Source: Candidatus Tectimicrobiota bacterium
GTDB lineage: Bacteria; Tectomicrobia; Entotheonellia; Entotheonellales; Entotheonellaceae
DNA length: 64,000 bases
Reading direction: 5' to 3'
Assembly (NCBI GenBank): GCA_026005175.1
Contig: BPKO01000001.1
Span: 1-64,000 of the forward strand
A model generated the notes under the pieces. It ran no database searches. It was not told the DNA's origin and saw only the letters and a program-made list of their open reading frames with translations. A program made the translations under genes and the position numbers. Below, in pieces: positions 1 to 64,000 of the stretch. Position 1 is the stretch's first letter; each line of letters begins with the position of its first letter.

Positions 1-453
1 TTCGATGTGTTCCGCCAGGCGGGCAGCATCGGCCCGCAGAGGATTGGTGGGGATCTCCTGCAGCACCATGCGCTTGCCTTTGAAAGTGATCGAGCCCGGT
101 GGCGTGGGGTGGATGACCCGCAAGCCCCCCGGCGGGCTCACCGTGCCCGAGGCCCAGCTCTTGAAGTACAGCCCCAGCACCAGGGGCACGACAATAAACA
201 CCAGCACCCGCAAGGGCTTGGTAAATGCCGTGCGCCCCAGCAGCAGCTCGCGAAAAGGCGCGACAAACTCCTGCCACGCGGCTTCGCTCGACGACACGTA
301 AAAGAGAATGGCAATCAGCGTCGCCACCACGTACCAGCCAAAGAGCTGGCGCGGAATGGGGGCCGACACCAGCGGCACCACCACCCCGTAGACAAACAGC
401 GCCGCCAGGAAAACGAGCAGCGCCTTGACGTAAATGGGGACCTTGCGCCTCAT
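1..453 (-). CDS. Membrane protein of respiratory cluster, C-terminus beyond window edge
   Basis: An open frame runs from ATG at 453 to base 1 without a stop (151 codons), so the gene is cut by the window edge. The N-terminal ~110 residues hold about three hydrophobic segments (near residues 10-30, 38-55 and 90-108). A hydrophilic stretch follows that would lie in the periplasm, ending with a proline-rich part (PTPPGSITFKGKR). The start overlaps the stop of the upstream diheme cytochrome gene as ATGA, which suggests translational coupling. I do not recognise the family with certainty. From its place it may be a membrane-anchored c-type cytochrome whose heme motif lies past the edge, but no CxxCH is visible here. 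Confidence 0.7.
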   Translation of the reverse strand, partial: MRRKVPIYVKALLVFLAALFVYGVVVPLVSAPIPRQLFGWYVVATLIAILFYVSSSEAAWQEFVAPFRELLLGRTAFTKPLRVLVFIVVPLVLGLYFKSWASGTVSPPGGLRVIHPTPPGSITFKGKRMVLQEIPTNPLRADAARLAEHIE

Positions 454-1289
454 TGCTTCTCCCCGCCAGGCTGGCCCTGCAGCGAGGCCAGATACTCTAC
501 GAGGGCCTTGAGATCGGCCAGCGCCACTTTCTGGTAAAAGCCCATGCCTTCCAGGGTGCTCTTCATCACCCCGGGCGGATACCCGGGCACCACCACCGCG
601 TCGGGGTCGAGAATCGACTCGAGAATATAGCGCTTGTCTTGCCGCGCCCCGATGTCCCACAGGCTCGGCCCCACCAGGCGCTCAGGACCATCGAGCTTGT
701 GGCAGTTGACGCAGCCCCACTGCTTCACCAGCTCGGCACCGCTTTTGCCCGAGGCCACCGGAGCGGGCCGGTGCCGCCGGTGCCGCCGCCACCGCCGTAG
801 CGCCGCGGTACTTGGGAAAGCGCGTGTGGCCGTCTACCGTCACCTGGCCCCCCTGCGATTGCAGGAAGGCAACTATGGCCACGATTTTCCAAGTCGTTGA
901 GCTGGCGGCCCAGTGGCGGCATGCTCGGCTGGTAGCCTTCCACCACGTACGCCGTGGGGTTCATCACCGATTCCACGATGTACTCCGCCCCGTTGCTGGC
1001 CGTGCCCTGGTAGCCTGGCTCTTTAACCCGCGCCTCGGCGCGCGCCCCGATGCCCGCCAGGGTCGGGACAGCGCTCACCCTTTGCCCCAATGGGATGGCA
1101 CAAGGCGCAAGTGCCCTTGCCGAAAAAGAGCTCCTGCCCCGCCCGGATGAAGTCCGCCTGCGACAAGTCGGGCGACAGCTCCAGCTCCTTTGGCGGATCC
1201 TTGCGCTGCTGCGGAATGCTGTTGCCCACGTAGAGGAAAAAGGCGATCACCGCCACGTTGAAGGCAAAAACCTTGAGGAACGTTTTCAT
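450..1289 (-). CDS. Diheme c-type cytochrome, frameshifted (about three indels)
   Basis: Joined across frames this gives a protein of about 280 residues. It has an N-terminal hydrophobic anchor (FAFNVAVIAFFLYVG) and two heme c sites: CALCH near residue 46 and CVNCH in the second half (WGCVNCHKLDG). Each is followed by a typical cytochrome c fold with a distal methionine region (YQPSMPPL in the first half, YPPGVMKS in the second). The frame breaks near 1066, 894 (an A run) and 760. All three segments keep family-like sequence, so sequencing indels are more likely than a pseudogene. It lies 12 nt after the CydA-like gene and probably passes electrons to or from it. Membrane-bound and periplasm-facing by inference. 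Confidence 0.8.
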
Positions 1290-1301
1290 GGCGCCGCTTT
1301 C

Positions 1302-3495
1302 CTAGTCTGCCCCGTCTCCACCCGCAGCCAGCTCCGGCTCCATCGCCGGCACCGCCGGCCCAAGCACGGCCTCCTCTTCGACGTGCGCTTTGGTTCCCAG
1401 GTGCGCCAGCCAGAAAATGAAGCTCACCAAGAGCAAAAACAGGAGCACGATCACCGACACCACCAGGCAGGCAAAGCCCAGCGTCGGGGTAAAAGCATCC
1501 GAGGAGTAGTCGCGCAGCACGTTGAAAATGTGCCAGTGGTGTGCGCAGCCCCGAGCGCGCATAGCCCATCAGCCCCATGAGCCAGGTAAACGAGGTGGCC
1601 AGCAAAAAGAGCACGTACTGTGCCCGCTCGGGGATCTGCCCCCAGCGGATCTCGCCCACGATGGGCGCGCCGCGGAAAATGACGATGTCGATGGCGGTGG
1701 CCATGATCAGCACCAGCAAAACCGACGACACCTGCAGCACGGAAAAGCCGATGCGCACGATGGCTTCCACGAAGTAGCCGTAGACGCCGTAGAAAATGAC
1801 GATGGCCGCCGACAGCAGGAAGAGCAGCACTTGCCCCCAGGTGCCGCGGTCTTTGAAGGTGAGCAGCAGGGCCAGGGGCCCACCCCGGCCGCTTCGATGA
1901 GCAGCAAGTGCGAGGGGTTGCCCAGCAGGGCCAGCAGGCCGATGGACGCGGCGCCCAGGATGACCAGCAGGGCTTTGGCTGCCGCCGGCTGCTTGCGCCA
2001 TGGGCAGGCGCTCGCCCTTGTTGCCGCGCCGGTAGAGCAGGAAGCTGTAGAGGGTGGTCAAAATCATGATGTTGACCACCGTGTTCTTGGCCGACATGAC
2101 GCCAAAGACGCCCAGCAGCGGGTGGTGCGCCCCGCCCATCTTGCGCGCCTCTTCCAGGCTGGCCACCAGGCTGTGCGGCGTCAGCCAGATGAGAAAGCAG
2201 ACGGTAAGGATGGCCAGCAGGAAGGGGGTAAAGCGGCGGTAGCGCTCGGCGCCGGGAATGCGCTCCATGCCCAGCCAGAGGTAGTAGTTGGCCCCCAGAA
2301 AGAGGGCGCCGATGAGCACCGCCTGCACGATGAAGAGCCAGGAAAAGATGCCGCCCATCATGGTGATGCCCAGCTGCTGGTCGTACTCGTAGATCTCACG
2401 GCCCAGCCAGTAGCCGGCAAAGGGCAGCGGAATCAGACCGATAATGGCGATAAAGTTGCCAATGTAGCCCATCCAGTCGTAGTGCGCTCGCTCCGCCGCA
2501 TCGCGCGAGGCCAGGAAGCGAAACGCCGCGTAGGGCCCCCCACCACCGAGCCGCCAAAGGCGACGTTGGCAATAAAGCGGTGCAGGTTAATGGGCATCCA
2601 GGTGAAAGTTGTTCACCGCCTCCCACACCGTGCCGCGGAAGACGCCGGCATCGAGGTCGATCCCCGCCGGCGAGGTCATAAACGTGGCCCAGGAGTTAGA
2701 AATCATCATCAGGATGAGCCCGAAGTAGTTAAGCAGGATGCCCAAGCAAATGTGCAGCCACTTCTGGTGGTGCAAGAAAGTGAGACGCCCGGGCCGCCAG
2801 CCGTAAGCCAGCAGGGCAACAAAGCCCAGGGCGGTGAGCACGTACGACAGGGGAAAGGCGGCCACCCCCAGCAGGCCCCCCAGGCCGGCGCTGAGCAAGA
2901 GCACGAAAGGATACGCCACCAGCGCGGTGAGAAAGGCGGTGGCCAGCACCGTGCCGGCGCGGCGCGACACCCCCTTGAGGGCTTCCCAGCCATAGTAGTA
3001 AAGGTACATGCTGAACCCTTCGCCAAAGAAGAGCAGCACGTAAGCAACCATGGAGGGGAAGAAAATGCGTGCCAGGAAGTCCATCAGGGTGGGATAGAGG
3101 CCAATGAGGAAAAAGACCAGCACGCCGCCAAAAGTGGCAGTCGTGGAGAAGGCCACGCTGAGCAGGCGGGTAAACTCGTGGGCCAGGTCGTCGTAGCGCG
3201 GGTTCTTGGTCGCCGCCCCCATGATCTCAATAATGAGAATAAAAAGGGGCACGCCCACCACAAAGGCGCCGAACATGAGGTGCAGCTGGGCCACCACCCA
3301 CACGGCCACCCGTCGCCCGATCAGCGGGAAGTCCCCGTAAACCATCTCTTCTTTTTTGGGAATGGGGACCTCTACTGCGCCGGCCGCCGCCGCCAAAACC
3401 CCCAGCACCACCAGGGCGAGCAGGCTCACCACCACGGCGCGCCGCCACGCGACGCGCTCACCTTGCCCCTCGCGCTGCCCACCGTATACCCGCAT
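1302..3495 (-). CDS. CydA-like (bd-type-like) membrane oxidase subunit, frameshifted (about five indels)
   Basis: Starts at ATG 3495, with a signal-anchor-like helix at residues 15-35. The first ~330 residues resemble cytochrome bd subunit I: a helix with QLHLMFGAFVVG where CydA has its heme-ligand histidine, FFGEGFSMYLYYYGW, and NSWATFMTSPAG, which matches the CydA NSWMQTPVG region. The gene then continues with many more transmembrane helices to a total near 730 codons, longer than classical CydA (~450-520). The frame changes near 2609, in the C run at 2536-2541, near 2000, near 1872 and near 1543. The first two cancel, so both outer segments share a frame. Probably a quinol- or cytochrome c-linked terminal oxidase of the divergent bd-like families; no CydB follows. 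Confidence 0.75.
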
Positions 3496-3797
3496 GGTCC
3501 GCGCTCCCTTGCGTGTGACGGTTCCCTTTCGCACCTTTACCGCCAGGCGCTACGCCCGCTGCTCCTCCCCGCACCGACCGTACCAGGAGAGACCAACGAC
3601 GGCAACCCGCTCAAGGGCAACCAAAAACCGTGGGGAAAGGATAGCCTGAGACCAGACTTGGGGGCACATTATAGCGCGGTCAATGTGGCCTGGCAATGGC
3701 GAAAATTGCCCTGTCCGGCCAGGGCGTTGCCGCCGCTGCCGAAAAAGAGTATGCTAGAAAAAGCGCACCACAGGGAGCTGACGAGCGGGAGAATGGC
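3496..3797. other. Divergent intergenic region between oxidase and folate clusters
   Basis: Upstream region of both the leftward respiratory genes and rightward folE. It must hold both promoters, but I cannot name convincing -35/-10 pairs. A possible folE -10 (TATAGC) lies at about 3670. The folE frame is open upstream to 3696, but the upstream codons show no family-like sequence. Confidence 0.5.
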
Positions 3798-4393
3798 ATG
3801 CTGCACGCGAAGGCCTCTGCTCTCAATGGGGCGATCGACCAGGAAAAGATCGCCGCCGGGGTCCGCCTCATCCTCGAAGCGATCGGCGAGGACCCCGAGC
3901 GCGAGGGACTGCGCGACACGGCAACGCGGGTGGCCAAAATGTACGCGGAGCTGTTTCAAGGGCTGCACGAGAACCCTCGCGATTACCTCACCGTGCTCTT
4001 TGACGAGCAGCACGACGAGATGGTGCTCGTCAAGGATATCCCCTTTTACTCGATGTGCGAGCACCACCTCTTGCCCTTCCACGGCAAGGGGCCCACATCG
4101 CTTACATCCCGCGCGGCAAGGTGGTGGGGCTGAGCAAGCTGGTGCGGGTGGTGGAAGCCTTTGCCCGCCGCCCCCAGGTGCAGGAGCGCCTCACGGCGCA
4201 GATTGCCGACTTGCTCATGGAGGAGCTCGACGCCCAGGGCGTGGGGGTGATCGTGGAAGCCGACCACACCTGCATGACCATGCGCGGCGTGCGCAAGCCG
4301 GGAACTTCGGTGGTGACCTCGGCGATGCGCGGCGCTTTCAAAGCCAACCAGGCGACGCGCAGCGAGTTCCTGTCCCTGGTGCTGGGCCGCTAG
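3798..4393 (+). CDS. folE: GTP cyclohydrolase I FolE, one frameshift
   Basis: Converts GTP to 7,8-dihydroneopterin triphosphate, the first step of folate synthesis, in the cytoplasm. ATG 3798 is preceded by GGGAG six bases upstream; the open frame continues to 3696 without family-like sequence. Zinc-site residues are present: [10 protein letters not shown] near residue 85-94 and, in the second half, [18 protein letters not shown] near the C-terminus is typical. The frame breaks at 4085-4095, in GGGGCCC between HGK and [17 protein letters not shown] one-base G undercall explains it. First gene of a folate cluster, with folB 9 nt downstream. Confidence 0.92.
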
Positions 4394-4402
4394 CTGAGGG
4401 CA

Positions 4403-4772
4403 ATGGACGTCATTCGCCTGCACAACATGCGCTTCTGGGGCCGTCACGGCGTGCATGCCCGCCGAGCAGGCGCTGGGACAGCGCTTCGAGGTGGACGTCG
4501 AGCTGGGGCTCGACTTGCGGCCGGCGGCGCAGCACGACGATCTGGCGCGCACCATCAACTACGCCGAGGTCTACGACACCGTCAAGCGCCTCGTGGAGGG
4601 AGAGCGCTTCGCCTTGCTCGAGGCGCTCGCCGAGGCCATCGCCGTGCAGGTGGGCCGCCGCTTTGCCCCGCAGCGGGTGCGCGTCTGCGTGCGCAAGCCG
4701 CACGCCCCCATCGCGGGCATCCTGGACCACGTGGCGGTGGAGATCGAGCGGACGCCCGAGGCATGGCAGTAG
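4403..4772 (+). CDS. folB: Dihydroneopterin aldolase FolB, one frameshift
   Basis: Cleaves dihydroneopterin to 6-hydroxymethyl-dihydropterin and glycolaldehyde. Begins MDVIRLHNMRFWGRHGV, where the F-x-G-x-H-G-V pattern is the FolB N-terminal signature. An extra G near 4457 (CATGCCCGCC) shifts the frame, after which the sequence reads QALGQRFEVDVELGLDL, INYAEVYDTV and VRVCVRKPHAPI, all typical of the family. Length about 122 residues, as expected. Lies between folE and folK and overlaps the folK start by 10 nt. Confidence 0.88.
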
Positions 4773-5279
4773 TCTATCTGGGGCTGGGCGCCAACACCGG
4801 GGACTGCCTGGCGCAGCTGCGCCAGGCTTGCCTGCTCTTGAAGCGCCATCCTGCTATTTCGCTGCAGGCGGTGTCGTCGCTTTACCACACCGCGCCCGCG
4901 GGCTTTCGCGATCAGCCCTGGTTCCTCAACGCCGTGGCGCGCCTGCACACTTCCCTGAAGCCCGAAGCGCTGCTGAGCGTGACGCAGGCCATCGAGCGGC
5001 GCCTTGGCCGCGTTCCCACCCGGCGCTGGGGGCCGCGCCCCATCGACCTCGACCTCTTGCTTTACGGCGCCCAGCAGGTGCAGCGGCCGTTTCTCACCAT
5101 CCCCCACCCGCGGCTGCGAGAACGCCCCTTCGTGCTGGTGCCCCTGCTGGAGCTCGACCCCGCCCTGCGCCTCCCTTCGGGCGAGTCCCTGCGCGACGTG
5201 CTGCGCGCCTGCCCCGGTGGCGTCTCCCTGCGGGCCCCTGCTGCCCGTTTCCCTCTCTGGACGAGGAAGACCCCCATGA
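4763..5279 (+). CDS. folK: HPPK FolK (2-amino-4-hydroxy-6-hydroxymethyldihydropteridine pyrophosphokinase)
   Basis: Transfers pyrophosphate from ATP to hydroxymethyl-dihydropterin. Starts MAVVYLGLGANTGD with the family GLGSN-like turn. Substrate and Mg-binding signature RRWGPRPIDLDLLLYG lies near residues 90-105, preceded by QPWFLNAV and followed by HPRLRERPFVLVPLLELDP. The reading frame does not stop before the next gene but runs straight into the MoaB/Mog coding sequence. Other frames stop at 5279 (overlapping the next ATG as ATGA) or 5286. A real fusion is possible, but a missed base near the folK end is more likely given the other indels here. The 5279 end is an estimate. Confidence 0.88.
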
Positions 5280-5779
5280 GCCATGAAGCACACCGGCGCC
5301 AAGCGCCCAGCAGCGTGCGCTGCGCGGTGATCACCGTCAGCGACACGCGCACTCCGCAGACCGACACCAGCGGCCAGTTCATCCAGCAGGCCTTGCAGGC
5401 GGCCGGGCACCAGGTGCGCGCCTATACTATCGTCAAAGACGAGCCTGAGGAAATCCGGCGCCTGCTGCAACAGTATCTTGACACCGAAGAGCTCGACGCC
5501 GTGCTGCTGAGCGGCGGCACGGGGCTGGCGCCGCGCGACACCACCTACGAGGTGGTGCAGGCCTGTCTGGAAAAAGAGCTGCCCGGCTTTGGCGAGCTGT
5601 TTCGCTACCTGAGCTACGCCGAAATCGGCGCCGCCGCCATGCTCAGCCGCGCCACCGCCGGTGTCGCCAGGGGCAAAGTGATCGTGGCCATGCCCGGCTC
5701 GACCGCCGCGGTGCGCCTGGCCATGGAGAAGCTGGTGGTGCCGGAGCTGGCCCACATGAGCCACCTGGCCCGCGGTTAG
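5276..5779 (+). CDS. MoaB/Mog-family molybdopterin biosynthesis protein
   Basis: About 167 residues from ATG 5276. Shows the MoCF/MogA fold motifs: AVITVSDTRTPQTDTSGQ at the N-terminus and the pterin-binding SGGTGLAPRDTTYEVV near residue 80, then MPGSTAAVRLAME. The family adenylates molybdopterin (MogA) or is the related MoaB of uncertain activity; sequence alone does not separate them. In frame with folK upstream, so it may be made as a fusion if no base is missing. The eIF-2B-like gene follows 11 nt later. Confidence 0.85.
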   Translation: MSHEAHRRQAPSSVRCAVITVSDTRTPQTDTSGQFIQQALQAAGHQVRAYTIVKDEPEEIRRLLQQYLDTEELDAVLLSGGTGLAPRDTTYEVVQACLEKELPGFGELFRYLSYAEIGAAAMLSRATAGVARGKVIVAMPGSTAAVRLAMEKLVVPELAHMSHLARG

Positions 5780-5790
5780 AGGCAACGCGC

Positions 5791-6718
5791 ATGACCGTGG
5801 CCGAGGCGCTGGCGCGGCTGCGCGGCGACCACACCTCGGGCTCGACGGCGCTGCTCGCCCTGGCCCTGGAGGCCCTCGAGGCCTTTACTTTCCCCGCAGA
5901 CTGGCACGCCGCCCTCACCGCCTTGGTGACCGAGCTGGTGGCGGCGCAGCCCAGCATGGCGGTCTTGCTCAACCTGGCGCAGGCGGTGCTGGAGGCCTGC
6001 CCGCCCGAGCTGCCGGCAGCCAGCGCCCGCCAGCGGCTGCGCCAGACGGTACAGGCCTGGCGGCAGCGGCTGCAAGAGAGCACGGCGCGCCTCTGCCGGC
6101 AAGCCCTGGCGGTGCTGCCGCCGCAGGCCACGGTGCTCACGTACTCCAACAGCGCCACGGTGGTGGCCGCCCTGTGCCATGCCCACGACCAGGGCCGCCT
6201 GCGGCGCGTGCTGGTGGGCGAGTCGCGGCCGGCGTGCGAGGGCCAGGCACTGGCCCTGGCCCTGCACGCGCACGGCATTGCCGTCGATTACGGCACCGAC
6301 ATGGCGCTGCTGCACTGGCTGCCCCGCGCAAGCGTGGTGTGGGTGGGCGCCGATGCCGTGCTGCCGCACGCGCTGATCAACAAGCTGGGCACGGCGGCCC
6401 TGGCCCGCCTGGCCCGCCACCACGGCGTGCCCGTCTTTAGCCTCTGCACCGCGGACAAGTTCCTCCCTGCGGCGGCCGCCGACCTGCTGCGCTTGCCGGC
6501 GCACGCCCCCGCCGAGGTGTGGCCGGCTGCCCCGGCCGGGCATCACCGTCCACAACCCCTACTTCGAAGCCGTGCCCCTGGAGCTGCTCAGCGGCGTCCT
6601 CTGCGAGGAGGGCCTCTTGCCCCCCGCGGTGCTGTGCCACACCCTGCAGCAGCGGCGCCTGGCCCCGGCCCTTGCGCCGCTGGCCTCACGCGGGGCCGGC
6701 CGGCCACCACCAGGGTGA
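5791..6718 (+). CDS. eIF-2B alpha/beta/delta-family protein, one frameshift
   Basis: Begins MTVAEALARLRGDHTSGSTALL, with a helical N-terminal half and then a Rossmann-like half: VLTYSNSATVVAAL, RVLVGESRPACEGQALA, VVWVGADAVLPH and GVPVFSLCTADKF. These are the signature blocks of the translation-initiation-factor-2B-like superfamily, which includes ribose-1,5-bisphosphate isomerase and MtnA. The frame breaks near 6538. The next frame reads ITVHNPYFEAVPLELLSGVL, the conserved C-terminal block, and stops at 6718. Sugar-phosphate isomerase activity is inferred; the substrate is unknown. Its 3' end overlaps rsmI on the opposite strand. Confidence 0.8.
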
Positions 6719-7370
6719 TCTCCCCGCGCACGGGGCGCTCCCGCACGGCGGCGAGCAGCTCTGAGGCGGTGCCGCGCACTACTTCTTCGAAGCGCTTGGT
6801 GAGCTCGCGCGCCATCACCACCTGGCGCTCGCCGCCCAAGTACGTGACCAGGTCCTGCAGCAGCGGCAGCAGGCGGTGGGGGGACTCGTAAAGGACGATG
6901 GTGCGGGGCTCGGCGCGCAGCGCTTCCAGGCGCTGCCGCCGCTTGCTGCCGCGCGGCGGCAAAAAGCCCTCGAAGACAAAGCGATCGGTGGGCAGGCCGG
7001 CCACCGAGAGGGCGGCAATTACCGCCGTGGGCCCAGGAACGGGGACAAGAGGAATGCCGTGGGCGATGAGCAGGCGCACCAGGTAGTAGCCGGGGTCGGA
7101 AATGCCCGGGGTACCGGCGTCGGTGACCAGGGCCACGCTGCGACCTGCCTGCAGCTGGGCGAGCAGGCGCGGCGCCTGGCGTTCTTTGTTGTGGTCGTGG
7201 TAGCTCACCAGGGGGCGCGAGATGCCGTGGTGCGCCAGCAGCTTGCGGGTGTGGCGCGTGTCTTCAGCGGCAATGAGATCCACGCTGCGCAGCACGCGCA
7301 GGGCACGCAGGGTGATGTCTTCGAGGTTGCCAATGGGCGTGGCCACCACGTAGAGCGTCCCTGCCGCCAT
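6588..7370 (-). CDS. rsmI: 16S rRNA (cytidine1402-2'-O)-methyltransferase RsmI
   Basis: Start ATG 7370, 1 nt after the stop of the preceding methyltransferase gene. Contains LYVVATPIGNLEDITLRAL, AEDTRHTRKLL, TDAGTPGISDPGY, PGPTAVIAALSVAGLPTDRF and YESPHRL, all diagnostic of the tetrapyrrole-methylase-fold RsmI. Uses SAM to methylate C1402 in the 16S decoding centre. After GEITLVVAGRP (~residue 225) the frame runs about 34 more residues of low-complexity sequence antisense to the convincing end of the eIF-2B-like gene. One base fewer in the adjacent CCCC run would stop it at 6686, so the true protein may end there and lack the usual small C-terminal domain. Confidence 0.9.
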   Translation of the reverse strand: MAAGTLYVVATPIGNLEDITLRALRVLRSVDLIAAEDTRHTRKLLAHHGISRPLVSYHDHNKERQAPRLLAQLQAGRSVALVTDAGTPGISDPGYYLVRLLIAHGIPLVPVPGPTAVIAALSVAGLPTDRFVFEGFLPPRGSKRRQRLEALRAEPRTIVLYESPHRLLPLLQDLVTYLGGERQVVMARELTKRFEEVVRGTASELLAAVRERPVRGEITLVVAGRPRVRPAAQGPGPGAAAAGCGTAPRGARGPPRRGRR

Positions 7371-7371
7371 T

Positions 7372-8103
7372 TTATCCTTGCTCCTGCGCGGCCAGGCCGC
7401 GGCCGTGGAAAATGGCTTGCATCTCGGCGCTGTACTTTCCTGCCGCCTCATAGACCGCCAACGGCGGCAGCACGGTGAGGCCGTGGCGGCCGCCGCGCAC
7501 GGCTTCTACTAGGGCCAGGCTTGCCGGCTCCTGCAGCGTAGCGTGCACCAGGCGCAGGCGGCGAGGCCGCAGGCCGGCGGCCTCCAGGCGGGCGCACAGC
7601 TCGGCCAGGCGCGCCGGGGGATAGACCAGCACCAGCAGGCCGCGCGGCGCCAGCAGGTGGCGGCAGGCTTGCAGCAGCTGCGGCAGGGTGAGGGTGAGCT
7701 CGTGCCGGGCGATGGCCTTTTCCGGATGCGGGTTGAGGCGGCCGCTGCCGGCCGGGCGATAAGGCGGGTTGCACACCGCGGTGCGGAAGGCGCCGGCAGG
7801 AAAAAGGCGGTGGAGCTGGCGGATGTCGGCTTGCACCAGCGCCACCTGGTGCGCCAGGCCATTGGCTACCACGTTGCGGCGCGCCAGGGCCAGCAGCGAC
7901 GCCTGCAGCTCCACCCCCACCAGGGGCAAGGCGGGGAAGCGCCGCGCCAGCAGCAGGGCCACCACGCCGCAACCGGTGCCCAGATCCACGCACGGACCTG
8001 CCGCCGCGGGCGGCACGAAATCGGCCAGCAAGAAGGCCTCAAGCGAAAAGCGGTATCCTGCTGCGGGCTGCTCCAGGGTCAGGCGCCAGGCGCCGGGAAG
8101 CAT
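7372..8103 (-). CDS. TrmN6/YfiC-like N6-adenine methyltransferase
   Basis: 243 residues. Class I SAM-methyltransferase: VDLGTGCGVVALLLARRF is motif I near residue 40, and TAVCNPPYRPAGSGRLNP carries the NPPY catalytic motif of N6-adenine (or Gln N5) methyltransferases. The extra GSGRLNPHPEKAIARHE block after NPPY is typical of tRNA1(Val) A37 methyltransferase YfiC/TrmN6. Located between atpC and rsmI on the same strand, so probably at the tail of the parAB-atp transcription unit. The tRNA substrate is inferred from the family. Confidence 0.82.
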   Translation of the reverse strand: MLPGAWRLTLEQPAAGYRFSLEAFLLADFVPPAAAGPCVDLGTGCGVVALLLARRFPALPLVGVELQASLLALARRNVVANGLAHQVALVQADIRQLHRLFPAGAFRTAVCNPPYRPAGSGRLNPHPEKAIARHELTLTLPQLLQACRHLLAPRGLLVLVYPPARLAELCARLEAAGLRPRRLRLVHATLQEPASLALVEAVRGGRHGLTVLPPLAVYEAAGKYSAEMQAIFHGRGLAAQEQG

Positions 8104-8137
8104 GCTCCTCCCCTCCTGGCAGCCCCGCGGCTGCGGC

Positions 8138-8557
8138 TTAGTGCGGGCTTGGGGCAGCGGCGCGCGCGGCTACCTGCAGGCGAATGAGGGCACGCTCCAG
8201 CGCCGCGCGGGCCCGCTCGCGGTCGATCGTCGCGTCCTCAAAGCGCCGCAGGCGCTCCTCGGCACGCTGGCGGGCCGCTTCGGCGCGGGCGCGGTCGATC
8301 TCCTCGGCCGGCTCGGCGAGCTCGGCGAGAATGGTCACCTTGTCGTTGTTGACCTCCATGTAGCCCCAAAAAAGCGACAGGTAGCGGCGCTCCTGCCCCT
8401 TGCGGTACATGAGCACCCCCTGTCCCAGGGTGGTGAGCAGGGCGGTGTGGCCGGGCAAAATGCCCAGGTAGCCAAGGGCCCCCGGCACGTTGAGCTCGTC
8501 CACCACCTCGTGCAGCAGCACCCGGTTGGGGGTGATGATTTCCACTTCCAGCGGCAC
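8138..8557 (-). CDS. atpC: F1 ATP synthase epsilon subunit AtpC
   Basis: 139 residues. N-terminal beta sandwich begins MPLEVEIITPNRVLL and has PGALGYLGILPGHTALLTTLGQG, the conserved epsilon block. The C-terminal half is two charged helices (DRARAEAARQRAEERLRRFE...). Part of the F1 stalk that couples rotation to catalysis and can inhibit ATP hydrolysis. Last gene of atpHAGDC, 2 nt after atpD. Confidence 0.95.
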   Translation of the reverse strand: MPLEVEIITPNRVLLHEVVDELNVPGALGYLGILPGHTALLTTLGQGVLMYRKGQERRYLSLFWGYMEVNNDKVTILAELAEPAEEIDRARAEAARQRAEERLRRFEDATIDRERARAALERALIRLQVAARAAAPSPH

Positions 8558-8559
8558 GC

Positions 8560-10847
<2,288 letters not shown>

Positions 10848-10849
10848 GG

Positions 10850-12412
<1,563 letters not shown>

Positions 12413-12417
12413 CGTCC

Positions 12418-12963
12418 TTACCCCCCTATAAGCTGCTCACGCAGGCGGGCCAGCTGGCCACGCAGACTGCCGTCCAACACGGTGTGGTTGACACGCACCA
12501 CGACGCCACCGAGCAGGGACGGGTCGAGGCGGCGCGTGAGCACCACCTCCTGCTTCCCCGTCACCGCCTTGATCTTCTGCGCGATGGCCTGGTACAGCGC
12601 CGGCTCAAGCTCCACCGCGCTGACCACCTCGGCGGCGAGGCGCCCAAGCCGCTCGTTGGCGAGCCGCTCGTAGTGCTGCACGATGAGGTCGAGCTGGCGC
12701 AAGCGGTGCTTCTGCAAGAGCACCAAGAAGAAGTTGCGCACCAGCGGCAGGGGCTGCGTGCGCTCGAGGATTGCCGTCAGTAGATTGCGCTTGACCCCCA
12801 GGCTGATGCCGGGATGGACGAGGACGTCGGCCATCGTCTTGTTGGCCCATAGCACGTCGCGGTGCTGGCGCAACTGCTCGCCAACTTCCGCGATCACCGC
12901 GTCGCGTGCCGCCAGATCAATAAGGGCCTTGGCGTAGCGCCGCGCCACTCCTGTGCCCTTCAA
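12418..12963 (-). CDS. atpH: F1 ATP synthase delta subunit AtpH
   Basis: Stator subunit linking F1 to the peripheral stalk. [13 protein letters not shown] begins the conserved N-terminal helical bundle. [21 protein letters not shown] and [29 protein letters not shown] are the C-terminal signatures. Start choice: TTG 12963 lies a few bases after GGGAGGGAGG. GTG 12948 is also possible, and ATG 13017 is in frame but adds 18 residues without family likeness. First gene of the atp set. No atpB, atpE or atpF precedes it, so F0 must be encoded elsewhere. Confidence 0.93.
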
Positions 12964-13089
12964 AGCCTCCCTCCCTTTCCTCGCGAGGTTGCACCGCACG
13001 CACCCCTCACTGGCCAAGCCACCCGACAGCGGTCGCGTGCGTGGGAAAATGGCAGAAACATGCTTGCTTCCGAGGGAACCGGGCCTAGC

Positions 13090-13118
13090 ACCGTAGCATA
13101 TTTGCCGGCATTTGTCAA
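13090..13118 (-). promoter_or_regulatory. Probable sigma70 promoter of atpHAGDC
   Basis: On the minus strand TTGACA (13113-13118) and TACGGT (13090-13095) are separated by 17 bp. The -35 overlaps the parB stop codon, and transcription would start about 125 bp before atpH. The -10 is a weak match. Confidence 0.5.
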
Positions 13119-13960
13119 TACGATGGCGCGCGCGCCGGGGCGCCTTGCAGCCGCGCCAGCAGCCGCGCCAGCTCCGCCTCGCCGCGATAGGTGATCTCGA
13201 TCTTGCCGCGGCGGCGGCCGGGGCGAATGGTGACCGGCGTCCCCAAGTGGCGCTGCAAGGCTTCCTCCACCTGCACCAGATGTGCCGGCTTAGGCGCCGG
13301 GGTCCGCCGCTGCTGCCGCACCCGCGCCTCGGTGGCGCGCACCGAAAGCCCCTCGGCCAGGATCTGATCCCGCAGCCGCTGCTGTGCTTCTGCCGACTCC
13401 AAGGCCAGCAGCGCCCGGGCGTGCCCCATGCTCAGGCGGCCGGCTGCGAGGTCCTCCTGAAGCAACGGCGGCAGCTTCAGCAGCCGCAAGGCATTGGCCA
13501 CCGAGGAGCGGTCTTTGCCCACCTGGCGGGCAATGTCTTCCTGGCGCAGCCCGAACTCCGCCACCAGGCGCTGGTAGGCCCGCGCCTCTTCGAGCGGGTT
13601 GAGGTCGTCGCGCTGCAAGTTCTCAAGCAGCGCCAGGAGCAATACTTCGCGGTCGTCGGCGTCCCGGATGAGGGCCGGTACGGTGTCGTAGCCCGCCAGC
13701 TGCGCGGCGCGCAGCCGCCGCTCGCCGGCAATGAGCTCAAATCCTTCCGGGTGGCGGCGCACCACGATGGGCTGCAGAAGGCCCTGGGCTTTGATCGACT
13801 GCGCCAGCTCTTGCAGCCGCTGCGGGTCAAGGTGCTGCCGGGGCTGGTAGGGGTTGGGCCGGATCTGGGCCACCGGCAGCGGCACCAGCTCGGCATGGCT
13901 GTCGGGCGGCACGGGACCAAAGAGGGCGGCGAGCCCCTTACCGAGTGCCTGTCGCCTCAT
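13115..13960 (-). CDS. parB: Chromosome-partitioning protein ParB
   Basis: 281 residues. N-terminal GKGLAALFG, then the CTP-binding/ParB box: PNPYQPRQHLD, IVVRRHPEGFELIAGERRLRAA (GERRLRA motif), LLENLQRDDLNPLEEARAY. The helix-turn-helix part follows (FGLRQEDIARQVGKDRSSVANALRLLKL). Binds parS near the origin and loads SMC. It overlaps parA by 23 nt. I found no clear parS palindrome in the window by eye. Confidence 0.96.
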   Translation of the reverse strand: MRRQALGKGLAALFGPVPPDSHAELVPLPVAQIRPNPYQPRQHLDPQRLQELAQSIKAQGLLQPIVVRRHPEGFELIAGERRLRAAQLAGYDTVPALIRDADDREVLLLALLENLQRDDLNPLEEARAYQRLVAEFGLRQEDIARQVGKDRSSVANALRLLKLPPLLQEDLAAGRLSMGHARALLALESAEAQQRLRDQILAEGLSVRATEARVRQQRRTPAPKPAHLVQVEEALQRHLGTPVTIRPGRRRGKIEITYRGEAELARLLARLQGAPARAPSY

Positions 13961-14714
13961 GGTGCAGCAACTCCTGGGTCAAACGCAAGTAAGCCGCGGC
14001 GCCACTGCTGCCGATGTCGTAGTGAATGATGGGCTTGCCGTGGCTTGGCGCCTCTCCCAGCTTGACGTTGCGTGGGATGACGGTGTCAAAGACGGTCGCC
14101 CCGAAGTAGCGGCGCGCCTCTTCGGCCACCCGGCGCGCCAGCAGGGTGCGGCCATCGTACATGGTGAGCAAAATGCCCGCCACCGCCAGCCCCGGGTTGA
14201 AGCGCTGCTGCACCAGCCGCACCACGCGCAACAACTGCCCCAGCCCCTCCAGCGCGTAGTACTCGCACTGCAGCGGCACCAGCACGCCGTGCGCCGCAGT
14301 GAGGGCATTGAGGGTGAGCAGCCCCAGCGACGGCGGGCAGTCGATGAGCACGAAGTCGTAGTCTGCCACCACCGGCGCCAGCGCCTGGCGCAGCCGCTGC
14401 TCGCGCGCTGGCAGCGGCACCAGCTCGAGCTCTGCCCCCACCAAGTCGCGGGTAGCAGGCAGCACGTCGACGCCGTCCACCACCTTGGGCACAATCGCCG
14501 TCCGCGCCGCCGCGGCGCCCAGCAGCACCTCGTACACGCTCGGGGCCCCCCGCGCTACCGCGACCCCCATGCCGCTGGTGGTGTTGCTCTGGGGATCGAA
14601 GTCGACGAGCAGGGTGCGCTGCTCGGCCGCCCCCAGGCAGGCTGCCAGGTTGATCGCCGTGGTGGTCTTGCCCACGCCGCCTTTTTGATTGGCGATGGCC
14701 AGGATGCGGCCCAT
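13938..14714 (-). CDS. parA: Chromosome-partitioning ATPase ParA
   Basis: 258 residues. Deviant Walker [17 protein letters not shown] at residues 9-24 with the extra lysine of the ParA/MinD family, DFDPQSNTTSGMG, and Walker B region FVLIDCPPSLGLLTLNAL. DNA-binding ATPase that moves ParB-parS complexes. Encoded between rsmG and parB as in most origin regions. Confidence 0.97.
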   Translation of the reverse strand: MGRILAIANQKGGVGKTTTAINLAACLGAAEQRTLLVDFDPQSNTTSGMGVAVARGAPSVYEVLLGAAAARTAIVPKVVDGVDVLPATRDLVGAELELVPLPAREQRLRQALAPVVADYDFVLIDCPPSLGLLTLNALTAAHGVLVPLQCEYYALEGLGQLLRVVRLVQQRFNPGLAVAGILLTMYDGRTLLARRVAEEARRYFGATVFDTVIPRNVKLGEAPSHGKPIIHYDIGSSGAAAYLRLTQELLHHEATGTR

Positions 14715-14739
14715 GGCGCTCGCCTCCGCGCTGCAAAAA

Positions 14740-15435
14740 TCATAGGGCGTCGTGCCGCACGTCGCAATCGCTTTCTGGCGCGCCGCCGCGGGTGATGGCC
14801 AGCAGCTGCCAGCCCGGGCTGGCCGGCAAGGGCCAGGCCTCTAGACCCTGCCAAGCAGGCGGCTTGAGGCGCGGCGCCGCTTCTGCAAGCTCCGGCGTGG
14901 CGCACGGCTTGCGCAGCACCAGCTTGCCTCCAGGCCGCAGCAGCGGCGCGGCCAGGGTGAGCAGCCGCACCACCGGTCCCACGCCGCGCGCCACCACCAC
15001 GTCAAAGCGCTGCGCCGGCGGCAGGCGGCGCGCCAGCGCCTCGGCCTGCGCCCAGCAGGGACGGCAGTTGCGCAGCTGCAGCACGGCCACCGCGCGCTCA
15101 AGGAACGCAATCTTCTTTTCGGCGCGCTCCAGCAGCGTCACTTCCACCTGCGGGGCACAGATGGCCAGGGGAATGCCCGGAATTCCCGCCCCGCTTCCCA
15201 GATCGAGAAGCCGGGTGGCCGACGGCAGCAACTCGGGACGCAGGAAGTCGAGCGACTCGGCAATGAGCACGTCCACAAGGCGCTCGGCGTCACGCAGGCC
15301 GGTGAGATCGAGATAGCGGCGCCACTGAAGGAGCAGCTGCACGTAGCGCTCTAGCTGCGCGAGCGCCTCAGGCGGCAGGGCGAGACCTCGCTGCCGGCCC
15401 CGCTCAGCCAGACGCTGCTGCACGGGCTGGGCCAT
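14740..15435 (-). CDS. rsmG: 16S rRNA (guanine527-N7)-methyltransferase RsmG
   Basis: 231 residues from ATG 15435; GTG 15441 is an alternative. Motif [17 protein letters not shown] is the RsmG SAM-binding signature, followed by [16 protein letters not shown] and [14 protein letters not shown]. Methylates G527 of 16S rRNA. The start lies inside the end of mnmG (32-nt overlap), indicating coupling. Confidence 0.95.
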
Positions 15436-17302
15436 GCCCACCGCCTCGCGCGCGGCGCAGGTACACGGTCAGCACGGCAATCGCCGCCGGCGTCACGCCG
15501 GAGATGCGCGACGCCTGGCCCAGGGTGGCTGGCCGCAGGCGCGACAGCTTCTCGCGCACCTCGTGCGACAGGCCGGGGATCTGGCCGTAGTCGAGGTCGG
15601 CGGGCAGCGCCAGGGACTCGAGCTGCTCCAGGCGCCGCACTTGCTCGAGCTGGCGCCGGATGTAGCCCTCGTACTTGAGCTGGATCTCGACTTGCTCGGC
15701 CACCGCGGCCGGCAGCGCCGGCGCTTCCCCGAGCAGGCGCACCACGTCGGCATAGCCAAGCTGCGGCCGCTTGAGCAGCTCGGCAGCCGGCACCGGATAG
15801 GCCAGCGGCTCGGTGCCCCGCTGCTGCAGCAGGGCATTGACCGCCGCCGAAGGCACCACTTTGACGCGGTGCAGCCGCCCGAGCTCGGCTTCGATCTGGC
15901 GGCGCTTTTCGGCAAAGCGCCGGTACACCTCGGGCGGCACCAGGCCAATGGCATGCCCGAGGTCGCACAGGCGCAAGTCGGCATTGTCCTGGCGCAGCAG
16001 CAGCCGGTACTCGGCCCGCGAAGTGAACATACGGTACGGCTCGCTCGTGCCCTGCGTCACCAAGTCGTCGATCAGCACGCCGATATACGCCTGCGAGCGC
16101 TTGAGCACCAGCGGCGGACGGCCCTGCACTTGCAGCGCCGCGTTAATACCGGCCATGAGGCCCTGCGCCGCGGCTTCCTCGTAGCCGGTGGTGCCGTTGA
16201 TTTGGCCGGCGTGGAAGAGGCCGGCCACCCGCTTGGTCTCCAGGGTGGGCTTGAGCTCGGTGGGCGGTACGAAGTCGTATTCTACGGCGTAGCCCGGGCG
16301 CATGATCTCGGCGTCTTCCAGGCCGCGAATGGAGCGCACCAGGGCCAGCTGCACGTCCTCGGGCAAGCTGGTGGAGATGCCGTTGGGGTAGATTTCCACC
16401 GTGTCACGCCCTTCAGGTTCAAGGAAGACCTGGTGGCGTTCTTTGTCGGGGAAGCGCTTCACTTTATCCTCAATCGAGGGACAGTAGCGCGGCCCGATGC
16501 CTTTGATGATGCCGCTGTAGAGCGGAGAGCGGTCGAGGTTCTGGGCAATGAGGGCATGGGTGCGGGCATTGGTGTAGGTCAAGTAGCAGGAGACCTGCGG
16601 CTGGGTGATGGCCTCGGTGCTGAAGGAAAAGGGCGGCGGCGGCTCGTCGCCGGGCTGCTCTTCCAAAATAGCAAAGTTGATGGTGCGTGCGTCCAGGCGC
16701 GGGCAGGTGCCGGTCTTGAGCCGCCCCAGGGGAAAGCCGAGCCGCGCGTAGTCCTCAGAGAGGCCGGTAGCGGGAAACTCGCCGGCGCGGCCGGCCGGAA
16801 ACTGGCGTAGCCCGATGTGAATCACCCCGCGCAAGAATGTCCCCGTACACACCACCACGGCGCGGGCCTGGTATTCTTCGCCCAGCTGTGTCACCACCCC
16901 CACCACGCGGCCGCCTTCGACGACCAGGCGCTCGACGAGGGCCTGCTTGAGGTCGAGCCCCGGCTGGGCCTCGAGCACGGCGCGCATCTGCAGCCGATAG
17001 CGCAGCTTGTCGGCCTGCGCCCGGTAGCCGCGCACCGCCGGTCCCTTGCTGCGGTTGAGGACGCGGAACTGGATGCCGGTTTGGTCGATGCAGCGGGCCA
17101 TCTCGCCACCCAAGGCGTCGATTTCGCGCACCAGGTGACCTTTGGCAATACCGCCGATGGCGGGGTTGCACGGCATCAGGGCCACGGTGTCGAGGTTGGT
17201 GGTAAACACCGCGGTGCGGCACCCCAGGCGGGCGGCGGCCAGAGCCGCCTCGCAGCCGGCGTGACCGGCGCCGATGACGAGGACGTCGTAGCTGCGGGCC
17301 AT
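15404..17302 (-). CDS. mnmG: tRNA uridine 5-carboxymethylaminomethyl modification enzyme MnmG (GidA)
   Basis: 632 residues from ATG 17302, which follows GAGGGA closely. FAD-binding [19 protein letters not shown] at residues 7-25, [23 protein letters not shown], and [20 protein letters not shown] are MnmG signatures. [19 protein letters not shown] is the conserved C-terminal region. Works with MnmE on wobble U34 of tRNAs. Starts 8 nt after mnmE. Confidence 0.97.
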
Positions 17303-17310
17303 GCTCCCTC

Positions 17311-18693
17311 CTATTTGCCGATGCAAAAGCTGCTGAAGATGCGCTCGAGCACCTCGCCCGTGCAGCGCTCGCCCAGCACCTCGGCCAGCCGCTGCAGGGC
17401 CTCGCTCACCTCAAAGGCCACGCACTCCACCGGCAGCCCCTCGCCCAGCCCCTGGCGGGCCGCCTCGACGTGGCGCAGGGCGGCGTCAAGGCTCTGCCAG
17501 TGGCGGGCCCGTGTAAGCACCACCTCGTCCTGGGCCAGCGCCGCAGGGCCAAAGACCTGCTGCACCAGGGCGCGCTCGAGGGCGGGCAGTCCCTCGCCGG
17601 TGCGGGCCGACACCGCCAGCACCGGCGCCTCAGGGGCCAGAGCGGCCAGCGCCTGCGGCGCCCACTGCGGGGGCAAGTCGCACTTGTTGCAGACAAGGAG
17701 GCGCGGCTTGCCGGCCGTTTCGGCCAGCAGGCGGCGGTCGTCGTCGCTCAGTGCCTGGCTGGTGTCGAGCACCAGCAGCACGAGCTCGGCCTCTTCCAGG
17801 GCCGCGCGGGCGCGCCGCACCCCCTCCTGCTCGATGGCCTCGGTGGTGGCCCGCAACCCGGCGGTGTCCACGAGCCGCACCAGCAGGCCCTCGAGGGCCA
17901 GCGTGGCCTCGATGGTGTCGCGCGTGGTGCCCGGCTGCGGCGAGACGATGGCGCGCTCGCGGCCAAGCAAGGCGTTGAGGAGGCTGGACTTGCCGACGTT
18001 GGGCCGCCCGACGATGGCCGCGGTGACGCCCTCGTGCAAGGCGCGGCCGCGCGCGTAGGTGGCCAGCAAGCGCCGCAGCTGCGCTGCCACCTCGGCAAGG
18101 CGCTCGGCCAGTGCCCCTTCGGCCAGCAGCTCCAAGTCCTCTTCGGGAAAGTCGATGCTGGCCTCAAGGTAGACGCTGACTTGCAAGAGCGGCTCGCGCA
18201 GCGCGCGCACGCGGCGCGACAGCTCCCCGGCGAGCTGGCGGAGGGCGGCGCGGTGGCTGGCCACGGTGCGGGCGTGGATGAGGTCGGCTACCGCCTCGGC
18301 CTGGGTGAGGTCGAGGCGGCCATTGAGAAAGGCGCGCTTGGTGAACTCCCCCGGCTCTGCCACACGAGCGCCGCGCGCCAGCACGGCGTCGAGAACCCGC
18401 TGCGTGGTCACCAGACCGCCGTGGCAGCTGATTTCGGCCACGTCCTCGCGCGTGTAAGAGCGCGGCCGCCGCATGACGCACAGCAGGGCCTCGTCGACCC
18501 GCTCGCCGGCGACGTCGACGACGTAGCCGTAGTAAACGCGGTGCGACTCGAGCCGCGCCAGGGGCCGCCCGTTGGGGCGCACAAAGGCCTGCTGGACAAT
18601 GGCCAGGGTCTGCGGGCCGCTCAGACGCACCACGCCAATGCCCCCAATGCCCGCGGGGGTGGCAATGGCGGCAATGGTGTCCACCGCCTCCAT
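17311..18693 (-). CDS. mnmE: tRNA modification GTPase MnmE (TrmE)
   Basis: 460 residues from ATG 18693; GTG 18702 overlaps the yidC stop as GTGA and is also possible. N-terminal [22 protein letters not shown] is the folate-binding domain. A Ras-like G domain has [16 protein letters not shown] near residue 223 and a DTAG motif (RLVDTAGLR). The protein ends in FCIGK, the catalytic C-terminal cysteine. Partner of MnmG. Confidence 0.97.
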
Positions 18694-18698
18694 GCCCT

Positions 18699-20349
18699 TC
18701 ACTTCTCCTTACTTACCGCCTCAGCGGCGACCGTCTCCTGGCGGTAGGCGCGGTTGATCAGCAGCTGCTGCACGATGCTCAGCACGTTGCTCATCAGCCA
18801 GTAAAGGACCAGCCCCGCCGGCGCCTTGAGAAAGAAGATGAGAAAAAGTAAGGGCATAAACTGCATGATCTTGGCCTGCGTCGGATCGGCCGTGGTGGGA
18901 GTGAGCCTCTGCTGCAAGAACATGCTGAGGCCCATGAGCACCGGGGTGATATACGAGGGATCGTGCACCGAGAGGTCGCAAATGCCCCTGCCAACCCAGA
19001 AGAGCTCTTTGTCCCAGCAGATAAACGGCGCATGGCGCAGCTCGATGGCGTAGAGCAGGGCGTTATAGAACGCAAAGAAAAACGGAATCTGCAGGAGCAT
19101 GGGCAGGCAGCCGCCCATGGGATTGACTTTATGCTCGCGATAAAGCTGCATCATGGCCCGGTTGAGGGCCTGACGGTCGTCTTTGTAGAGGACCTGCAGC
19201 TCTTTCAGCTTGGGCTGCAGCTTCTGCATGGCCTGCATCGACTTGTAGCTTTTCTGCGTCAGCGGCCAGAAGACAAGGCGAATGAGGATGGTCACCAAAA
19301 TGATCGACACCCCGTAGTTGTGCACCACGCGGTTGACCAAGCGCAGCACTTGCACCATGGGGCGCGCCAGGGGGGAGAAGAAGCCCAAGTCGATGAGGCG
19401 ACTGAGCGAGGGGTCGAGCTGGGTGAGCAGCGGCTGCATTTTGGGCCCGACGTAGACGCGCACCCGCTGCGCGGGATTCGACTCGGCAAGCGGCGTGCGC
19501 ACCGCCACTTCGAGCGCTTCCTCGCTGAGGCGGCGGGCAATGGCCGCCTCGCCCAGCGGCTCCTGGGGCAGCAGCACCGCGGTGAAGTACGTATCGGCCA
19601 GGGCCACCCAGGTCACGGTGCCGCGGTCTTCACGCACCTCCCCCGCCTCTTCCGGGTCCTCGTGCACCAGCTTGCCGTTGACGAAGCTGCGCGACACCGC
19701 CTTGGTTTCGCCGCGGCGCTCCACATGCTCGGGCTGCTGGCGCAAGCCCGGGCCCCAGAAGAGGGTGAGGCTGGCCGCTCCCTGCGGCAGCGGGCCGGCA
19801 AGCCGCGTTTCGACTTCGAAGTCGTAGCGCTGGTAGAAAAAGCGGTACGTGCGCTGCACCGGGGTGCCGTCGGGCAGGCGAGCACGGAAGACGAGGCGCC
19901 CTTCGGGCTGCTGCGGCGACAACACTAGGGCGCGCTGCGAGGGCGTAAAGGCAAGCGGCGACAAGGCCAGGCGCTGCCGGCCCCACTGCAGCTCGGCGCG
20001 CAGCGGCAACGCCGCCGTCCCCGGCAGCGGGGCAATCTCTACAGGCGGCGCCTCCTTGGCAAGAAAAGCGCGGTAAGCAAGCAGCTGAACGGCTTTGACG
20101 GCCGCGCCGCGGCTGCTGAGCTCAAGGCGCGTGACCCCGGTATCTACGGTGACCGTCGTCTCGGGTCCTGGCGGGGACCGCCGGCGGCTCGGCCACCACC
20201 GGGGGTGGCGGTGCTGGGGGCGCGGCGGGCGGCGGCGCCGTCGCCTCCTCGGGCGGCGGCGGGGGTGGCGGCGCTGGGGCAAAGAAAATCGACCAGAGGA
20301 AGACCACGAGGAGTGACAGCACAATGGCCAAAATGGCGCGCTTTTCCAT
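18699..20349 (-). CDS. yidC: Membrane protein insertase YidC, one frameshift
   Basis: Inserts proteins into the inner membrane alone or with Sec. The N-terminus (MEKRAILAIVLSLLVVFLW, first helix, then a proline-rich linker with a run of seven Pro) lies in one frame. Near 20168 an extra base moves the rest into the next frame, beginning ETTVTVDTGVTRLELSSRG. The large periplasmic domain and C-terminal helices follow: VHNYGVSIILVTILIRLVFW, KVNPMGGCLPMLLQIPFFFA and LVLYWLMSNVLSIVQQ. Joined length ~550 residues fits Gram-negative YidC. Ten nt after yidD; overlaps the mnmE start region. Confidence 0.93.
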
Positions 20350-20358
20350 GACCTGATC

Positions 20359-20604
20359 CTACGCGGAGAGGCGACGCTCGGCAGGAACGGGCAAGTCAAC
20401 GCCACCGCGCGACAGCGGCTGGCAGCGCAGCAAGCGCCAGGCGGCTTTGAGCAGCCCGCGCCAGGGGCCGTACGCGGCGATGGCCTCGATGGCGTACGTC
20501 GAACAGCTGGGATAAAAGCGGCAGGCAGGGGGAAAGAGCGGCGACACCAGCCACTGGTACGCCCGGATGGCGGCAATCAGCAGGGCGCTACAAGCGGTCT
20601 CCAC
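20359..20604 (-). CDS. yidD: Membrane protein insertion efficiency factor YidD
   Basis: About 81 residues from GTG 20604. Contains AIRAYQWLVSPLFPPACRFYPSCSTYAIEAIAAYGPWRGLLKA, shortened here to its key marks: the RFxPSCS motif with three cysteines and the YGPxxG turn, which define YidD. The frame is open farther upstream to 20700 but that part is antisense-like and not conserved. The start lies within the end of rnpA (17-nt overlap). Confidence 0.9.
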   Translation of the reverse strand: METACSALLIAAIRAYQWLVSPLFPPACRFYPSCSTYAIEAIAAYGPWRGLLKAAWRLLRCQPLSRGGVDLPVPAERRLSA

Positions 20605-21025
20605 GCCCCGTGCTGCCCGGCGGCAGCGGTCGGCAGGAAAGCGACGCCTCACTTTTTCTTTCCTCACGCTGCTTGTCCTGTCCCCGTCGGTAGCGCGCAA
20701 GCGCCGTCTGATACTGCCGCACGTAATCGCGGTAAGAGGCCTGCACCGCCGCCTGCCTGACGATCACCACCACGTCGCACGGCCACGGCAAAAGGCTCTT
20801 GTGCCGCCGGAAGACCTCTCGCACCAAGCGCTTGGCCCGGTTGCGCACCACCGCCTTGCCCACGCGCCGCGAGACGGCGATGCCAAGACGGGAGCGGGGT
20901 TCGGCACTGGGAAGGACGTACAGCACGAACAGCGGCGTCACCAGCTTGACGCCTTGCTGCAAAACGCGCTGGAAGTCACGCGTGCGCCGCAGACGTTCCG
21001 ACGGCCGCAGGCGCTCGTCGTCCAC
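20588..21025 (-). CDS. rnpA: Ribonuclease P protein component RnpA
   Basis: 145 residues from GTG 21025. LRPSERLRRTRDFQRVLQQG at the N-terminus, the RNR motif GKAVVRNRAKRLVREVFR near residue 58-75, and DVVVIVRQAA near the end of the conserved domain. Protein subunit of RNase P, which matures tRNA 5' ends. Ten nt downstream of rpmH. Confidence 0.95.
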   Translation of the reverse strand: MDDERLRPSERLRRTRDFQRVLQQGVKLVTPLFVLYVLPSAEPRSRLGIAVSRRVGKAVVRNRAKRLVREVFRRHKSLLPWPCDVVVIVRQAAVQASYRDYVRQYQTALARYRRGQDKQREERKSEASLSCRPLPPGSTGRGDRL

Positions 21026-21035
21026 CCAGGTTGCC

Positions 21036-21188
21036 TCAGTCGTTGCGGCTCGGCCCCACCGTCAGCCGCCGCCGCCCTTTGAGACGGCGGCGCTTGAGCA
21101 CTTTGCGGCCCCCTCGCGTGGCCATACGGGCAAGAAAGCCGTGCTTGCGCAGACGCCGGAGTTTCTTGGGCTGATACGTGCGCTTCAT
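21036..21188 (-). CDS. rpmH: 50S ribosomal protein L34
   Basis: 50 residues, too short to stand out by length alone but unmistakable: [20 protein letters not shown], then [19 protein letters not shown]. Slightly longer than the usual 44-46 because of the tail [11 protein letters not shown]. First gene of the leftward arm of the origin region. Confidence 0.97.
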
Positions 21189-21240
21189 AAAGACCCTGGC
21201 CCGGATCCAAGGTGTCGCTCTGGTCGCTTGACTGCCGGTG

Positions 21241-21270
21241 AGGGTAGCATTTCCCTGCCGTTGCTGTCAA
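21241..21270 (-). promoter_or_regulatory. Probable promoter of rpmH-rnpA-yidDC operon
   Basis: Minus strand TTGACA (21265-21270) and TACCCT (21241-21246), 18-bp spacer, about 55 bp upstream of the rpmH ATG. Perfect -35, moderate -10. Confidence 0.6.
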
Positions 21271-21291
21271 GGCTCCCCTCCCCCTACCCCA

Positions 21292-21320
21292 TTGCCGCAT
21301 CGCGGCGATTTTGCTACAAT
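21292..21320 (+). promoter_or_regulatory. Probable promoter of the short dnaA-like gene
   Basis: TTGCCG (21292-21297), 17-bp spacer, TACAAT (21315-21320). Divergent from the rpmH promoter. The transcript would have a leader of about 130 nt before ATG 21460, with no clear ribosome site close to that ATG. Confidence 0.5.
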
Positions 21321-21459
21321 TAGGCGAAACTTGCGGCCTGCGAAGGCTCGCCTCGCTCATCTTTTTGCCCCCTGCCACAGGCGCGATGACCGTGCCCAGG
21401 GCCTTTCCCAAAAAAGGGGATAGACGCTGAGAACCGCTTGGCCTGAACGTTCTACAGCG

Positions 21460-22471
21460 ATGACGGATTATACGTTTGCAAACTTCGTGGTCGGGTCGTC
21501 GAATCAGCTTGCCCATGCAGCGGCGCTGGCCGTGGCGCAGGCGCCGGGGAGAGCTTACAACCCGCTGTTTCTTTACGGCGGCCGAGGAGTGGGCAAGACG
21601 CACTTGCTGCAGGCCATTGCCCACCACCTCCGCCAGCAGGACGCCACGCGGCGCGTCGTGTACACGACGGCAGAGCAGTTCGTGGCGGAGCTGCGGCAGG
21701 CTTTGCAGCAGCTGGCGGGGCCGGCCCTTTCGGGAGCGCTACCGCCAAGTCGACGTCTTTTTGTGCGACGACGTGCACGTTCTGGCCGGCAAGCGGCACG
21801 CACAAGAGGAATTCTTTCATACGTTCAACGCCCTTTACGAGGCCGGACGCCAGATCGTCCTTGCCGGCGACCGCCCGCCGCAGGAGATCACCGCGCTGGA
21901 GGCGCGGCTGCGCTCGCGCTTTGCCGCCGGCCTGCTGGCCGACCTCCAGCCTCCCGATCTGGAAACGCGCCTCGCCATCCTGTGCCGCAAAGCCGAAGCG
22001 TGCGGCGTCCGCTTGCCGCACGAGGCCGCGCTGTGCATCGCCTCGCCCTTACACGACGTGCGCGACTTAGAGCGCTGCCTGCGGCGCTTGGTGACCCACG
22101 CGTCCTTGCACGCCGGGACGATTACCCCCGAGCTGGCCACCACCGTGGTGGAGCAGCTGCAAGCCGAACGCGCCCAAGCCATCACCGCCCCGCGCATCCA
22201 GCACGCGGTGGCCGCCTACTTTGGCCTGCGGGCAGGCGAGCTGACTTCGAAGAGCCGCCAGCGCACCGTGACCTTTCCGCGGCAGATTGCCATGTTTCTC
22301 TGCCGCGAGCTCACCGGTGCCTCCCTCCCGGAGATCGGCCAGCACTTTGGCGGCAAGGACCACACCACGGTGCTGCACGCGTGCACTAAAATTGCCCGTC
22401 TGGAGGAGGAGGACGCCCGCGTGGCCCGCATCCTCCAACAGCTGCGCCACACGCTCGGTGGCCCGCTGTGA
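21460..22471 (+). CDS. DnaA-like initiator lacking domains I-II, one frameshift
   Basis: Begins MTDYTFANFVVGSSNQLAHA, which corresponds to the start of the AAA+ domain III; the usual ~120-residue N-terminus is absent and the 270 bp upstream do not encode it. Walker A GGRGVGKTHLLQAI at residues 40-53, Walker B FLCDDVHVLAGK, arginine-finger block [22 protein letters not shown], and domain IV with the DnaA signature GGKDHTTVLHA near the end. Sensor I reads LAGDRPP where DnaA usually has TSDRPP. One extra C near 21725 (GGCCCTTT) breaks the frame. Unlike Hda it keeps the DNA-binding domain. A separate full-length dnaA lies at 54518-55879. Confidence 0.88.
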
Positions 22472-22657
22472 AAAAGTGGAGGACGCGTTTTCCACAACCC
22501 TGCCCGCAAGCCGCGGTTGTGGAAAACAGACAAAGCGCGGTGGAAAAGTTTTCCACACCCAACGCCGTGATGAGACGACCGTTGCCACCACTTATGCACA
22601 TATCCACCGCCTCTACATACTACGACAAAAGAGATCCCTCTTCGTAGGAGGCTGATT
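22472..22657. other. Probable replication origin (oriC) with DnaA-box cluster
   Basis: Between the dnaA-like gene and dnaN, within ~115 bp, are four matches to TTWTNCACA: TTTTCCACA at 22488-22496, its reverse complement TGTGGAAAA at 22518-22526, TTTTCCACA at 22549-22557, and TTATGCACA at 22592-22600. The third box is half of a perfect palindrome GTGGAAAA-G-TTTTCCAC (22540-22556). Base composition is less GC-rich than the flanks, especially 22592-22650. Gene order around it (rpmH side leftward, dnaN-recF-gyrB side rightward) is that of a chromosomal origin. The minimal origin has not been tested. Confidence 0.75.
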
Positions 22658-23757
22658 ATGGAGCTCATCACCAGCCAAGACGTCCTCGTCAAGGGGCCCT
22701 CCAGCGCATCCAGGGCATCGTCGAGAAGAAAAACACGCTGCCCATTCTCTCGCACTTCCTGCTCATTGCGCGCCCCGAAGGCACCACCCTGCATGCCACC
22801 GACTTGGAGCTCGGCTACAAGGGCACGCTCGAGACAACGGTGAACAAACCCGGAACAGTGACCCTGCCGGCGCGCAAGACGTACGACATTCTGCGCGAGC
22901 TGCCGGCCGGGGTGGAGGTGCAGCTGGTGTTAGAGCAGGAGGGGTGGGTGCGGCTGACGGCGGGCACGGCGACGTTCCGCATTCCGTGCCTGCCGGCAGA
23001 AGAGTATCCGGCGCTGCCGGCTGTAGAGACGGCAGCGTATACGCCGGTGGCGGCGGCGGTGCTGGAGGAGATGATCCGCAAGACGGTGTTTGCCACCTCG
23101 CACGACGAGACCCGCTACACATTGAGCGGCGTGCTGCTGGTCTGCGAGGGGGAAACGGCGACCATGGTGGCGACCGATGGCCATCGCTTGGCGCACGTGA
23201 CGCGGCCGCTGGCAATGGGCAAGGCGCTGCGCGTCATCGTGCCGCGCAAGGCGCTGGAAGAGGTGAGCCGCTTTGCTGACGGCGAAGCGGAGGTCGAGCT
23301 TGCCCAGCTCGACAACCACCTGGTGTTTCGCCGCGGGCAGGCGTTGCTGGTGACGCGCCTCATCGACGGTCACTTTCCCGACTACGAAAGCGTCATTCCC
23401 AAGGAATTTGCCCGTCAGCTCACGGTGCCCCATGAGCACCTGCTGCGGGGCCCCCTGCGCCGCGTGTCGCTGCTGGCCAACGAGAAGACCAAGCCGGTAC
23501 GCCTGGAGCTGGCGCCCGAGGAGTTGACGCTGCGGTCCAACACGCCGGAGCTGGGCGAGGCCATGGAACGCATCCCGGCCGCCTACAGCGGCGATGCCAT
23601 GACCATCGGCTTCAATGCCCGCTACTTGCTCGAGGCACTGGCGGTGATGGACGGCGAAGAGGTGCTGTTGCAACTCAACGACCCCCTGAGCCCGGGGATC
23701 CTGCGTAGCCCTGACGACCCGGGTTTCTTCTATGTCGTCATGCCCATGCGCGTCTAG
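22658..23757 (+). CDS. dnaN: DNA polymerase III beta sliding clamp DnaN, one frameshift
   Basis: ATG 22658 follows AGGAGG. MELITSQDVLVKG is the conserved start. One G is missing in AAGGGGCCC (22691-22699), after which the other frame reads LQRIQGIVEKKNTLPILSHF. Internal blocks: TMVATDGHRLAHV, FPDYESVIPKEF and FNARYLLEAL, and the C-terminal VMPMRV. Joined length ~366 residues, normal for a clamp. Since this gene is essential, the break is almost surely a sequencing error. Confidence 0.95.
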
Positions 23758-23765
23758 GTTGGCAA

Positions 23766-27323
<3,558 letters not shown>

Positions 27324-27326
27324 GAG

Positions 27327-29786
<2,460 letters not shown>

Positions 29787-29806
29787 TATAATTTATGTCC
29801 CCCACC

Positions 29807-29890
<84 letters not shown>

Positions 29891-29896
29891 TGCATA

Positions 29897-29917
29897 CGGA
29901 CGCCAGGCCAGCGTCCG
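29897..29917 (+). other. Short hairpin between two tRNA genes
   Basis: CGGACGC (29897-29903) and GCGTCCG (29911-29917) form a 7-bp stem with a 7-base loop in the 41-nt spacer between the first two serine tRNAs. No T run follows. It may be a processing signal rather than a terminator. Confidence 0.5.
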
Positions 29918-29930
29918 GAATTGGGACACG

Positions 29931-30020
29931 GGAGAGGTGACCGAGTGGCCGAAGGTGATCGCCTGCTAAGCGATTCAGCGCCCAAAAGGCGCTGCGAGGG
30001 TTCGAATCCCTCCCTCTCCG
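29931..30020 (+). tRNA. tRNA-Ser (anticodon GCT)
   Basis: Acceptor GGAGAGG/CCTCTCC. Anticodon stem ATCGC/GCGAT with loop CTGCTAA gives GCT. Long variable arm (GCGCCCAAAAGGCGC). T loop GGTTCGAATCC. No encoded CCA. Confidence 0.95.
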
Positions 30021-30038
30021 CTGGGTCGAGAACACAAC

Positions 30039-30112
30039 GCGCCGATAGCTCAACTGGATAGAGCGACAGACTACGGATCTGTAGGTTGGGGGTTCGACTC
30101 CTCCTCGGCGCG
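30039..30112 (+). tRNA. tRNA-Arg (anticodon ACG)
   Basis: Acceptor GCGCCGA/TCGGCGC. Anticodon stem ACAGA/TCTGT with loop CTACGGA gives ACG. The A34 of this tRNA is the bacterial substrate of TadA, whose gene starts 120 bp downstream. No encoded CCA. Confidence 0.95.
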
Positions 30113-30123
30113 CTGGTTGGCGA

Positions 30124-30154
30124 GGGCACCTGCTTCTAGGTGCCCTTTTGTTTT
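30124..30154 (+). terminator. Rho-independent terminator after first tRNA group
   Basis: GGGCACCT (30124-30131) pairs with AGGTGCCC (30138-30145) over a 6-base loop and is followed by TTTTGTTTT. Ends the gyrase/tRNA transcript 12 bp after tRNA-Arg. Confidence 0.9.
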
Positions 30155-30164
30155 GCGAGCGGCG

Positions 30165-30194
30165 TTGCCGCTTGCGGCCCGAGTCTGGTACAAT
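30165..30194 (+). promoter_or_regulatory. Probable promoter of tadA-tRNA-ffs-dnaX unit
   Basis: TTGCCG (30165-30170), 18-bp spacer, TACAAT (30189-30194). Lies just after the terminator. It overlaps the most upstream in-frame ATG of tadA (30193), which argues for a later tadA start. Confidence 0.55.
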
Positions 30195-30234
30195 GTCACC
30201 CCGTGTGAGCCAAGTGGAAGCGGTGGTGTTACGG

Positions 30235-30717
30235 ATGCACGACGAGCTTGCCGTCCACGAGCGGTTCATGCGGGAAGCGCTGCACGAGGCGCGGCTGGCC
30301 GTGCAGACCGCCGACGTGCCGGTGGGCGCGGTGGTGGTGGTGGAGGGACGCATCGTGGGCCGGGGTCGCAACCAGCGCGAGGCCCTGGCCGATCCCACCG
30401 CCCATGCCGAAGTAGTGGCCCTGCGAGCCGCCGCCCAGCAGCTGGGCACCTGGCGGCTTACCGAAGCCACCTTGTACGTCACCCTCGAGCCGTGTATCAT
30501 GTGTGTAGGGGCCGCGGTGTTGAGCCGCATTCGCTGCCTGGTCTTTGCCTGTCACGACCCCAAAAACGGCGCCTGTGGCTCGCAGTTCGACATTGTAGGG
30601 GCGCGGCGGCTCAACCACACCTTTCCGGTCATTGCCGGGGTGTGCCAGGAGGAGGCAAGCGCGCTGCTGTCGACGTTCTTTCGCCGTCTGCGCCAAAAAG
30701 AAGCGGCGAAGCGGTGA
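30235..30717 (+). CDS. tadA: tRNA-specific adenosine-34 deaminase TadA
   Basis: 160 residues from ATG 30235; an earlier ATG 30193 overlaps the likely -10. Zinc-dependent deaminase: HAE at residues 57-59 (H zinc ligand, E catalytic) and PCIMC at 86-90 (two cysteine ligands). MREALHEARLAV and DVPVGAVVV are the usual N-terminal block. GARRLNHTFPVIAGV matches the region that holds the anticodon loop. Converts A34 to inosine in tRNA-Arg(ACG), encoded just upstream. Confidence 0.95.
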   Translation: MHDELAVHERFMREALHEARLAVQTADVPVGAVVVVEGRIVGRGRNQREALADPTAHAEVVALRAAAQQLGTWRLTEATLYVTLEPCIMCVGAAVLSRIRCLVFACHDPKNGACGSQFDIVGARRLNHTFPVIAGVCQEEASALLSTFFRRLRQKEAAKR

Positions 30718-30725
30718 AGGCCGAT

Positions 30726-30811
30726 GGAGAGATGGCCGAGTGGTCGAAGGCGGTTGATTCGAAATCAACTGTGCCCTTGTGGCACCGGGGGTTCGAATCC
30801 CTCTCTCTCCG
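30726..30811 (+). tRNA. tRNA-Ser (anticodon CGA)
   Basis: Acceptor GGAGAGA/TCTCTCC. Anticodon stem GTTGA/TCAAC with loop TTCGAAA gives CGA. Long variable arm (GTGCCCTTGTGGCAC). Starts 8 bp after the tadA stop, so probably co-transcribed. Confidence 0.95.
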
Positions 30812-30840
30812 TCGGCCCTTCCCGCCGGCGCCTGCCCGGT

Positions 30841-30928
30841 GGAGAGGTGCGAGAGCGGTTTATTCGGCGCGCCTGGAGAGCGCGTGGGCGCCAAAAGCGT
30901 CCCGTGGGTTCGAATCCCACCCTCTCCG
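30841..30928 (+). tRNA. tRNA-Ser (anticodon GGA)
   Basis: Acceptor GGAGAGG/CCTCTCC. Anticodon stem CGCGC/GCGCG with loop CTGGAGA gives GGA. Long variable arm. With the TGA, GCT and CGA genes nearby, all serine codon boxes are covered within 1.1 kb. Confidence 0.95.
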
Positions 30929-30948
30929 CTCAGACGCAAGCGATGATC

Positions 30949-31210
30949 GTGCTAGGCGGGGAGGTAGCGGTGCCCTGTACCCGCAAGCCGCTAGAGCGGG
31001 GCGGAATTCCCGGCCTGAGGCTGGTCCAGGCTAGAGGCACTCCCTGCCGAACGCGTTGAGGATCGGGTCCTGTGCGACGGAGGGCTGTGAACCCGGTCAG
31101 GTCCGGAAGGAAGCAGCCGTAAGCAGCTGACTCCGGGCGCCGCAGGGGTGCCTGGTCGGAGCGGGAGGCAGCGGACGGCCTCTTTCCCTGGAGGTCGAAG
31201 CCGGGTGCAC
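30949..31210 (+). ncRNA. ffs: Signal recognition particle RNA, large bacterial form
   Basis: Carries the universal SRP domain GTCAGGTCCGGAAGGAAGCAGC at 31099-31120 (apical loop and symmetric loop that bind Ffh). Upstream, TAGCGGTGCCCTGTACCCG with AGCCGCTA looks like the Alu-domain part of the ~265-nt Bacillus/Thermus-type RNA. A long helix is supported by CCAGGC (from ~31030) with GCCTGG (~31150), and GTGC at 30949 with GCAC at 31207. Ends are estimated from pairing. Lies between tRNA-Ser and dnaX. Confidence 0.85.
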
Positions 31211-31252
31211 GGTCATCGCCTGCTTCTGACGTGCCGCGGGCAGGAGAGCCCT

Positions 31253-32842
31253 ATGGCCTACCAGGTGACGGCGCGCAAGTGGCGCCCGCAGACCTTTGAC
31301 GACATCGTCGAGCAAGAGCACGTCACGCGCACCCTCAAAAATGCCATCCGGCTCGGGCGCATCGCCCATGCCTACCTCTTTGCCGGTACCCGCGGCGTGG
31401 GCAAGACGACCACCGCGCGCGTGCTGGCCAAAGCCCTCAACTGCGAGCACGGGCCAACCGTCGACCCCTGTAACCGCTGCGCTTCCTGCCGCGACATCGC
31501 CCAGGGCACGTCCCTCGACATGGTGGAAATCGACGGTGCCTCCAACCGCGGCATCGACGAGATCCGCGACTTGCGCGAGCGCTTGCCTTACTTGCCGTCG
31601 CGCAGCCGCTACAAAGTGTACATTATTGACGAAGTGCACATGCTGACCAAGGAGGCCTTCAACGCCCTGCTCAAGACCCTGGAGGAGCCGCCGCCGCACG
31701 TCGTCTTTGTTTTTGCTACCACCGAGCTGGAACGGATCCCCTACACCATCGTCTCGCGCTGCCAGCGCTTCGACTTCAAGCGCGTTTCCCTCGCTGGCAT
31801 CGTGACGCAGCTCGAGCGCATCGCGCGCAGCGAGGGGATTGCCATCTCCCGCACCAGCTTGCTGCGCCTTGCCAAAGCGGCCGACGGCAGCCTGCGCGAT
31901 GCCGAGAGCCTGCTGGATCAGGTGGTGGCATACTGCGGCCTGCAGGTGGACGATGCCGAGGTGGCCCACCTCCTTGGCCAAGTGGGGGGCGAACGGCTGG
32001 CGCAGTGCCTGCAAGCGCTCCTGCGGCAGGATGCCGCCCAGGCCCTGCAGCTGGTGCACGCCTGGCAGGCCGAGGGCTACGAGACCACCAGCATCGTGCG
32101 CTCGCTCCTTGAAGGCCTGCGCCACCTCATGGTGCTCAAGACGGTGCCTGAGCCCGAAGCGCTGCTCGCCCTCTCCGAGGCCGAGGCGGCGGCGCTGCGG
32201 GCAGTGGCCGAGACGGCGACAGTGGAGGAACTCTACGCCCACTTCCACACCCTGACGACGGCGGAGAGCCTGCTGCGCCACGCCAGCAACCCCTTCCTGC
32301 TGCTGGAGATGACGCTGCTGCGCATGGCCTGCATCGGCCACGTGCCGTCGCTGCAGGCGCTGCTGGCGCAGCTGGAGCGCCTTGCCGGCGCCCAGACCCT
32401 GCCGCCGACGTCAGAGCCAGGCCGCTCGCCGGTGCCTTCCCCCGGCCCTGCCGAGCCGCCGTCCCCGCAGCGCCCTGCCGGGGAAGCGGAGCTCTGGCAG
32501 GCCTTGCTCGAGCGGGTGATGGGCCAGCGTCCCTTTGTGGGCGCCATGCTGCAGGAAGGTCGCCTGCTCCGCTGCACGGAAGAGGAGCTGGTGATCGCCT
32601 TTGCCAAGGAAGGCAGCTTCAGCCACGCCACCCTGCAGGAAGCCGAAAACCTCGCCGTCGTTCGCGAGGCAGCCGCAGCCGTCGTGGGCCGCCCGGTGCG
32701 CGTGCGCCTGGTGGCAGCGCCGGAAAGCGCCCCGCATGGCCCCGCCTCACCCCCCGCTCCTGACACGGCGGCTGCCGAGCGACCCAAGCGCGAGATTATC
32801 CAGGACGTCCTTGACCTTTTCGATGCCAGCATCGTTCCCTGA
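31253..32842 (+). CDS. dnaX: DNA polymerase III gamma/tau subunit DnaX
   Basis: 529 residues from ATG 31253 ([15 protein letters not shown]). Clamp-loader AAA+ ATPase: Walker [19 protein letters not shown] near residue 45, zinc module CNRCASC just after, [20 protein letters not shown] (Walker B), [18 protein letters not shown] (sensor I and SRC). A proline-rich linker near residue 400 and a C-terminal domain ([13 protein letters not shown]...LVIAF) follow. The frame upstream of 31253 belongs to the SRP RNA. ybaB and recR follow. Confidence 0.96.
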
Positions 32843-32852
32843 GGAGACTCCC

Positions 32853-33164
32853 GTGAAAGGCATGGGCAACTTGTTGAAGCAAGCCCAGCAGATGCAGCAA
32901 AAGATCCTGCAGCTGCAAGAAGAGCTGCGCCAGCGCACGGTAGAAGCCAGCGTCGGTGGCGGCATGGTGACGGTGACCGTCAACGGCAAAGGCGAAGTGT
33001 TGCGGATCAAAATCGAGCCGCAGGCCGTTGACCCTGGCGACGTGGAGATGCTCGAAGACCTGGTGATGGCCGGCGTCAACGAAGCCCTGCGCAAGGCGCA
33101 GGAAATGATGGCCGAAGAGATGAGCAAGCTGACGGGGGGCATCCGCATCCCCGGCCTTTTCTAG
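32853..33164 (+). CDS. YbaB/EbfC nucleoid-associated protein
   Basis: 103 residues from GTG 32853, placed six bases after GAGGAG; ATG 32862 is an alternative. [20 protein letters not shown], then [20 protein letters not shown] and [20 protein letters not shown] are the family blocks. Small dimeric DNA-binding protein, almost always between dnaX and recR as here. Confidence 0.95.
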
Positions 33165-33173
33165 CCAAGCACC

Positions 33174-33770
33174 ATGCTACGGCCGCGTCCTCTCAACACC
33201 CTCATCGAGGAGCTGTGCCGCCTGCCTGGCATTGGGGAGAAGACGGCGCAGCGCCTGGCTTTCTTCTTGCTGCGCGCCCCCAAAGTGCGCGCCGAGCGCC
33301 TGGCGCAGGCGATCGTGGCGATGAAGGAGCAGCTTGTCTTCTGCTCGCAGTGCGGCGGCGTCAGCGAAGACGACCCCTGCCCCATCTGCCGCGACCCGGC
33401 CCGCGACCGCAGCCTCCTCTGCGTGGTGGAAGACCCGAGCGACGTCTTCCTCATCGAGCGCACCGGCACTTACAAGGGGCTGTACCACGTCCTCATGGGG
33501 GTGCTGTCGCCCCTTGACGGCATCGGCCCGGAGCAGCTGCGCATCGAGGCGCTGCTGGAGCGGGTGGCGCAGGGCGGGGTGCGCGAGGTGATCTGCGCCA
33601 CCAACCCCACCATGGAAGGGGAAGCCACCGTCCTTTACTTGGCCAAGCTGCTCAAGCCCCGCGGCGTCCGCCTCACCCGCCTGGCCCACGGCTTGCCGGT
33701 GGGCGGCCACTTGGAGTACGCCGACGAGATTACGCTGGGCCGCTCGCTGGAGGGCCGCCGCGAACTTTAA
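33174..33770 (+). CDS. recR: Recombination protein RecR
   Basis: 198 residues. Helix-hairpin-helix LCRLPGIGEKTAQRLAFFLL, zinc finger with CSQCGGVSEDDPCPIC, and Toprim domain starting LLCVVEDPSDVFLIERTG, with LDGIGPEQL. Works with RecF (and RecO) to load RecA at gaps. The last 41 nt overlap the convergent DUF72 gene. Confidence 0.96.
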   Translation: MLRPRPLNTLIEELCRLPGIGEKTAQRLAFFLLRAPKVRAERLAQAIVAMKEQLVFCSQCGGVSEDDPCPICRDPARDRSLLCVVEDPSDVFLIERTGTYKGLYHVLMGVLSPLDGIGPEQLRIEALLERVAQGGVREVICATNPTMEGEATVLYLAKLLKPRGVRLTRLAHGLPVGGHLEYADEITLGRSLEGRREL

Positions 33771-34512
33771 CCTCCTCTCCCAAAAGCTGGCGCAACAGCA
33801 AGCAGTCGCGCGGGGCGTTGCCCGAAAAGCTGTTCTGCACGTAGCCAAAGACGCGCCCGGCCTGGCGCGCCAGCGCCTGCAGCATCGGCACCCAAGGCCG
33901 CAGCGCCGCCGCCGGGTCGAGCTGGCGGGCGGCGCGCGCCCCGGGGCGGCCGTGCCAGCGCACGTAGGCAAAAGGCGCCGTCACCCGAGGCACGCGGGGC
34001 AAAAAAGGGGCATCGACCACCACCCAGGCCACGCCATGTGCTTCGAGCAGCTGGAAGGTGGACTCGTGCAGCCAGCTGCCGTGGCGAAACTCGATGGCAA
34101 ACGGGGGCTGGGATGGCAGGCGCTGCAGGAAGGCCTCGAGCTGCGGCTGCTCGCTGCGGCGCAAGTCCGCAGGCAGCTGCACGAGCACAGGGCCAAGCTT
34201 CTCGGCCAGCTCGCTGATCACCGCCAGGAAGGCCTCCAGCTCGCGCTCGGCGTGGCGCAGGCGCAGCTCATGGCTGATGCGCCGCGGCAGGCGAGGGCTA
34301 AAGACAAAGTGCGCTGGGGTGCGCGCGTACCAGGCGCGCACCGTGTGCCGCGCCGGCACGGAGAAAAACGTTGACGCGACTTCCACGGTGTCAAAGTGGC
34401 GGGCATAGTACGCCAGGTAGTCGGCGGGGGCCAGCTCGGGCGGGTAGAGGCTGCCCACCCACTGGCGGTACGCCCAGCCCCCGGTGCCGAGCAAAAACGG
34501 CTCAGGCGACAT
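33730..34512 (-). CDS. DUF72 (YecE-like) protein
   Basis: 260 residues with a TIM-barrel DUF72 pattern: LLGTGGWAYRQWVGSLYP at the start, YYARHFDTVEVASTFF, FVFSPRLPRRISH, FAIEFRHGSWL, YVRWHGRPG and VFGYVQNSFSGNAPRDCLLL (normally YFNND.GGHA.NA). Function of DUF72 is unknown. Last gene of the long repair-associated operon; overlaps polX by 11 nt and recR (opposite strand) by 41 nt. Confidence 0.88.
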   Translation of the reverse strand: MSPEPFLLGTGGWAYRQWVGSLYPPELAPADYLAYYARHFDTVEVASTFFSVPARHTVRAWYARTPAHFVFSPRLPRRISHELRLRHAERELEAFLAVISELAEKLGPVLVQLPADLRRSEQPQLEAFLQRLPSQPPFAIEFRHGSWLHESTFQLLEAHGVAWVVVDAPFLPRVPRVTAPFAYVRWHGRPGARAARQLDPAAALRPWVPMLQALARQAGRVFGYVQNSFSGNAPRDCLLLRQLLGEEVKVRGGPPASGPA

Positions 34513-36229
34513 GGTGCGGCTTCCGGGCCCGCAGCCGGGAAAGCAACGCAGCGGCGGGCAGGGCGTTGAGCAGCTGGGCAGCTTCCACCCAGCCGCGGCG
34601 GGCGGTCAGCACGCCGTAGCGCAAAGCGCGCATCTCCTGCACGCTGTGGGCATCCGAGCCCAGGGCAAAGGTCACCCCCAAATCGCGCGCCTGCTGCACG
34701 TAAACGTCGGGAAGGTCGAGGCGCAGCAGGTGACCGTTGATTTCCAGCGCCGTGCCCGTGGCGGCCGCCGTCTCCAGCACCGCCTGCACGTCGAGGTTGG
34801 GCAGCTCGGGACGCCCCAGCAGGCGCCCGGTGGGGTGCGCCAGCACGTGCACCAGGGGATGCTCCAGGGCCTTGCACAGGCGCCGCGTCAAGTCGCGGCG
34901 TGACGCTTTAAGGCCGGTGTGGGCGGCGGCGACGACCAGGTCGAGCTCTTGCAGCAGCGCGGTGTCGAAGTCGAGGTCCCCCGCGGCCGAGATCTCCACC
35001 TCGGCACCGGCCAGCAGGCAAAAGGCAGGGGCAAGCGTGGCGTTGAGGCGGCGGATAGCTTCCAGCTGCTGGGCCAGCTCGCGCGGGGAGAGGCCGCGCC
35101 CGGTGGCCGGACTGTAAGCGTAATCGCAGATGGCCACGTAGCGATAGCCCAGCCGCTGCCCGGCGCGGGCAATGTCTTCCAGGCTGTGGGCGCCGTGGCC
35201 CCACTCGCTGTGCACGTGCAGGTCACCTTGCACGTCGGCGGCGGTGAGCAGCCGTGGCAAGGTGCCGCTCAAGGCCGCTTCGATTTCCCCGCGTCCCTCG
35301 CGCAGCTCCGGGGCAATGAAGGGCAAGCCGAGAAGGGCGTAGAGGGCTTCCTCGCTCGCCACTTCTATCGTGCTGCCGTCCGCGAGCCGCTGCAAGCCCT
35401 CGGCTTGCAGGCGCCAGCCGCGGCGGTGCGCCAGCTGCTGCAGCTGGGCCAGGTGCGCCGCCGAGCCGGTATGCTGCAGCAAGGCAAGGGCAAACTGCGC
35501 CGGTGGCACGGCGGCCAAGGTCAGGCGCAGGCCCTCAGAGGTCAAAAGCGTGGCGGTCGCCGGGCCGCTGGCCAGCACCCGCCGCACCTCTGGCTGCTGC
35601 TGGCAGTGGCGCAGCAGGGCGGAAGGATCGGCGGTGGCGATGACCACGTTGAGGTCGCCTACCCGCGCTGCCCCGCGCCGCAGGCTGCCGGCCAGGGCCA
35701 CCCGCTCTACGCCGGCAAGGCGCGCCAGATTCTGCACCAGCACCTCTGCCCGCGGCAGGGCCACGCCGAGCAGCATGCGCTGCTGCTCGCGCTCCCAAGC
35801 CTCTAGGTCCTTCTCCAAGGCGGCCAGCGTCGTGGCCTCTAGCGGCAGCTTGGCGTCGCGGTGGGCCTGGGCCAGCTGCTTCATAGAGGCGATGCCGTGC
35901 TGGCGCCACAGGATGCGCACTTGCGCGGGGGTGAGGCTGGGCAGGTGCAGCAAGGGCAGGAGGCTTTCCGGCACCGTGGCTTTCAGGCGCTCGTGGTAGC
36001 GCAGACTCCCGGTGTCGAGGAATTCCTGGATCTCCCTGGCCAGGGTCTTGCCGATGCCGGGGATCTCCTCCAGCGCCCCGCGCCGCGCCAGGCTAGAGAG
36101 GCTCTCGCGCAGCCCGGCCAGCGCCTGCGCAGCCCGCCGGTAGGCGCGGATGCGGAAGGGGTCGTCTCCGTGCAGGGCAAGCAGTGCGGCGATCTCACGA
36201 AAGATATGGCTGCACCGCCAGTGGTCCAT
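34502..36229 (-). CDS. polX: PolX-family protein with degenerate polymerase site and PHP domain
   Basis: 575 residues from ATG 36229; the frame is open upstream but that part is antisense to the helicase gene. N-terminal helix-hairpin-helix region (EEIPGIGKTLAREIQEFLDT) and palm AGSLRRGAARVGDLNVVI. Here the family GDxD motif reads GDLN, and the later VDLRVVP block reads LTLAAVP, so two of three metal-binding aspartates are gone. PHP nuclease domain from ~residue 333: DLHVHSEWGHG, GAEVEIS, VAAAHTG, AHPTGRLLGRPE and LGSDAHS are kept, but the usual TDH reads CDY. Probably no polymerase; nuclease activity uncertain. Ten nt after the helicase gene. Confidence 0.85.
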   Translation of the reverse strand: MDHWRCSHIFREIAALLALHGDDPFRIRAYRRAAQALAGLRESLSSLARRGALEEIPGIGKTLAREIQEFLDTGSLRYHERLKATVPESLLPLLHLPSLTPAQVRILWRQHGIASMKQLAQAHRDAKLPLEATTLAALEKDLEAWEREQQRMLLGVALPRAEVLVQNLARLAGVERVALAGSLRRGAARVGDLNVVIATADPSALLRHCQQQPEVRRVLASGPATATLLTSEGLRLTLAAVPPAQFALALLQHTGSAAHLAQLQQLAHRRGWRLQAEGLQRLADGSTIEVASEEALYALLGLPFIAPELREGRGEIEAALSGTLPRLLTAADVQGDLHVHSEWGHGAHSLEDIARAGQRLGYRYVAICDYAYSPATGRGLSPRELAQQLEAIRRLNATLAPAFCLLAGAEVEISAAGDLDFDTALLQELDLVVAAAHTGLKASRRDLTRRLCKALEHPLVHVLAHPTGRLLGRPELPNLDVQAVLETAAATGTALEINGHLLRLDLPDVYVQQARDLGVTFALGSDAHSVQEMRALRYGVLTARRGWVEAAQLLNALPAAALLSRLRARKPHHVA

Positions 36230-36239
36230 TAGCTCGTCC

Positions 36240-38894
36240 TCACCACGGCACCGGCAGCACCAGGGGCTGCCCGCGGCGGTCATCACAGCGAAGAGTCCCG
36301 GTGCGCCGGCCGTACTCAACCAGGGCGCGCAGCAGCTCCAGGTCGCGGCGGCACCGCTGCACCACGCGTGCCGTCTCGCCGGCCCGCAGCCAGGCAACGG
36401 CCGCGCGGCCGTCCTCGGGCCGCTCGATTCCCAGGGTGGCAGCCACCAGCCGCCCCAGGGCAGGCCGAAAGCCCAGGCAGCGCGCCGCTTCCTCGAGCAA
36501 GGCAAGCGTGGGCAGGGTGGCCAGCGAAAAGTCGGTATAGGGCTGGAGCACCCGGTAGTCGAAGTCCCGGGGATTGGCCCCCACCACGCACTCGGCCTGG
36601 CGCAGGCTGGCAATCAGCGCTGCCACCGTCTCTTCAGTATAGCACCGGTACTGCCCGTCGCGCGCATCGTACGTCACGGCCACGCCTAGCCCCAGCCGGT
36701 GGGCGTGCTGCCAGCCGCCCACTTCGTCGGCGCGGCGTTGCGTGCTCAGGCAAAGATAGAGGAAAGCGGGCTCCGGCTCGCTGGGCGGTGTGGCCACGCT
36801 GGCCAGCGGCGGCACCACCTCGCCCAGCAGGCGCTCGAGCAGCGCGGCGCCTTCGCGGCGCGGCAGGGGCAGGCCGCTGCTGCAAGCATCGCAGGCCACC
36901 GCCTCCAGACAGCGCGGGCAGCCGTGCGGGCAGTCGCACAGGTGCAGCAGCTGCAAGGCAAGGCGCAGGAGGCGAGTGCGGGCGCCGTACACGGCAGCGG
37001 CGCTGCCGTTGCCTCCGGCGGTGGCATCGGCAAGGAGCAGCCTCTTCTCCCCGGAAGGCTCGGTAAAGAGGCCGCCGCGCACCTCGGTGCCCACCAGGGC
37101 CAGGGGCAGGACCAAGAGCAGGGCGTGCAGCACGGCGTGCAGGGCGGCGCGGTGGGAAGGAAGCGCCTCTGGCAGCTCCAGCCACACCCCGCGGGTCAAG
37201 AGGGTGCGGGAGCGCGCCGGCAGCGGGTGCAGGCTGCGGCGCGCCGGCAGGCGGTGTTCGTAAGCGACCAGCGTTTCCGCATAGTGCAGCGTACCGTAAG
37301 CCAGCCAGCCCGCCCCGCAGTGCTGGCGGGCCACCGGCTGCCGCTCGGTGACGGTGGCGCGCACCACGCTACGGGTCGGAGGGGCAGCGGGTGCCGGGCG
37401 CACCCGCAAGCGGCGCGCGCTTGCCGCTTCGACCCGCACCGGCCCCTCGCGGGTAAGAAGCACGGCGCCGGGAAAGCCGGCGCGGAAGGCCTGCGCCGCG
37501 GTGAGCTGCGCCAGCGGGCGGCCGGTGGCGCTGTCTACCACCTCCACCGGCGGTTCGTAGTGGGCCAGGCTGAAGCGAGGCGGCGGCCGCTTTTGGGCCT
37601 GTTGCGGCGGCCCTGGGGGGAGCTCGGCGAGGGCGCAGTGGCGGTGCTGCTGGAACACCTGGGGATGGGCCGGGGCCAGCACGAGCTCCTGCGGCCAGGC
37701 GTCCTGATAGACCTCGGGGTAGCGCAGGAGATAGCGCTCGAGCGGCGTGGCGTCCTGCACCACCAGGGTGCTCAGGGTGGGCAGGCCGCTGCTGGCCAGC
37801 GCCGCCAGGTCCTCGTGCAGGCGCAGCAGGGAATCGGGAAGGCCCAGGCACCCCAGGCTGGGCACCGCAAGGGGGCGCAAGGCGGCCAGCGGCACCTCGT
37901 GGGGCAAGAACAGGGCCACCGCCTGGCGCTGCAGCAGCCGCTGCTCGGCGGCATGGTAAGCCTCCCGGCTCGCCCCTGCCGGCAGCGCCAGCAGCGGCAA
38001 GCCCAGGCGCTCGAGCGCGGGCCCCAGCGTCGCCGGCCCCTGGAGCAAAAGCGGCACCCCCAGCTCGCGGTGGCGGTCCAGGAGCTGGCGGCAGACGGCC
38101 AGCGGGTCGCCGCCGGCCTGCAGGAGCAGGCGGTGCTGCGCTTGCCGCTCTACCGGTTCGCCCGCCACCAGGGCACAGGGCGCGCCCAGCAAGGTGCGGG
38201 CCACGTGGGCCGCGTTGGCCAGGGGGGCGGTGGTCAGCAGAACGTGTGGCTGCCCCCCGTAGTGGCAGGCGAGGCGTTGCAGGCGCTGCAGCAGGTGGGC
38301 CAGATGCGCCCCCGGGGCGCCACCGTAGGCGTGCACGTCGCTTACCACCACGCAGCGCAATCCGGCAAAGAACGCCGGCCAGCGGGCGTGGCCGGCCAGC
38401 AGGCAGGCGTGCAGTCCCTGTGGCGTGGCGAGCACTAGGGGCGGCAGTGCCTGCGGCGGCTTGTCTTCACCGCCAAGCAGCGAGGCGGCCAGGCACACCT
38501 CTGGCGGCAGCCGCTCGTTCCAGGCCAGCAGCGTGGCCAGCTGGCGCTGTCCTTGCAGCGCGTCGGGCACCACCAGCAGAGCGTGGGCCGCCGCCTGGCC
38601 TGCGCAGGCCAGCAGCAGCGCCAGCAGCCGCAGCACGCCGCGGCCACTGCCGGCCGGGGCCGCCAGGCACACCGGCGTGCCGCGGTGGAGCAGCGCCAGG
38701 GCCTGCGCTTGGTGCGCGGCCAGCTGCGTGATCCCCTGCGCGTGCAGCGCGGCGCGCAGCCAGGGAGGGAAGGTGGCGGGCAGCGCCTGCCGGGGAGCGG
38801 CGTGCGGAGGCGCGACGAGGGCCGAAGCCACCGCCGTGCCGGCAGGGGGCCGGTGGGTCAGCTCGGCAAACAGCGCCGCCAGGGGGGAAGTCAT
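36240..38894 (-). CDS. MrfA/Hrq1-type helicase-nuclease fusion with lost catalytic motifs
   Basis: 884 residues. Layout matches bacterial DEAD/H helicases with a C-terminal zinc (DUF1998/MZB) domain: CDCPHGCPRCLEAVACDACSS near residue 650-670. An RNase H-like exonuclease domain from ~710 to the end follows (RADEVGGWQHAHRLGLGVAV, VVGANPRDFDYRVLQPY, RDLELLRALVEYG). But Walker A reads APAGSGRGV (79-87) instead of GSGKT, Walker B reads VVSDVHAYGG instead of DEVH, the arginine-finger GRAGR block is missing, and the exonuclease DxE reads CLS. A preserved fold with dead active sites is inferred. Overlaps the sbcC stop as ATGA. Confidence 0.8.
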   Translation of the reverse strand: MTSPLAALFAELTHRPPAGTAVASALVAPPHAAPRQALPATFPPWLRAALHAQGITQLAAHQAQALALLHRGTPVCLAAPAGSGRGVLRLLALLLACAGQAAAHALLVVPDALQGQRQLATLLAWNERLPPEVCLAASLLGGEDKPPQALPPLVLATPQGLHACLLAGHARWPAFFAGLRCVVVSDVHAYGGAPGAHLAHLLQRLQRLACHYGGQPHVLLTTAPLANAAHVARTLLGAPCALVAGEPVERQAQHRLLLQAGGDPLAVCRQLLDRHRELGVPLLLQGPATLGPALERLGLPLLALPAGASREAYHAAEQRLLQRQAVALFLPHEVPLAALRPLAVPSLGCLGLPDSLLRLHEDLAALASSGLPTLSTLVVQDATPLERYLLRYPEVYQDAWPQELVLAPAHPQVFQQHRHCALAELPPGPPQQAQKRPPPRFSLAHYEPPVEVVDSATGRPLAQLTAAQAFRAGFPGAVLLTREGPVRVEAASARRLRVRPAPAAPPTRSVVRATVTERQPVARQHCGAGWLAYGTLHYAETLVAYEHRLPARRSLHPLPARSRTLLTRGVWLELPEALPSHRAALHAVLHALLLVLPLALVGTEVRGGLFTEPSGEKRLLLADATAGGNGSAAAVYGARTRLLRLALQLLHLCDCPHGCPRCLEAVACDACSSGLPLPRREGAALLERLLGEVVPPLASVATPPSEPEPAFLYLCLSTQRRADEVGGWQHAHRLGLGVAVTYDARDGQYRCYTEETVAALIASLRQAECVVGANPRDFDYRVLQPYTDFSLATLPTLALLEEAARCLGFRPALGRLVAATLGIERPEDGRAAVAWLRAGETARVVQRCRRDLELLRALVEYGRRTGTLRCDDRRGQPLVLPVPW

Positions 38895-41800
38895 GACAGC
38901 ACCTGGTAGAACGAACCGCGCAGCGGGTCCTTTTTCACCTCGATGTGGGTGGCAAAGGCATTTTTGAGGTCGCGCAGGTGGGTGATGATGATGATTTTGG
39001 CAAAGTCGTCCTGGATGGCCTTGATCACTTCCAGCAGGCGCTCGAGCCCCTGGCTGTCCTGGGTGCCAAAACCCTCATCGATCACCAGGGTACGCAGGCG
39101 GGCGCCGGCGCGCCGGGCCAGCAGCTTGGAGAGGGCAATGCGCAGGGCAAAATTGATGCGAAACGCCTCGCCGCCGGAAAACAGCTCGTAGTGACGCGTG
39201 CCCAGGGCGTCGCTGATTTTGATGTCCAGGGTTTCGATGACGCTGCCGCTGCGCGTGTCGCGCTGGGTTTCTAGCGTCAGGTGCATGGCGTTGTCGGTGA
39301 TGCGGGCCAGGATGCGGTTGGCTTCGTCTTCCAGCTCCGGCAGGGCGTTTTCGATGATCAGCGCCTGGATGCCGTTTTTGCTAAAGATCTGCGCCAGGTC
39401 CCCGTAGAGGGCGCGTTCGGTCACCAGCTGGGTGCGCTGGGCTTGCCGTTCTTCGAGTTCTGCCTCGCGCTGCAGGCAGTCCTCGTAGCGCGACTGCAGG
39501 CGGCCCAGGGCCAGGCGCGCCTCGCCCTCGCGGGCGCGCAGGTTGGCTAGCTGCGCTGCCGTCTGCGTCAGCGCGGCCTCCGTCTGGTGCAAGTCGGCAA
39601 GGACCGAGGCGTGCTGCTGCGCCTCGGCGGCCAGCGCCTGCAGCTCCGCTTCCCAGCGCTGCTGCGTTGCCTCCAGCCGCTCAAGGGCGAGGCGTTCGGC
39701 CTGCAGCTGCTGGCGGGCCAGCTCCAGGGTGGCGTACTGCTGGGCTGCGGGCTGCAGCGCCTGCAGGCGCTGGCGCAGGGCCTGGTACGCGGCGGGGTCG
39801 AACTGCAGCTGGGCCAGGCGCTGCTGCACGGCATGCAGCTCGGCGCGCTCGGCCTCGGCAAACTGCTGCGTGCCCAGCGCCTGCTCGAGGCGCGCTGCCT
39901 GCTGCGCCAGCGCCTGCAGCTGCGCCTGCAGCTCGGCCACCTCGGTGCGCGCCTGCTCGAGGCGGGCGTACTGCACTTCGGCCTCGGCCAGCCGCTGCAG
40001 GTCGCGGCGCAGCGCCTGGTGGGCTGTCGGGTCGTAGGCGAGGCCCTCCAGCTCGGCGGTCAGCTGCTGCAGCGCCGCCAGCTCTTCGGCAGCGTAGCTG
40101 CCCGAGGCGAGCTGGGCGTCGAGCTCTTGCAGCTGCGCCATGAGGGCGGCCAGGGCCTGGCGGGCCTGGCGGGCTTCCTCCAGGCGCGTTTGCACCAGGG
40201 CGTACTGCTGCTCCAGTTCGGCGCGCTGCTCTAACTTCTGCTCGAGCTGCTTGTACTCTAGGCGCAGCGCCTGGCGCTGCTGCTGCAAGCGCTGCGCCTC
40301 GTGCTCGAGCTCTTCGATGCGCCGCTGGCGCTGGGCGATTTCCTGGGCCAGCTTGCGCAGCACGCGCTGGCGCTCGGCGTCGGTGAGGGCCTTTTCGCAC
40401 AGCGGGCAGTGCGCGCCAGCCTGGTCGAGCAGCCGGCGCGTGGTGTGCTGCTGCCGCACCTCTTCTTGCAGCGTGGCCAGGGCTTGCGGGATGCTCTGCT
40501 CGATTTGCACTTTGAGCGTCACCCCGGTGGCGCGCACTTCGTCAAGGCGCTGCTTCGTGCGTTCTGCTTCTTGCAGCTCGGCCTGCAAGGCGCGCAGGCG
40601 CTCCTCCCAGGTAGCCAGGCTGGCCTCCTTCTGCTGCCACTCCTGCTGGCGGTCGAGCAGCGAGCGCTGCTGCAGCTCCAGGGCGTGCCGCTTCTGCTGC
40701 AGGCGCTGCTCCACCTCGCGGCGGCGCTGCTCCAGTACGTAGCGGCGCTGCAGCGTCTGGGCCAGCTCGGCCTCGCGCTGCCGCAGCTGCTGCAGCTGCT
40801 GGTAAGCCGCTTCGATGCGGGGGGCGGCCTGCAGGGTTTGCTGGCAGGTCTCAAGGCGCACCGCCACTTCCTGCCGGCGCTGCTGCACGCCGTGCAGCTC
40901 CAGCTCCAGGCGCTGGGCGGCTGCGGCAATGGCCTGCTGCAGGCGTGCCGCTTCCTGCTGCAGGGCGGCATGGGTTTCGGCCAGGGCGTGGTACTGGTGC
41001 TCCTGGGCTTGCAGGGCCTGGAGCTCCTCGTAAGCGGCGGTAATGGCCGCCTCCTGCTTGACGATGGCTTCAAAATCGGCGAGGCGGCGGGCATGCTGGG
41101 CCTTCTGGCGCGCGGCCTCCTGCAGTTCTCGCTGCAGCTGCTGCTGGCGCCGCGCCAGCTCGTCGGCGCGCTGGTGCTGCAGGCGCAGGGTGCTGGCGCG
41201 CTGGGTGAGCGCCTCGTGGTGCGCCTGGGTAGCCTGCAGCTCGGCCTGCAGCTGGGCCAGGGTTTCCTGCTGGGCAGCGAGCGCCGCGGCCAGTTCTTCC
41301 TTGCGGGCCACCGCCTGGCGCAGCTCTTCGAGGCGCTGGTCGAGGGCCTGCACTTGCTGGTCGAGGGCGCCGCGGTGCATTTTGGCCCGCGCTTCCAGGG
41401 CATCGAACACCGACAGGCCGAGGATGTCGGCCAGGATGCGCTTGCGTTCGGCCGGCCGCCGGGTGGTGAACTCGTCGGCGCGCCCTTGCAGCACGAACAC
41501 CGAGTTGATGAACGTCTCGTAGTTCATGCGCAGCAGCTGGGTGATTTTGGCCTCGGTGTCGCGGATGCTGCTGCCGCTTAAGGCCCGCCACTGGCCGCTG
41601 TGGCGGTCGAAGCCCTGCAGCTCCAGGGACGACAGGCCGCTGCGCGGGCGCAGGCTGCGCTTGCGCAGCACGCGGTAGCGCTCGTCCTCGAGCTCAAATT
41701 CGAACTCCACCTCGGCCTCTTCCTGCCCCAGGCGCACCACGTCGTCGAGGTTTTTGGCGCGCGTCTGCCCCCACAGGGCCCAGGTGATGGCGTCGAGCAG

Positions 41801-41923
41801 GGCGGACTTGCCGTGGCCGTTGTCGCCGGTGAGGCACACGGCGCTGAACTGCGAGAAGTCCAGCGGCGGCACGTCTTCGCCGTAGCTCATGAAGTTGCGC
41901 AGGCGCAGGCGCACGGGGATCAC
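38891..41923 (-). CDS. sbcC: SbcC/Rad50-like ATPase
   Basis: 1010 residues from GTG 41923. N-terminal Walker A LTGDNGHGKSALLDAITWAL at 31-50, a long coiled coil rich in Gln, Ala, Leu and Glu (~180-800) with a zinc hook CPLC near the middle, and C-terminal signature FSGGEAFRINFALRIALSKL with Walker B RTLVIDEGFGTQD. Forms the Mre11-Rad50 (SbcDC) DNA-end processing complex with the preceding gene, whose TGA overlaps this GTG (GTGA). VFVLQGRADEFT is the Q-loop region. Active-site motifs intact. Confidence 0.95.
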   Translation of the reverse strand: MIPVRLRLRNFMSYGEDVPPLDFSQFSAVCLTGDNGHGKSALLDAITWALWGQTRAKNLDDVVRLGQEEAEVEFEFELEDERYRVLRKRSLRPRSGLSSLELQGFDRHSGQWRALSGSSIRDTEAKITQLLRMNYETFINSVFVLQGRADEFTTRRPAERKRILADILGLSVFDALEARAKMHRGALDQQVQALDQRLEELRQAVARKEELAAALAAQQETLAQLQAELQATQAHHEALTQRASTLRLQHQRADELARRQQQLQRELQEAARQKAQHARRLADFEAIVKQEAAITAAYEELQALQAQEHQYHALAETHAALQQEAARLQQAIAAAAQRLELELHGVQQRRQEVAVRLETCQQTLQAAPRIEAAYQQLQQLRQREAELAQTLQRRYVLEQRRREVEQRLQQKRHALELQQRSLLDRQQEWQQKEASLATWEERLRALQAELQEAERTKQRLDEVRATGVTLKVQIEQSIPQALATLQEEVRQQHTTRRLLDQAGAHCPLCEKALTDAERQRVLRKLAQEIAQRQRRIEELEHEAQRLQQQRQALRLEYKQLEQKLEQRAELEQQYALVQTRLEEARQARQALAALMAQLQELDAQLASGSYAAEELAALQQLTAELEGLAYDPTAHQALRRDLQRLAEAEVQYARLEQARTEVAELQAQLQALAQQAARLEQALGTQQFAEAERAELHAVQQRLAQLQFDPAAYQALRQRLQALQPAAQQYATLELARQQLQAERLALERLEATQQRWEAELQALAAEAQQHASVLADLHQTEAALTQTAAQLANLRAREGEARLALGRLQSRYEDCLQREAELEERQAQRTQLVTERALYGDLAQIFSKNGIQALIIENALPELEDEANRILARITDNAMHLTLETQRDTRSGSVIETLDIKISDALGTRHYELFSGGEAFRINFALRIALSKLLARRAGARLRTLVIDEGFGTQDSQGLERLLEVIKAIQDDFAKIIIITHLRDLKNAFATHIEVKKDPLRGSFYQVLS

Positions 41924-43155
41924 AGCGCCAGCTCCTCTGCGAGCTCCTGAAGCAGCTGCTGGGCGCGCGCCAGCAGCGCCTGCTGCCGCGGCGCGTACTG
42001 CGGGTGGTGGCGCAGGTAGCGCTCCAGCGCTTCCAGGGGTCCCAAGGCCTCGGTCAGCTGGGCGTCGCGGGTGCGCGGCGCGGCTTTGACCTCCTCCTTG
42101 ACGATCCCTGCCACCAGGTAGGCGGCGTGCAGCCGCTCGCGCAGCCGCCGCTCGTCGATGGCGGCGCTCTGCTCGGGGGTGACGGTGAGGAGGACGCGCA
42201 CCACGGCGCCGGTGATGTCGCGCCGGGCCAGTTCCTGCTCCAGCAGCGCCAGGGGATCGCCCTGGCGGGCATCCAGGCGCAGGGTGACAAAGGGGCGGGC
42301 CGGGGTGGGCACGAAGGTGTAAGTGGTGTGGCCTTTTTCCACCTCGGCCCACACGAAGCCCTTTTCTTCGTGCTCCTCGCCAAAGTCGATGCGCTCGAGG
42401 CTGCCGGCATAGACCACCGGCGGCTGCCCGCCGGGGTTGAGGTCCTGGTGGCGGTGGATGTGTCCCAGCGCCACGTAGTCCCAGACAGGGTTGGTGAGGG
42501 CGCTTAAAGGGAGGATGGGGTCGTGGCCGACCAGCATGATGCTTTGCTCGGAGCTGAGCACGGCGCCCATGACGCTGCCGTGCACGGTGAGGATGGCGGG
42601 CAGCGCCGGGTTGACTTGCTCTGCCAGCCAGCGCAGCATTTCTTCTCCCTTTTCCACCAGCAGGCGGTTGACTTCCTCAAGGGGCAGGTCCTTGTACTGC
42701 TCGCGCGACAGCAGGAAGCTGCGCGTCAGGTAAGGCAGGCCAGCCACCTGCACGGGCCCTGCCGGGGTGTCGAGCCGGTGCAGGACCGGCTTGCTGATCA
42801 CCGTCACCCCGGGCAGCTCCAGGGTATCGAAGATCTCCACCGCGTTGGCCTTGCCCAGGGTGTTGGGCAGGTCGTGGTTGCCCACCAGGATCACTACCGG
42901 CACGCGCGCCTCCACCAGGCGCCGCACGCAGCGGGCGAACTCGCGCTGCCAGGAGGGGTCGGGTTCGCGGTGCTTGTAGATGTCGCCGGCAAACAGCGCC
43001 AGGTGCACGCCGTGCTCGAGGGCGTAGTCGATGGCGTAGTGGGTCGAGCGGGCAAAGTCGAGCAGGCGCCGGTTGAGGCCGCTTGCCGGGTCGAGGCGCC
43101 CGTAATTTTCCATGCCAAAGTGGAGGTCGGCCAGGTGCAGCAGCCGTACCCCCAT
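41920..43155 (-). CDS. sbcD: SbcD/Mre11-like nuclease
   Basis: 411 residues. Metallophosphoesterase motifs are all kept: LLHLADLHFG (D, H), ALFAGDIYKHREPD (D), VVILVGNHDLPN (N, H), LTVHGS (H) and VALGHIHRHQ (H, H). Mn-dependent 3'-5' exo/endonuclease that resects DNA ends with Rad50/SbcC. Three nt after the HerA gene. The C-terminal half has the capping domain and a helical Rad50-binding end. Confidence 0.94.
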   Translation of the reverse strand: MGVRLLHLADLHFGMENYGRLDPASGLNRRLLDFARSTHYAIDYALEHGVHLALFAGDIYKHREPDPSWQREFARCVRRLVEARVPVVILVGNHDLPNTLGKANAVEIFDTLELPGVTVISKPVLHRLDTPAGPVQVAGLPYLTRSFLLSREQYKDLPLEEVNRLLVEKGEEMLRWLAEQVNPALPAILTVHGSVMGAVLSSEQSIMLVGHDPILPLSALTNPVWDYVALGHIHRHQDLNPGGQPPVVYAGSLERIDFGEEHEEKGFVWAEVEKGHTTYTFVPTPARPFVTLRLDARQGDPLALLEQELARRDITGAVVRVLLTVTPEQSAAIDERRLRERLHAAYLVAGIVKEEVKAAPRTRDAQLTEALGPLEALERYLRHHPQYAPRQQALLARAQQLLQELAEELAL

Positions 43156-43158
43156 GAC

Positions 43159-44799
43159 TTAGCCCTCCCCGAAGAGGTCGGCGATGTTGGCCTGTGCCTT
43201 GCGGGCCAGCTCCTTGCCTTCCACGTAGCCCAGCGCGGCGTAAAACGCCGGGTCGTAATCGCGGGTGCGGATTACGACCGGCATGGGCACGGCGTGGCCC
43301 ATGAGCAGGGCCTGCTGCTTGGAGTCGAGGCTGGCCAGCACGCTGCGCAGCCAGCTGGCGTTGCTCACCCCGGTGAGCACGGCGTTGATGTCTTTTTCGT
43401 CGTTGAGCAGCGAGGTGATGCGCGTGCCAATCTGCGACATGATCTCGTCGTCGATGCTTGAGGGGCGCTGGTCGACGATGAGCAGGGAAACGAAGTACTT
43501 GCGCATTTCGCGGGCGATGGTGCCGAAAATCGTCTGGCGCGCCGCCACCGGGTTGAGGAACTTGTGCGCTTCCTCGATGGTGATGATCAGCTGCTTGGGC
43601 TTGTCCTGGGGGCGGCCGCTGGCCAAGTACTTCTCGGTCTTCATCACGTAGAGGTCGTGGATGCGGCGCGTCAGAATATTGGCCACCAGCATGTAGCAGA
43701 GGAAGCTGCTCTGCTGCCCGAACTCGAGCACGACGTGCACGCCGCGGTCTAGGCACTCCATGATCTTGTAGACGGCGTCCTCGCTCACCTGCTCGCGCAG
43801 GAAGTCGAACTTCTCCAGGCGCTTGAGCTTGCGGTGCAGCGCCGCGATCGATTCGGGGTGGGCGCCGATGTCGGCGGCAAAGTCCTTAAGGTCTTTGGGC
43901 TCCTGCCGCAGCAGGGTGGAGAGCCAGTCGCGGCCGTAGCGGTTGACGATGAGGTAAGCCGACTCCACCGCCGTGGGGTTGAGGTTGAGCTCGTCGGCCA
44001 GCGGGGCGATGTCTTCCACGGTGATCTGGTTGTAGGGAATGTGCACGGTAAAGTCGCTCTGTACGCCGCGCCGCCGCGCCGACTCCGGGTCGAGGGTGAA
44101 AATGGCCACCTTGCTGCCAAAGAGCTGCTTGAGCCCTTTGACAAAGCCGCCTTGCCCGGGGCCAGACTCCTGTGTTGCCTGCCAGCCGTACTCGCTGTGC
44201 ATGTCGAAGACGAGGTTGACGGCGCGGTTCTTGTGGATGAGGCCGGCCAGCACGAGGCGGGTGAGAAACGTCTTGCCGGTGCCGGTCTTGCCGAAGATGC
44301 CGTTGCTGCGCTCGATGAAGCTCTCCAGGTCGATGCAGATGGGGGTTTCCATGTCCAGGGGGCGGCCGATGTGGAAGTAGCGGGGGTGGCGCGCCTCGCT
44401 GCCGAAGATGCGGTTGACGTCTTCCTCGTCGGCCTCGCACACCACCGAGAAGTGCACCGGGATGGTCTTCACCAGGTGCGGCTCGCCACTGCTTTCGTCT
44501 TTGTCCATCATCAGCAGCGGCCGCAAGCAGACGGTGCCGTAGGTGGCGGTGCCGTGCAGCACCTGGCGCATGAGCTCTTCTTCCTCCCCCGGCGGGTCGG
44601 CCAGCACCTGCGGGTTGGTGGTGTCCAGGCGCACGTCGGTGACCATGCAGAAAAAGCGGCTCTTTTCGCCTTCGATGACCACGAACTTGCCGGCGCGTAC
44701 GTCCTCGACCGAGTACCACTCGTCGAGCTTCATTTCCAGCCCGCCGATGAGCGAGCCGTTGACGACCACACCCACCCGTCGTCTCCCTTTGTACAGCAT
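43159..44799 (-). CDS. herA: HerA-type DNA translocase ATPase (first copy, next to Mre11)
   Basis: About 546 residues from ATG 44799; GTG 44805 is in frame two codons earlier. The N-terminal ~110 residues form a HAS-barrel-like region (VGVVVNGSLIGGLEMKLD). FtsK/HerA RecA-fold core: Walker A GIFGKTGTGKTFLTRLVLAG near residue 165-185, Walker B LIITIEEAHKFLNP, LLIVDQRPSSID (sensor-like) and ISLLNDE-like TSLLNDEKDIN. Hexameric ATPase that in archaea works with NurA and Mre11-Rad50 in end resection. Directly upstream of sbcD here, which supports the same role. Confidence 0.92.
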   Translation of the reverse strand: MLYKGRRRVGVVVNGSLIGGLEMKLDEWYSVEDVRAGKFVVIEGEKSRFFCMVTDVRLDTTNPQVLADPPGEEEELMRQVLHGTATYGTVCLRPLLMMDKDESSGEPHLVKTIPVHFSVVCEADEEDVNRIFGSEARHPRYFHIGRPLDMETPICIDLESFIERSNGIFGKTGTGKTFLTRLVLAGLIHKNRAVNLVFDMHSEYGWQATQESGPGQGGFVKGLKQLFGSKVAIFTLDPESARRRGVQSDFTVHIPYNQITVEDIAPLADELNLNPTAVESAYLIVNRYGRDWLSTLLRQEPKDLKDFAADIGAHPESIAALHRKLKRLEKFDFLREQVSEDAVYKIMECLDRGVHVVLEFGQQSSFLCYMLVANILTRRIHDLYVMKTEKYLASGRPQDKPKQLIITIEEAHKFLNPVAARQTIFGTIAREMRKYFVSLLIVDQRPSSIDDEIMSQIGTRITSLLNDEKDINAVLTGVSNASWLRSVLASLDSKQQALLMGHAVPMPVVIRTRDYDPAFYAALGYVEGKELARKAQANIADLFGEG

Positions 44800-44823
44800 G
44801 CTCACGACCCCCTTGGCAAGCGA

Positions 44824-45402
44824 TTAGGATTCCTGGATGCGATGGAGGATCGACGCCAGCATTTCGTAATCGTCGCCGATCAGCTTGACCAGCGCCTTGC
44901 CGGCCTGCACCAGGAAGCTGCGCTCCCCCTGGCGTACGGCATAGGCGGCACGGATGGCGGCGGCGATGAGTTCGTCGCGTGGGGCTTTTTCCACGCTCAG
45001 CAGAAAGCGCAGGAACCAAAAGCGCGCCGTCAGGCGCCGCACTTCCATGGGATGGCAGACGTAGACGAAGCTGTGCAGCCGCGGCGGCTGCGGCGGCAGG
45101 TAGTGGCGGATGCTGCCGTTGCTTTCGTAGCCGATGATCACCGCTTCAAACTTGGTCTTTAGCAGCTCGAAGATCTGGGGCTGCTCGTCGCGCAGCTCCT
45201 GCTCCGAGCGGTGGTAGGCAATGGCCAGCCGGTTGGGCTCCAGGCTGTGGGTGTAGGCGTTAAAGACCACGCCGTAGATGGGCTCGCGCGCTTTGACTTT
45301 GATGAAGCTTCCAAAAGGGGGAGACTGGTGCAGCAGCGTGCTTTCGGCAATGAATTCCGTGTTGCTGCTGCCGATCACCTCGCCAACTTCCTCGTCGTAC
45401 AT
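44824..45402 (-). CDS. Stand-alone HAS-barrel protein
   Basis: 192 residues. The first ~110 residues look like a HAS barrel (HerA/ATP-synthase barrel): GEVIGSSNTEFIAES, PPFGSFIKVKA, IYGVVFNAYTHSLEPNR. A helical tail with VRRLTARFWFLRFLLSV and LVQAGKALVKLIGDDYEML follows. No enzyme motif is visible. Between nurA (4 nt) and herA (24 nt), so likely an accessory subunit of the HerA-NurA machine, perhaps capping the hexamer. Assignment of the barrel is from recall of the family pattern and should be tested by profile search. Confidence 0.7.
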   Translation of the reverse strand: MYDEEVGEVIGSSNTEFIAESTLLHQSPPFGSFIKVKAREPIYGVVFNAYTHSLEPNRLAIAYHRSEQELRDEQPQIFELLKTKFEAVIIGYESNGSIRHYLPPQPPRLHSFVYVCHPMEVRRLTARFWFLRFLLSVEKAPRDELIAAAIRAAYAVRQGERSFLVQAGKALVKLIGDDYEMLASILHRIQES

Positions 45403-45406
45403 CCCT

Positions 45407-46582
45407 CTACACCGTCATGCGTCGCTTGCGCAGGGTTTTGGGCGACACGGCGGCCCGCACGCCGCGGCGCACCAGGGCCGCCGTCACCATCTCGTAAAAC
45501 AGCTCGCGCTCGGCACCGCGGATGACCGCGTGCTGGTGCGCTTCGGCCAGCGCCACCGGGTATCCCCCGCCCTTTTGGGCCTGGTCGTAGGCCGTGGCGT
45601 GCACGAGCGCCAGCCGCGCCGGGTCGCTGGCCACCCAGCGCGGCACTTCCACGCGCACCACCTCGGCGCCCACGTGCAGGTAGAAAAAGACGATGCGGTG
45701 CGGCCCGTAGGCCTCGAGGACGCGCGAGGCACTGTCAAAGACGGCGGTGCGCTCGCCGGGCCGCAGCAGGCGGGCAAAGAGGTGGCTGTCGCTCAGCCCC
45801 TCGATGGCCGCGCACGGCAGGCGCGGCAGCTCGCGGTACGGGCAGCGGTCGCAGTTGGCCACCTCCTCCGGGCACAGCCCCACGCGCAGGGCGTTGAGCA
45901 CGTCGCGGCTGCGCGGGCGGCTGATGTAGCCGGCCAGGGGAATGCCCTGCTGCCGCGCCGCCTCCAGGCAAGCCAGGTAGCGCGCCAGCGTCTCTTGCTG
46001 GTAGTCCTGGGGCTTGCCTTCGAGCTGCCACAGGATGAGGCTGCCGTCGGCCAGGGCGCAGGTGGGGTGCCCTTTGGCGGCGGCCGCGCTGGCTTGCTGC
46101 AGCAAGGCGTCAAACTCCATGAGGGTGCGGCGCATGCCCAGCAGCTCGCCGCTCACCGCCACCTGCTGCCCGCCGTACGTCGTGTAGAGGTCTTCTTCCC
46201 GGTAGTACAGGGTGGGGGTGCTGCGCAGCACGGCGCGCTCCCCGCTGCCGTAAGGCAAGACCACGGTGGCGATGTTGAGCAGAAACGCGGCGGCCACTTC
46301 GTGGCGGCTGGGAGCGATCTGCGAGCCGTCGGCCGCCACCACCACCAGCGGCCGCGGGCACGGCGGCAAGGGGTAAGTCTGCGTCAGCGGTTCGTGGATC
46401 CCCGCCAGCAGCCACGACGTCTTGCTCAGCGCCAGCTTGCGGCAAAACGCCTCCAGGCGCTGCGACTCCAGCCGCAGCTGGTGCAGGGCGCTGTCGAGCC
46501 GCTTGTGTACGTCGTCCACCGCCAGCTGGGCTTCCGCCGCCATGGCGGCGATTTGCTGGCTCACTTGACGCCAGTCGAGCAT
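45407..46582 (-). CDS. nurA: NurA 5'-3' nuclease
   Basis: 391 residues from ATG 46582. NurA domain: VVVAADGSQIAPSRHEVAA (first catalytic Asp) near residue 85, TCALADGSLILWQLEG (second Asp) near 200, and a C-terminal block with VVRVEVPRWVASDPARLALVH and YPVALAEAHQHAVI. A CPYRELPRLPC-like cysteine stretch (CDRCPYRELPRLPC) sits mid-protein. RNase H-like nuclease that HerA drives along DNA ends. Overlaps rusA by 22 nt. Confidence 0.9.
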   Translation of the reverse strand: MLDWRQVSQQIAAMAAEAQLAVDDVHKRLDSALHQLRLESQRLEAFCRKLALSKTSWLLAGIHEPLTQTYPLPPCPRPLVVVAADGSQIAPSRHEVAAAFLLNIATVVLPYGSGERAVLRSTPTLYYREEDLYTTYGGQQVAVSGELLGMRRTLMEFDALLQQASAAAAKGHPTCALADGSLILWQLEGKPQDYQQETLARYLACLEAARQQGIPLAGYISRPRSRDVLNALRVGLCPEEVANCDRCPYRELPRLPCAAIEGLSDSHLFARLLRPGERTAVFDSASRVLEAYGPHRIVFFYLHVGAEVVRVEVPRWVASDPARLALVHATAYDQAQKGGGYPVALAEAHQHAVIRGAERELFYEMVTAALVRRGVRAAVSPKTLRKRRMTV

Positions 46583-47109
46583 GCTTCTCCCTCTGCAGGC
46601 CCTTCCCACTGGTAGCGGGCAGCCAGCTCGGCCAGGCTGCGCAGGCGCCGCCGCCGGCGCCGCCGGCTTTTGCCCGCCGTGGCCCACCACGGCACCTCGG
46701 CAGGGGGCGCGCTGGCAGGCAGCGCCGCGCGCTCGAGCGCCGTCAGGCACAGCTCGGTGCGCGGCAGCTGCGGATCGACGCGTTTGTAGAGGTGGATTTC
46801 CACCACCAGGGTGTCGTTGATGCCCAGCGCCTCGCACAGGGCGTCCTGGGTGATTTTCAGCCCGCCGTCGAGGTCGCGCCGCCACGCCGTATCAAAGTAA
46901 AACGTGATGTGGAGGGCAAAGGTGTGCTGCCGCAGCTGCGCCAGCGCTGCCCGCGGCACTTGCTGCGCCTCGAGCCACCGCTCCACCGCCTCGGCCACCA
47001 GGGCCTTAAAGGCGCGGCCGGCGCGCGAGAGCACGCGGCGGCCGGCCACGGTGGCGTACTGGTGGTTGATGCTGGGCGGCAGGGGCAGGCTCAGGGCAAC
47101 GGTACGCAT
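46561..47109 (-). CDS. RusA-family Holliday junction resolvase
   Basis: 182 residues from ATG 47109; GTG 47112 precedes it directly. LSLPLPPSINHQYATV at the N-terminus and the catalytic block RRDLDGGLKITQDALCEALGIND, with the DxD and following Asp of RusA (DLDN..K..DAL), then VVEIHLYKR. Longer than E. coli RusA (120) by an Arg-rich C-terminal tail (GKSRRRRRRRLRSL). Such genes are usually prophage-borne; here it sits inside the HerA-NurA operon with no phage genes around. Confidence 0.87.
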   Translation of the reverse strand: MRTVALSLPLPPSINHQYATVAGRRVLSRAGRAFKALVAEAVERWLEAQQVPRAALAQLRQHTFALHITFYFDTAWRRDLDGGLKITQDALCEALGINDTLVVEIHLYKRVDPQLPRTELCLTALERAALPASAPPAEVPWWATAGKSRRRRRRRLRSLAELAARYQWEGPAEGEACSTGVK

Positions 47110-49013
47110 CACGAGGCTCCGCGGGGTCGGCCGCCCGCTTCCTGGCAGACCACGGTGACGGGCTGCTGCAGCAGCGCGCTCAGCTCTTTCTCCACCAGGG
47201 CGCGGTAGGCCGGCTCTTCAAGCATCTCGCGGTGGAAGCGGTCGCGCGCCGTAAAGCTCAGCACCAGGGTGCCGCCTTGCAGGCGCGTGGGGCGGCCGGC
47301 CACCAGCACCGAGCCCAGAAAGGCGCTCTTGTCGCGAAGGCGGGCCACCACCTCTGGCCAGCGCGCCTGCAAGCGCGCCAGCAGCGCCGCTTCCTGCGGC
47401 GACGGTGGCGCCGCCAGCGGCAGCGGCGCCTGCCGGGGACCCTGCCCGTCGCTGGGCGGGGGGGCGGCCGGCGGCGTGCCGTTGCCGCCCGAAAGGCGCG
47501 GCTTGAAGAAGTACTGCGTTTCTCCGGCCGTATGGATGCCTTTGAGCTCTTTGACTTTGATGATCACCGGGTACTGCCGCGTCACGTCGCCCAGGACGAG
47601 GGCGTGGTGGCGCCGCAGGCGCTTGACAAACGACGCCATGGTTTCCTGGTCTACCATGGCGCTCTTGCTGATGTGGCGCACGTCGTCGTCAAAGGGAAGG
47701 TGCAGCAGGAAAAGGTTGTCCACTTGCCGCAGCACCGTCTCGTCGAGGCCCCCGATCATGTTGGTGACAAAAAAGCAGGTAATTCCCAGGTGGCGCGAGC
47801 GGGTGACGATGTAGCCGATGGTGTTGCGGCTGATGTAGAGGTGGGCCTCTTCGAAAAAGACAAAGGGAAAGCGCCCGGTGCCGCGCTGGATCTCCTGCTC
47901 GCAGATCTCGCGCAGGATGTCGAGGATGGCCTGCACAAAGCCCTGGCGCGACAGGTTGGTGAGGTTGGAGAGGTCAATCACCAGGGCGCCGCCGTGGCGG
48001 ATGCGGTGGTACTCGGCCTGCAGCGAGGTGGCCTCCTCGGGGCGTTCGGCAAAGACGCCGGTGTTGCGCGCCGCTTCCAGGCGGCTGCGGATGGCGGCGC
48101 TGACCACCTCGTTGCTGGAAAATTCCAAGTCGTCGGCCATGTCGATGAGGTGTTGGATGCCGATGAAGGGCACTTTCTTGCCCTGCCGCTCGTAGTGCCA
48201 GAGTTCTTGAAACAAGCGGGCCATGCGGTTTTCGAAGTGCATGGCCGACACCTCCGGCAGCCCCAGCTTGGTGAGCAGGGTCACCAGGGGGCTCAGGCCG
48301 AACTGGCGCACGCCCAGCTTGAGCGTCTCGCCCGCCTTGAGGTGCACGATGCCGCGGCGGCGCACCTGGCCAGAAAAGGGGTCGTCCTCGTGCCGCGGCA
48401 GGTGGACGTACTCCTTGTTGAGGTCAAAGACCACGCACGGCGCCCCCGCCTGGATGAGCTCGAGCAAGAGCACCTTGGCCAGGTGCGACTTGCCGGCGCC
48501 TTTGACGCCGGTAATGACGTTGATTTTTTCCAGGTGGCGGCCCTCGATGCAAAAGGGGTGGCCGCGCAGCGTCTCGCCCAGGTGCAGGGGGTTGCCCAAG
48601 TCGTCCAGGCAGTTGGCAAACAGCTCCTGGTCGCTGACCCGCGTCACTTCCACGTCGCGCGTCGGGATCCAGCCGTCCCACTGGTCCCAGCGCGGCCCGG
48701 CGAGCTTGCGGATCTTGCAGATGGCCACTTTGAGGTTGCGCGCTTCGCTGCTTTCCCACTCGCGCAAGGCTTCTTGCGCCTCCGAGAGGTAAGAGAGCAG
48801 GTCGGCCGGCGTGGCCCCCATGGCCAGCTGCAGCTGCTCCTGGATGAGCGAGGGGTACGTCACCATGCGAAAGGCGACGATTTGCACCACCAGGCCGCCC
48901 TCGCGCTCGCGCTCCTGAAGGCACAGCGTCTCCCCGACGCGCAGGTCTTCCTCGCGCGGGTTGAAGATCAGCTCGACCACGTCGCCTTTGACCTGGTGCA
49001 CCTGGATGCTCAC
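47109..49013 (-). CDS. Second HerA-like ATPase with DnaX-like C-terminal extension
   Basis: 634 residues from GTG 49013, overlapping the mraZ stop as GTGA. N-terminal HAS-barrel-like region (VKGDVVELIFNPREEDLRVG); Walker A VITGVKGAGKSHLAKVLL near residue 168-185; Walker B FPFVFFEEAHLYISR; GITCFFVTNMIGGLDETVL as sensor region. After a proline-rich linker (~515-540) a separate C-terminal domain (WPEVVARLRDKSAFLGSVL...LVLSFTARDRFHREML) resembles the C-terminal domain of DnaX, including the DnaX in this window. The fusion suggests a link to the replisome (inference). Confidence 0.85.
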   Translation of the reverse strand: MSIQVHQVKGDVVELIFNPREEDLRVGETLCLQEREREGGLVVQIVAFRMVTYPSLIQEQLQLAMGATPADLLSYLSEAQEALREWESSEARNLKVAICKIRKLAGPRWDQWDGWIPTRDVEVTRVSDQELFANCLDDLGNPLHLGETLRGHPFCIEGRHLEKINVITGVKGAGKSHLAKVLLLELIQAGAPCVVFDLNKEYVHLPRHEDDPFSGQVRRRGIVHLKAGETLKLGVRQFGLSPLVTLLTKLGLPEVSAMHFENRMARLFQELWHYERQGKKVPFIGIQHLIDMADDLEFSSNEVVSAAIRSRLEAARNTGVFAERPEEATSLQAEYHRIRHGGALVIDLSNLTNLSRQGFVQAILDILREICEQEIQRGTGRFPFVFFEEAHLYISRNTIGYIVTRSRHLGITCFFVTNMIGGLDETVLRQVDNLFLLHLPFDDDVRHISKSAMVDQETMASFVKRLRRHHALVLGDVTRQYPVIIKVKELKGIHTAGETQYFFKPRLSGGNGTPPAAPPPSDGQGPRQAPLPLAAPPSPQEAALLARLQARWPEVVARLRDKSAFLGSVLVAGRPTRLQGGTLVLSFTARDRFHREMLEEPAYRALVEKELSALLQQPVTVVCQEAGGRPRGAS

Positions 49014-49492
49014 CGCTCCACTCCTGGCCACAGGGGTTTGATGCTCGGCATCTGCAGCACCCGGCCGAGCGCCGTCTCGTGCGCTTCTTCGAGTTGCGCG
49101 AGGTGCGCTTGCCAGGCGGCCTGGCTCCAGACCTCCAGGCGGTCGTACATCCCCACCAGCACCGCCTCGTCGTCGATACCGGCGTGCTCGCGGAACTTGC
49201 GCGGAACGAGGAGGCGGCCGGCGCGGTCGACTTCCAGCTCCAGTACCTCCGAGACCACGTAGTGCATGAAGAGGCGGCTTTCGTGCTCGCTCAGGCGCTG
49301 CCGCTGCACTTCCAGCAACGCGTACCAGTTGGGCAGGGGGAAAAGCCACAGGCAGCGCTCCTGCTGCGAGCGTACCAGCACCGCTTTTTTTACTTCTGGG
49401 TCGGCGGGCAGGGCAAAGCGGTCGCGCAGCGAGGCGGGCAGCGCAAAGCGCCCTTTCTCGTCGAGCTTGCACGAAAATTCGCCGGCAAACAT
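49010..49492 (-). CDS. mraZ: MraZ transcriptional regulator
   Basis: 160 residues. Two AbrB-like halves: FAGEFSCKLDEKGRFALPAS and VVSEVLELEVDRAGRLLVPR, followed by DEAVLVGMYDRLEVWSQ. MraZ normally heads the dcw cell-division cluster and represses it by binding TGGGN repeats. Here rsmH, ftsL or fts genes do not follow. Instead it leads the HerA-NurA-Mre11-Rad50 genes, 36 nt after recA. I see no TGGGN direct repeats in the short upstream gap. Confidence 0.93.
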   Translation of the reverse strand: MFAGEFSCKLDEKGRFALPASLRDRFALPADPEVKKAVLVRSQQERCLWLFPLPNWYALLEVQRQRLSEHESRLFMHYVVSEVLELEVDRAGRLLVPRKFREHAGIDDEAVLVGMYDRLEVWSQAAWQAHLAQLEEAHETALGRVLQMPSIKPLWPGVER

Positions 49493-49528
49493 GCCCCTCC
49501 CCTTTCAGGCCGGCGCGCCGCCTTGCCT

Positions 49529-50611
49529 CTAGGACTTGCTGGCGCGGGCCGCGGCCTCTTCGGCAAACAGGCTGCTGTCTTCGGCTTGCGAAGCGCGCAG
49601 CAGCTCGCTGGTGCGCTGCGGCAGCTGCAGCGCCTGGCGCACCTCGGCCTCGATGGCCGCCGCCACCTCGGGGTGCTCGAGGAGGTAGGTGCGGGCGTTG
49701 TCGCGTCCCTGGCCGATGCGCTCCTCGCCGTAAGCAAACCAGGCGCCGCTCTTTTGCAGGATACCGTACTTGACCGCCAAGTCGAGCAGCTCGCCCACGT
49801 AGGAGATGCCGCTGCCGTAGAGGATATCAAACTCGGCTTCGCGAAACGGCGGTGCCAGCTTGTTTTTTACCACCTTCACCCGCGTGCGGTTGCCCACCAC
49901 CTCCTGGCCCACCTTGATGGCCTCCACGCGGCGGATGTCGAGGCGCACCGAGGCGTAGAACTTCAGGGCGTTGCCGCCGGTGGTGGTTTCCGGGTTGCCG
50001 AAGAAGACGCCGATTTTCTGCCGGATCTGGTTGATGAAAATGACGCAGGTGTTGGTCTTGTGGATCACCCCGGTGAGCTTGCGCAGCGCCTGCGACATGA
50101 GGCGCGCCTGCAGCCCCATCTGCGGGTCGCCCATGTCGCCGTTGATTTCTGCCTGGGGCACCAGGGCGGCCACCGAGTCGATGACGATGACGTCGAGCGC
50201 CCCGCTGCGCACCAGCACGTCGGCGATTTCCAGCGCCTGCTCGCCGCTGTCGGGCTGGGAGATGAGCAGGTTGTCGATGTTCACCCCCAGCCGCCGGGCG
50301 TACGCCGGGTCGAGGGCGTGCTCGGCATCGATGAAGGCCGCCTCGCCGCCGCTGCGCTGCGCCGAGGCGATGACGTGCAGGGCCAGGGTGGTCTTGCCCG
50401 AGGCTTCCGGCCCGTAGATTTCGGTGACGCGGCCGCGCGGAATGCCGCCGATGCCCAGCGCCGCGTCGAGGGTCAGCGAGCCGCTGGGAATCACTGGGAT
50501 GTCCAAGGCCTGGCTTTCGCCCAGGCGCATGATGGCGCCTTTGCCAAACTGCTTCTCGATCTGGGCAAAGGCCAAATCGAGGGCCCGCTGCTTGTCGTCG
50601 CTCTTGCTCAT
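49529..50611 (-). CDS. recA: Recombinase RecA
   Basis: 360 residues. Walker [21 protein letters not shown] at residues 67-86, [16 protein letters not shown] (Walker B region), [39 protein letters not shown], and the usual C-terminal domain with acidic/Ser end. Strand exchange and LexA co-protease. Starts 10 nt after radA, so it has no promoter of its own apart from the lexA one (or one inside radA). Confidence 0.97.
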
Positions 50612-50621
50612 GTCGGTCTCC

Positions 50622-51992
50622 TTACCGCAGAGGTTTCTCTGGCGCCGCCGCGGCGAGCGCTTCGAGCGCCTCGGCCACGCTGCGCACCCCCCAGCGCGCC
50701 AGGCCGGCCACCTCTGGCGCCGCCTCCTCGCTACCGGCAGGCAGCAGGCAGCGGCAGAAGCCGAGCTTGGCCGCCTCGCGCAGCCGCGCTTCGACTTGGG
50801 TGACGGCGCGCACTTCGCCCGTCAGGCCCACTTCGCCAAAGACCACCAGCCCCGGATCGACGGCCACCTCGCGCAGGCTCGACACCACCGCCGCGATCAC
50901 CCCCAAGTCGACGGCCGGCTCGTCGACTTGCAGGCCGCCCACCACGTTGACGTAAACGTCGTACTGCTGCAAGGGCAGGCCCAGGCGCTTTTCCAGCACC
51001 GCCAGCAGCAGCACCACGCGCTGGTAGTCGACGCCGCTTGCCACGCGGCGCGGCGTGCCAAAGCCGCTGGGGCTGGCCAGGGCCTGCAGCTCCACCAGCA
51101 GCGGCCGCGTGCCTTCCACGCTGGCCACCACCACCGAGCCGCTGGTGCCCTGCGGCCGCTCGGCGAGCAAGTGCGCCGAGGGGTTGGGCACTTCCGCCAG
51201 CCCCGTCTGGCGCATCTCGAAAATGCCCAGCTCGTTGGTGGGGCCAAAGCGGTTCTTGACGGCGCGCAGGAGGCGGCAGGCGTGGTGGCGCTCGCCTTCA
51301 AAGTAAAGCACCGTGTCCACCATGTGCTCGAGCACCCGCGGCCCGGCAATCGCCCCTTCCTTGGTGACGTGGCCGATAAGAAAGACGGGCAGCTGCGTCG
51401 CTTTGGCCAGCGCCAGCAGCTGCGCCGCGCTTTCCCGCACCTGGCCGATGCTGCCCGGGGTGGCGGGCAGCGCGCTGCTGTAAACCGTCTGGATGGAGTC
51501 GACGATCAGGGCCTGCGGCTGCAAGCGCCGCGCCTGCTCGCAGATCGTCTCTACCGCGGTTTCGGTAAAGACGTAGACCCGCGGCTCGCGAATGCCCAGC
51601 CGTTCGGCGCGCAGGCGCAGCTGGCTGGCCGATTCCTCGCCCGAGACGTAAAGGACCGGGCCGCTGCGGCTGAGGCCGGCGGCGGCTTGCAGCAAGAGGG
51701 TCGATTTGCCAATGCCCGGATCGCCGCCGATGAGCACCACCGACCCTTTGACCAGGCCGCCGCCCAGCACCCGGTCTAGCTCCGCCATGCCGGTGGACAG
51801 CCGCGCCTCGCCGTCGCCGCTTATCTCGGGCAGCGGCAGCGGCGCGGTGGCAGGCGCCGCGGCCCGCCGCGGTGCCGCGGGCACCTCTTCCACCAGGCTG
51901 TGCCACGCCCCGCAGTCCGGACAGCGCCCCAGCCACTTGCCGGCCTGGTAGCCGCAGCTCTGGCACGTAAAGACGCTTTTAGGCCTCGGCAT
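50622..51992 (-). CDS. radA: DNA repair protein RadA (Sms)
   Basis: 456 residues from ATG 51992 (TGATG junction with lexA). Zinc finger [18 protein letters not shown] at 9-26, Walker [15 protein letters not shown] near 97, RadA-specific [11 protein letters not shown] near 250, and a C-terminal Lon-like domain ([20 protein letters not shown]). Branch-migration helicase of recombination intermediates. The frame is open to 52034 but overlaps lexA. Confidence 0.96.
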
Positions 51993-52606
51993 CACTGCAC
52001 CCTCGGGCGGATGAGCCCCGTCACCTTGCCGCAAATGCGCACCTCGCTCACCCGGATGGGGGCAAGGCGGGCGTTGGCCGGCTGCAGCCGCACGCTGCCG
52101 GCCTCGCGGTAAAAGCGCTTCACCGTCACCTCGTCACCCAGCAGGGCCACCACGATGTCGCCGTTGTCGGCATAAGCCTGGGGACGCACCAGCACGTAGT
52201 CGCCGTCAAAGATGCCGGCCTCGACCATGCTGTCGCCTTCGATGCGCAAGGCAAAGGTGTCTGGGCTCTTCACCAGGCTGGGATCGACGACCAGGGTGCC
52301 CTCGCGGTTTTCCACCGCCAGGATGGGCAAGCCGGCGGTCACCCGCCCCAGGATGGGCACTTCCACGCCGTCAGCGGCCGCCGCGGGCCGCCGGTCAGCC
52401 ACTGCGATGCCCCGCGAGGTGCGCGTGGCGCGCCGGATGTAGCCTTTTTTTTCCAAGGCCTTGAGGTGAGCCCGCACGCCGTTGGTGGAGCGGATGCCCA
52501 GCGCCTCGCCGATCTGGCGCAGGCTGGGCGGCACGCCGGTGGCCGCCACCACCTGGGCGATGAAGTCGAGGATCTGGCGCTGCCGAGCCGTCAGCGGCGG
52601 TTTCAT
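51992..52606 (-). CDS. lexA: LexA SOS repressor
   Basis: 204 residues from ATG 52606. Winged helix LTARQRQILDFIAQVVAATG with LRQIGEALGIRSTNGVRAHLK, self-cleavage site Ala91-Gly92 in GRVTAGLP, catalytic Ser126 in RIEGDSM and Lys163 in DEVTVKRFYRE. Represses SOS genes until RecA filaments trigger cleavage. Its own promoter carries a palindromic operator. First gene of lexA-radA-recA and, by spacing, of the long operon beyond. Confidence 0.96.
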   Translation of the reverse strand: MKPPLTARQRQILDFIAQVVAATGVPPSLRQIGEALGIRSTNGVRAHLKALEKKGYIRRATRTSRGIAVADRRPAAAADGVEVPILGRVTAGLPILAVENREGTLVVDPSLVKSPDTFALRIEGDSMVEAGIFDGDYVLVRPQAYADNGDIVVALLGDEVTVKRFYREAGSVRLQPANARLAPIRVSEVRICGKVTGLIRPRVQ

Positions 52607-52638
52607 GCCCCCCTCCCTGCGGGCAAGTGCTCGCATGA

Positions 52639-52667
52639 GTAATACTGCACATTTTAGCAGGTGTCAA
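52639..52667 (-). promoter_or_regulatory. lexA promoter with likely LexA operator CTGC-N8-GCAG
   Basis: Minus strand TTGACA (52662-52667), exact 17-bp spacer, TATTAC (52639-52644). The spacer contains the palindrome CTGC-N8-GCAG (52645-52660), the same layout as the E. coli CTGT-N8-ACAG box, placed where a bound repressor would block RNA polymerase. Confidence 0.8.
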
Positions 52668-52672
52668 GCAGA

Positions 52673-52729
52673 AAAAAGGGGACAGGCTACTTTTTTCCAG
52701 CAGACAAAAAAGTAGCCTGTCCCCTTTTT
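52673..52729. repeat. Perfect 24-bp palindrome (REP-like, bidirectional terminator)
   Basis: Arms 52673-52696 and 52706-52729 are perfect inverted repeats with a 9-base loop: five A, GGGGACAGGCTAC, six T, and the reverse. It includes the first base of the minE stop codon and ends 6 bp from the lexA -35. A and T runs on both sides make it able to end transcription in either direction. The core resembles dispersed AGTAGCCTGTCCCC palindromes I recall from other genomes and so may be a REP-type element. Confidence 0.85.
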
Positions 52730-53040
52730 CATCGGCGGCGGCGGCGAGCGGCGGCCGGCTGGGGAGCGGCGGTGGCCGGCGGGCGCGGCGGCCCCTGGGG
52801 GATGCTGGCGATCAGCTTGTCGTACTCGGCGGTACGGTCGAAGCTGATCTGGATGTCTTGCTCGCTGACGGCAAAGTGCTTGGCGATGATGCGGCTGATT
52901 TCCCGGCGCAGCTGCTCGAGGTTGCCGCTGGCCAGGCCGCGGCGGTCGTAGGTCAAGGCGAGCTTGAGGCGCTCTTTGGCCACTTGCTTGCTCTGCGCCT
53001 GCGGGGGGCGCCACCCGAAGAGTTTGCGCAGGAAGCTCAC
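52729..53040 (-). CDS. minE: Cell division topological specificity factor MinE
   Basis: 103 residues. MSFLRKLFGW membrane-binding N-terminus, then AKERLKLALTYDRRG (MinD-activating helix), LEQLRREISRIIAKHF and DIQISFDRT. An unusual proline-rich, Arg-ended tail (PPRPPATAAPQ, RRRRR) extends the protein by ~20 residues. Its stop codon lies in the palindrome. Ends the dnaA-minCDE operon. Confidence 0.92.
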   Translation of the reverse strand: MSFLRKLFGWRPPQAQSKQVAKERLKLALTYDRRGLASGNLEQLRREISRIIAKHFAVSEQDIQISFDRTAEYDKLIASIPQGPPRPPATAAPQPAAARRRRR

Positions 53041-53054
53041 GGCGCTCTTCCTTG

Positions 53055-53850
53055 CTAGCGCTTAAAGAGCCGCGCCAGGCGCTTGAACAGCCCTTTGTCC
53101 TCTTCCAGGGGCAGGAAGGGCACCTCTTCGCCCAGCAGGCGGCGCGCCACGTTCTTGTAGGCCTTGGCCGCCGGCGAGGCGGGGTTGGCGGTAGCCAGCT
53201 CGCCGCGGTTGCTGGCCACCACGATGTAGTCGTCTTCGGGGATGATGCCCAGCAGCTCCACGGCCAGGATCTCCAGCACGTCGGGCACGTCGAGCATGTC
53301 ACCGCGGCGCACCATGTCCGGCTGCAGGCGGTTGACGACGAGGCGGATGTGCTTCTTGTCGGCCGCCTCCAGCAGGCCGATGACGCGGTCGGCGTCGCGG
53401 ATGGAGGAAACGTGCGGGGTGGTGATGACGATCACCTCGTCGGCGCCGGCGATGGCGTTTTCAAAACCGCGCTCGATGCCGGCCGGCGAGTCGATGAGGA
53501 TGTAGTCAAAGAGGTGGCGCAGCTCGGCGCACAGCTTTTCCATGTCTGCCGGGCTCACCGCCGTCTTGTCGCGCGTCTGGGCGGCGGGCAGCAGGTGCAG
53601 GGTGGCGATGCGCTTGTCGCGGATCACCGCTTTGGGCAGGCGGCAGCGCCCCTCCACCACGTCCACGAGGTCAAAGACGATGCGGTTTTTCCAGCCCCAT
53701 GACGATGTCGAGGTTGCGCAGCCCCACGTCGGTATCGACGGCAATGGTCTTTTTGCCCAACTCGGCGAGGGCGGCGCTCACGTTGGCGCTAAACGTCGTC
53801 TTGCCTACCCCGCCCTTGCCCGAGGTCACGGTAATCACGCGTCCAGCCAC
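53055..53850 (-). CDS. minD: Septum site-determining ATPase MinD, one frameshift
   Basis: About 264 residues from GTG 53850 ([19 protein letters not shown], deviant Walker A). [19 protein letters not shown] follows, then the frame shifts at an A5 run (53686-53690). With A4 the protein continues [13 protein letters not shown]. Later [19 protein letters not shown] and [19 protein letters not shown]; the C-terminal amphipathic helix is [13 protein letters not shown]. Start lies 16 nt inside minC. Confidence 0.94.
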
Positions 53851-54506
53851 AGCCTTCCCCCTTTTGGCAACGCCCGCCCCCGCTCCCACGCTTCCACGAC
53901 GATGCGCGTGCCGTCGATGCGCGCCAGCTCCGGCACCGGCGGCCAGGGCGGCCGGTGCTCCGGTGGCCGCGCGATGTAGCCGGCAATGCGCAGCTGGATG
54001 GGGGCCAGGTGCAGGGCAGCGATCACGGCGTCCTCGCGGTCCGGAATGCCGGCGTAAGCCGAGCCCCGGAGCGCCCCCCAGACGATGATGTGGTGGCCGG
54101 CCATCACTTCCGCGCCGGGATTGACGTCGCCCAGGATCACCAGGTGCCCGGCGGTGGCGATTTTCTCCCCGGAGCGCACGGTGCGGCGCTCTAGGTGCAG
54201 GCTGGCCGCCACCGGCGGCGGCGCCACCGGCGCTTCCACGCGGCGCTCCGCCGACGCGCTCGCCGGCACCACCCCGCCCAGGAGCACGCCGTAGCGCTCG
54301 AGCACCACGGCAAGCTGCTCGAGCTCCGCCGTTGCCACCCCCCGCTCGCCCACTTCCACCAGCACCCGGGCGCCTTGGAAAAAGTCGCGCGCCTTTTGCA
54401 AGTGCTCTTCGAGTTCCACCAGCAGCTGCGGCAGCGGCACCTCCCAGGCCAGGCGCATGCGCAGCCCCTGGGCGCTGCCGGCAAACTTCACCCGCGACGA
54501 GGGCAT
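53835..54506 (-). CDS. minC: Septum site-determining protein MinC
   Basis: 223 residues from ATG 54506, after GAAGGAAG. The N-terminal domain carries the FtsZ-binding fold ([15 protein letters not shown]). The C-terminal beta helix contains the conserved [41 protein letters not shown] and [16 protein letters not shown]. Inhibits FtsZ assembly at the poles together with MinD. Eleven nt after dnaA, which is an unusual operon partner. Confidence 0.93.
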
Positions 54507-54517
54507 GCCTCTTCCTT

Positions 54518-55879
54518 CTAGCTCTGCAAGGCGCGCATCAGCTGCTCGATTTCCTCTTTGAATTCCCAGTTCTCCTCGAGCAGGCTCTTGATTTTGTTGC
54601 AAGCGTGCAGCACCGAGGTGTGATCGCGGTCGCCAAAGTTCTTGCCGATCTGCGGCAAGGAGGCGTTGGTGAGCACGCGCGCCAGGTACATGGCCACGTG
54701 GCGGGCATGGGCGATTTCTTTGTTGCGCTTTTTCGAGCGCAGCAGCGCGCTTTTGATTTTGTAGTGATCCGCCACCACGCGCTCGATGTCGGCAATGGTG
54801 ACGGTGCGCTCTGGGGCCTCGGTGAGGTTGCCGAGCAGGCTCTGCGCCAGGCTTACCGAGAGCTCCTGCCCGGTCATGGCGGTATAGGCTTCGAGCACGT
54901 TGAGGGCGCCTTCGAGCTTGCGCACGTCGCCGCGCGTGCGCCGGGCAATGAACCAGGCCACCTCGTCGGGCAGGCGCATCTGCATGTACTCGGCTTTTTT
55001 CTTCAAAATGGCGATTTTCGTCTCCAGGTCGGGCGGCTGCAGGTCGGCAATCAGCCCCCACTCAAAGCGCGAGCGCAGGCGCTTTTCCAGCCCCACCATG
55101 TCCTTGGGCAGCTTGTCGCTGGTGATGACGATCTGCTTGTTGGCGTTGTAAAGGACGTTGAAAGTGTGGAAGAACTCCTCCTGGGTGCGCTCCTTGCCGA
55201 TGAGGAACTGGATGTCGTCGACGAGCACTAGGTCGTTCTTGCGGTAGCGGGCGCGAAACTCGTCCATCTTGTCGTGGCTGAGGGCCACCACCAGGTCGTT
55301 GAGGAACTTTTCCGACGAGACGTAGCAGGCCACCAGGTGCGGGTGCGCCTGCTGCACGTAGTGGCCGATGGCGTGCAGCAGGTGCGTCTTGCCCAGCCCC
55401 ACGTCGCCGTAAATGAACAGCGGATTGTACGTGCGCGCCGGGTGGCGGGCCACCGCCAGGCAGGCGGCGTGGGCAAACTGGTTGCTCGCCCCCACCACGA
55501 AAGTGTCAAAGGTAAAGCGCGGGTTGAAGACCGCGCCGCCCAGCGGCGCCGAGCGCGTCAGCGGGCTTGGCCCCGCCTCGCGATGGCGCGGCGCTTCGGG
55601 CGCCTCGTGCACCACCAGCGCCACCTGGTACGCCGTGCCGGTCAGCTGCCGCAGCGTCTCTTCGATCAGCGCCGCGTAGCGCTCCAGCACCCCGTCGCGG
55701 ATAAAGGCGTTGGGCGCCGCCAGCCGTAGCGTCGTCCCCACGCTGGGCAAAGGCTGCAGCGGCTCCAGCCAGGTGGTGAACTTGGTGGCATCGACGCACT
55801 CGCGCAGGCGCTGGCACGCCTGCTGCCAGAGATACGCCACCTCGGGCTCGGATTCCCTCCGCCGCGCTGCGGTTGCCAT
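54518..55879 (-). CDS. dnaA: Chromosomal replication initiator DnaA (full length)
   Basis: 453 residues from ATG 55879. Domain I (~residues 14-90: [20 protein letters not shown]), short domain II, AAA+ domain III starting [17 protein letters not shown], Walker [20 protein letters not shown] at 157-175, Walker [50 protein letters not shown], and domain IV with [15 protein letters not shown]. All active residues are typical. It heads a dnaA-minC-minD-minE operon, about 32 kb from the probable oriC, where a second, shorter DnaA lies. Confidence 0.96.
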
Positions 55880-55910
55880 GCTGCCCCCTCCCGCATCCCA
55901 CGCCCCGCCA

Positions 55911-55939
55911 TATATAGCCGGTTGCCGGGCAAATGTCAA
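55911..55939 (-). promoter_or_regulatory. Promoter of dnaA-minCDE
   Basis: Minus strand TTGACA (55934-55939), 17-bp spacer, TATATA (55911-55916). Near-consensus, about 30 bp before the dnaA ATG after allowing for the start site. No TTWTNCACA box is seen in this short leader. Confidence 0.75.
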
Positions 55940-56021
55940 TAAAAAATGCGAGGACACCCGGGTGGTGGTTGCTTACCAGCCAGGCGACGTGTCTTCAGTT
56001 CAGAGATAAAAAGCTATCCAG

Positions 56022-56059
56022 GGCGGCAGCAAGGCGCAGGGTGTGGCGTTGCTGCCGCC
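56022..56059. terminator. Inverted repeat between ydbL and dnaA, possible terminator
   Basis: GGCGGCAGCAA (56022-56032) and TTGCTGCCGCC (56049-56059) form an 11-bp perfect stem with a 16-base loop. Read on the minus strand, a T5 run follows 9 bases later (56009-56013). It could end the ydbH-ydbL transcript before the dnaA promoter. The delayed T run makes this uncertain. Confidence 0.45.
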
Positions 56060-56115
56060 AGCAAAGTCGTTTTCTTTCCGCAAGTGCCTTTGCTTGTTGC
56101 CCAGGTATTCCCGCT

Positions 56116-56712
56116 TTACTTGGTATGCCACCGGCCGTCGGCTTCCTGGATCCACCAGCCGGGCTGCGCCTCTTTGCGGTTGACTTCGGCAAAGATGGCG
56201 GCAATGTCCGGCACGCGCGCCTCGGGGAGGTTGTTGGCTTTGGCCAGCTCGAGGTAGAGGCGCTGGCGGTCGGCGTTTTCGGCCGCCACCAGGGCCTGCA
56301 GGCGGGCGCGCTCTTGCAAGGAAAGGCCCTGGAGCTGGCGCACTTCCACCAGGCCGCGGTTGTTTTCGCCCAGCGCGCCGCGCTGGAAGAAGGGCACCAG
56401 CTGCGGGTAGCGCTGCTTGCGGCTTTCGACCAGGCGGCGGATGGCCGGGGAGGTAAGGGTAATGTCGATGGCTTGCGCCTGGGCGGCCGGGGGCCCCAGC
56501 GCCAGGCGGAAGGGCCAGGGGCGGCGGCTCTGCGGGCGAGGCGGGGTGGGGGTTTCGGCCGGCGGCGGCGTGCCGTGGCGCACCTCGCTTTCGATTTTTT
56601 CCGCCGCGTCGCGGATCTGCGCCGCCGGAAAGTAAACGTTGATGGTGACGCGGGCGCAGGTGATTGCGCCCAGCACGCCGAGTCCCACCACCAGCCACAG
56701 CGCCGCTCGCAT
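56116..56712 (-). CDS. YdbL-like DUF1318 protein, probably exported
   Basis: 198 residues. N-terminal hydrophobic segment MRAALWLVVGLGVLGAITC, then VTINVYFPAAQIRDAAEKI, typical of DUF1318/YdbL lipoproteins. A Pro-rich linker is followed by a C-terminal DUF1318 part: QRYPQLVPFFQRGALGENN, LVAAENADRQRLYLELAKAN and AEVNRKEAQPGWWIQE. Cys19 could be lipidated, although the preceding residue Thr is not ideal for a lipobox. In E. coli YdbL works with YdbH and YnbE in lipid transport to the outer membrane. Lies 10 nt after ydbH; no separate ynbE is seen. Confidence 0.82.
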   Translation of the reverse strand: MRAALWLVVGLGVLGAITCARVTINVYFPAAQIRDAAEKIESEVRHGTPPPAETPTPPRPQSRRPWPFRLALGPPAAQAQAIDITLTSPAIRRLVESRKQRYPQLVPFFQRGALGENNRGLVEVRQLQGLSLQERARLQALVAAENADRQRLYLELAKANNLPEARVPDIAAIFAEVNRKEAQPGWWIQEADGRWHTK

Positions 56713-56722
56713 CGCTTCCTCC

Positions 56723-59700
56723 TTACTTGACGCGCACCTCGGAGCCTGCGCCGAGAACGGCGCGCAGGCGTTGCACCACGTCCCGGAAGGGAAGGCCGTT
56801 TTTGGGCACCCGGTTGACGATGCTCACCCCCCCGCCCAGGCCCGGCGCCTGCATGAAGTACTCGGTGCCATCGCGCGCCACGTACTTGCCGCGCAGGCGC
56901 AGCACGTCGTTGCGCAGGGTGACCTCAGCGCCAAAGCGCCGGTACGGCAGGCGGTAGGTATCGCCCAGCAGGCCGCCTGCTACCGTAGCCGAGCCGGTGG
57001 CAAAAAGCAAGTTGTTAAGCGCGCGCACGGTGATGGCGCGGGGTTCGCCGCCCTCCTCGGCGACGGCAAAGTCAAGGTGAAAGGCAGCCACTTCCCCGCC
57101 CACCAGGGTGAGGTCGGTGATCTTCAGGTGCAGGGTGCCGCTGATGTCGCCGATGGGGAAAAGGCGCGTCAGCTGCAGCAGGCTAAGGGGCTGCTCGCTC
57201 TCGAGCGTGCAGCGCAGCACCGGCAGGGAACTAAAGAGCTGCTCGCCGCTTAGCTGCGTGAGGCGCAGCCGCCCGCCGGCAAGGGCCAGGGTGAGGAAGC
57301 CCTCGCTGCGCAGCTGATCGCCTATCAGCTCCAGGCGGGAAAACTCGCCGCTGACCAGTCCCTCCAGGGGCAAGGGGGTGTCGAGTCGCCGCAGGTTGAG
57401 GTCGTACAGGCGAGCGCCCAGGGTGAGGCGGCGCTGCGGCCGCAGCAGCGCCTGCGCCGTCACCTCCTGCAGCACCACCTGCCCTCCCAGCAGCTGCAGG
57501 CGCACCTCGTCCTGCAAGGCAAGGCTGTCGCCATGCGCCCTGAGCGTGGTGCGCAGGCCTTCGAGCACCAGGCGACCCAGGCGCACCTGCCTGAGGTGCA
57601 GGTGCCCGGCGGGGGCCGCCGCCAGGGCAGCGCGGTCGAGGGGGGGCGGCAGCGGGTAGGTCAGGCGCAGGGGCAGCAGGAGCGACACCTCGTGCAGGGC
57701 CAGGCTTGGCCCCTCTAGCGAGACGCCGTCCAGGTCGAGGTGGCCTTGCAGCGCCAGCTGCGGCGGCGTGCCTGCCAGCTCGGCCTCGGCGTTGAGCGTG
57801 CCGCTGACCGCCAGGCGCGCCAGGGTGGGAAAGAGCACCGGGTCGTGCAGCGCAGTGCGCCATGCCGGGCCGAGGGCGAACTGGCGCAGGTTGAGGCGCA
57901 GCGCCAGGCGGGGGCGCCGCAGCGCCTGCTGCACCGTGCCCTGCAGGGTCACCGTGCCCAGGTGGCGCAGCTGGCCGGCGAGGTAAAGCTCGAGGGCGTC
58001 GCCCTGGGGGTCGTAGAGTCCAGAAAACGTCAGCACCGAGGCGATGGCGTTGGCTTCCAGGGCGGGAAACCAGGGGCCCAGCAGCAGGGAAAAAGGCGCC
58101 AGGGTGAGGGTCCCTTGCAGGGCGTGGCGCTGGGGGTCCAGGGAGAGGCTGGCCTGCAGGGTGACGTCGAGGTGCTCGGCGGCGTGGGTGCCCTGCGGCG
58201 AGGCAAAGCCCCCTTCTTGCCAGTGCCAGGAAAGGGCCAGCGGGGTGGCGGCCGGCGGCCAGCGCAGGCGCGGCGCCTCGAGCACCACGCGGCTGCGCCC
58301 CTGCACTTGCCAGGCGCGGTAAGCCGGCGGCAGCAGGGGGGCGAGGTGCGGCCACAGGGCGGGCAGCGCGCCCTGCCACTGCAGGCGCACCTGGTGGGCG
58401 CTGGCCGGGGGCCAGTCGAGGGTGGCGCGGCCTTCCAGGGTGCCAAGCGCGGGCAGGGCAAGGGAAAAGGCGTGCAGGGCCAGGCGCTTGGGGGCCAGGG
58501 TGGCGCTGGCGCGCAGGGTGAGGCCGGCAAAGCGCTGCACCGCCTCGCCGCGGCGCCACTGCCAGGCGCCCAGCGCCAGGCGCCCCTGCGGTATTTCGAG
58601 CGCGGCCGGAGTGCCGCGCAGGGGCAAGGTGGCCTCGAGGGTGCTGAGCTGCACCGCGCCGCCGGGCACGGCCAGGCGCAGGCCCTCGGCCTTAAGCCGC
58701 GCTTCCCCTTCTCCGGCAAGGCCACGCGCGCTAAAGCGCAGCGCCAGGGGCAGCTGCAAGGAGAAGGCCTCACCGGCCAGCCTGCCCTGGCCGGCGGCGG
58801 GCTGGCCGCGCAGCTGCACTTCACCGCGGGCTTGCCAGTCGCCGCCGCGGTAGGCCAGCTGCAGCGGCAGCTTAAGGGTGAGGGGCTGCAGCAGTAAGTC
58901 GGCGTAGGCGGCCTGGGCGGCTTCCAGCGCCAGCTCGCCCTGCGCGTCGCCTTGGCCCTGCGCCAGCTCGGCGCGGAAAGCGAGCTGCGCCGTGGCCTTC
59001 CCCTCCTGCAGGCGCAGCGCGGGCCACCCGGGGGCCAGGGAAGACAGGGTGGCGGTGAGCTCGCCGCGCAGCTCAGGGCCTTCCCAGGTCAGCTCGAGCC
59101 TGCCGGCGGCTTCGCCTTGCAGCGCTGGCACAGCGTGGGGCAGCGCTGCCAGGGACAAGGCGGCAAAGTGCAGCGCCAGGGTGCCGGCGGGCTGGGGCGC
59201 GGCCAGCGCCACCTGTCCCGTAAAGCGCAGCGCCGCCCCCTGCCACTTCCCCTCCCCGGCCAGGCGCAGGCGGCCTTGCGGGTCGGGCGCCGCGGTGAGG
59301 GTAAGCGGCGCCAGGGTGGCGCCGGGCAGGTGCAGGGTGGCCTGGTGTAGCTCCAGGCGCCTTATCGGCAACGCCGTCGGGGCGGCGGCGGGCGGCGCCG
59401 CCGCGGCAGGAGAAGAGGCGGCGGCCTGGCGCGCCAGGGCCAGCTCTGGCTCGCGCAGCACCAGGCGGTGCACTTCCCCGCGCAGCAGCCCCAGCAGGCC
59501 GTAGCGCGCTTCCACGCGCGGGCAGGCAAGCCGCAGCTGCCAGCCAGAAAAGGCCTGCACGAGGCGCACGTCGCTAAGCACCACCGTGTTCCAGGAAGCA
59601 AACGACACCGTGCCGATGCGGACTTCCTGGCCGCTCAGGCGCTTGAGCAGCGCCTCGCTGAGCTGGGCCAGGCGGCCGCTTTGAACCAGCCACACCAGGG

Positions 59701-59764
59701 CGGCCAGGGTGGCCAGCAGCAGGATGAGGACGGAGAGGGCCACTCCCTTCCAGAACCGGCTCAT
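56723..59764 (-). CDS. YdbH-like AsmA-family intermembrane lipid-bridge protein
   Basis: 1013 residues. One N-terminal transmembrane helix (GVALSVLILLLATLAALVW), then a very long Leu- and Ala-rich beta repeat region, as in AsmA-like bridge proteins. The C-terminal ~250 residues carry the YdbH block (GLVSGEFSRLELIGDQLRSE, TRLFPIGDISGTLHLKITDL, LGGGVSIVNRVPKNGLPF). In E. coli YdbH is one of three partly redundant phospholipid transporters between membranes. The start overlaps the preceding stop as ATGA. Frame intact despite high GC. Confidence 0.82.
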   Translation of the reverse strand: MSRFWKGVALSVLILLLATLAALVWLVQSGRLAQLSEALLKRLSGQEVRIGTVSFASWNTVVLSDVRLVQAFSGWQLRLACPRVEARYGLLGLLRGEVHRLVLREPELALARQAAASSPAAAAPPAAAPTALPIRRLELHQATLHLPGATLAPLTLTAAPDPQGRLRLAGEGKWQGAALRFTGQVALAAPQPAGTLALHFAALSLAALPHAVPALQGEAAGRLELTWEGPELRGELTATLSSLAPGWPALRLQEGKATAQLAFRAELAQGQGDAQGELALEAAQAAYADLLLQPLTLKLPLQLAYRGGDWQARGEVQLRGQPAAGQGRLAGEAFSLQLPLALRFSARGLAGEGEARLKAEGLRLAVPGGAVQLSTLEATLPLRGTPAALEIPQGRLALGAWQWRRGEAVQRFAGLTLRASATLAPKRLALHAFSLALPALGTLEGRATLDWPPASAHQVRLQWQGALPALWPHLAPLLPPAYRAWQVQGRSRVVLEAPRLRWPPAATPLALSWHWQEGGFASPQGTHAAEHLDVTLQASLSLDPQRHALQGTLTLAPFSLLLGPWFPALEANAIASVLTFSGLYDPQGDALELYLAGQLRHLGTVTLQGTVQQALRRPRLALRLNLRQFALGPAWRTALHDPVLFPTLARLAVSGTLNAEAELAGTPPQLALQGHLDLDGVSLEGPSLALHEVSLLLPLRLTYPLPPPLDRAALAAAPAGHLHLRQVRLGRLVLEGLRTTLRAHGDSLALQDEVRLQLLGGQVVLQEVTAQALLRPQRRLTLGARLYDLNLRRLDTPLPLEGLVSGEFSRLELIGDQLRSEGFLTLALAGGRLRLTQLSGEQLFSSLPVLRCTLESEQPLSLLQLTRLFPIGDISGTLHLKITDLTLVGGEVAAFHLDFAVAEEGGEPRAITVRALNNLLFATGSATVAGGLLGDTYRLPYRRFGAEVTLRNDVLRLRGKYVARDGTEYFMQAPGLGGGVSIVNRVPKNGLPFRDVVQRLRAVLGAGSEVRVK

Positions 59765-61464
59765 GGCTCTCCTACCCGCAGGCAGCGCAGGCGGTTGAGG
59801 GCAGCGGCCACTTCAAAAGGCCGCGCCCAGGCGCGGTCGCCCAGGGGCTGCGCCTGCAGCGCCTCCAGGCCGCGCGCTTGCACCAGGGCCTCCAGGCGCT
59901 GCACCAGCTCGCCCACCGTGAGGCGGTCGTCGGCCAGGTGGTGGTAGGCGTAGCGCAAGCAGTCGGCAATGTAGCGCGTCTGGCTCGGGTGCACCAGCTG
60001 CTCCACCTGCGACACGTCGATTTCTTCCTCGCCGTACTGGATGGCGCGCAGGCCGCGGCCGCGCGCCTGCTCGCGCCGGCCGCGCTGCGGCGACAGGCTA
60101 TCGCGCAACACCGGCCGCCGCTGCAGCGGCGGCCAGGGGGAAGCGGCTTCGGCGCGGCGGCGGGCCTCGCTGGGCCAGGCCGCGGCAATGGCGCGGGCGC
60201 GGGCGGTGACGTCGTGGGGGGAGAACTCCAGCAGGTGGAGGACGGTATCGGCCACCTCCAGGTAGTCGCCCACGCCGCCCATCACCAGCACCGTCGAGAC
60301 GCCAAGCTGGGCAGAGAGCTGGCGCACGCGGTCGATAAAGGGGGTAATGGGCTCCTGCTCGCGGGCCACCAGCTCCTGCATGCGCCGGTCGCGCACCATG
60401 AAGTTGGTGGCGCTGGTGTCTTCGTCGATGAGCAGCACGCGCGCGCCCACTTCCAGGGCCTCGATGATGTTGGCCGCCTGCGACGTCGAGCCCGAGGCGT
60501 CGTCGCTCGAAAAGCGCGCGGTCGAGCGGCCAAAAGGCAGCTGGCGGATAAAGGGCGTCAGGGTGACTTTTTCCACCCGCCGGCCGTCCTCGGCGCGGAT
60601 GGCCACGGCGCGCGCGTCGCTGACCACCCGCTCGCGGCCGTCGCCGGGAATGTGATTGTAAATGCCGCGCATGAGGGCTTGCAGGAGCGTCGACTTGCCG
60701 TGGTAGCCGCCGCCCACAATAAGCGTCACCCCCTGGGGGATGCCGGTGCCGCGCACGCGCCCGGCGTGGGGCAGCTCGACTTCGACGGCCAGGCTGGGGG
60801 GCGACTGCCAGTAGACCAGGGGCGGGGTGGCCAGCGGCCGGTCGTCGTTGCCGGCGCGGCGCGGCAGCAGGGCGCCGTCGCCCACAAAAGCCACCAGCCC
60901 CAGCGCGGGCAGGCGCTGGCGCAGCACCTCCTGGTCCTCCACCGTGTCGAGGTGGCGCTGCACCGCCTCGGCCGACAGGGCGCGGGCGCGCAGGCTGGCC
61001 TCGGCCACCGCCGGCAGCTCCTCGCCCAGCAAGGTGGCGGCCGCCTGCCCCAGAATGGTGCGGCCGCGCGCCGGCAGCTGCACCTGCAGGCGCGCTTCCA
61101 CAAAATCGGCGGTGAGGGCCACGCTGGTGCGCGGCAGCACCTCCTGGCCGGGGGTATCGATGTGGAGGGCGGCGCACAGGGAGCGGCCCTGCTGCAGGCG
61201 CTGGCGCCGCGCGGCCTCAAAGGCGCGGGTAAGGAAATCGGCCAGAGCCACGCGGCGGATGGGGGTGGCAAGCCACGAGGGCGCAAAGGCGGCGGCGGCC
61301 AGGGGCAAGCGCAGGCGCAGGCGCGAGGGCGGGGCAAAGGGGTCGGGCTGCACGTGGTCGACAAAGAGGGTCCAGTCGCCCAGCCGGTAAGGGCCGCGCA
61401 GCTCCCGGTAGGCGCCGTAGCCGCGGCCGTCGAGCCGCTGCAGGGTGGCAAGCAAGCGCTGCAT
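59761..61464 (-). CDS. ABC-class ATPase of unknown function (PF09818-like)
   Basis: 567 residues from ATG 61464; the longer open frame to 61560 lies over the likely promoter. Contains QRLDGRGYGAYRELRG at the start, Walker A LIVGGGYHGKSTLLQALMRG near residue 250, the ABC-type signature region DASGSTSQAANIIEAL, Walker B ARVLLIDEDTSATNFMVRDR, and VMGGVGDYLEVADTVL. These blocks match the predicted ABC-class ATPase family found across bacteria and fungi, with no known role. No membrane segment, so not a transporter by itself. Coupled to ydbH by an ATGA overlap. Confidence 0.85.
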   Translation of the reverse strand: MQRLLATLQRLDGRGYGAYRELRGPYRLGDWTLFVDHVQPDPFAPPSRLRLRLPLAAAAFAPSWLATPIRRVALADFLTRAFEAARRQRLQQGRSLCAALHIDTPGQEVLPRTSVALTADFVEARLQVQLPARGRTILGQAAATLLGEELPAVAEASLRARALSAEAVQRHLDTVEDQEVLRQRLPALGLVAFVGDGALLPRRAGNDDRPLATPPLVYWQSPPSLAVEVELPHAGRVRGTGIPQGVTLIVGGGYHGKSTLLQALMRGIYNHIPGDGRERVVSDARAVAIRAEDGRRVEKVTLTPFIRQLPFGRSTARFSSDDASGSTSQAANIIEALEVGARVLLIDEDTSATNFMVRDRRMQELVAREQEPITPFIDRVRQLSAQLGVSTVLVMGGVGDYLEVADTVLHLLEFSPHDVTARARAIAAAWPSEARRRAEAASPWPPLQRRPVLRDSLSPQRGRREQARGRGLRAIQYGEEEIDVSQVEQLVHPSQTRYIADCLRYAYHHLADDRLTVGELVQRLEALVQARGLEALQAQPLGDRAWARPFEVAAALNRLRCLRVGEP

Positions 61465-61544
61465 GGCGTGCAGGCAAGCTCCTTGGAGACCTCGGCGCGC
61501 GGGCAAGGCCAGAGCTCTGAGCAAAGCCCTGCGGCGCTTCCGTG

Positions 61545-61573
61545 TGTATAGAAGAGGCACGGGGCGGCGTCAA
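61545..61573 (-). promoter_or_regulatory. Promoter of ABC-class ATPase-ydbH-ydbL unit
   Basis: Minus strand TTGACG (61568-61573), 17-bp spacer, TATACA (61545-61550), about 80 bp upstream of ATG 61464. Confidence 0.65.
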
Positions 61574-61608
61574 GGCATCTGGTGGTGGAAGCGGAGAAAA
61601 ATTTTTGC

Positions 61609-61638
61609 TTGACAGTAAGCCTGCGGAATTTGTATTTT
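61609..61638 (+). promoter_or_regulatory. Promoter of the large lipoprotein gene
   Basis: TTGACA (61609-61614), 18-bp spacer, TATTTT (61633-61638). Gives a long leader before the strong ribosome site AAGGAGG (61787-61793) that precedes ATG 61800. Confidence 0.6.
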
Positions 61639-61799
61639 GCTTGCTTGCGGGAAACAAGGGCGTTTGCGCAAGAGCGGTCGCAAGCTGCCGCCGGCGAGGT
61701 GACAGGTCGAGGCGGTAAGGGGTCGTCTCCCGGAGCCGAGCGGTTGTCGTGAGGGGGAGAGGAGTGCAAGATTCGGAGGGCTTCCGAAGGAGGAAGACG

Positions 61800-64000
61800 A
61801 TGAAGCCAAAATTTTTATTGAGGATATTGTGCCTCGCCCTGCTCGGGATGGTTTTTGTCCTGGCAGGGTGTGAGGACGACGACAACGGGGTACAGTCGGT
61901 TGCCCTGTCGGGGCGGGTAAGCGGCAGGGTGGTCGACTCCTTTAGCAGCGCCCCGATTGCCGGCGTCACGGTGAGCACGGCCAGCGTCAACGGAACGGTG
62001 GTCAGTGCCACGACCGACGCCGATGGCTTTTTCACCTTGGCCGACATTCCCATTACCGAGACGGAAGCGGGGTTGGTGGAGCTGCCTTTGCAGCTCACCA
62101 TCAACGCCCCTGCCGGCTCGGGCTATCCGCAATTTAACTTCTGGGCGGTGGTGCTGGAGCGGGGTTCAGGTGCCGAAGCCAACACCCTGCTGGCCGCCAA
62201 CGTGACCATCGAGCTGCACGCCACAACCGGAACGGTAACCGGCACGATTCGCAATCCGCTCACCGGCGATCCCTTGCCAGGGGTAGAGGTGACGATGCTG
62301 CCTGAGCCGCTGGTGGTGGAGCCCACGACCGGCATCATCGTCGCCCAGCCTTTTGCTGCCCCGGCCAAGGCGACGACGGGCGCGGATGGCGTGTTTACGG
62401 TGACCAACGTGCCGGCAGACCACGACTACGTCATCGATATCGTGGATCCCTCAGGGACCATCGCCAATGTGCGCTTGGGGGTGCCCAACACGGTAGGCGG
62501 CGGCGTGGTGGTGCCGCCGGGCACCACGGTGAACCTGGACGCCGGCTTTGTGCCCGGCCCGGCCTGTGGCCTTGCGTGCTTTGTCGGTGGCGTGGCAGGT
62601 GGCCCACTGGCGGGAGCCATCGCGATCAACCCCTCCTTGCCCGAGGCGGACGCCGTGTCGCCCTTTGTGGCGAGTTCTTCGATTGCCCAGGGGCAGGATG
62701 TGGCCTTCAACGTGCGCGAGCAGATCAACCGCGACGAGGTGGACATTCGCATCACGTTTAGCGAGCAGATCGATCCTGCCTCGCTGAGCGGCATCGTGGT
62801 GCGCAACCTGGGCATCAAGGGGGGTGCGGCGACCACCGGCCCGGTGGTGCCGGCCACCGTTAGCCTGGATCCCGACAATCCCCGCGTGGTGGTGATCAAC
62901 CCCGATGTCGATTTGATTCCCGGCAACCGCTACGTGATTGTCGGCCTGGGCGGGGTCACCGACCTGGCAGGCAACTCGTACGCCGCCGGAACGGGTCTTG
63001 CTGCACCCGGCACTACCCTTGCCGGTACGCCGGACGCCATCAAGAGCGGTACGGTGGACGTCAACGGCGACGGGGTCAACGACTTTGTGAACAATGCGCT
63101 CTTCTTCACCACCAACGCCAACAACAGCTTGCTGGCGCTGAGCGGGCCGCCCACGCAGGTGGCCGAATCGGCCAACAACACCAGCAAGCGGGTGCGCAAC
63201 GCCATCAATATCACCGCTGCGGACCGCGGCACCCTGAGCATCGACTGGTCTGCCGTGGCGCCGGTCAGCGAGGACACCAACGGCAACTTCGTCCTCGATG
63301 AGGGCGAAGACACCAACGGCAACGGCGTCTTGGACCTGGGGCCGCGGGGCTACCGCATCTACGTGAACCCTGACATCAACATCCCGGGTCTGGAAGACGC
63401 CTTCACCCTGGTGGGGCAGATCGGACCGCAGCTTACCACGCCGCCCACCACCTTCACGTTGACGCTGGACACCCTGGGGGCAGGCAACGACGTGGAGGAC
63501 TTCCTGGAAGGCGAAGCGCGCGAGTTGCCCGCCTTGCCGGCGGAGTTTCAGAGTGGCGGCAGTGCGGACATCTCCGGTAATCCCCAGGCACGTATCGGCC
63601 CCATCTCGGGCCAGGTGCTTAACACCATCTTCGACGAGGGGCTTGACATTGCCGTTAAGGTGACGGTGCTCAACGCCGACGGCACCGAGAGCCCGCTGGT
63701 GACGGCGCCGCTGCTGGGTGGCGTGAAGGACAACACCCCGCCCGGCATCGAGACGGCCGACACGACGGGCGCGCTGGTGGATGTCTTTGACGAGACAGAG
63801 GCGGGGGATACCACCACGGAGTCGGTGGTGCTCAACGTCGGCGTGGACGGCGAAGCGGTGAACGCCCCGGCAGGGGCAGGCGACACGGTGGCCGGGGAGT
63901 TCGACATCACCGCGCTGCTTACCAACACCGACGAGACGCCAAATGACCCGAATGACCTGGATATCACCTACAACGCCGACGACTGGACGGCGTTTGCGGG
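61800..64000 (+). CDS. Large surface lipoprotein with carboxypeptidase-regulatory-like and Ig-like domains, 3' end beyond window
   Basis: At least 733 codons, still open at the edge. Signal peptide with lipobox LAGC (Cys 23, MVFVLAGCEDDDN), so lipid-anchored. Two beta-sandwich carboxypeptidase-regulatory-like repeats: GRVVDSFSSAPIAGVTVSTA with ATTDADGFFTL, then TGTIRNPLTGDPLPGVEVTM with TTGADGVFTVTNVP. A bacterial Ig-like segment of the Big_5 kind (VDIRITFSEQIDPASLSGIV...VTDLAGNSYA) follows. Near residue 490 two Asp/Asn-rich loops (DTNGNFVLDEGEDTNGNGVLD) look like calcium-binding dockerin or thrombospondin type 3 repeats. Role unknown; surface binding or matrix is inferred. Confidence 0.82.
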   Translation, partial: MKPKFLLRILCLALLGMVFVLAGCEDDDNGVQSVALSGRVSGRVVDSFSSAPIAGVTVSTASVNGTVVSATTDADGFFTLADIPITETEAGLVELPLQLTINAPAGSGYPQFNFWAVVLERGSGAEANTLLAANVTIELHATTGTVTGTIRNPLTGDPLPGVEVTMLPEPLVVEPTTGIIVAQPFAAPAKATTGADGVFTVTNVPADHDYVIDIVDPSGTIANVRLGVPNTVGGGVVVPPGTTVNLDAGFVPGPACGLACFVGGVAGGPLAGAIAINPSLPEADAVSPFVASSSIAQGQDVAFNVREQINRDEVDIRITFSEQIDPASLSGIVVRNLGIKGGAATTGPVVPATVSLDPDNPRVVVINPDVDLIPGNRYVIVGLGGVTDLAGNSYAAGTGLAAPGTTLAGTPDAIKSGTVDVNGDGVNDFVNNALFFTTNANNSLLALSGPPTQVAESANNTSKRVRNAINITAADRGTLSIDWSAVAPVSEDTNGNFVLDEGEDTNGNGVLDLGPRGYRIYVNPDINIPGLEDAFTLVGQIGPQLTTPPTTFTLTLDTLGAGNDVEDFLEGEARELPALPAEFQSGGSADISGNPQARIGPISGQVLNTIFDEGLDIAVKVTVLNADGTESPLVTAPLLGGVKDNTPPGIETADTTGALVDVFDETEAGDTTTESVVLNVGVDGEAVNAPAGAGDTVAGEFDITALLTNTDETPNDPNDLDITYNADDWTAFA

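Follow-up and report, generated by a model that had tools for sequence, protein, structure and literature searches.

Our results indicate that a lexA-headed run of genes in the Entotheonella family is probably an operon for repairing double-strand breaks, where DNA ends would be resected for RecA by SbcCD and HerA-NurA. In the 64,000-nt window (the whole stretch of DNA analysed, from an assembly of 3.99 Mb and 77% completeness, G000), the run comprises 14 collinear, intact ORFs on the minus strand, at 33730-52606. This reading rests on the intact genes, on their near-zero gaps and on an order kept in three relatives belonging to two further genera. It also draws on a palindrome conserved in the spacer of the lexA promoter, the recurrence, in G002, of a lexA-promoter 14-mer at an SplB-like gene and a single LexA with its catalytic residues. 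Further support comes from the known biochemistry of Deinococcus NurA-HerA and from the linkage of nurA, HAS barrel and herA in several phyla. The combination of genes is new, and its parts are already known.

Gene run and conservation in the family

The genes are arranged in the order lexA-radA-recA-mraZ-herA2-rusA-nurA-HASbarrel-herA-sbcD-sbcC-yprA/B fusion-polX-DUF72 (Table 1). Their names rest on Pfam and NCBIfam model matches, which uphold the identities given in a first-pass annotation with three refinements: a DnaX-type tail on herA2, a YprA-like assignment for the "helicase-nuclease" and a modelled HAS barrel. The same annotation had placed fourteen minus-strand genes behind one LexA-type promoter, no more than 36 nt apart and with many stop/start overlaps, and this was verified. 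Spacing reaches +36 nt at most and otherwise consists of small gaps or overlaps; several junctions are 4-nt stop/start overlaps, and the lexA stop overlaps the radA start in TGATG at position 51992.

The close relatives compared were three genomes of the same family (G001-G003, from two further genera) and one of the class (G004). G002 and G003 (OY282375.1, "uncultured Candidatus Entotheonella sp.") are single-contig circular chromosomes with the order minC-minD-minE-lexA-radA-recA-mraZ-nurA-HAS-herA-sbcD-sbcC-(methyltransferase-like gene)-polX. The G001 run, read only to the contig end, is lexA-radA-recA-(mraZ remnant)-herA2-rusA-nurA-HAS-herA. The core order, for which a search of relatives had been proposed, is kept in all three other family genomes. 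All fourteen genes are present in the window, but they are not a fixed unit: herA2-rusA occurs in two genomes (the window and G001), the yprA/B fusion was seen in the window alone and DUF72 is optional. The family core consists of lexA, radA, recA, nurA, HAS, herA, sbcD, sbcC and polX, and of mraZ too, save for the remnant in G001.

Table 1. Features of the lexA-headed run and its promoter region, with one related gene of G002. Coordinates are those of the window unless a locus is given.
Feature	Position	Strand	Details
DUF72 protein, last gene	33730..34512	-	PF01904 8.9e-63
polX	34502..36229	-	575 aa; polymerase aspartates substituted
YprA/MrfA-like helicase (yprA/B fusion)	36240..38894	-	MZB + DEAD; 6znp YprA 1.5e-30
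sbcC (Rad50-like)	38891..41923	-	1010 aa; zinc hook CPLC; PF13476, PF13558, PF04423
sbcD (Mre11-like)	41920..43155	-	411 aa; TIGR00619 124.8 bits, cut-off 77.65
herA, bacterial type	43159..44805	-	548 aa; DUF87 5.3e-35, HAS-barrel 2.6e-7
stand-alone HAS-barrel protein	44824..45402	-	192 aa; PF09378 25.1 bits, cut-off 25.2
nurA	45407..46582	-	391 aa; PF09376 5.6e-38
rusA-type Holliday junction resolvase	46561..47112	-	183 aa; PF05866 8.8e-7; phrog_34
herA2, HerA-family ATPase with C-terminal DnaX tau-type domain	47109..49013	-	634 aa; DUF87 4.7e-13, DnaX_C 1.5e-7
mraZ paralogue	49010..49492	-	160 aa; PF02381
recA	49529..50611	-	360 aa; PF00154 1.8e-141
radA	50622..51992	-	456 aa
lexA	51992..52606	-	204 aa; PF01726 + PF00717
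possible second, imperfect operator TACTCATGCGAGCA	52628..52641	-	weaker evidence; TGCTCATTTGTGCA at corresponding place in G002
lexA promoter	52639..52667	-	-35 TTGACA 52662-52667, 17-nt spacer, -10 TATTAC 52639-52644
putative LexA operator TGCTAAAATGTGCA	52646..52659	-	in spacer of lexA promoter
long palindrome between minE and lexA	52672..52730	.	GGGGACAGGCTAC arms; REP-like, possible terminator of min genes
G002 radical-SAM gene, PA0069 family, SplB-like	L237:588-1740		exact lexA-promoter 14-mer in its promoter

The lexA promoter and its putative operator

The proposal that a LexA-type promoter heads the run is supported by comparison. The promoter is conserved in G001, G002 and G003, with TTGAC(A/T) as the -35 across the four family genomes, and in all four a palindrome TGC-N8-GCA lies between the -35 and the -10 of lexA, kept while most of the flanking sequence diverges. 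The combination of -35 and palindrome has a single match in the 64 kb window and none in shuffles. The less regular second copy overlaps the -10 or follows it, with a 1-nt offset between genera. The operator box may resemble a Fibrobacter LexA box. LexA itself keeps, by alignment, the Ala-Gly cleavage site plus the Ser and Lys of the S24 peptidase, and is the single match to LexA_DNA_bind in the window's assembly.

In G002, the exact 14-mer of the lexA promoter, TGCTCATTTGTGCA, recurs in the 17-nt spacer between TTGATA and TATATT of the SplB-like radical-SAM gene. Since SplB-type radical-SAM genes are reported to be SOS regulated in several species (PMC8565304), the sharing of this 14-mer by the two promoters supports LexA control of the operon. 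Co-regulation of the run from the lexA promoter is well supported by the sequence comparison, and we infer that DNA damage would induce it. Genome-wide searches weigh against the break-repair reading, as the operator shows no clear enrichment and few further targets were found: two degenerate LexA-box patterns did not clearly exceed the reversed control, with matches mostly in coding regions, and the 30-mer promoter pattern, at up to 3 mismatches, retrieved lexA together with matches judged to be chance. A Y-family polymerase, searched for as an SOS control gene, was found in none of the four family genomes. The SOS regulons with recA and splB targets described elsewhere (PMC8565304) are alike in having recA and an SplB-like radical-SAM gene that share the operator of lexA; here, in contrast, the operator is different, end-resection genes lie in the lexA operon and no Y-family polymerase was found in the four genomes.

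End-processing genes and their companions

HerA carries a HAS barrel and a DUF87 core and is encoded in the same operon as a NurA-domain protein, which places the pair among HerA-NurA systems. The adjacent metallophosphoesterase and split SMC-type ATPase with zinc hook are likewise of the SbcCD/Mre11-Rad50 kind, with SbcC matching TIGR00618 at 5.6e-87, under the model cut-off. The set had been described as an archaeal machine, which the sequences do not sustain, since HerA and NurA are of bacterial type. HerA is closest to bacterial HerA, with 62-66% identity to that of Latescibacterota/Gemmatimonadota-type bacteria, and scores far under the cut-offs of the archaeal models (NF040937, 83/800 bits; NF040819, 60/970). 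On both grounds, archaeal transfer of HerA was rejected. The archaeal HerA-NurA-Mre11-Rad50 set has the same four partners side by side and the same proposed job, but differs from the present one, whose sequences are of bacterial type, which includes a stand-alone HAS-barrel protein as an extra component and which is linked to LexA, RadA and RecA. NurA gave no sequence match to solved structures. The AlphaFold model of the stand-alone HAS-barrel protein (pLDDT 88.9) finds its best matches in the N-terminal HAS barrels of HerA, with Z up to 13.6. This protein is likely a third partner of HerA-NurA, and beside NurA it may cap, load or regulate the HerA-NurA contact.

In Deinococcus, HerA touches NurA through its HAS barrels, and the NurA-HerA complex resects 5' ends (PMC9960219). 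The same paper calls the cellular role of bacterial HerA-NurA controversial and reports modest or opposite effects on resistance when nurA or herA is lost in Deinococcus or Thermus (PMC9960219), which argues against the break-repair reading. HerA and NurA are of bacterial type in Deinococcus as they are here; their role there is disputed and the available text describes no lexA-headed layout (PMC9960219), whereas the present run is headed by lexA and includes sbcD and sbcC. That HerA-NurA shares a conserved run with LexA, RecA and SbcCD argues strongly, at the genomic level, for a break-repair role in bacteria, and it adds a bacterial lineage whose lexA operon itself contains resection genes. 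A RecB/AddA-like helicase-nuclease adjoining an AddB-like one is also encoded in the window's genome, so HerA-NurA need not be the main resection machine of this organism; as the sole one it was rejected for this genome, and the pair counts against the break-repair reading. A PDDEXK_1 search found no AddAB-like pair in G002 or G003, which is weak evidence of absence.

The tail of herA2 matches the NCBIfam DnaX model (3.1e-10), and the tau-type domain is also found in the window's own DnaX; the homologue match in G101 stops before the tau-like tail, and that in G004 takes it in. A phage origin of herA2 was rejected, as no relative was found in viral contigs and the phrog matches were to generic ATPases only. 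The Holliday resolvase said to have been added to the set is of RusA type, by PF05866 and phrog_34.

Two further products look inactive, which also speaks against the break-repair reading. PolX looks catalytically eroded: the residues that we take, from knowledge of the PolX motif, to be its second and third catalytic aspartates are replaced by N and T in the window (N and T/S over the window, G002 and G003), and in G002 and G003 erosion extends to the PHP metal ligands. Given these losses, PolX may have a binding or scaffolding role. As for the "helicase-nuclease", a YprA(MrfA)-like helicase is there, but its motifs are degenerate in the 6znp alignment (Walker A GSGRG vs SGKT, Walker B SDVH vs DELH), and Pfam recognises nothing in the C-terminal 185 residues, which by eye resemble an MrfB-like/DEDD exonuclease with the first motif lost. 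The YprA/B fusion thus looks catalytically eroded. It resembles Bacillus MrfA/MrfB (YprA/YprB) in its sequence match to YprA and its MZB zinc domain, and differs in the degenerate Walker A and B. Fusions of YprA-YprB homologues have been described (PMC12458937).

The window's genome (contig C7), G002 and G003 each carry another mraZ within the dcw cluster. TGGG-type repeats are the known type of MraZ operator. The dcw copy of G002 has rsmH downstream and TGGG-N6 repeats just upstream (L260:1813-1836), and this pairing, typical of a dcw MraZ unit, is not that of the operon copies, near which, as in the repair operons as a whole, no TGGG-type operator was found. Regulation of the operon by MraZ through the known TGGG box was rejected on this basis. 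The set had been called "led by MraZ"; the dcw paralogue elsewhere, the missing repeats and the mere remnant in G001 give no ground for casting the operon MraZ as its leader.

A HerA-alignment scan of genome contigs gave 80 loci. Outside the family, the genes nurA, HAS and herA occur together, in the same order, in Latescibacterota, Gemmatimonadota-type bacteria, Chloroflexi and Armatimonadota, and two of these loci continue with sbcD or sbcD-sbcC; unlike here, these modules have no adjoining lexA, radA, recA or mraZ. None of the extra-family loci among the 80 had lexA, radA or mraZ, and recA was near HerA in three, all Thermosynechococcus, on the opposite strand. No other operon gene was found in 20 recA neighbourhoods of other lineages (tblastn 1e-4, at which a diverged lexA could escape). 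The statement that no described system has the full layout holds among the genomes and literature searched, and the end-processing set is, as claimed, physically tied to the SOS regulator and recombinase in one conserved lexA-headed run.

Proposed function and alternative readings

In the established picture of these protein families, SbcCD deals with blocked ends and HerA-NurA with resection of the 5' strand; invasion falls to RecA, help with branch processing to RadA and resolution to RusA. On the break-repair reading, LexA bound to TGC-N8-GCA between the -35 and -10 would repress its own operon until damage, when RecA on single-stranded DNA would bring about LexA self-cleavage and the whole run would be transcribed. 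SbcD-SbcC would then open or trim blocked ends, and the HerA hexamer, contacted via HAS barrels, would feed DNA to the NurA dimer, which would resect the 5' strand. Strand exchange and branch processing would be the task of RecA and RadA, and RusA, where present, would resolve junctions. In addition, herA2, via its tau-like tail, may bring the replisome another HerA-type motor. A broader proposal, which we put forward tentatively, is that the core SOS response has been packed into one error-free break-repair operon: LexA would release HerA-NurA-HAS-SbcCD and RecA from one promoter, replacing RecBCD/AddAB in some members, in a regulon that dispenses with a Y-family mutagenic polymerase.

It is also conceivable, if rather unlikely, that LexA controls lexA-radA-recA alone and that mraZ onward forms a separate, constitutive end-processing operon whose proximity is inherited. 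Within the window's run, recA and mraZ are separated by the widest gap (36 nt; 64 nt in G002 and 55 nt in G003), the product of mraZ is DNA-binding, nurA-HAS-herA forms a module of its own elsewhere and G004 has mraZ immediately upstream of herA2 at a place apart from recA. Yet when an internal promoter or terminator splitting mraZ onward from recA was looked for, the promoter scan found no sigma-70-like site inside the 14-gene run, terminator-like matches on both strands were near chance level (16 vs 11.3 +/- 3.7 in shuffles) and the predicted fold of the 36-nt gap is no stronger than that of shuffles (z 0.45). The order kept across the family and the missing TGGG-type MraZ site point the same way.

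HerA and YprA families take part in many defence systems (PADLOC HerA matches; PMC12458937), and HerA with nucleases, the YprA-like helicase and RusA could be imagined to act against phage. We consider this very improbable and rejected a defence island: PADLOC matches were limited to the HerA-family, SbcC-like and YprA-like ATPases, with none for NurA, HAS-barrel, SbcD or RusA, while the core is kept family-wide with lexA, recA and minCDE, and no relative of herA2 turned up in viral contigs. The neighbouring dnaA and minCDE, like the tau-like tail on herA2, would suit a HerA-NurA set that serves not break repair but chromosome handling, such as translocation or the processing of dimers or the terminus, coordinated with replication and division; the tight linkage to lexA, recA and sbcD-sbcC in every readable relative makes this scarcely credible.

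The flanks of the run hold some further features. The long palindrome between minE and lexA has a fold z-score of -7.5 and is absent upstream of lexA in G001-G003. In the window, minD is split at 53050-53860 by an apparent frameshift in an A5 run (..GLEK / KNRIVFD..), which may be an assembly error. G002 has a Cas3-like HD/helicase gene, recognised by eye, downstream of polX (L015:1-2740). At the other end of the window's run, the DUF72 gene and recR are convergent and overlap by 41 nt (33730-33770), and the stretch 29807-33770 carries four serine tRNAs and one arginine tRNA, then dnaX, a YbaB-like gene and recR.
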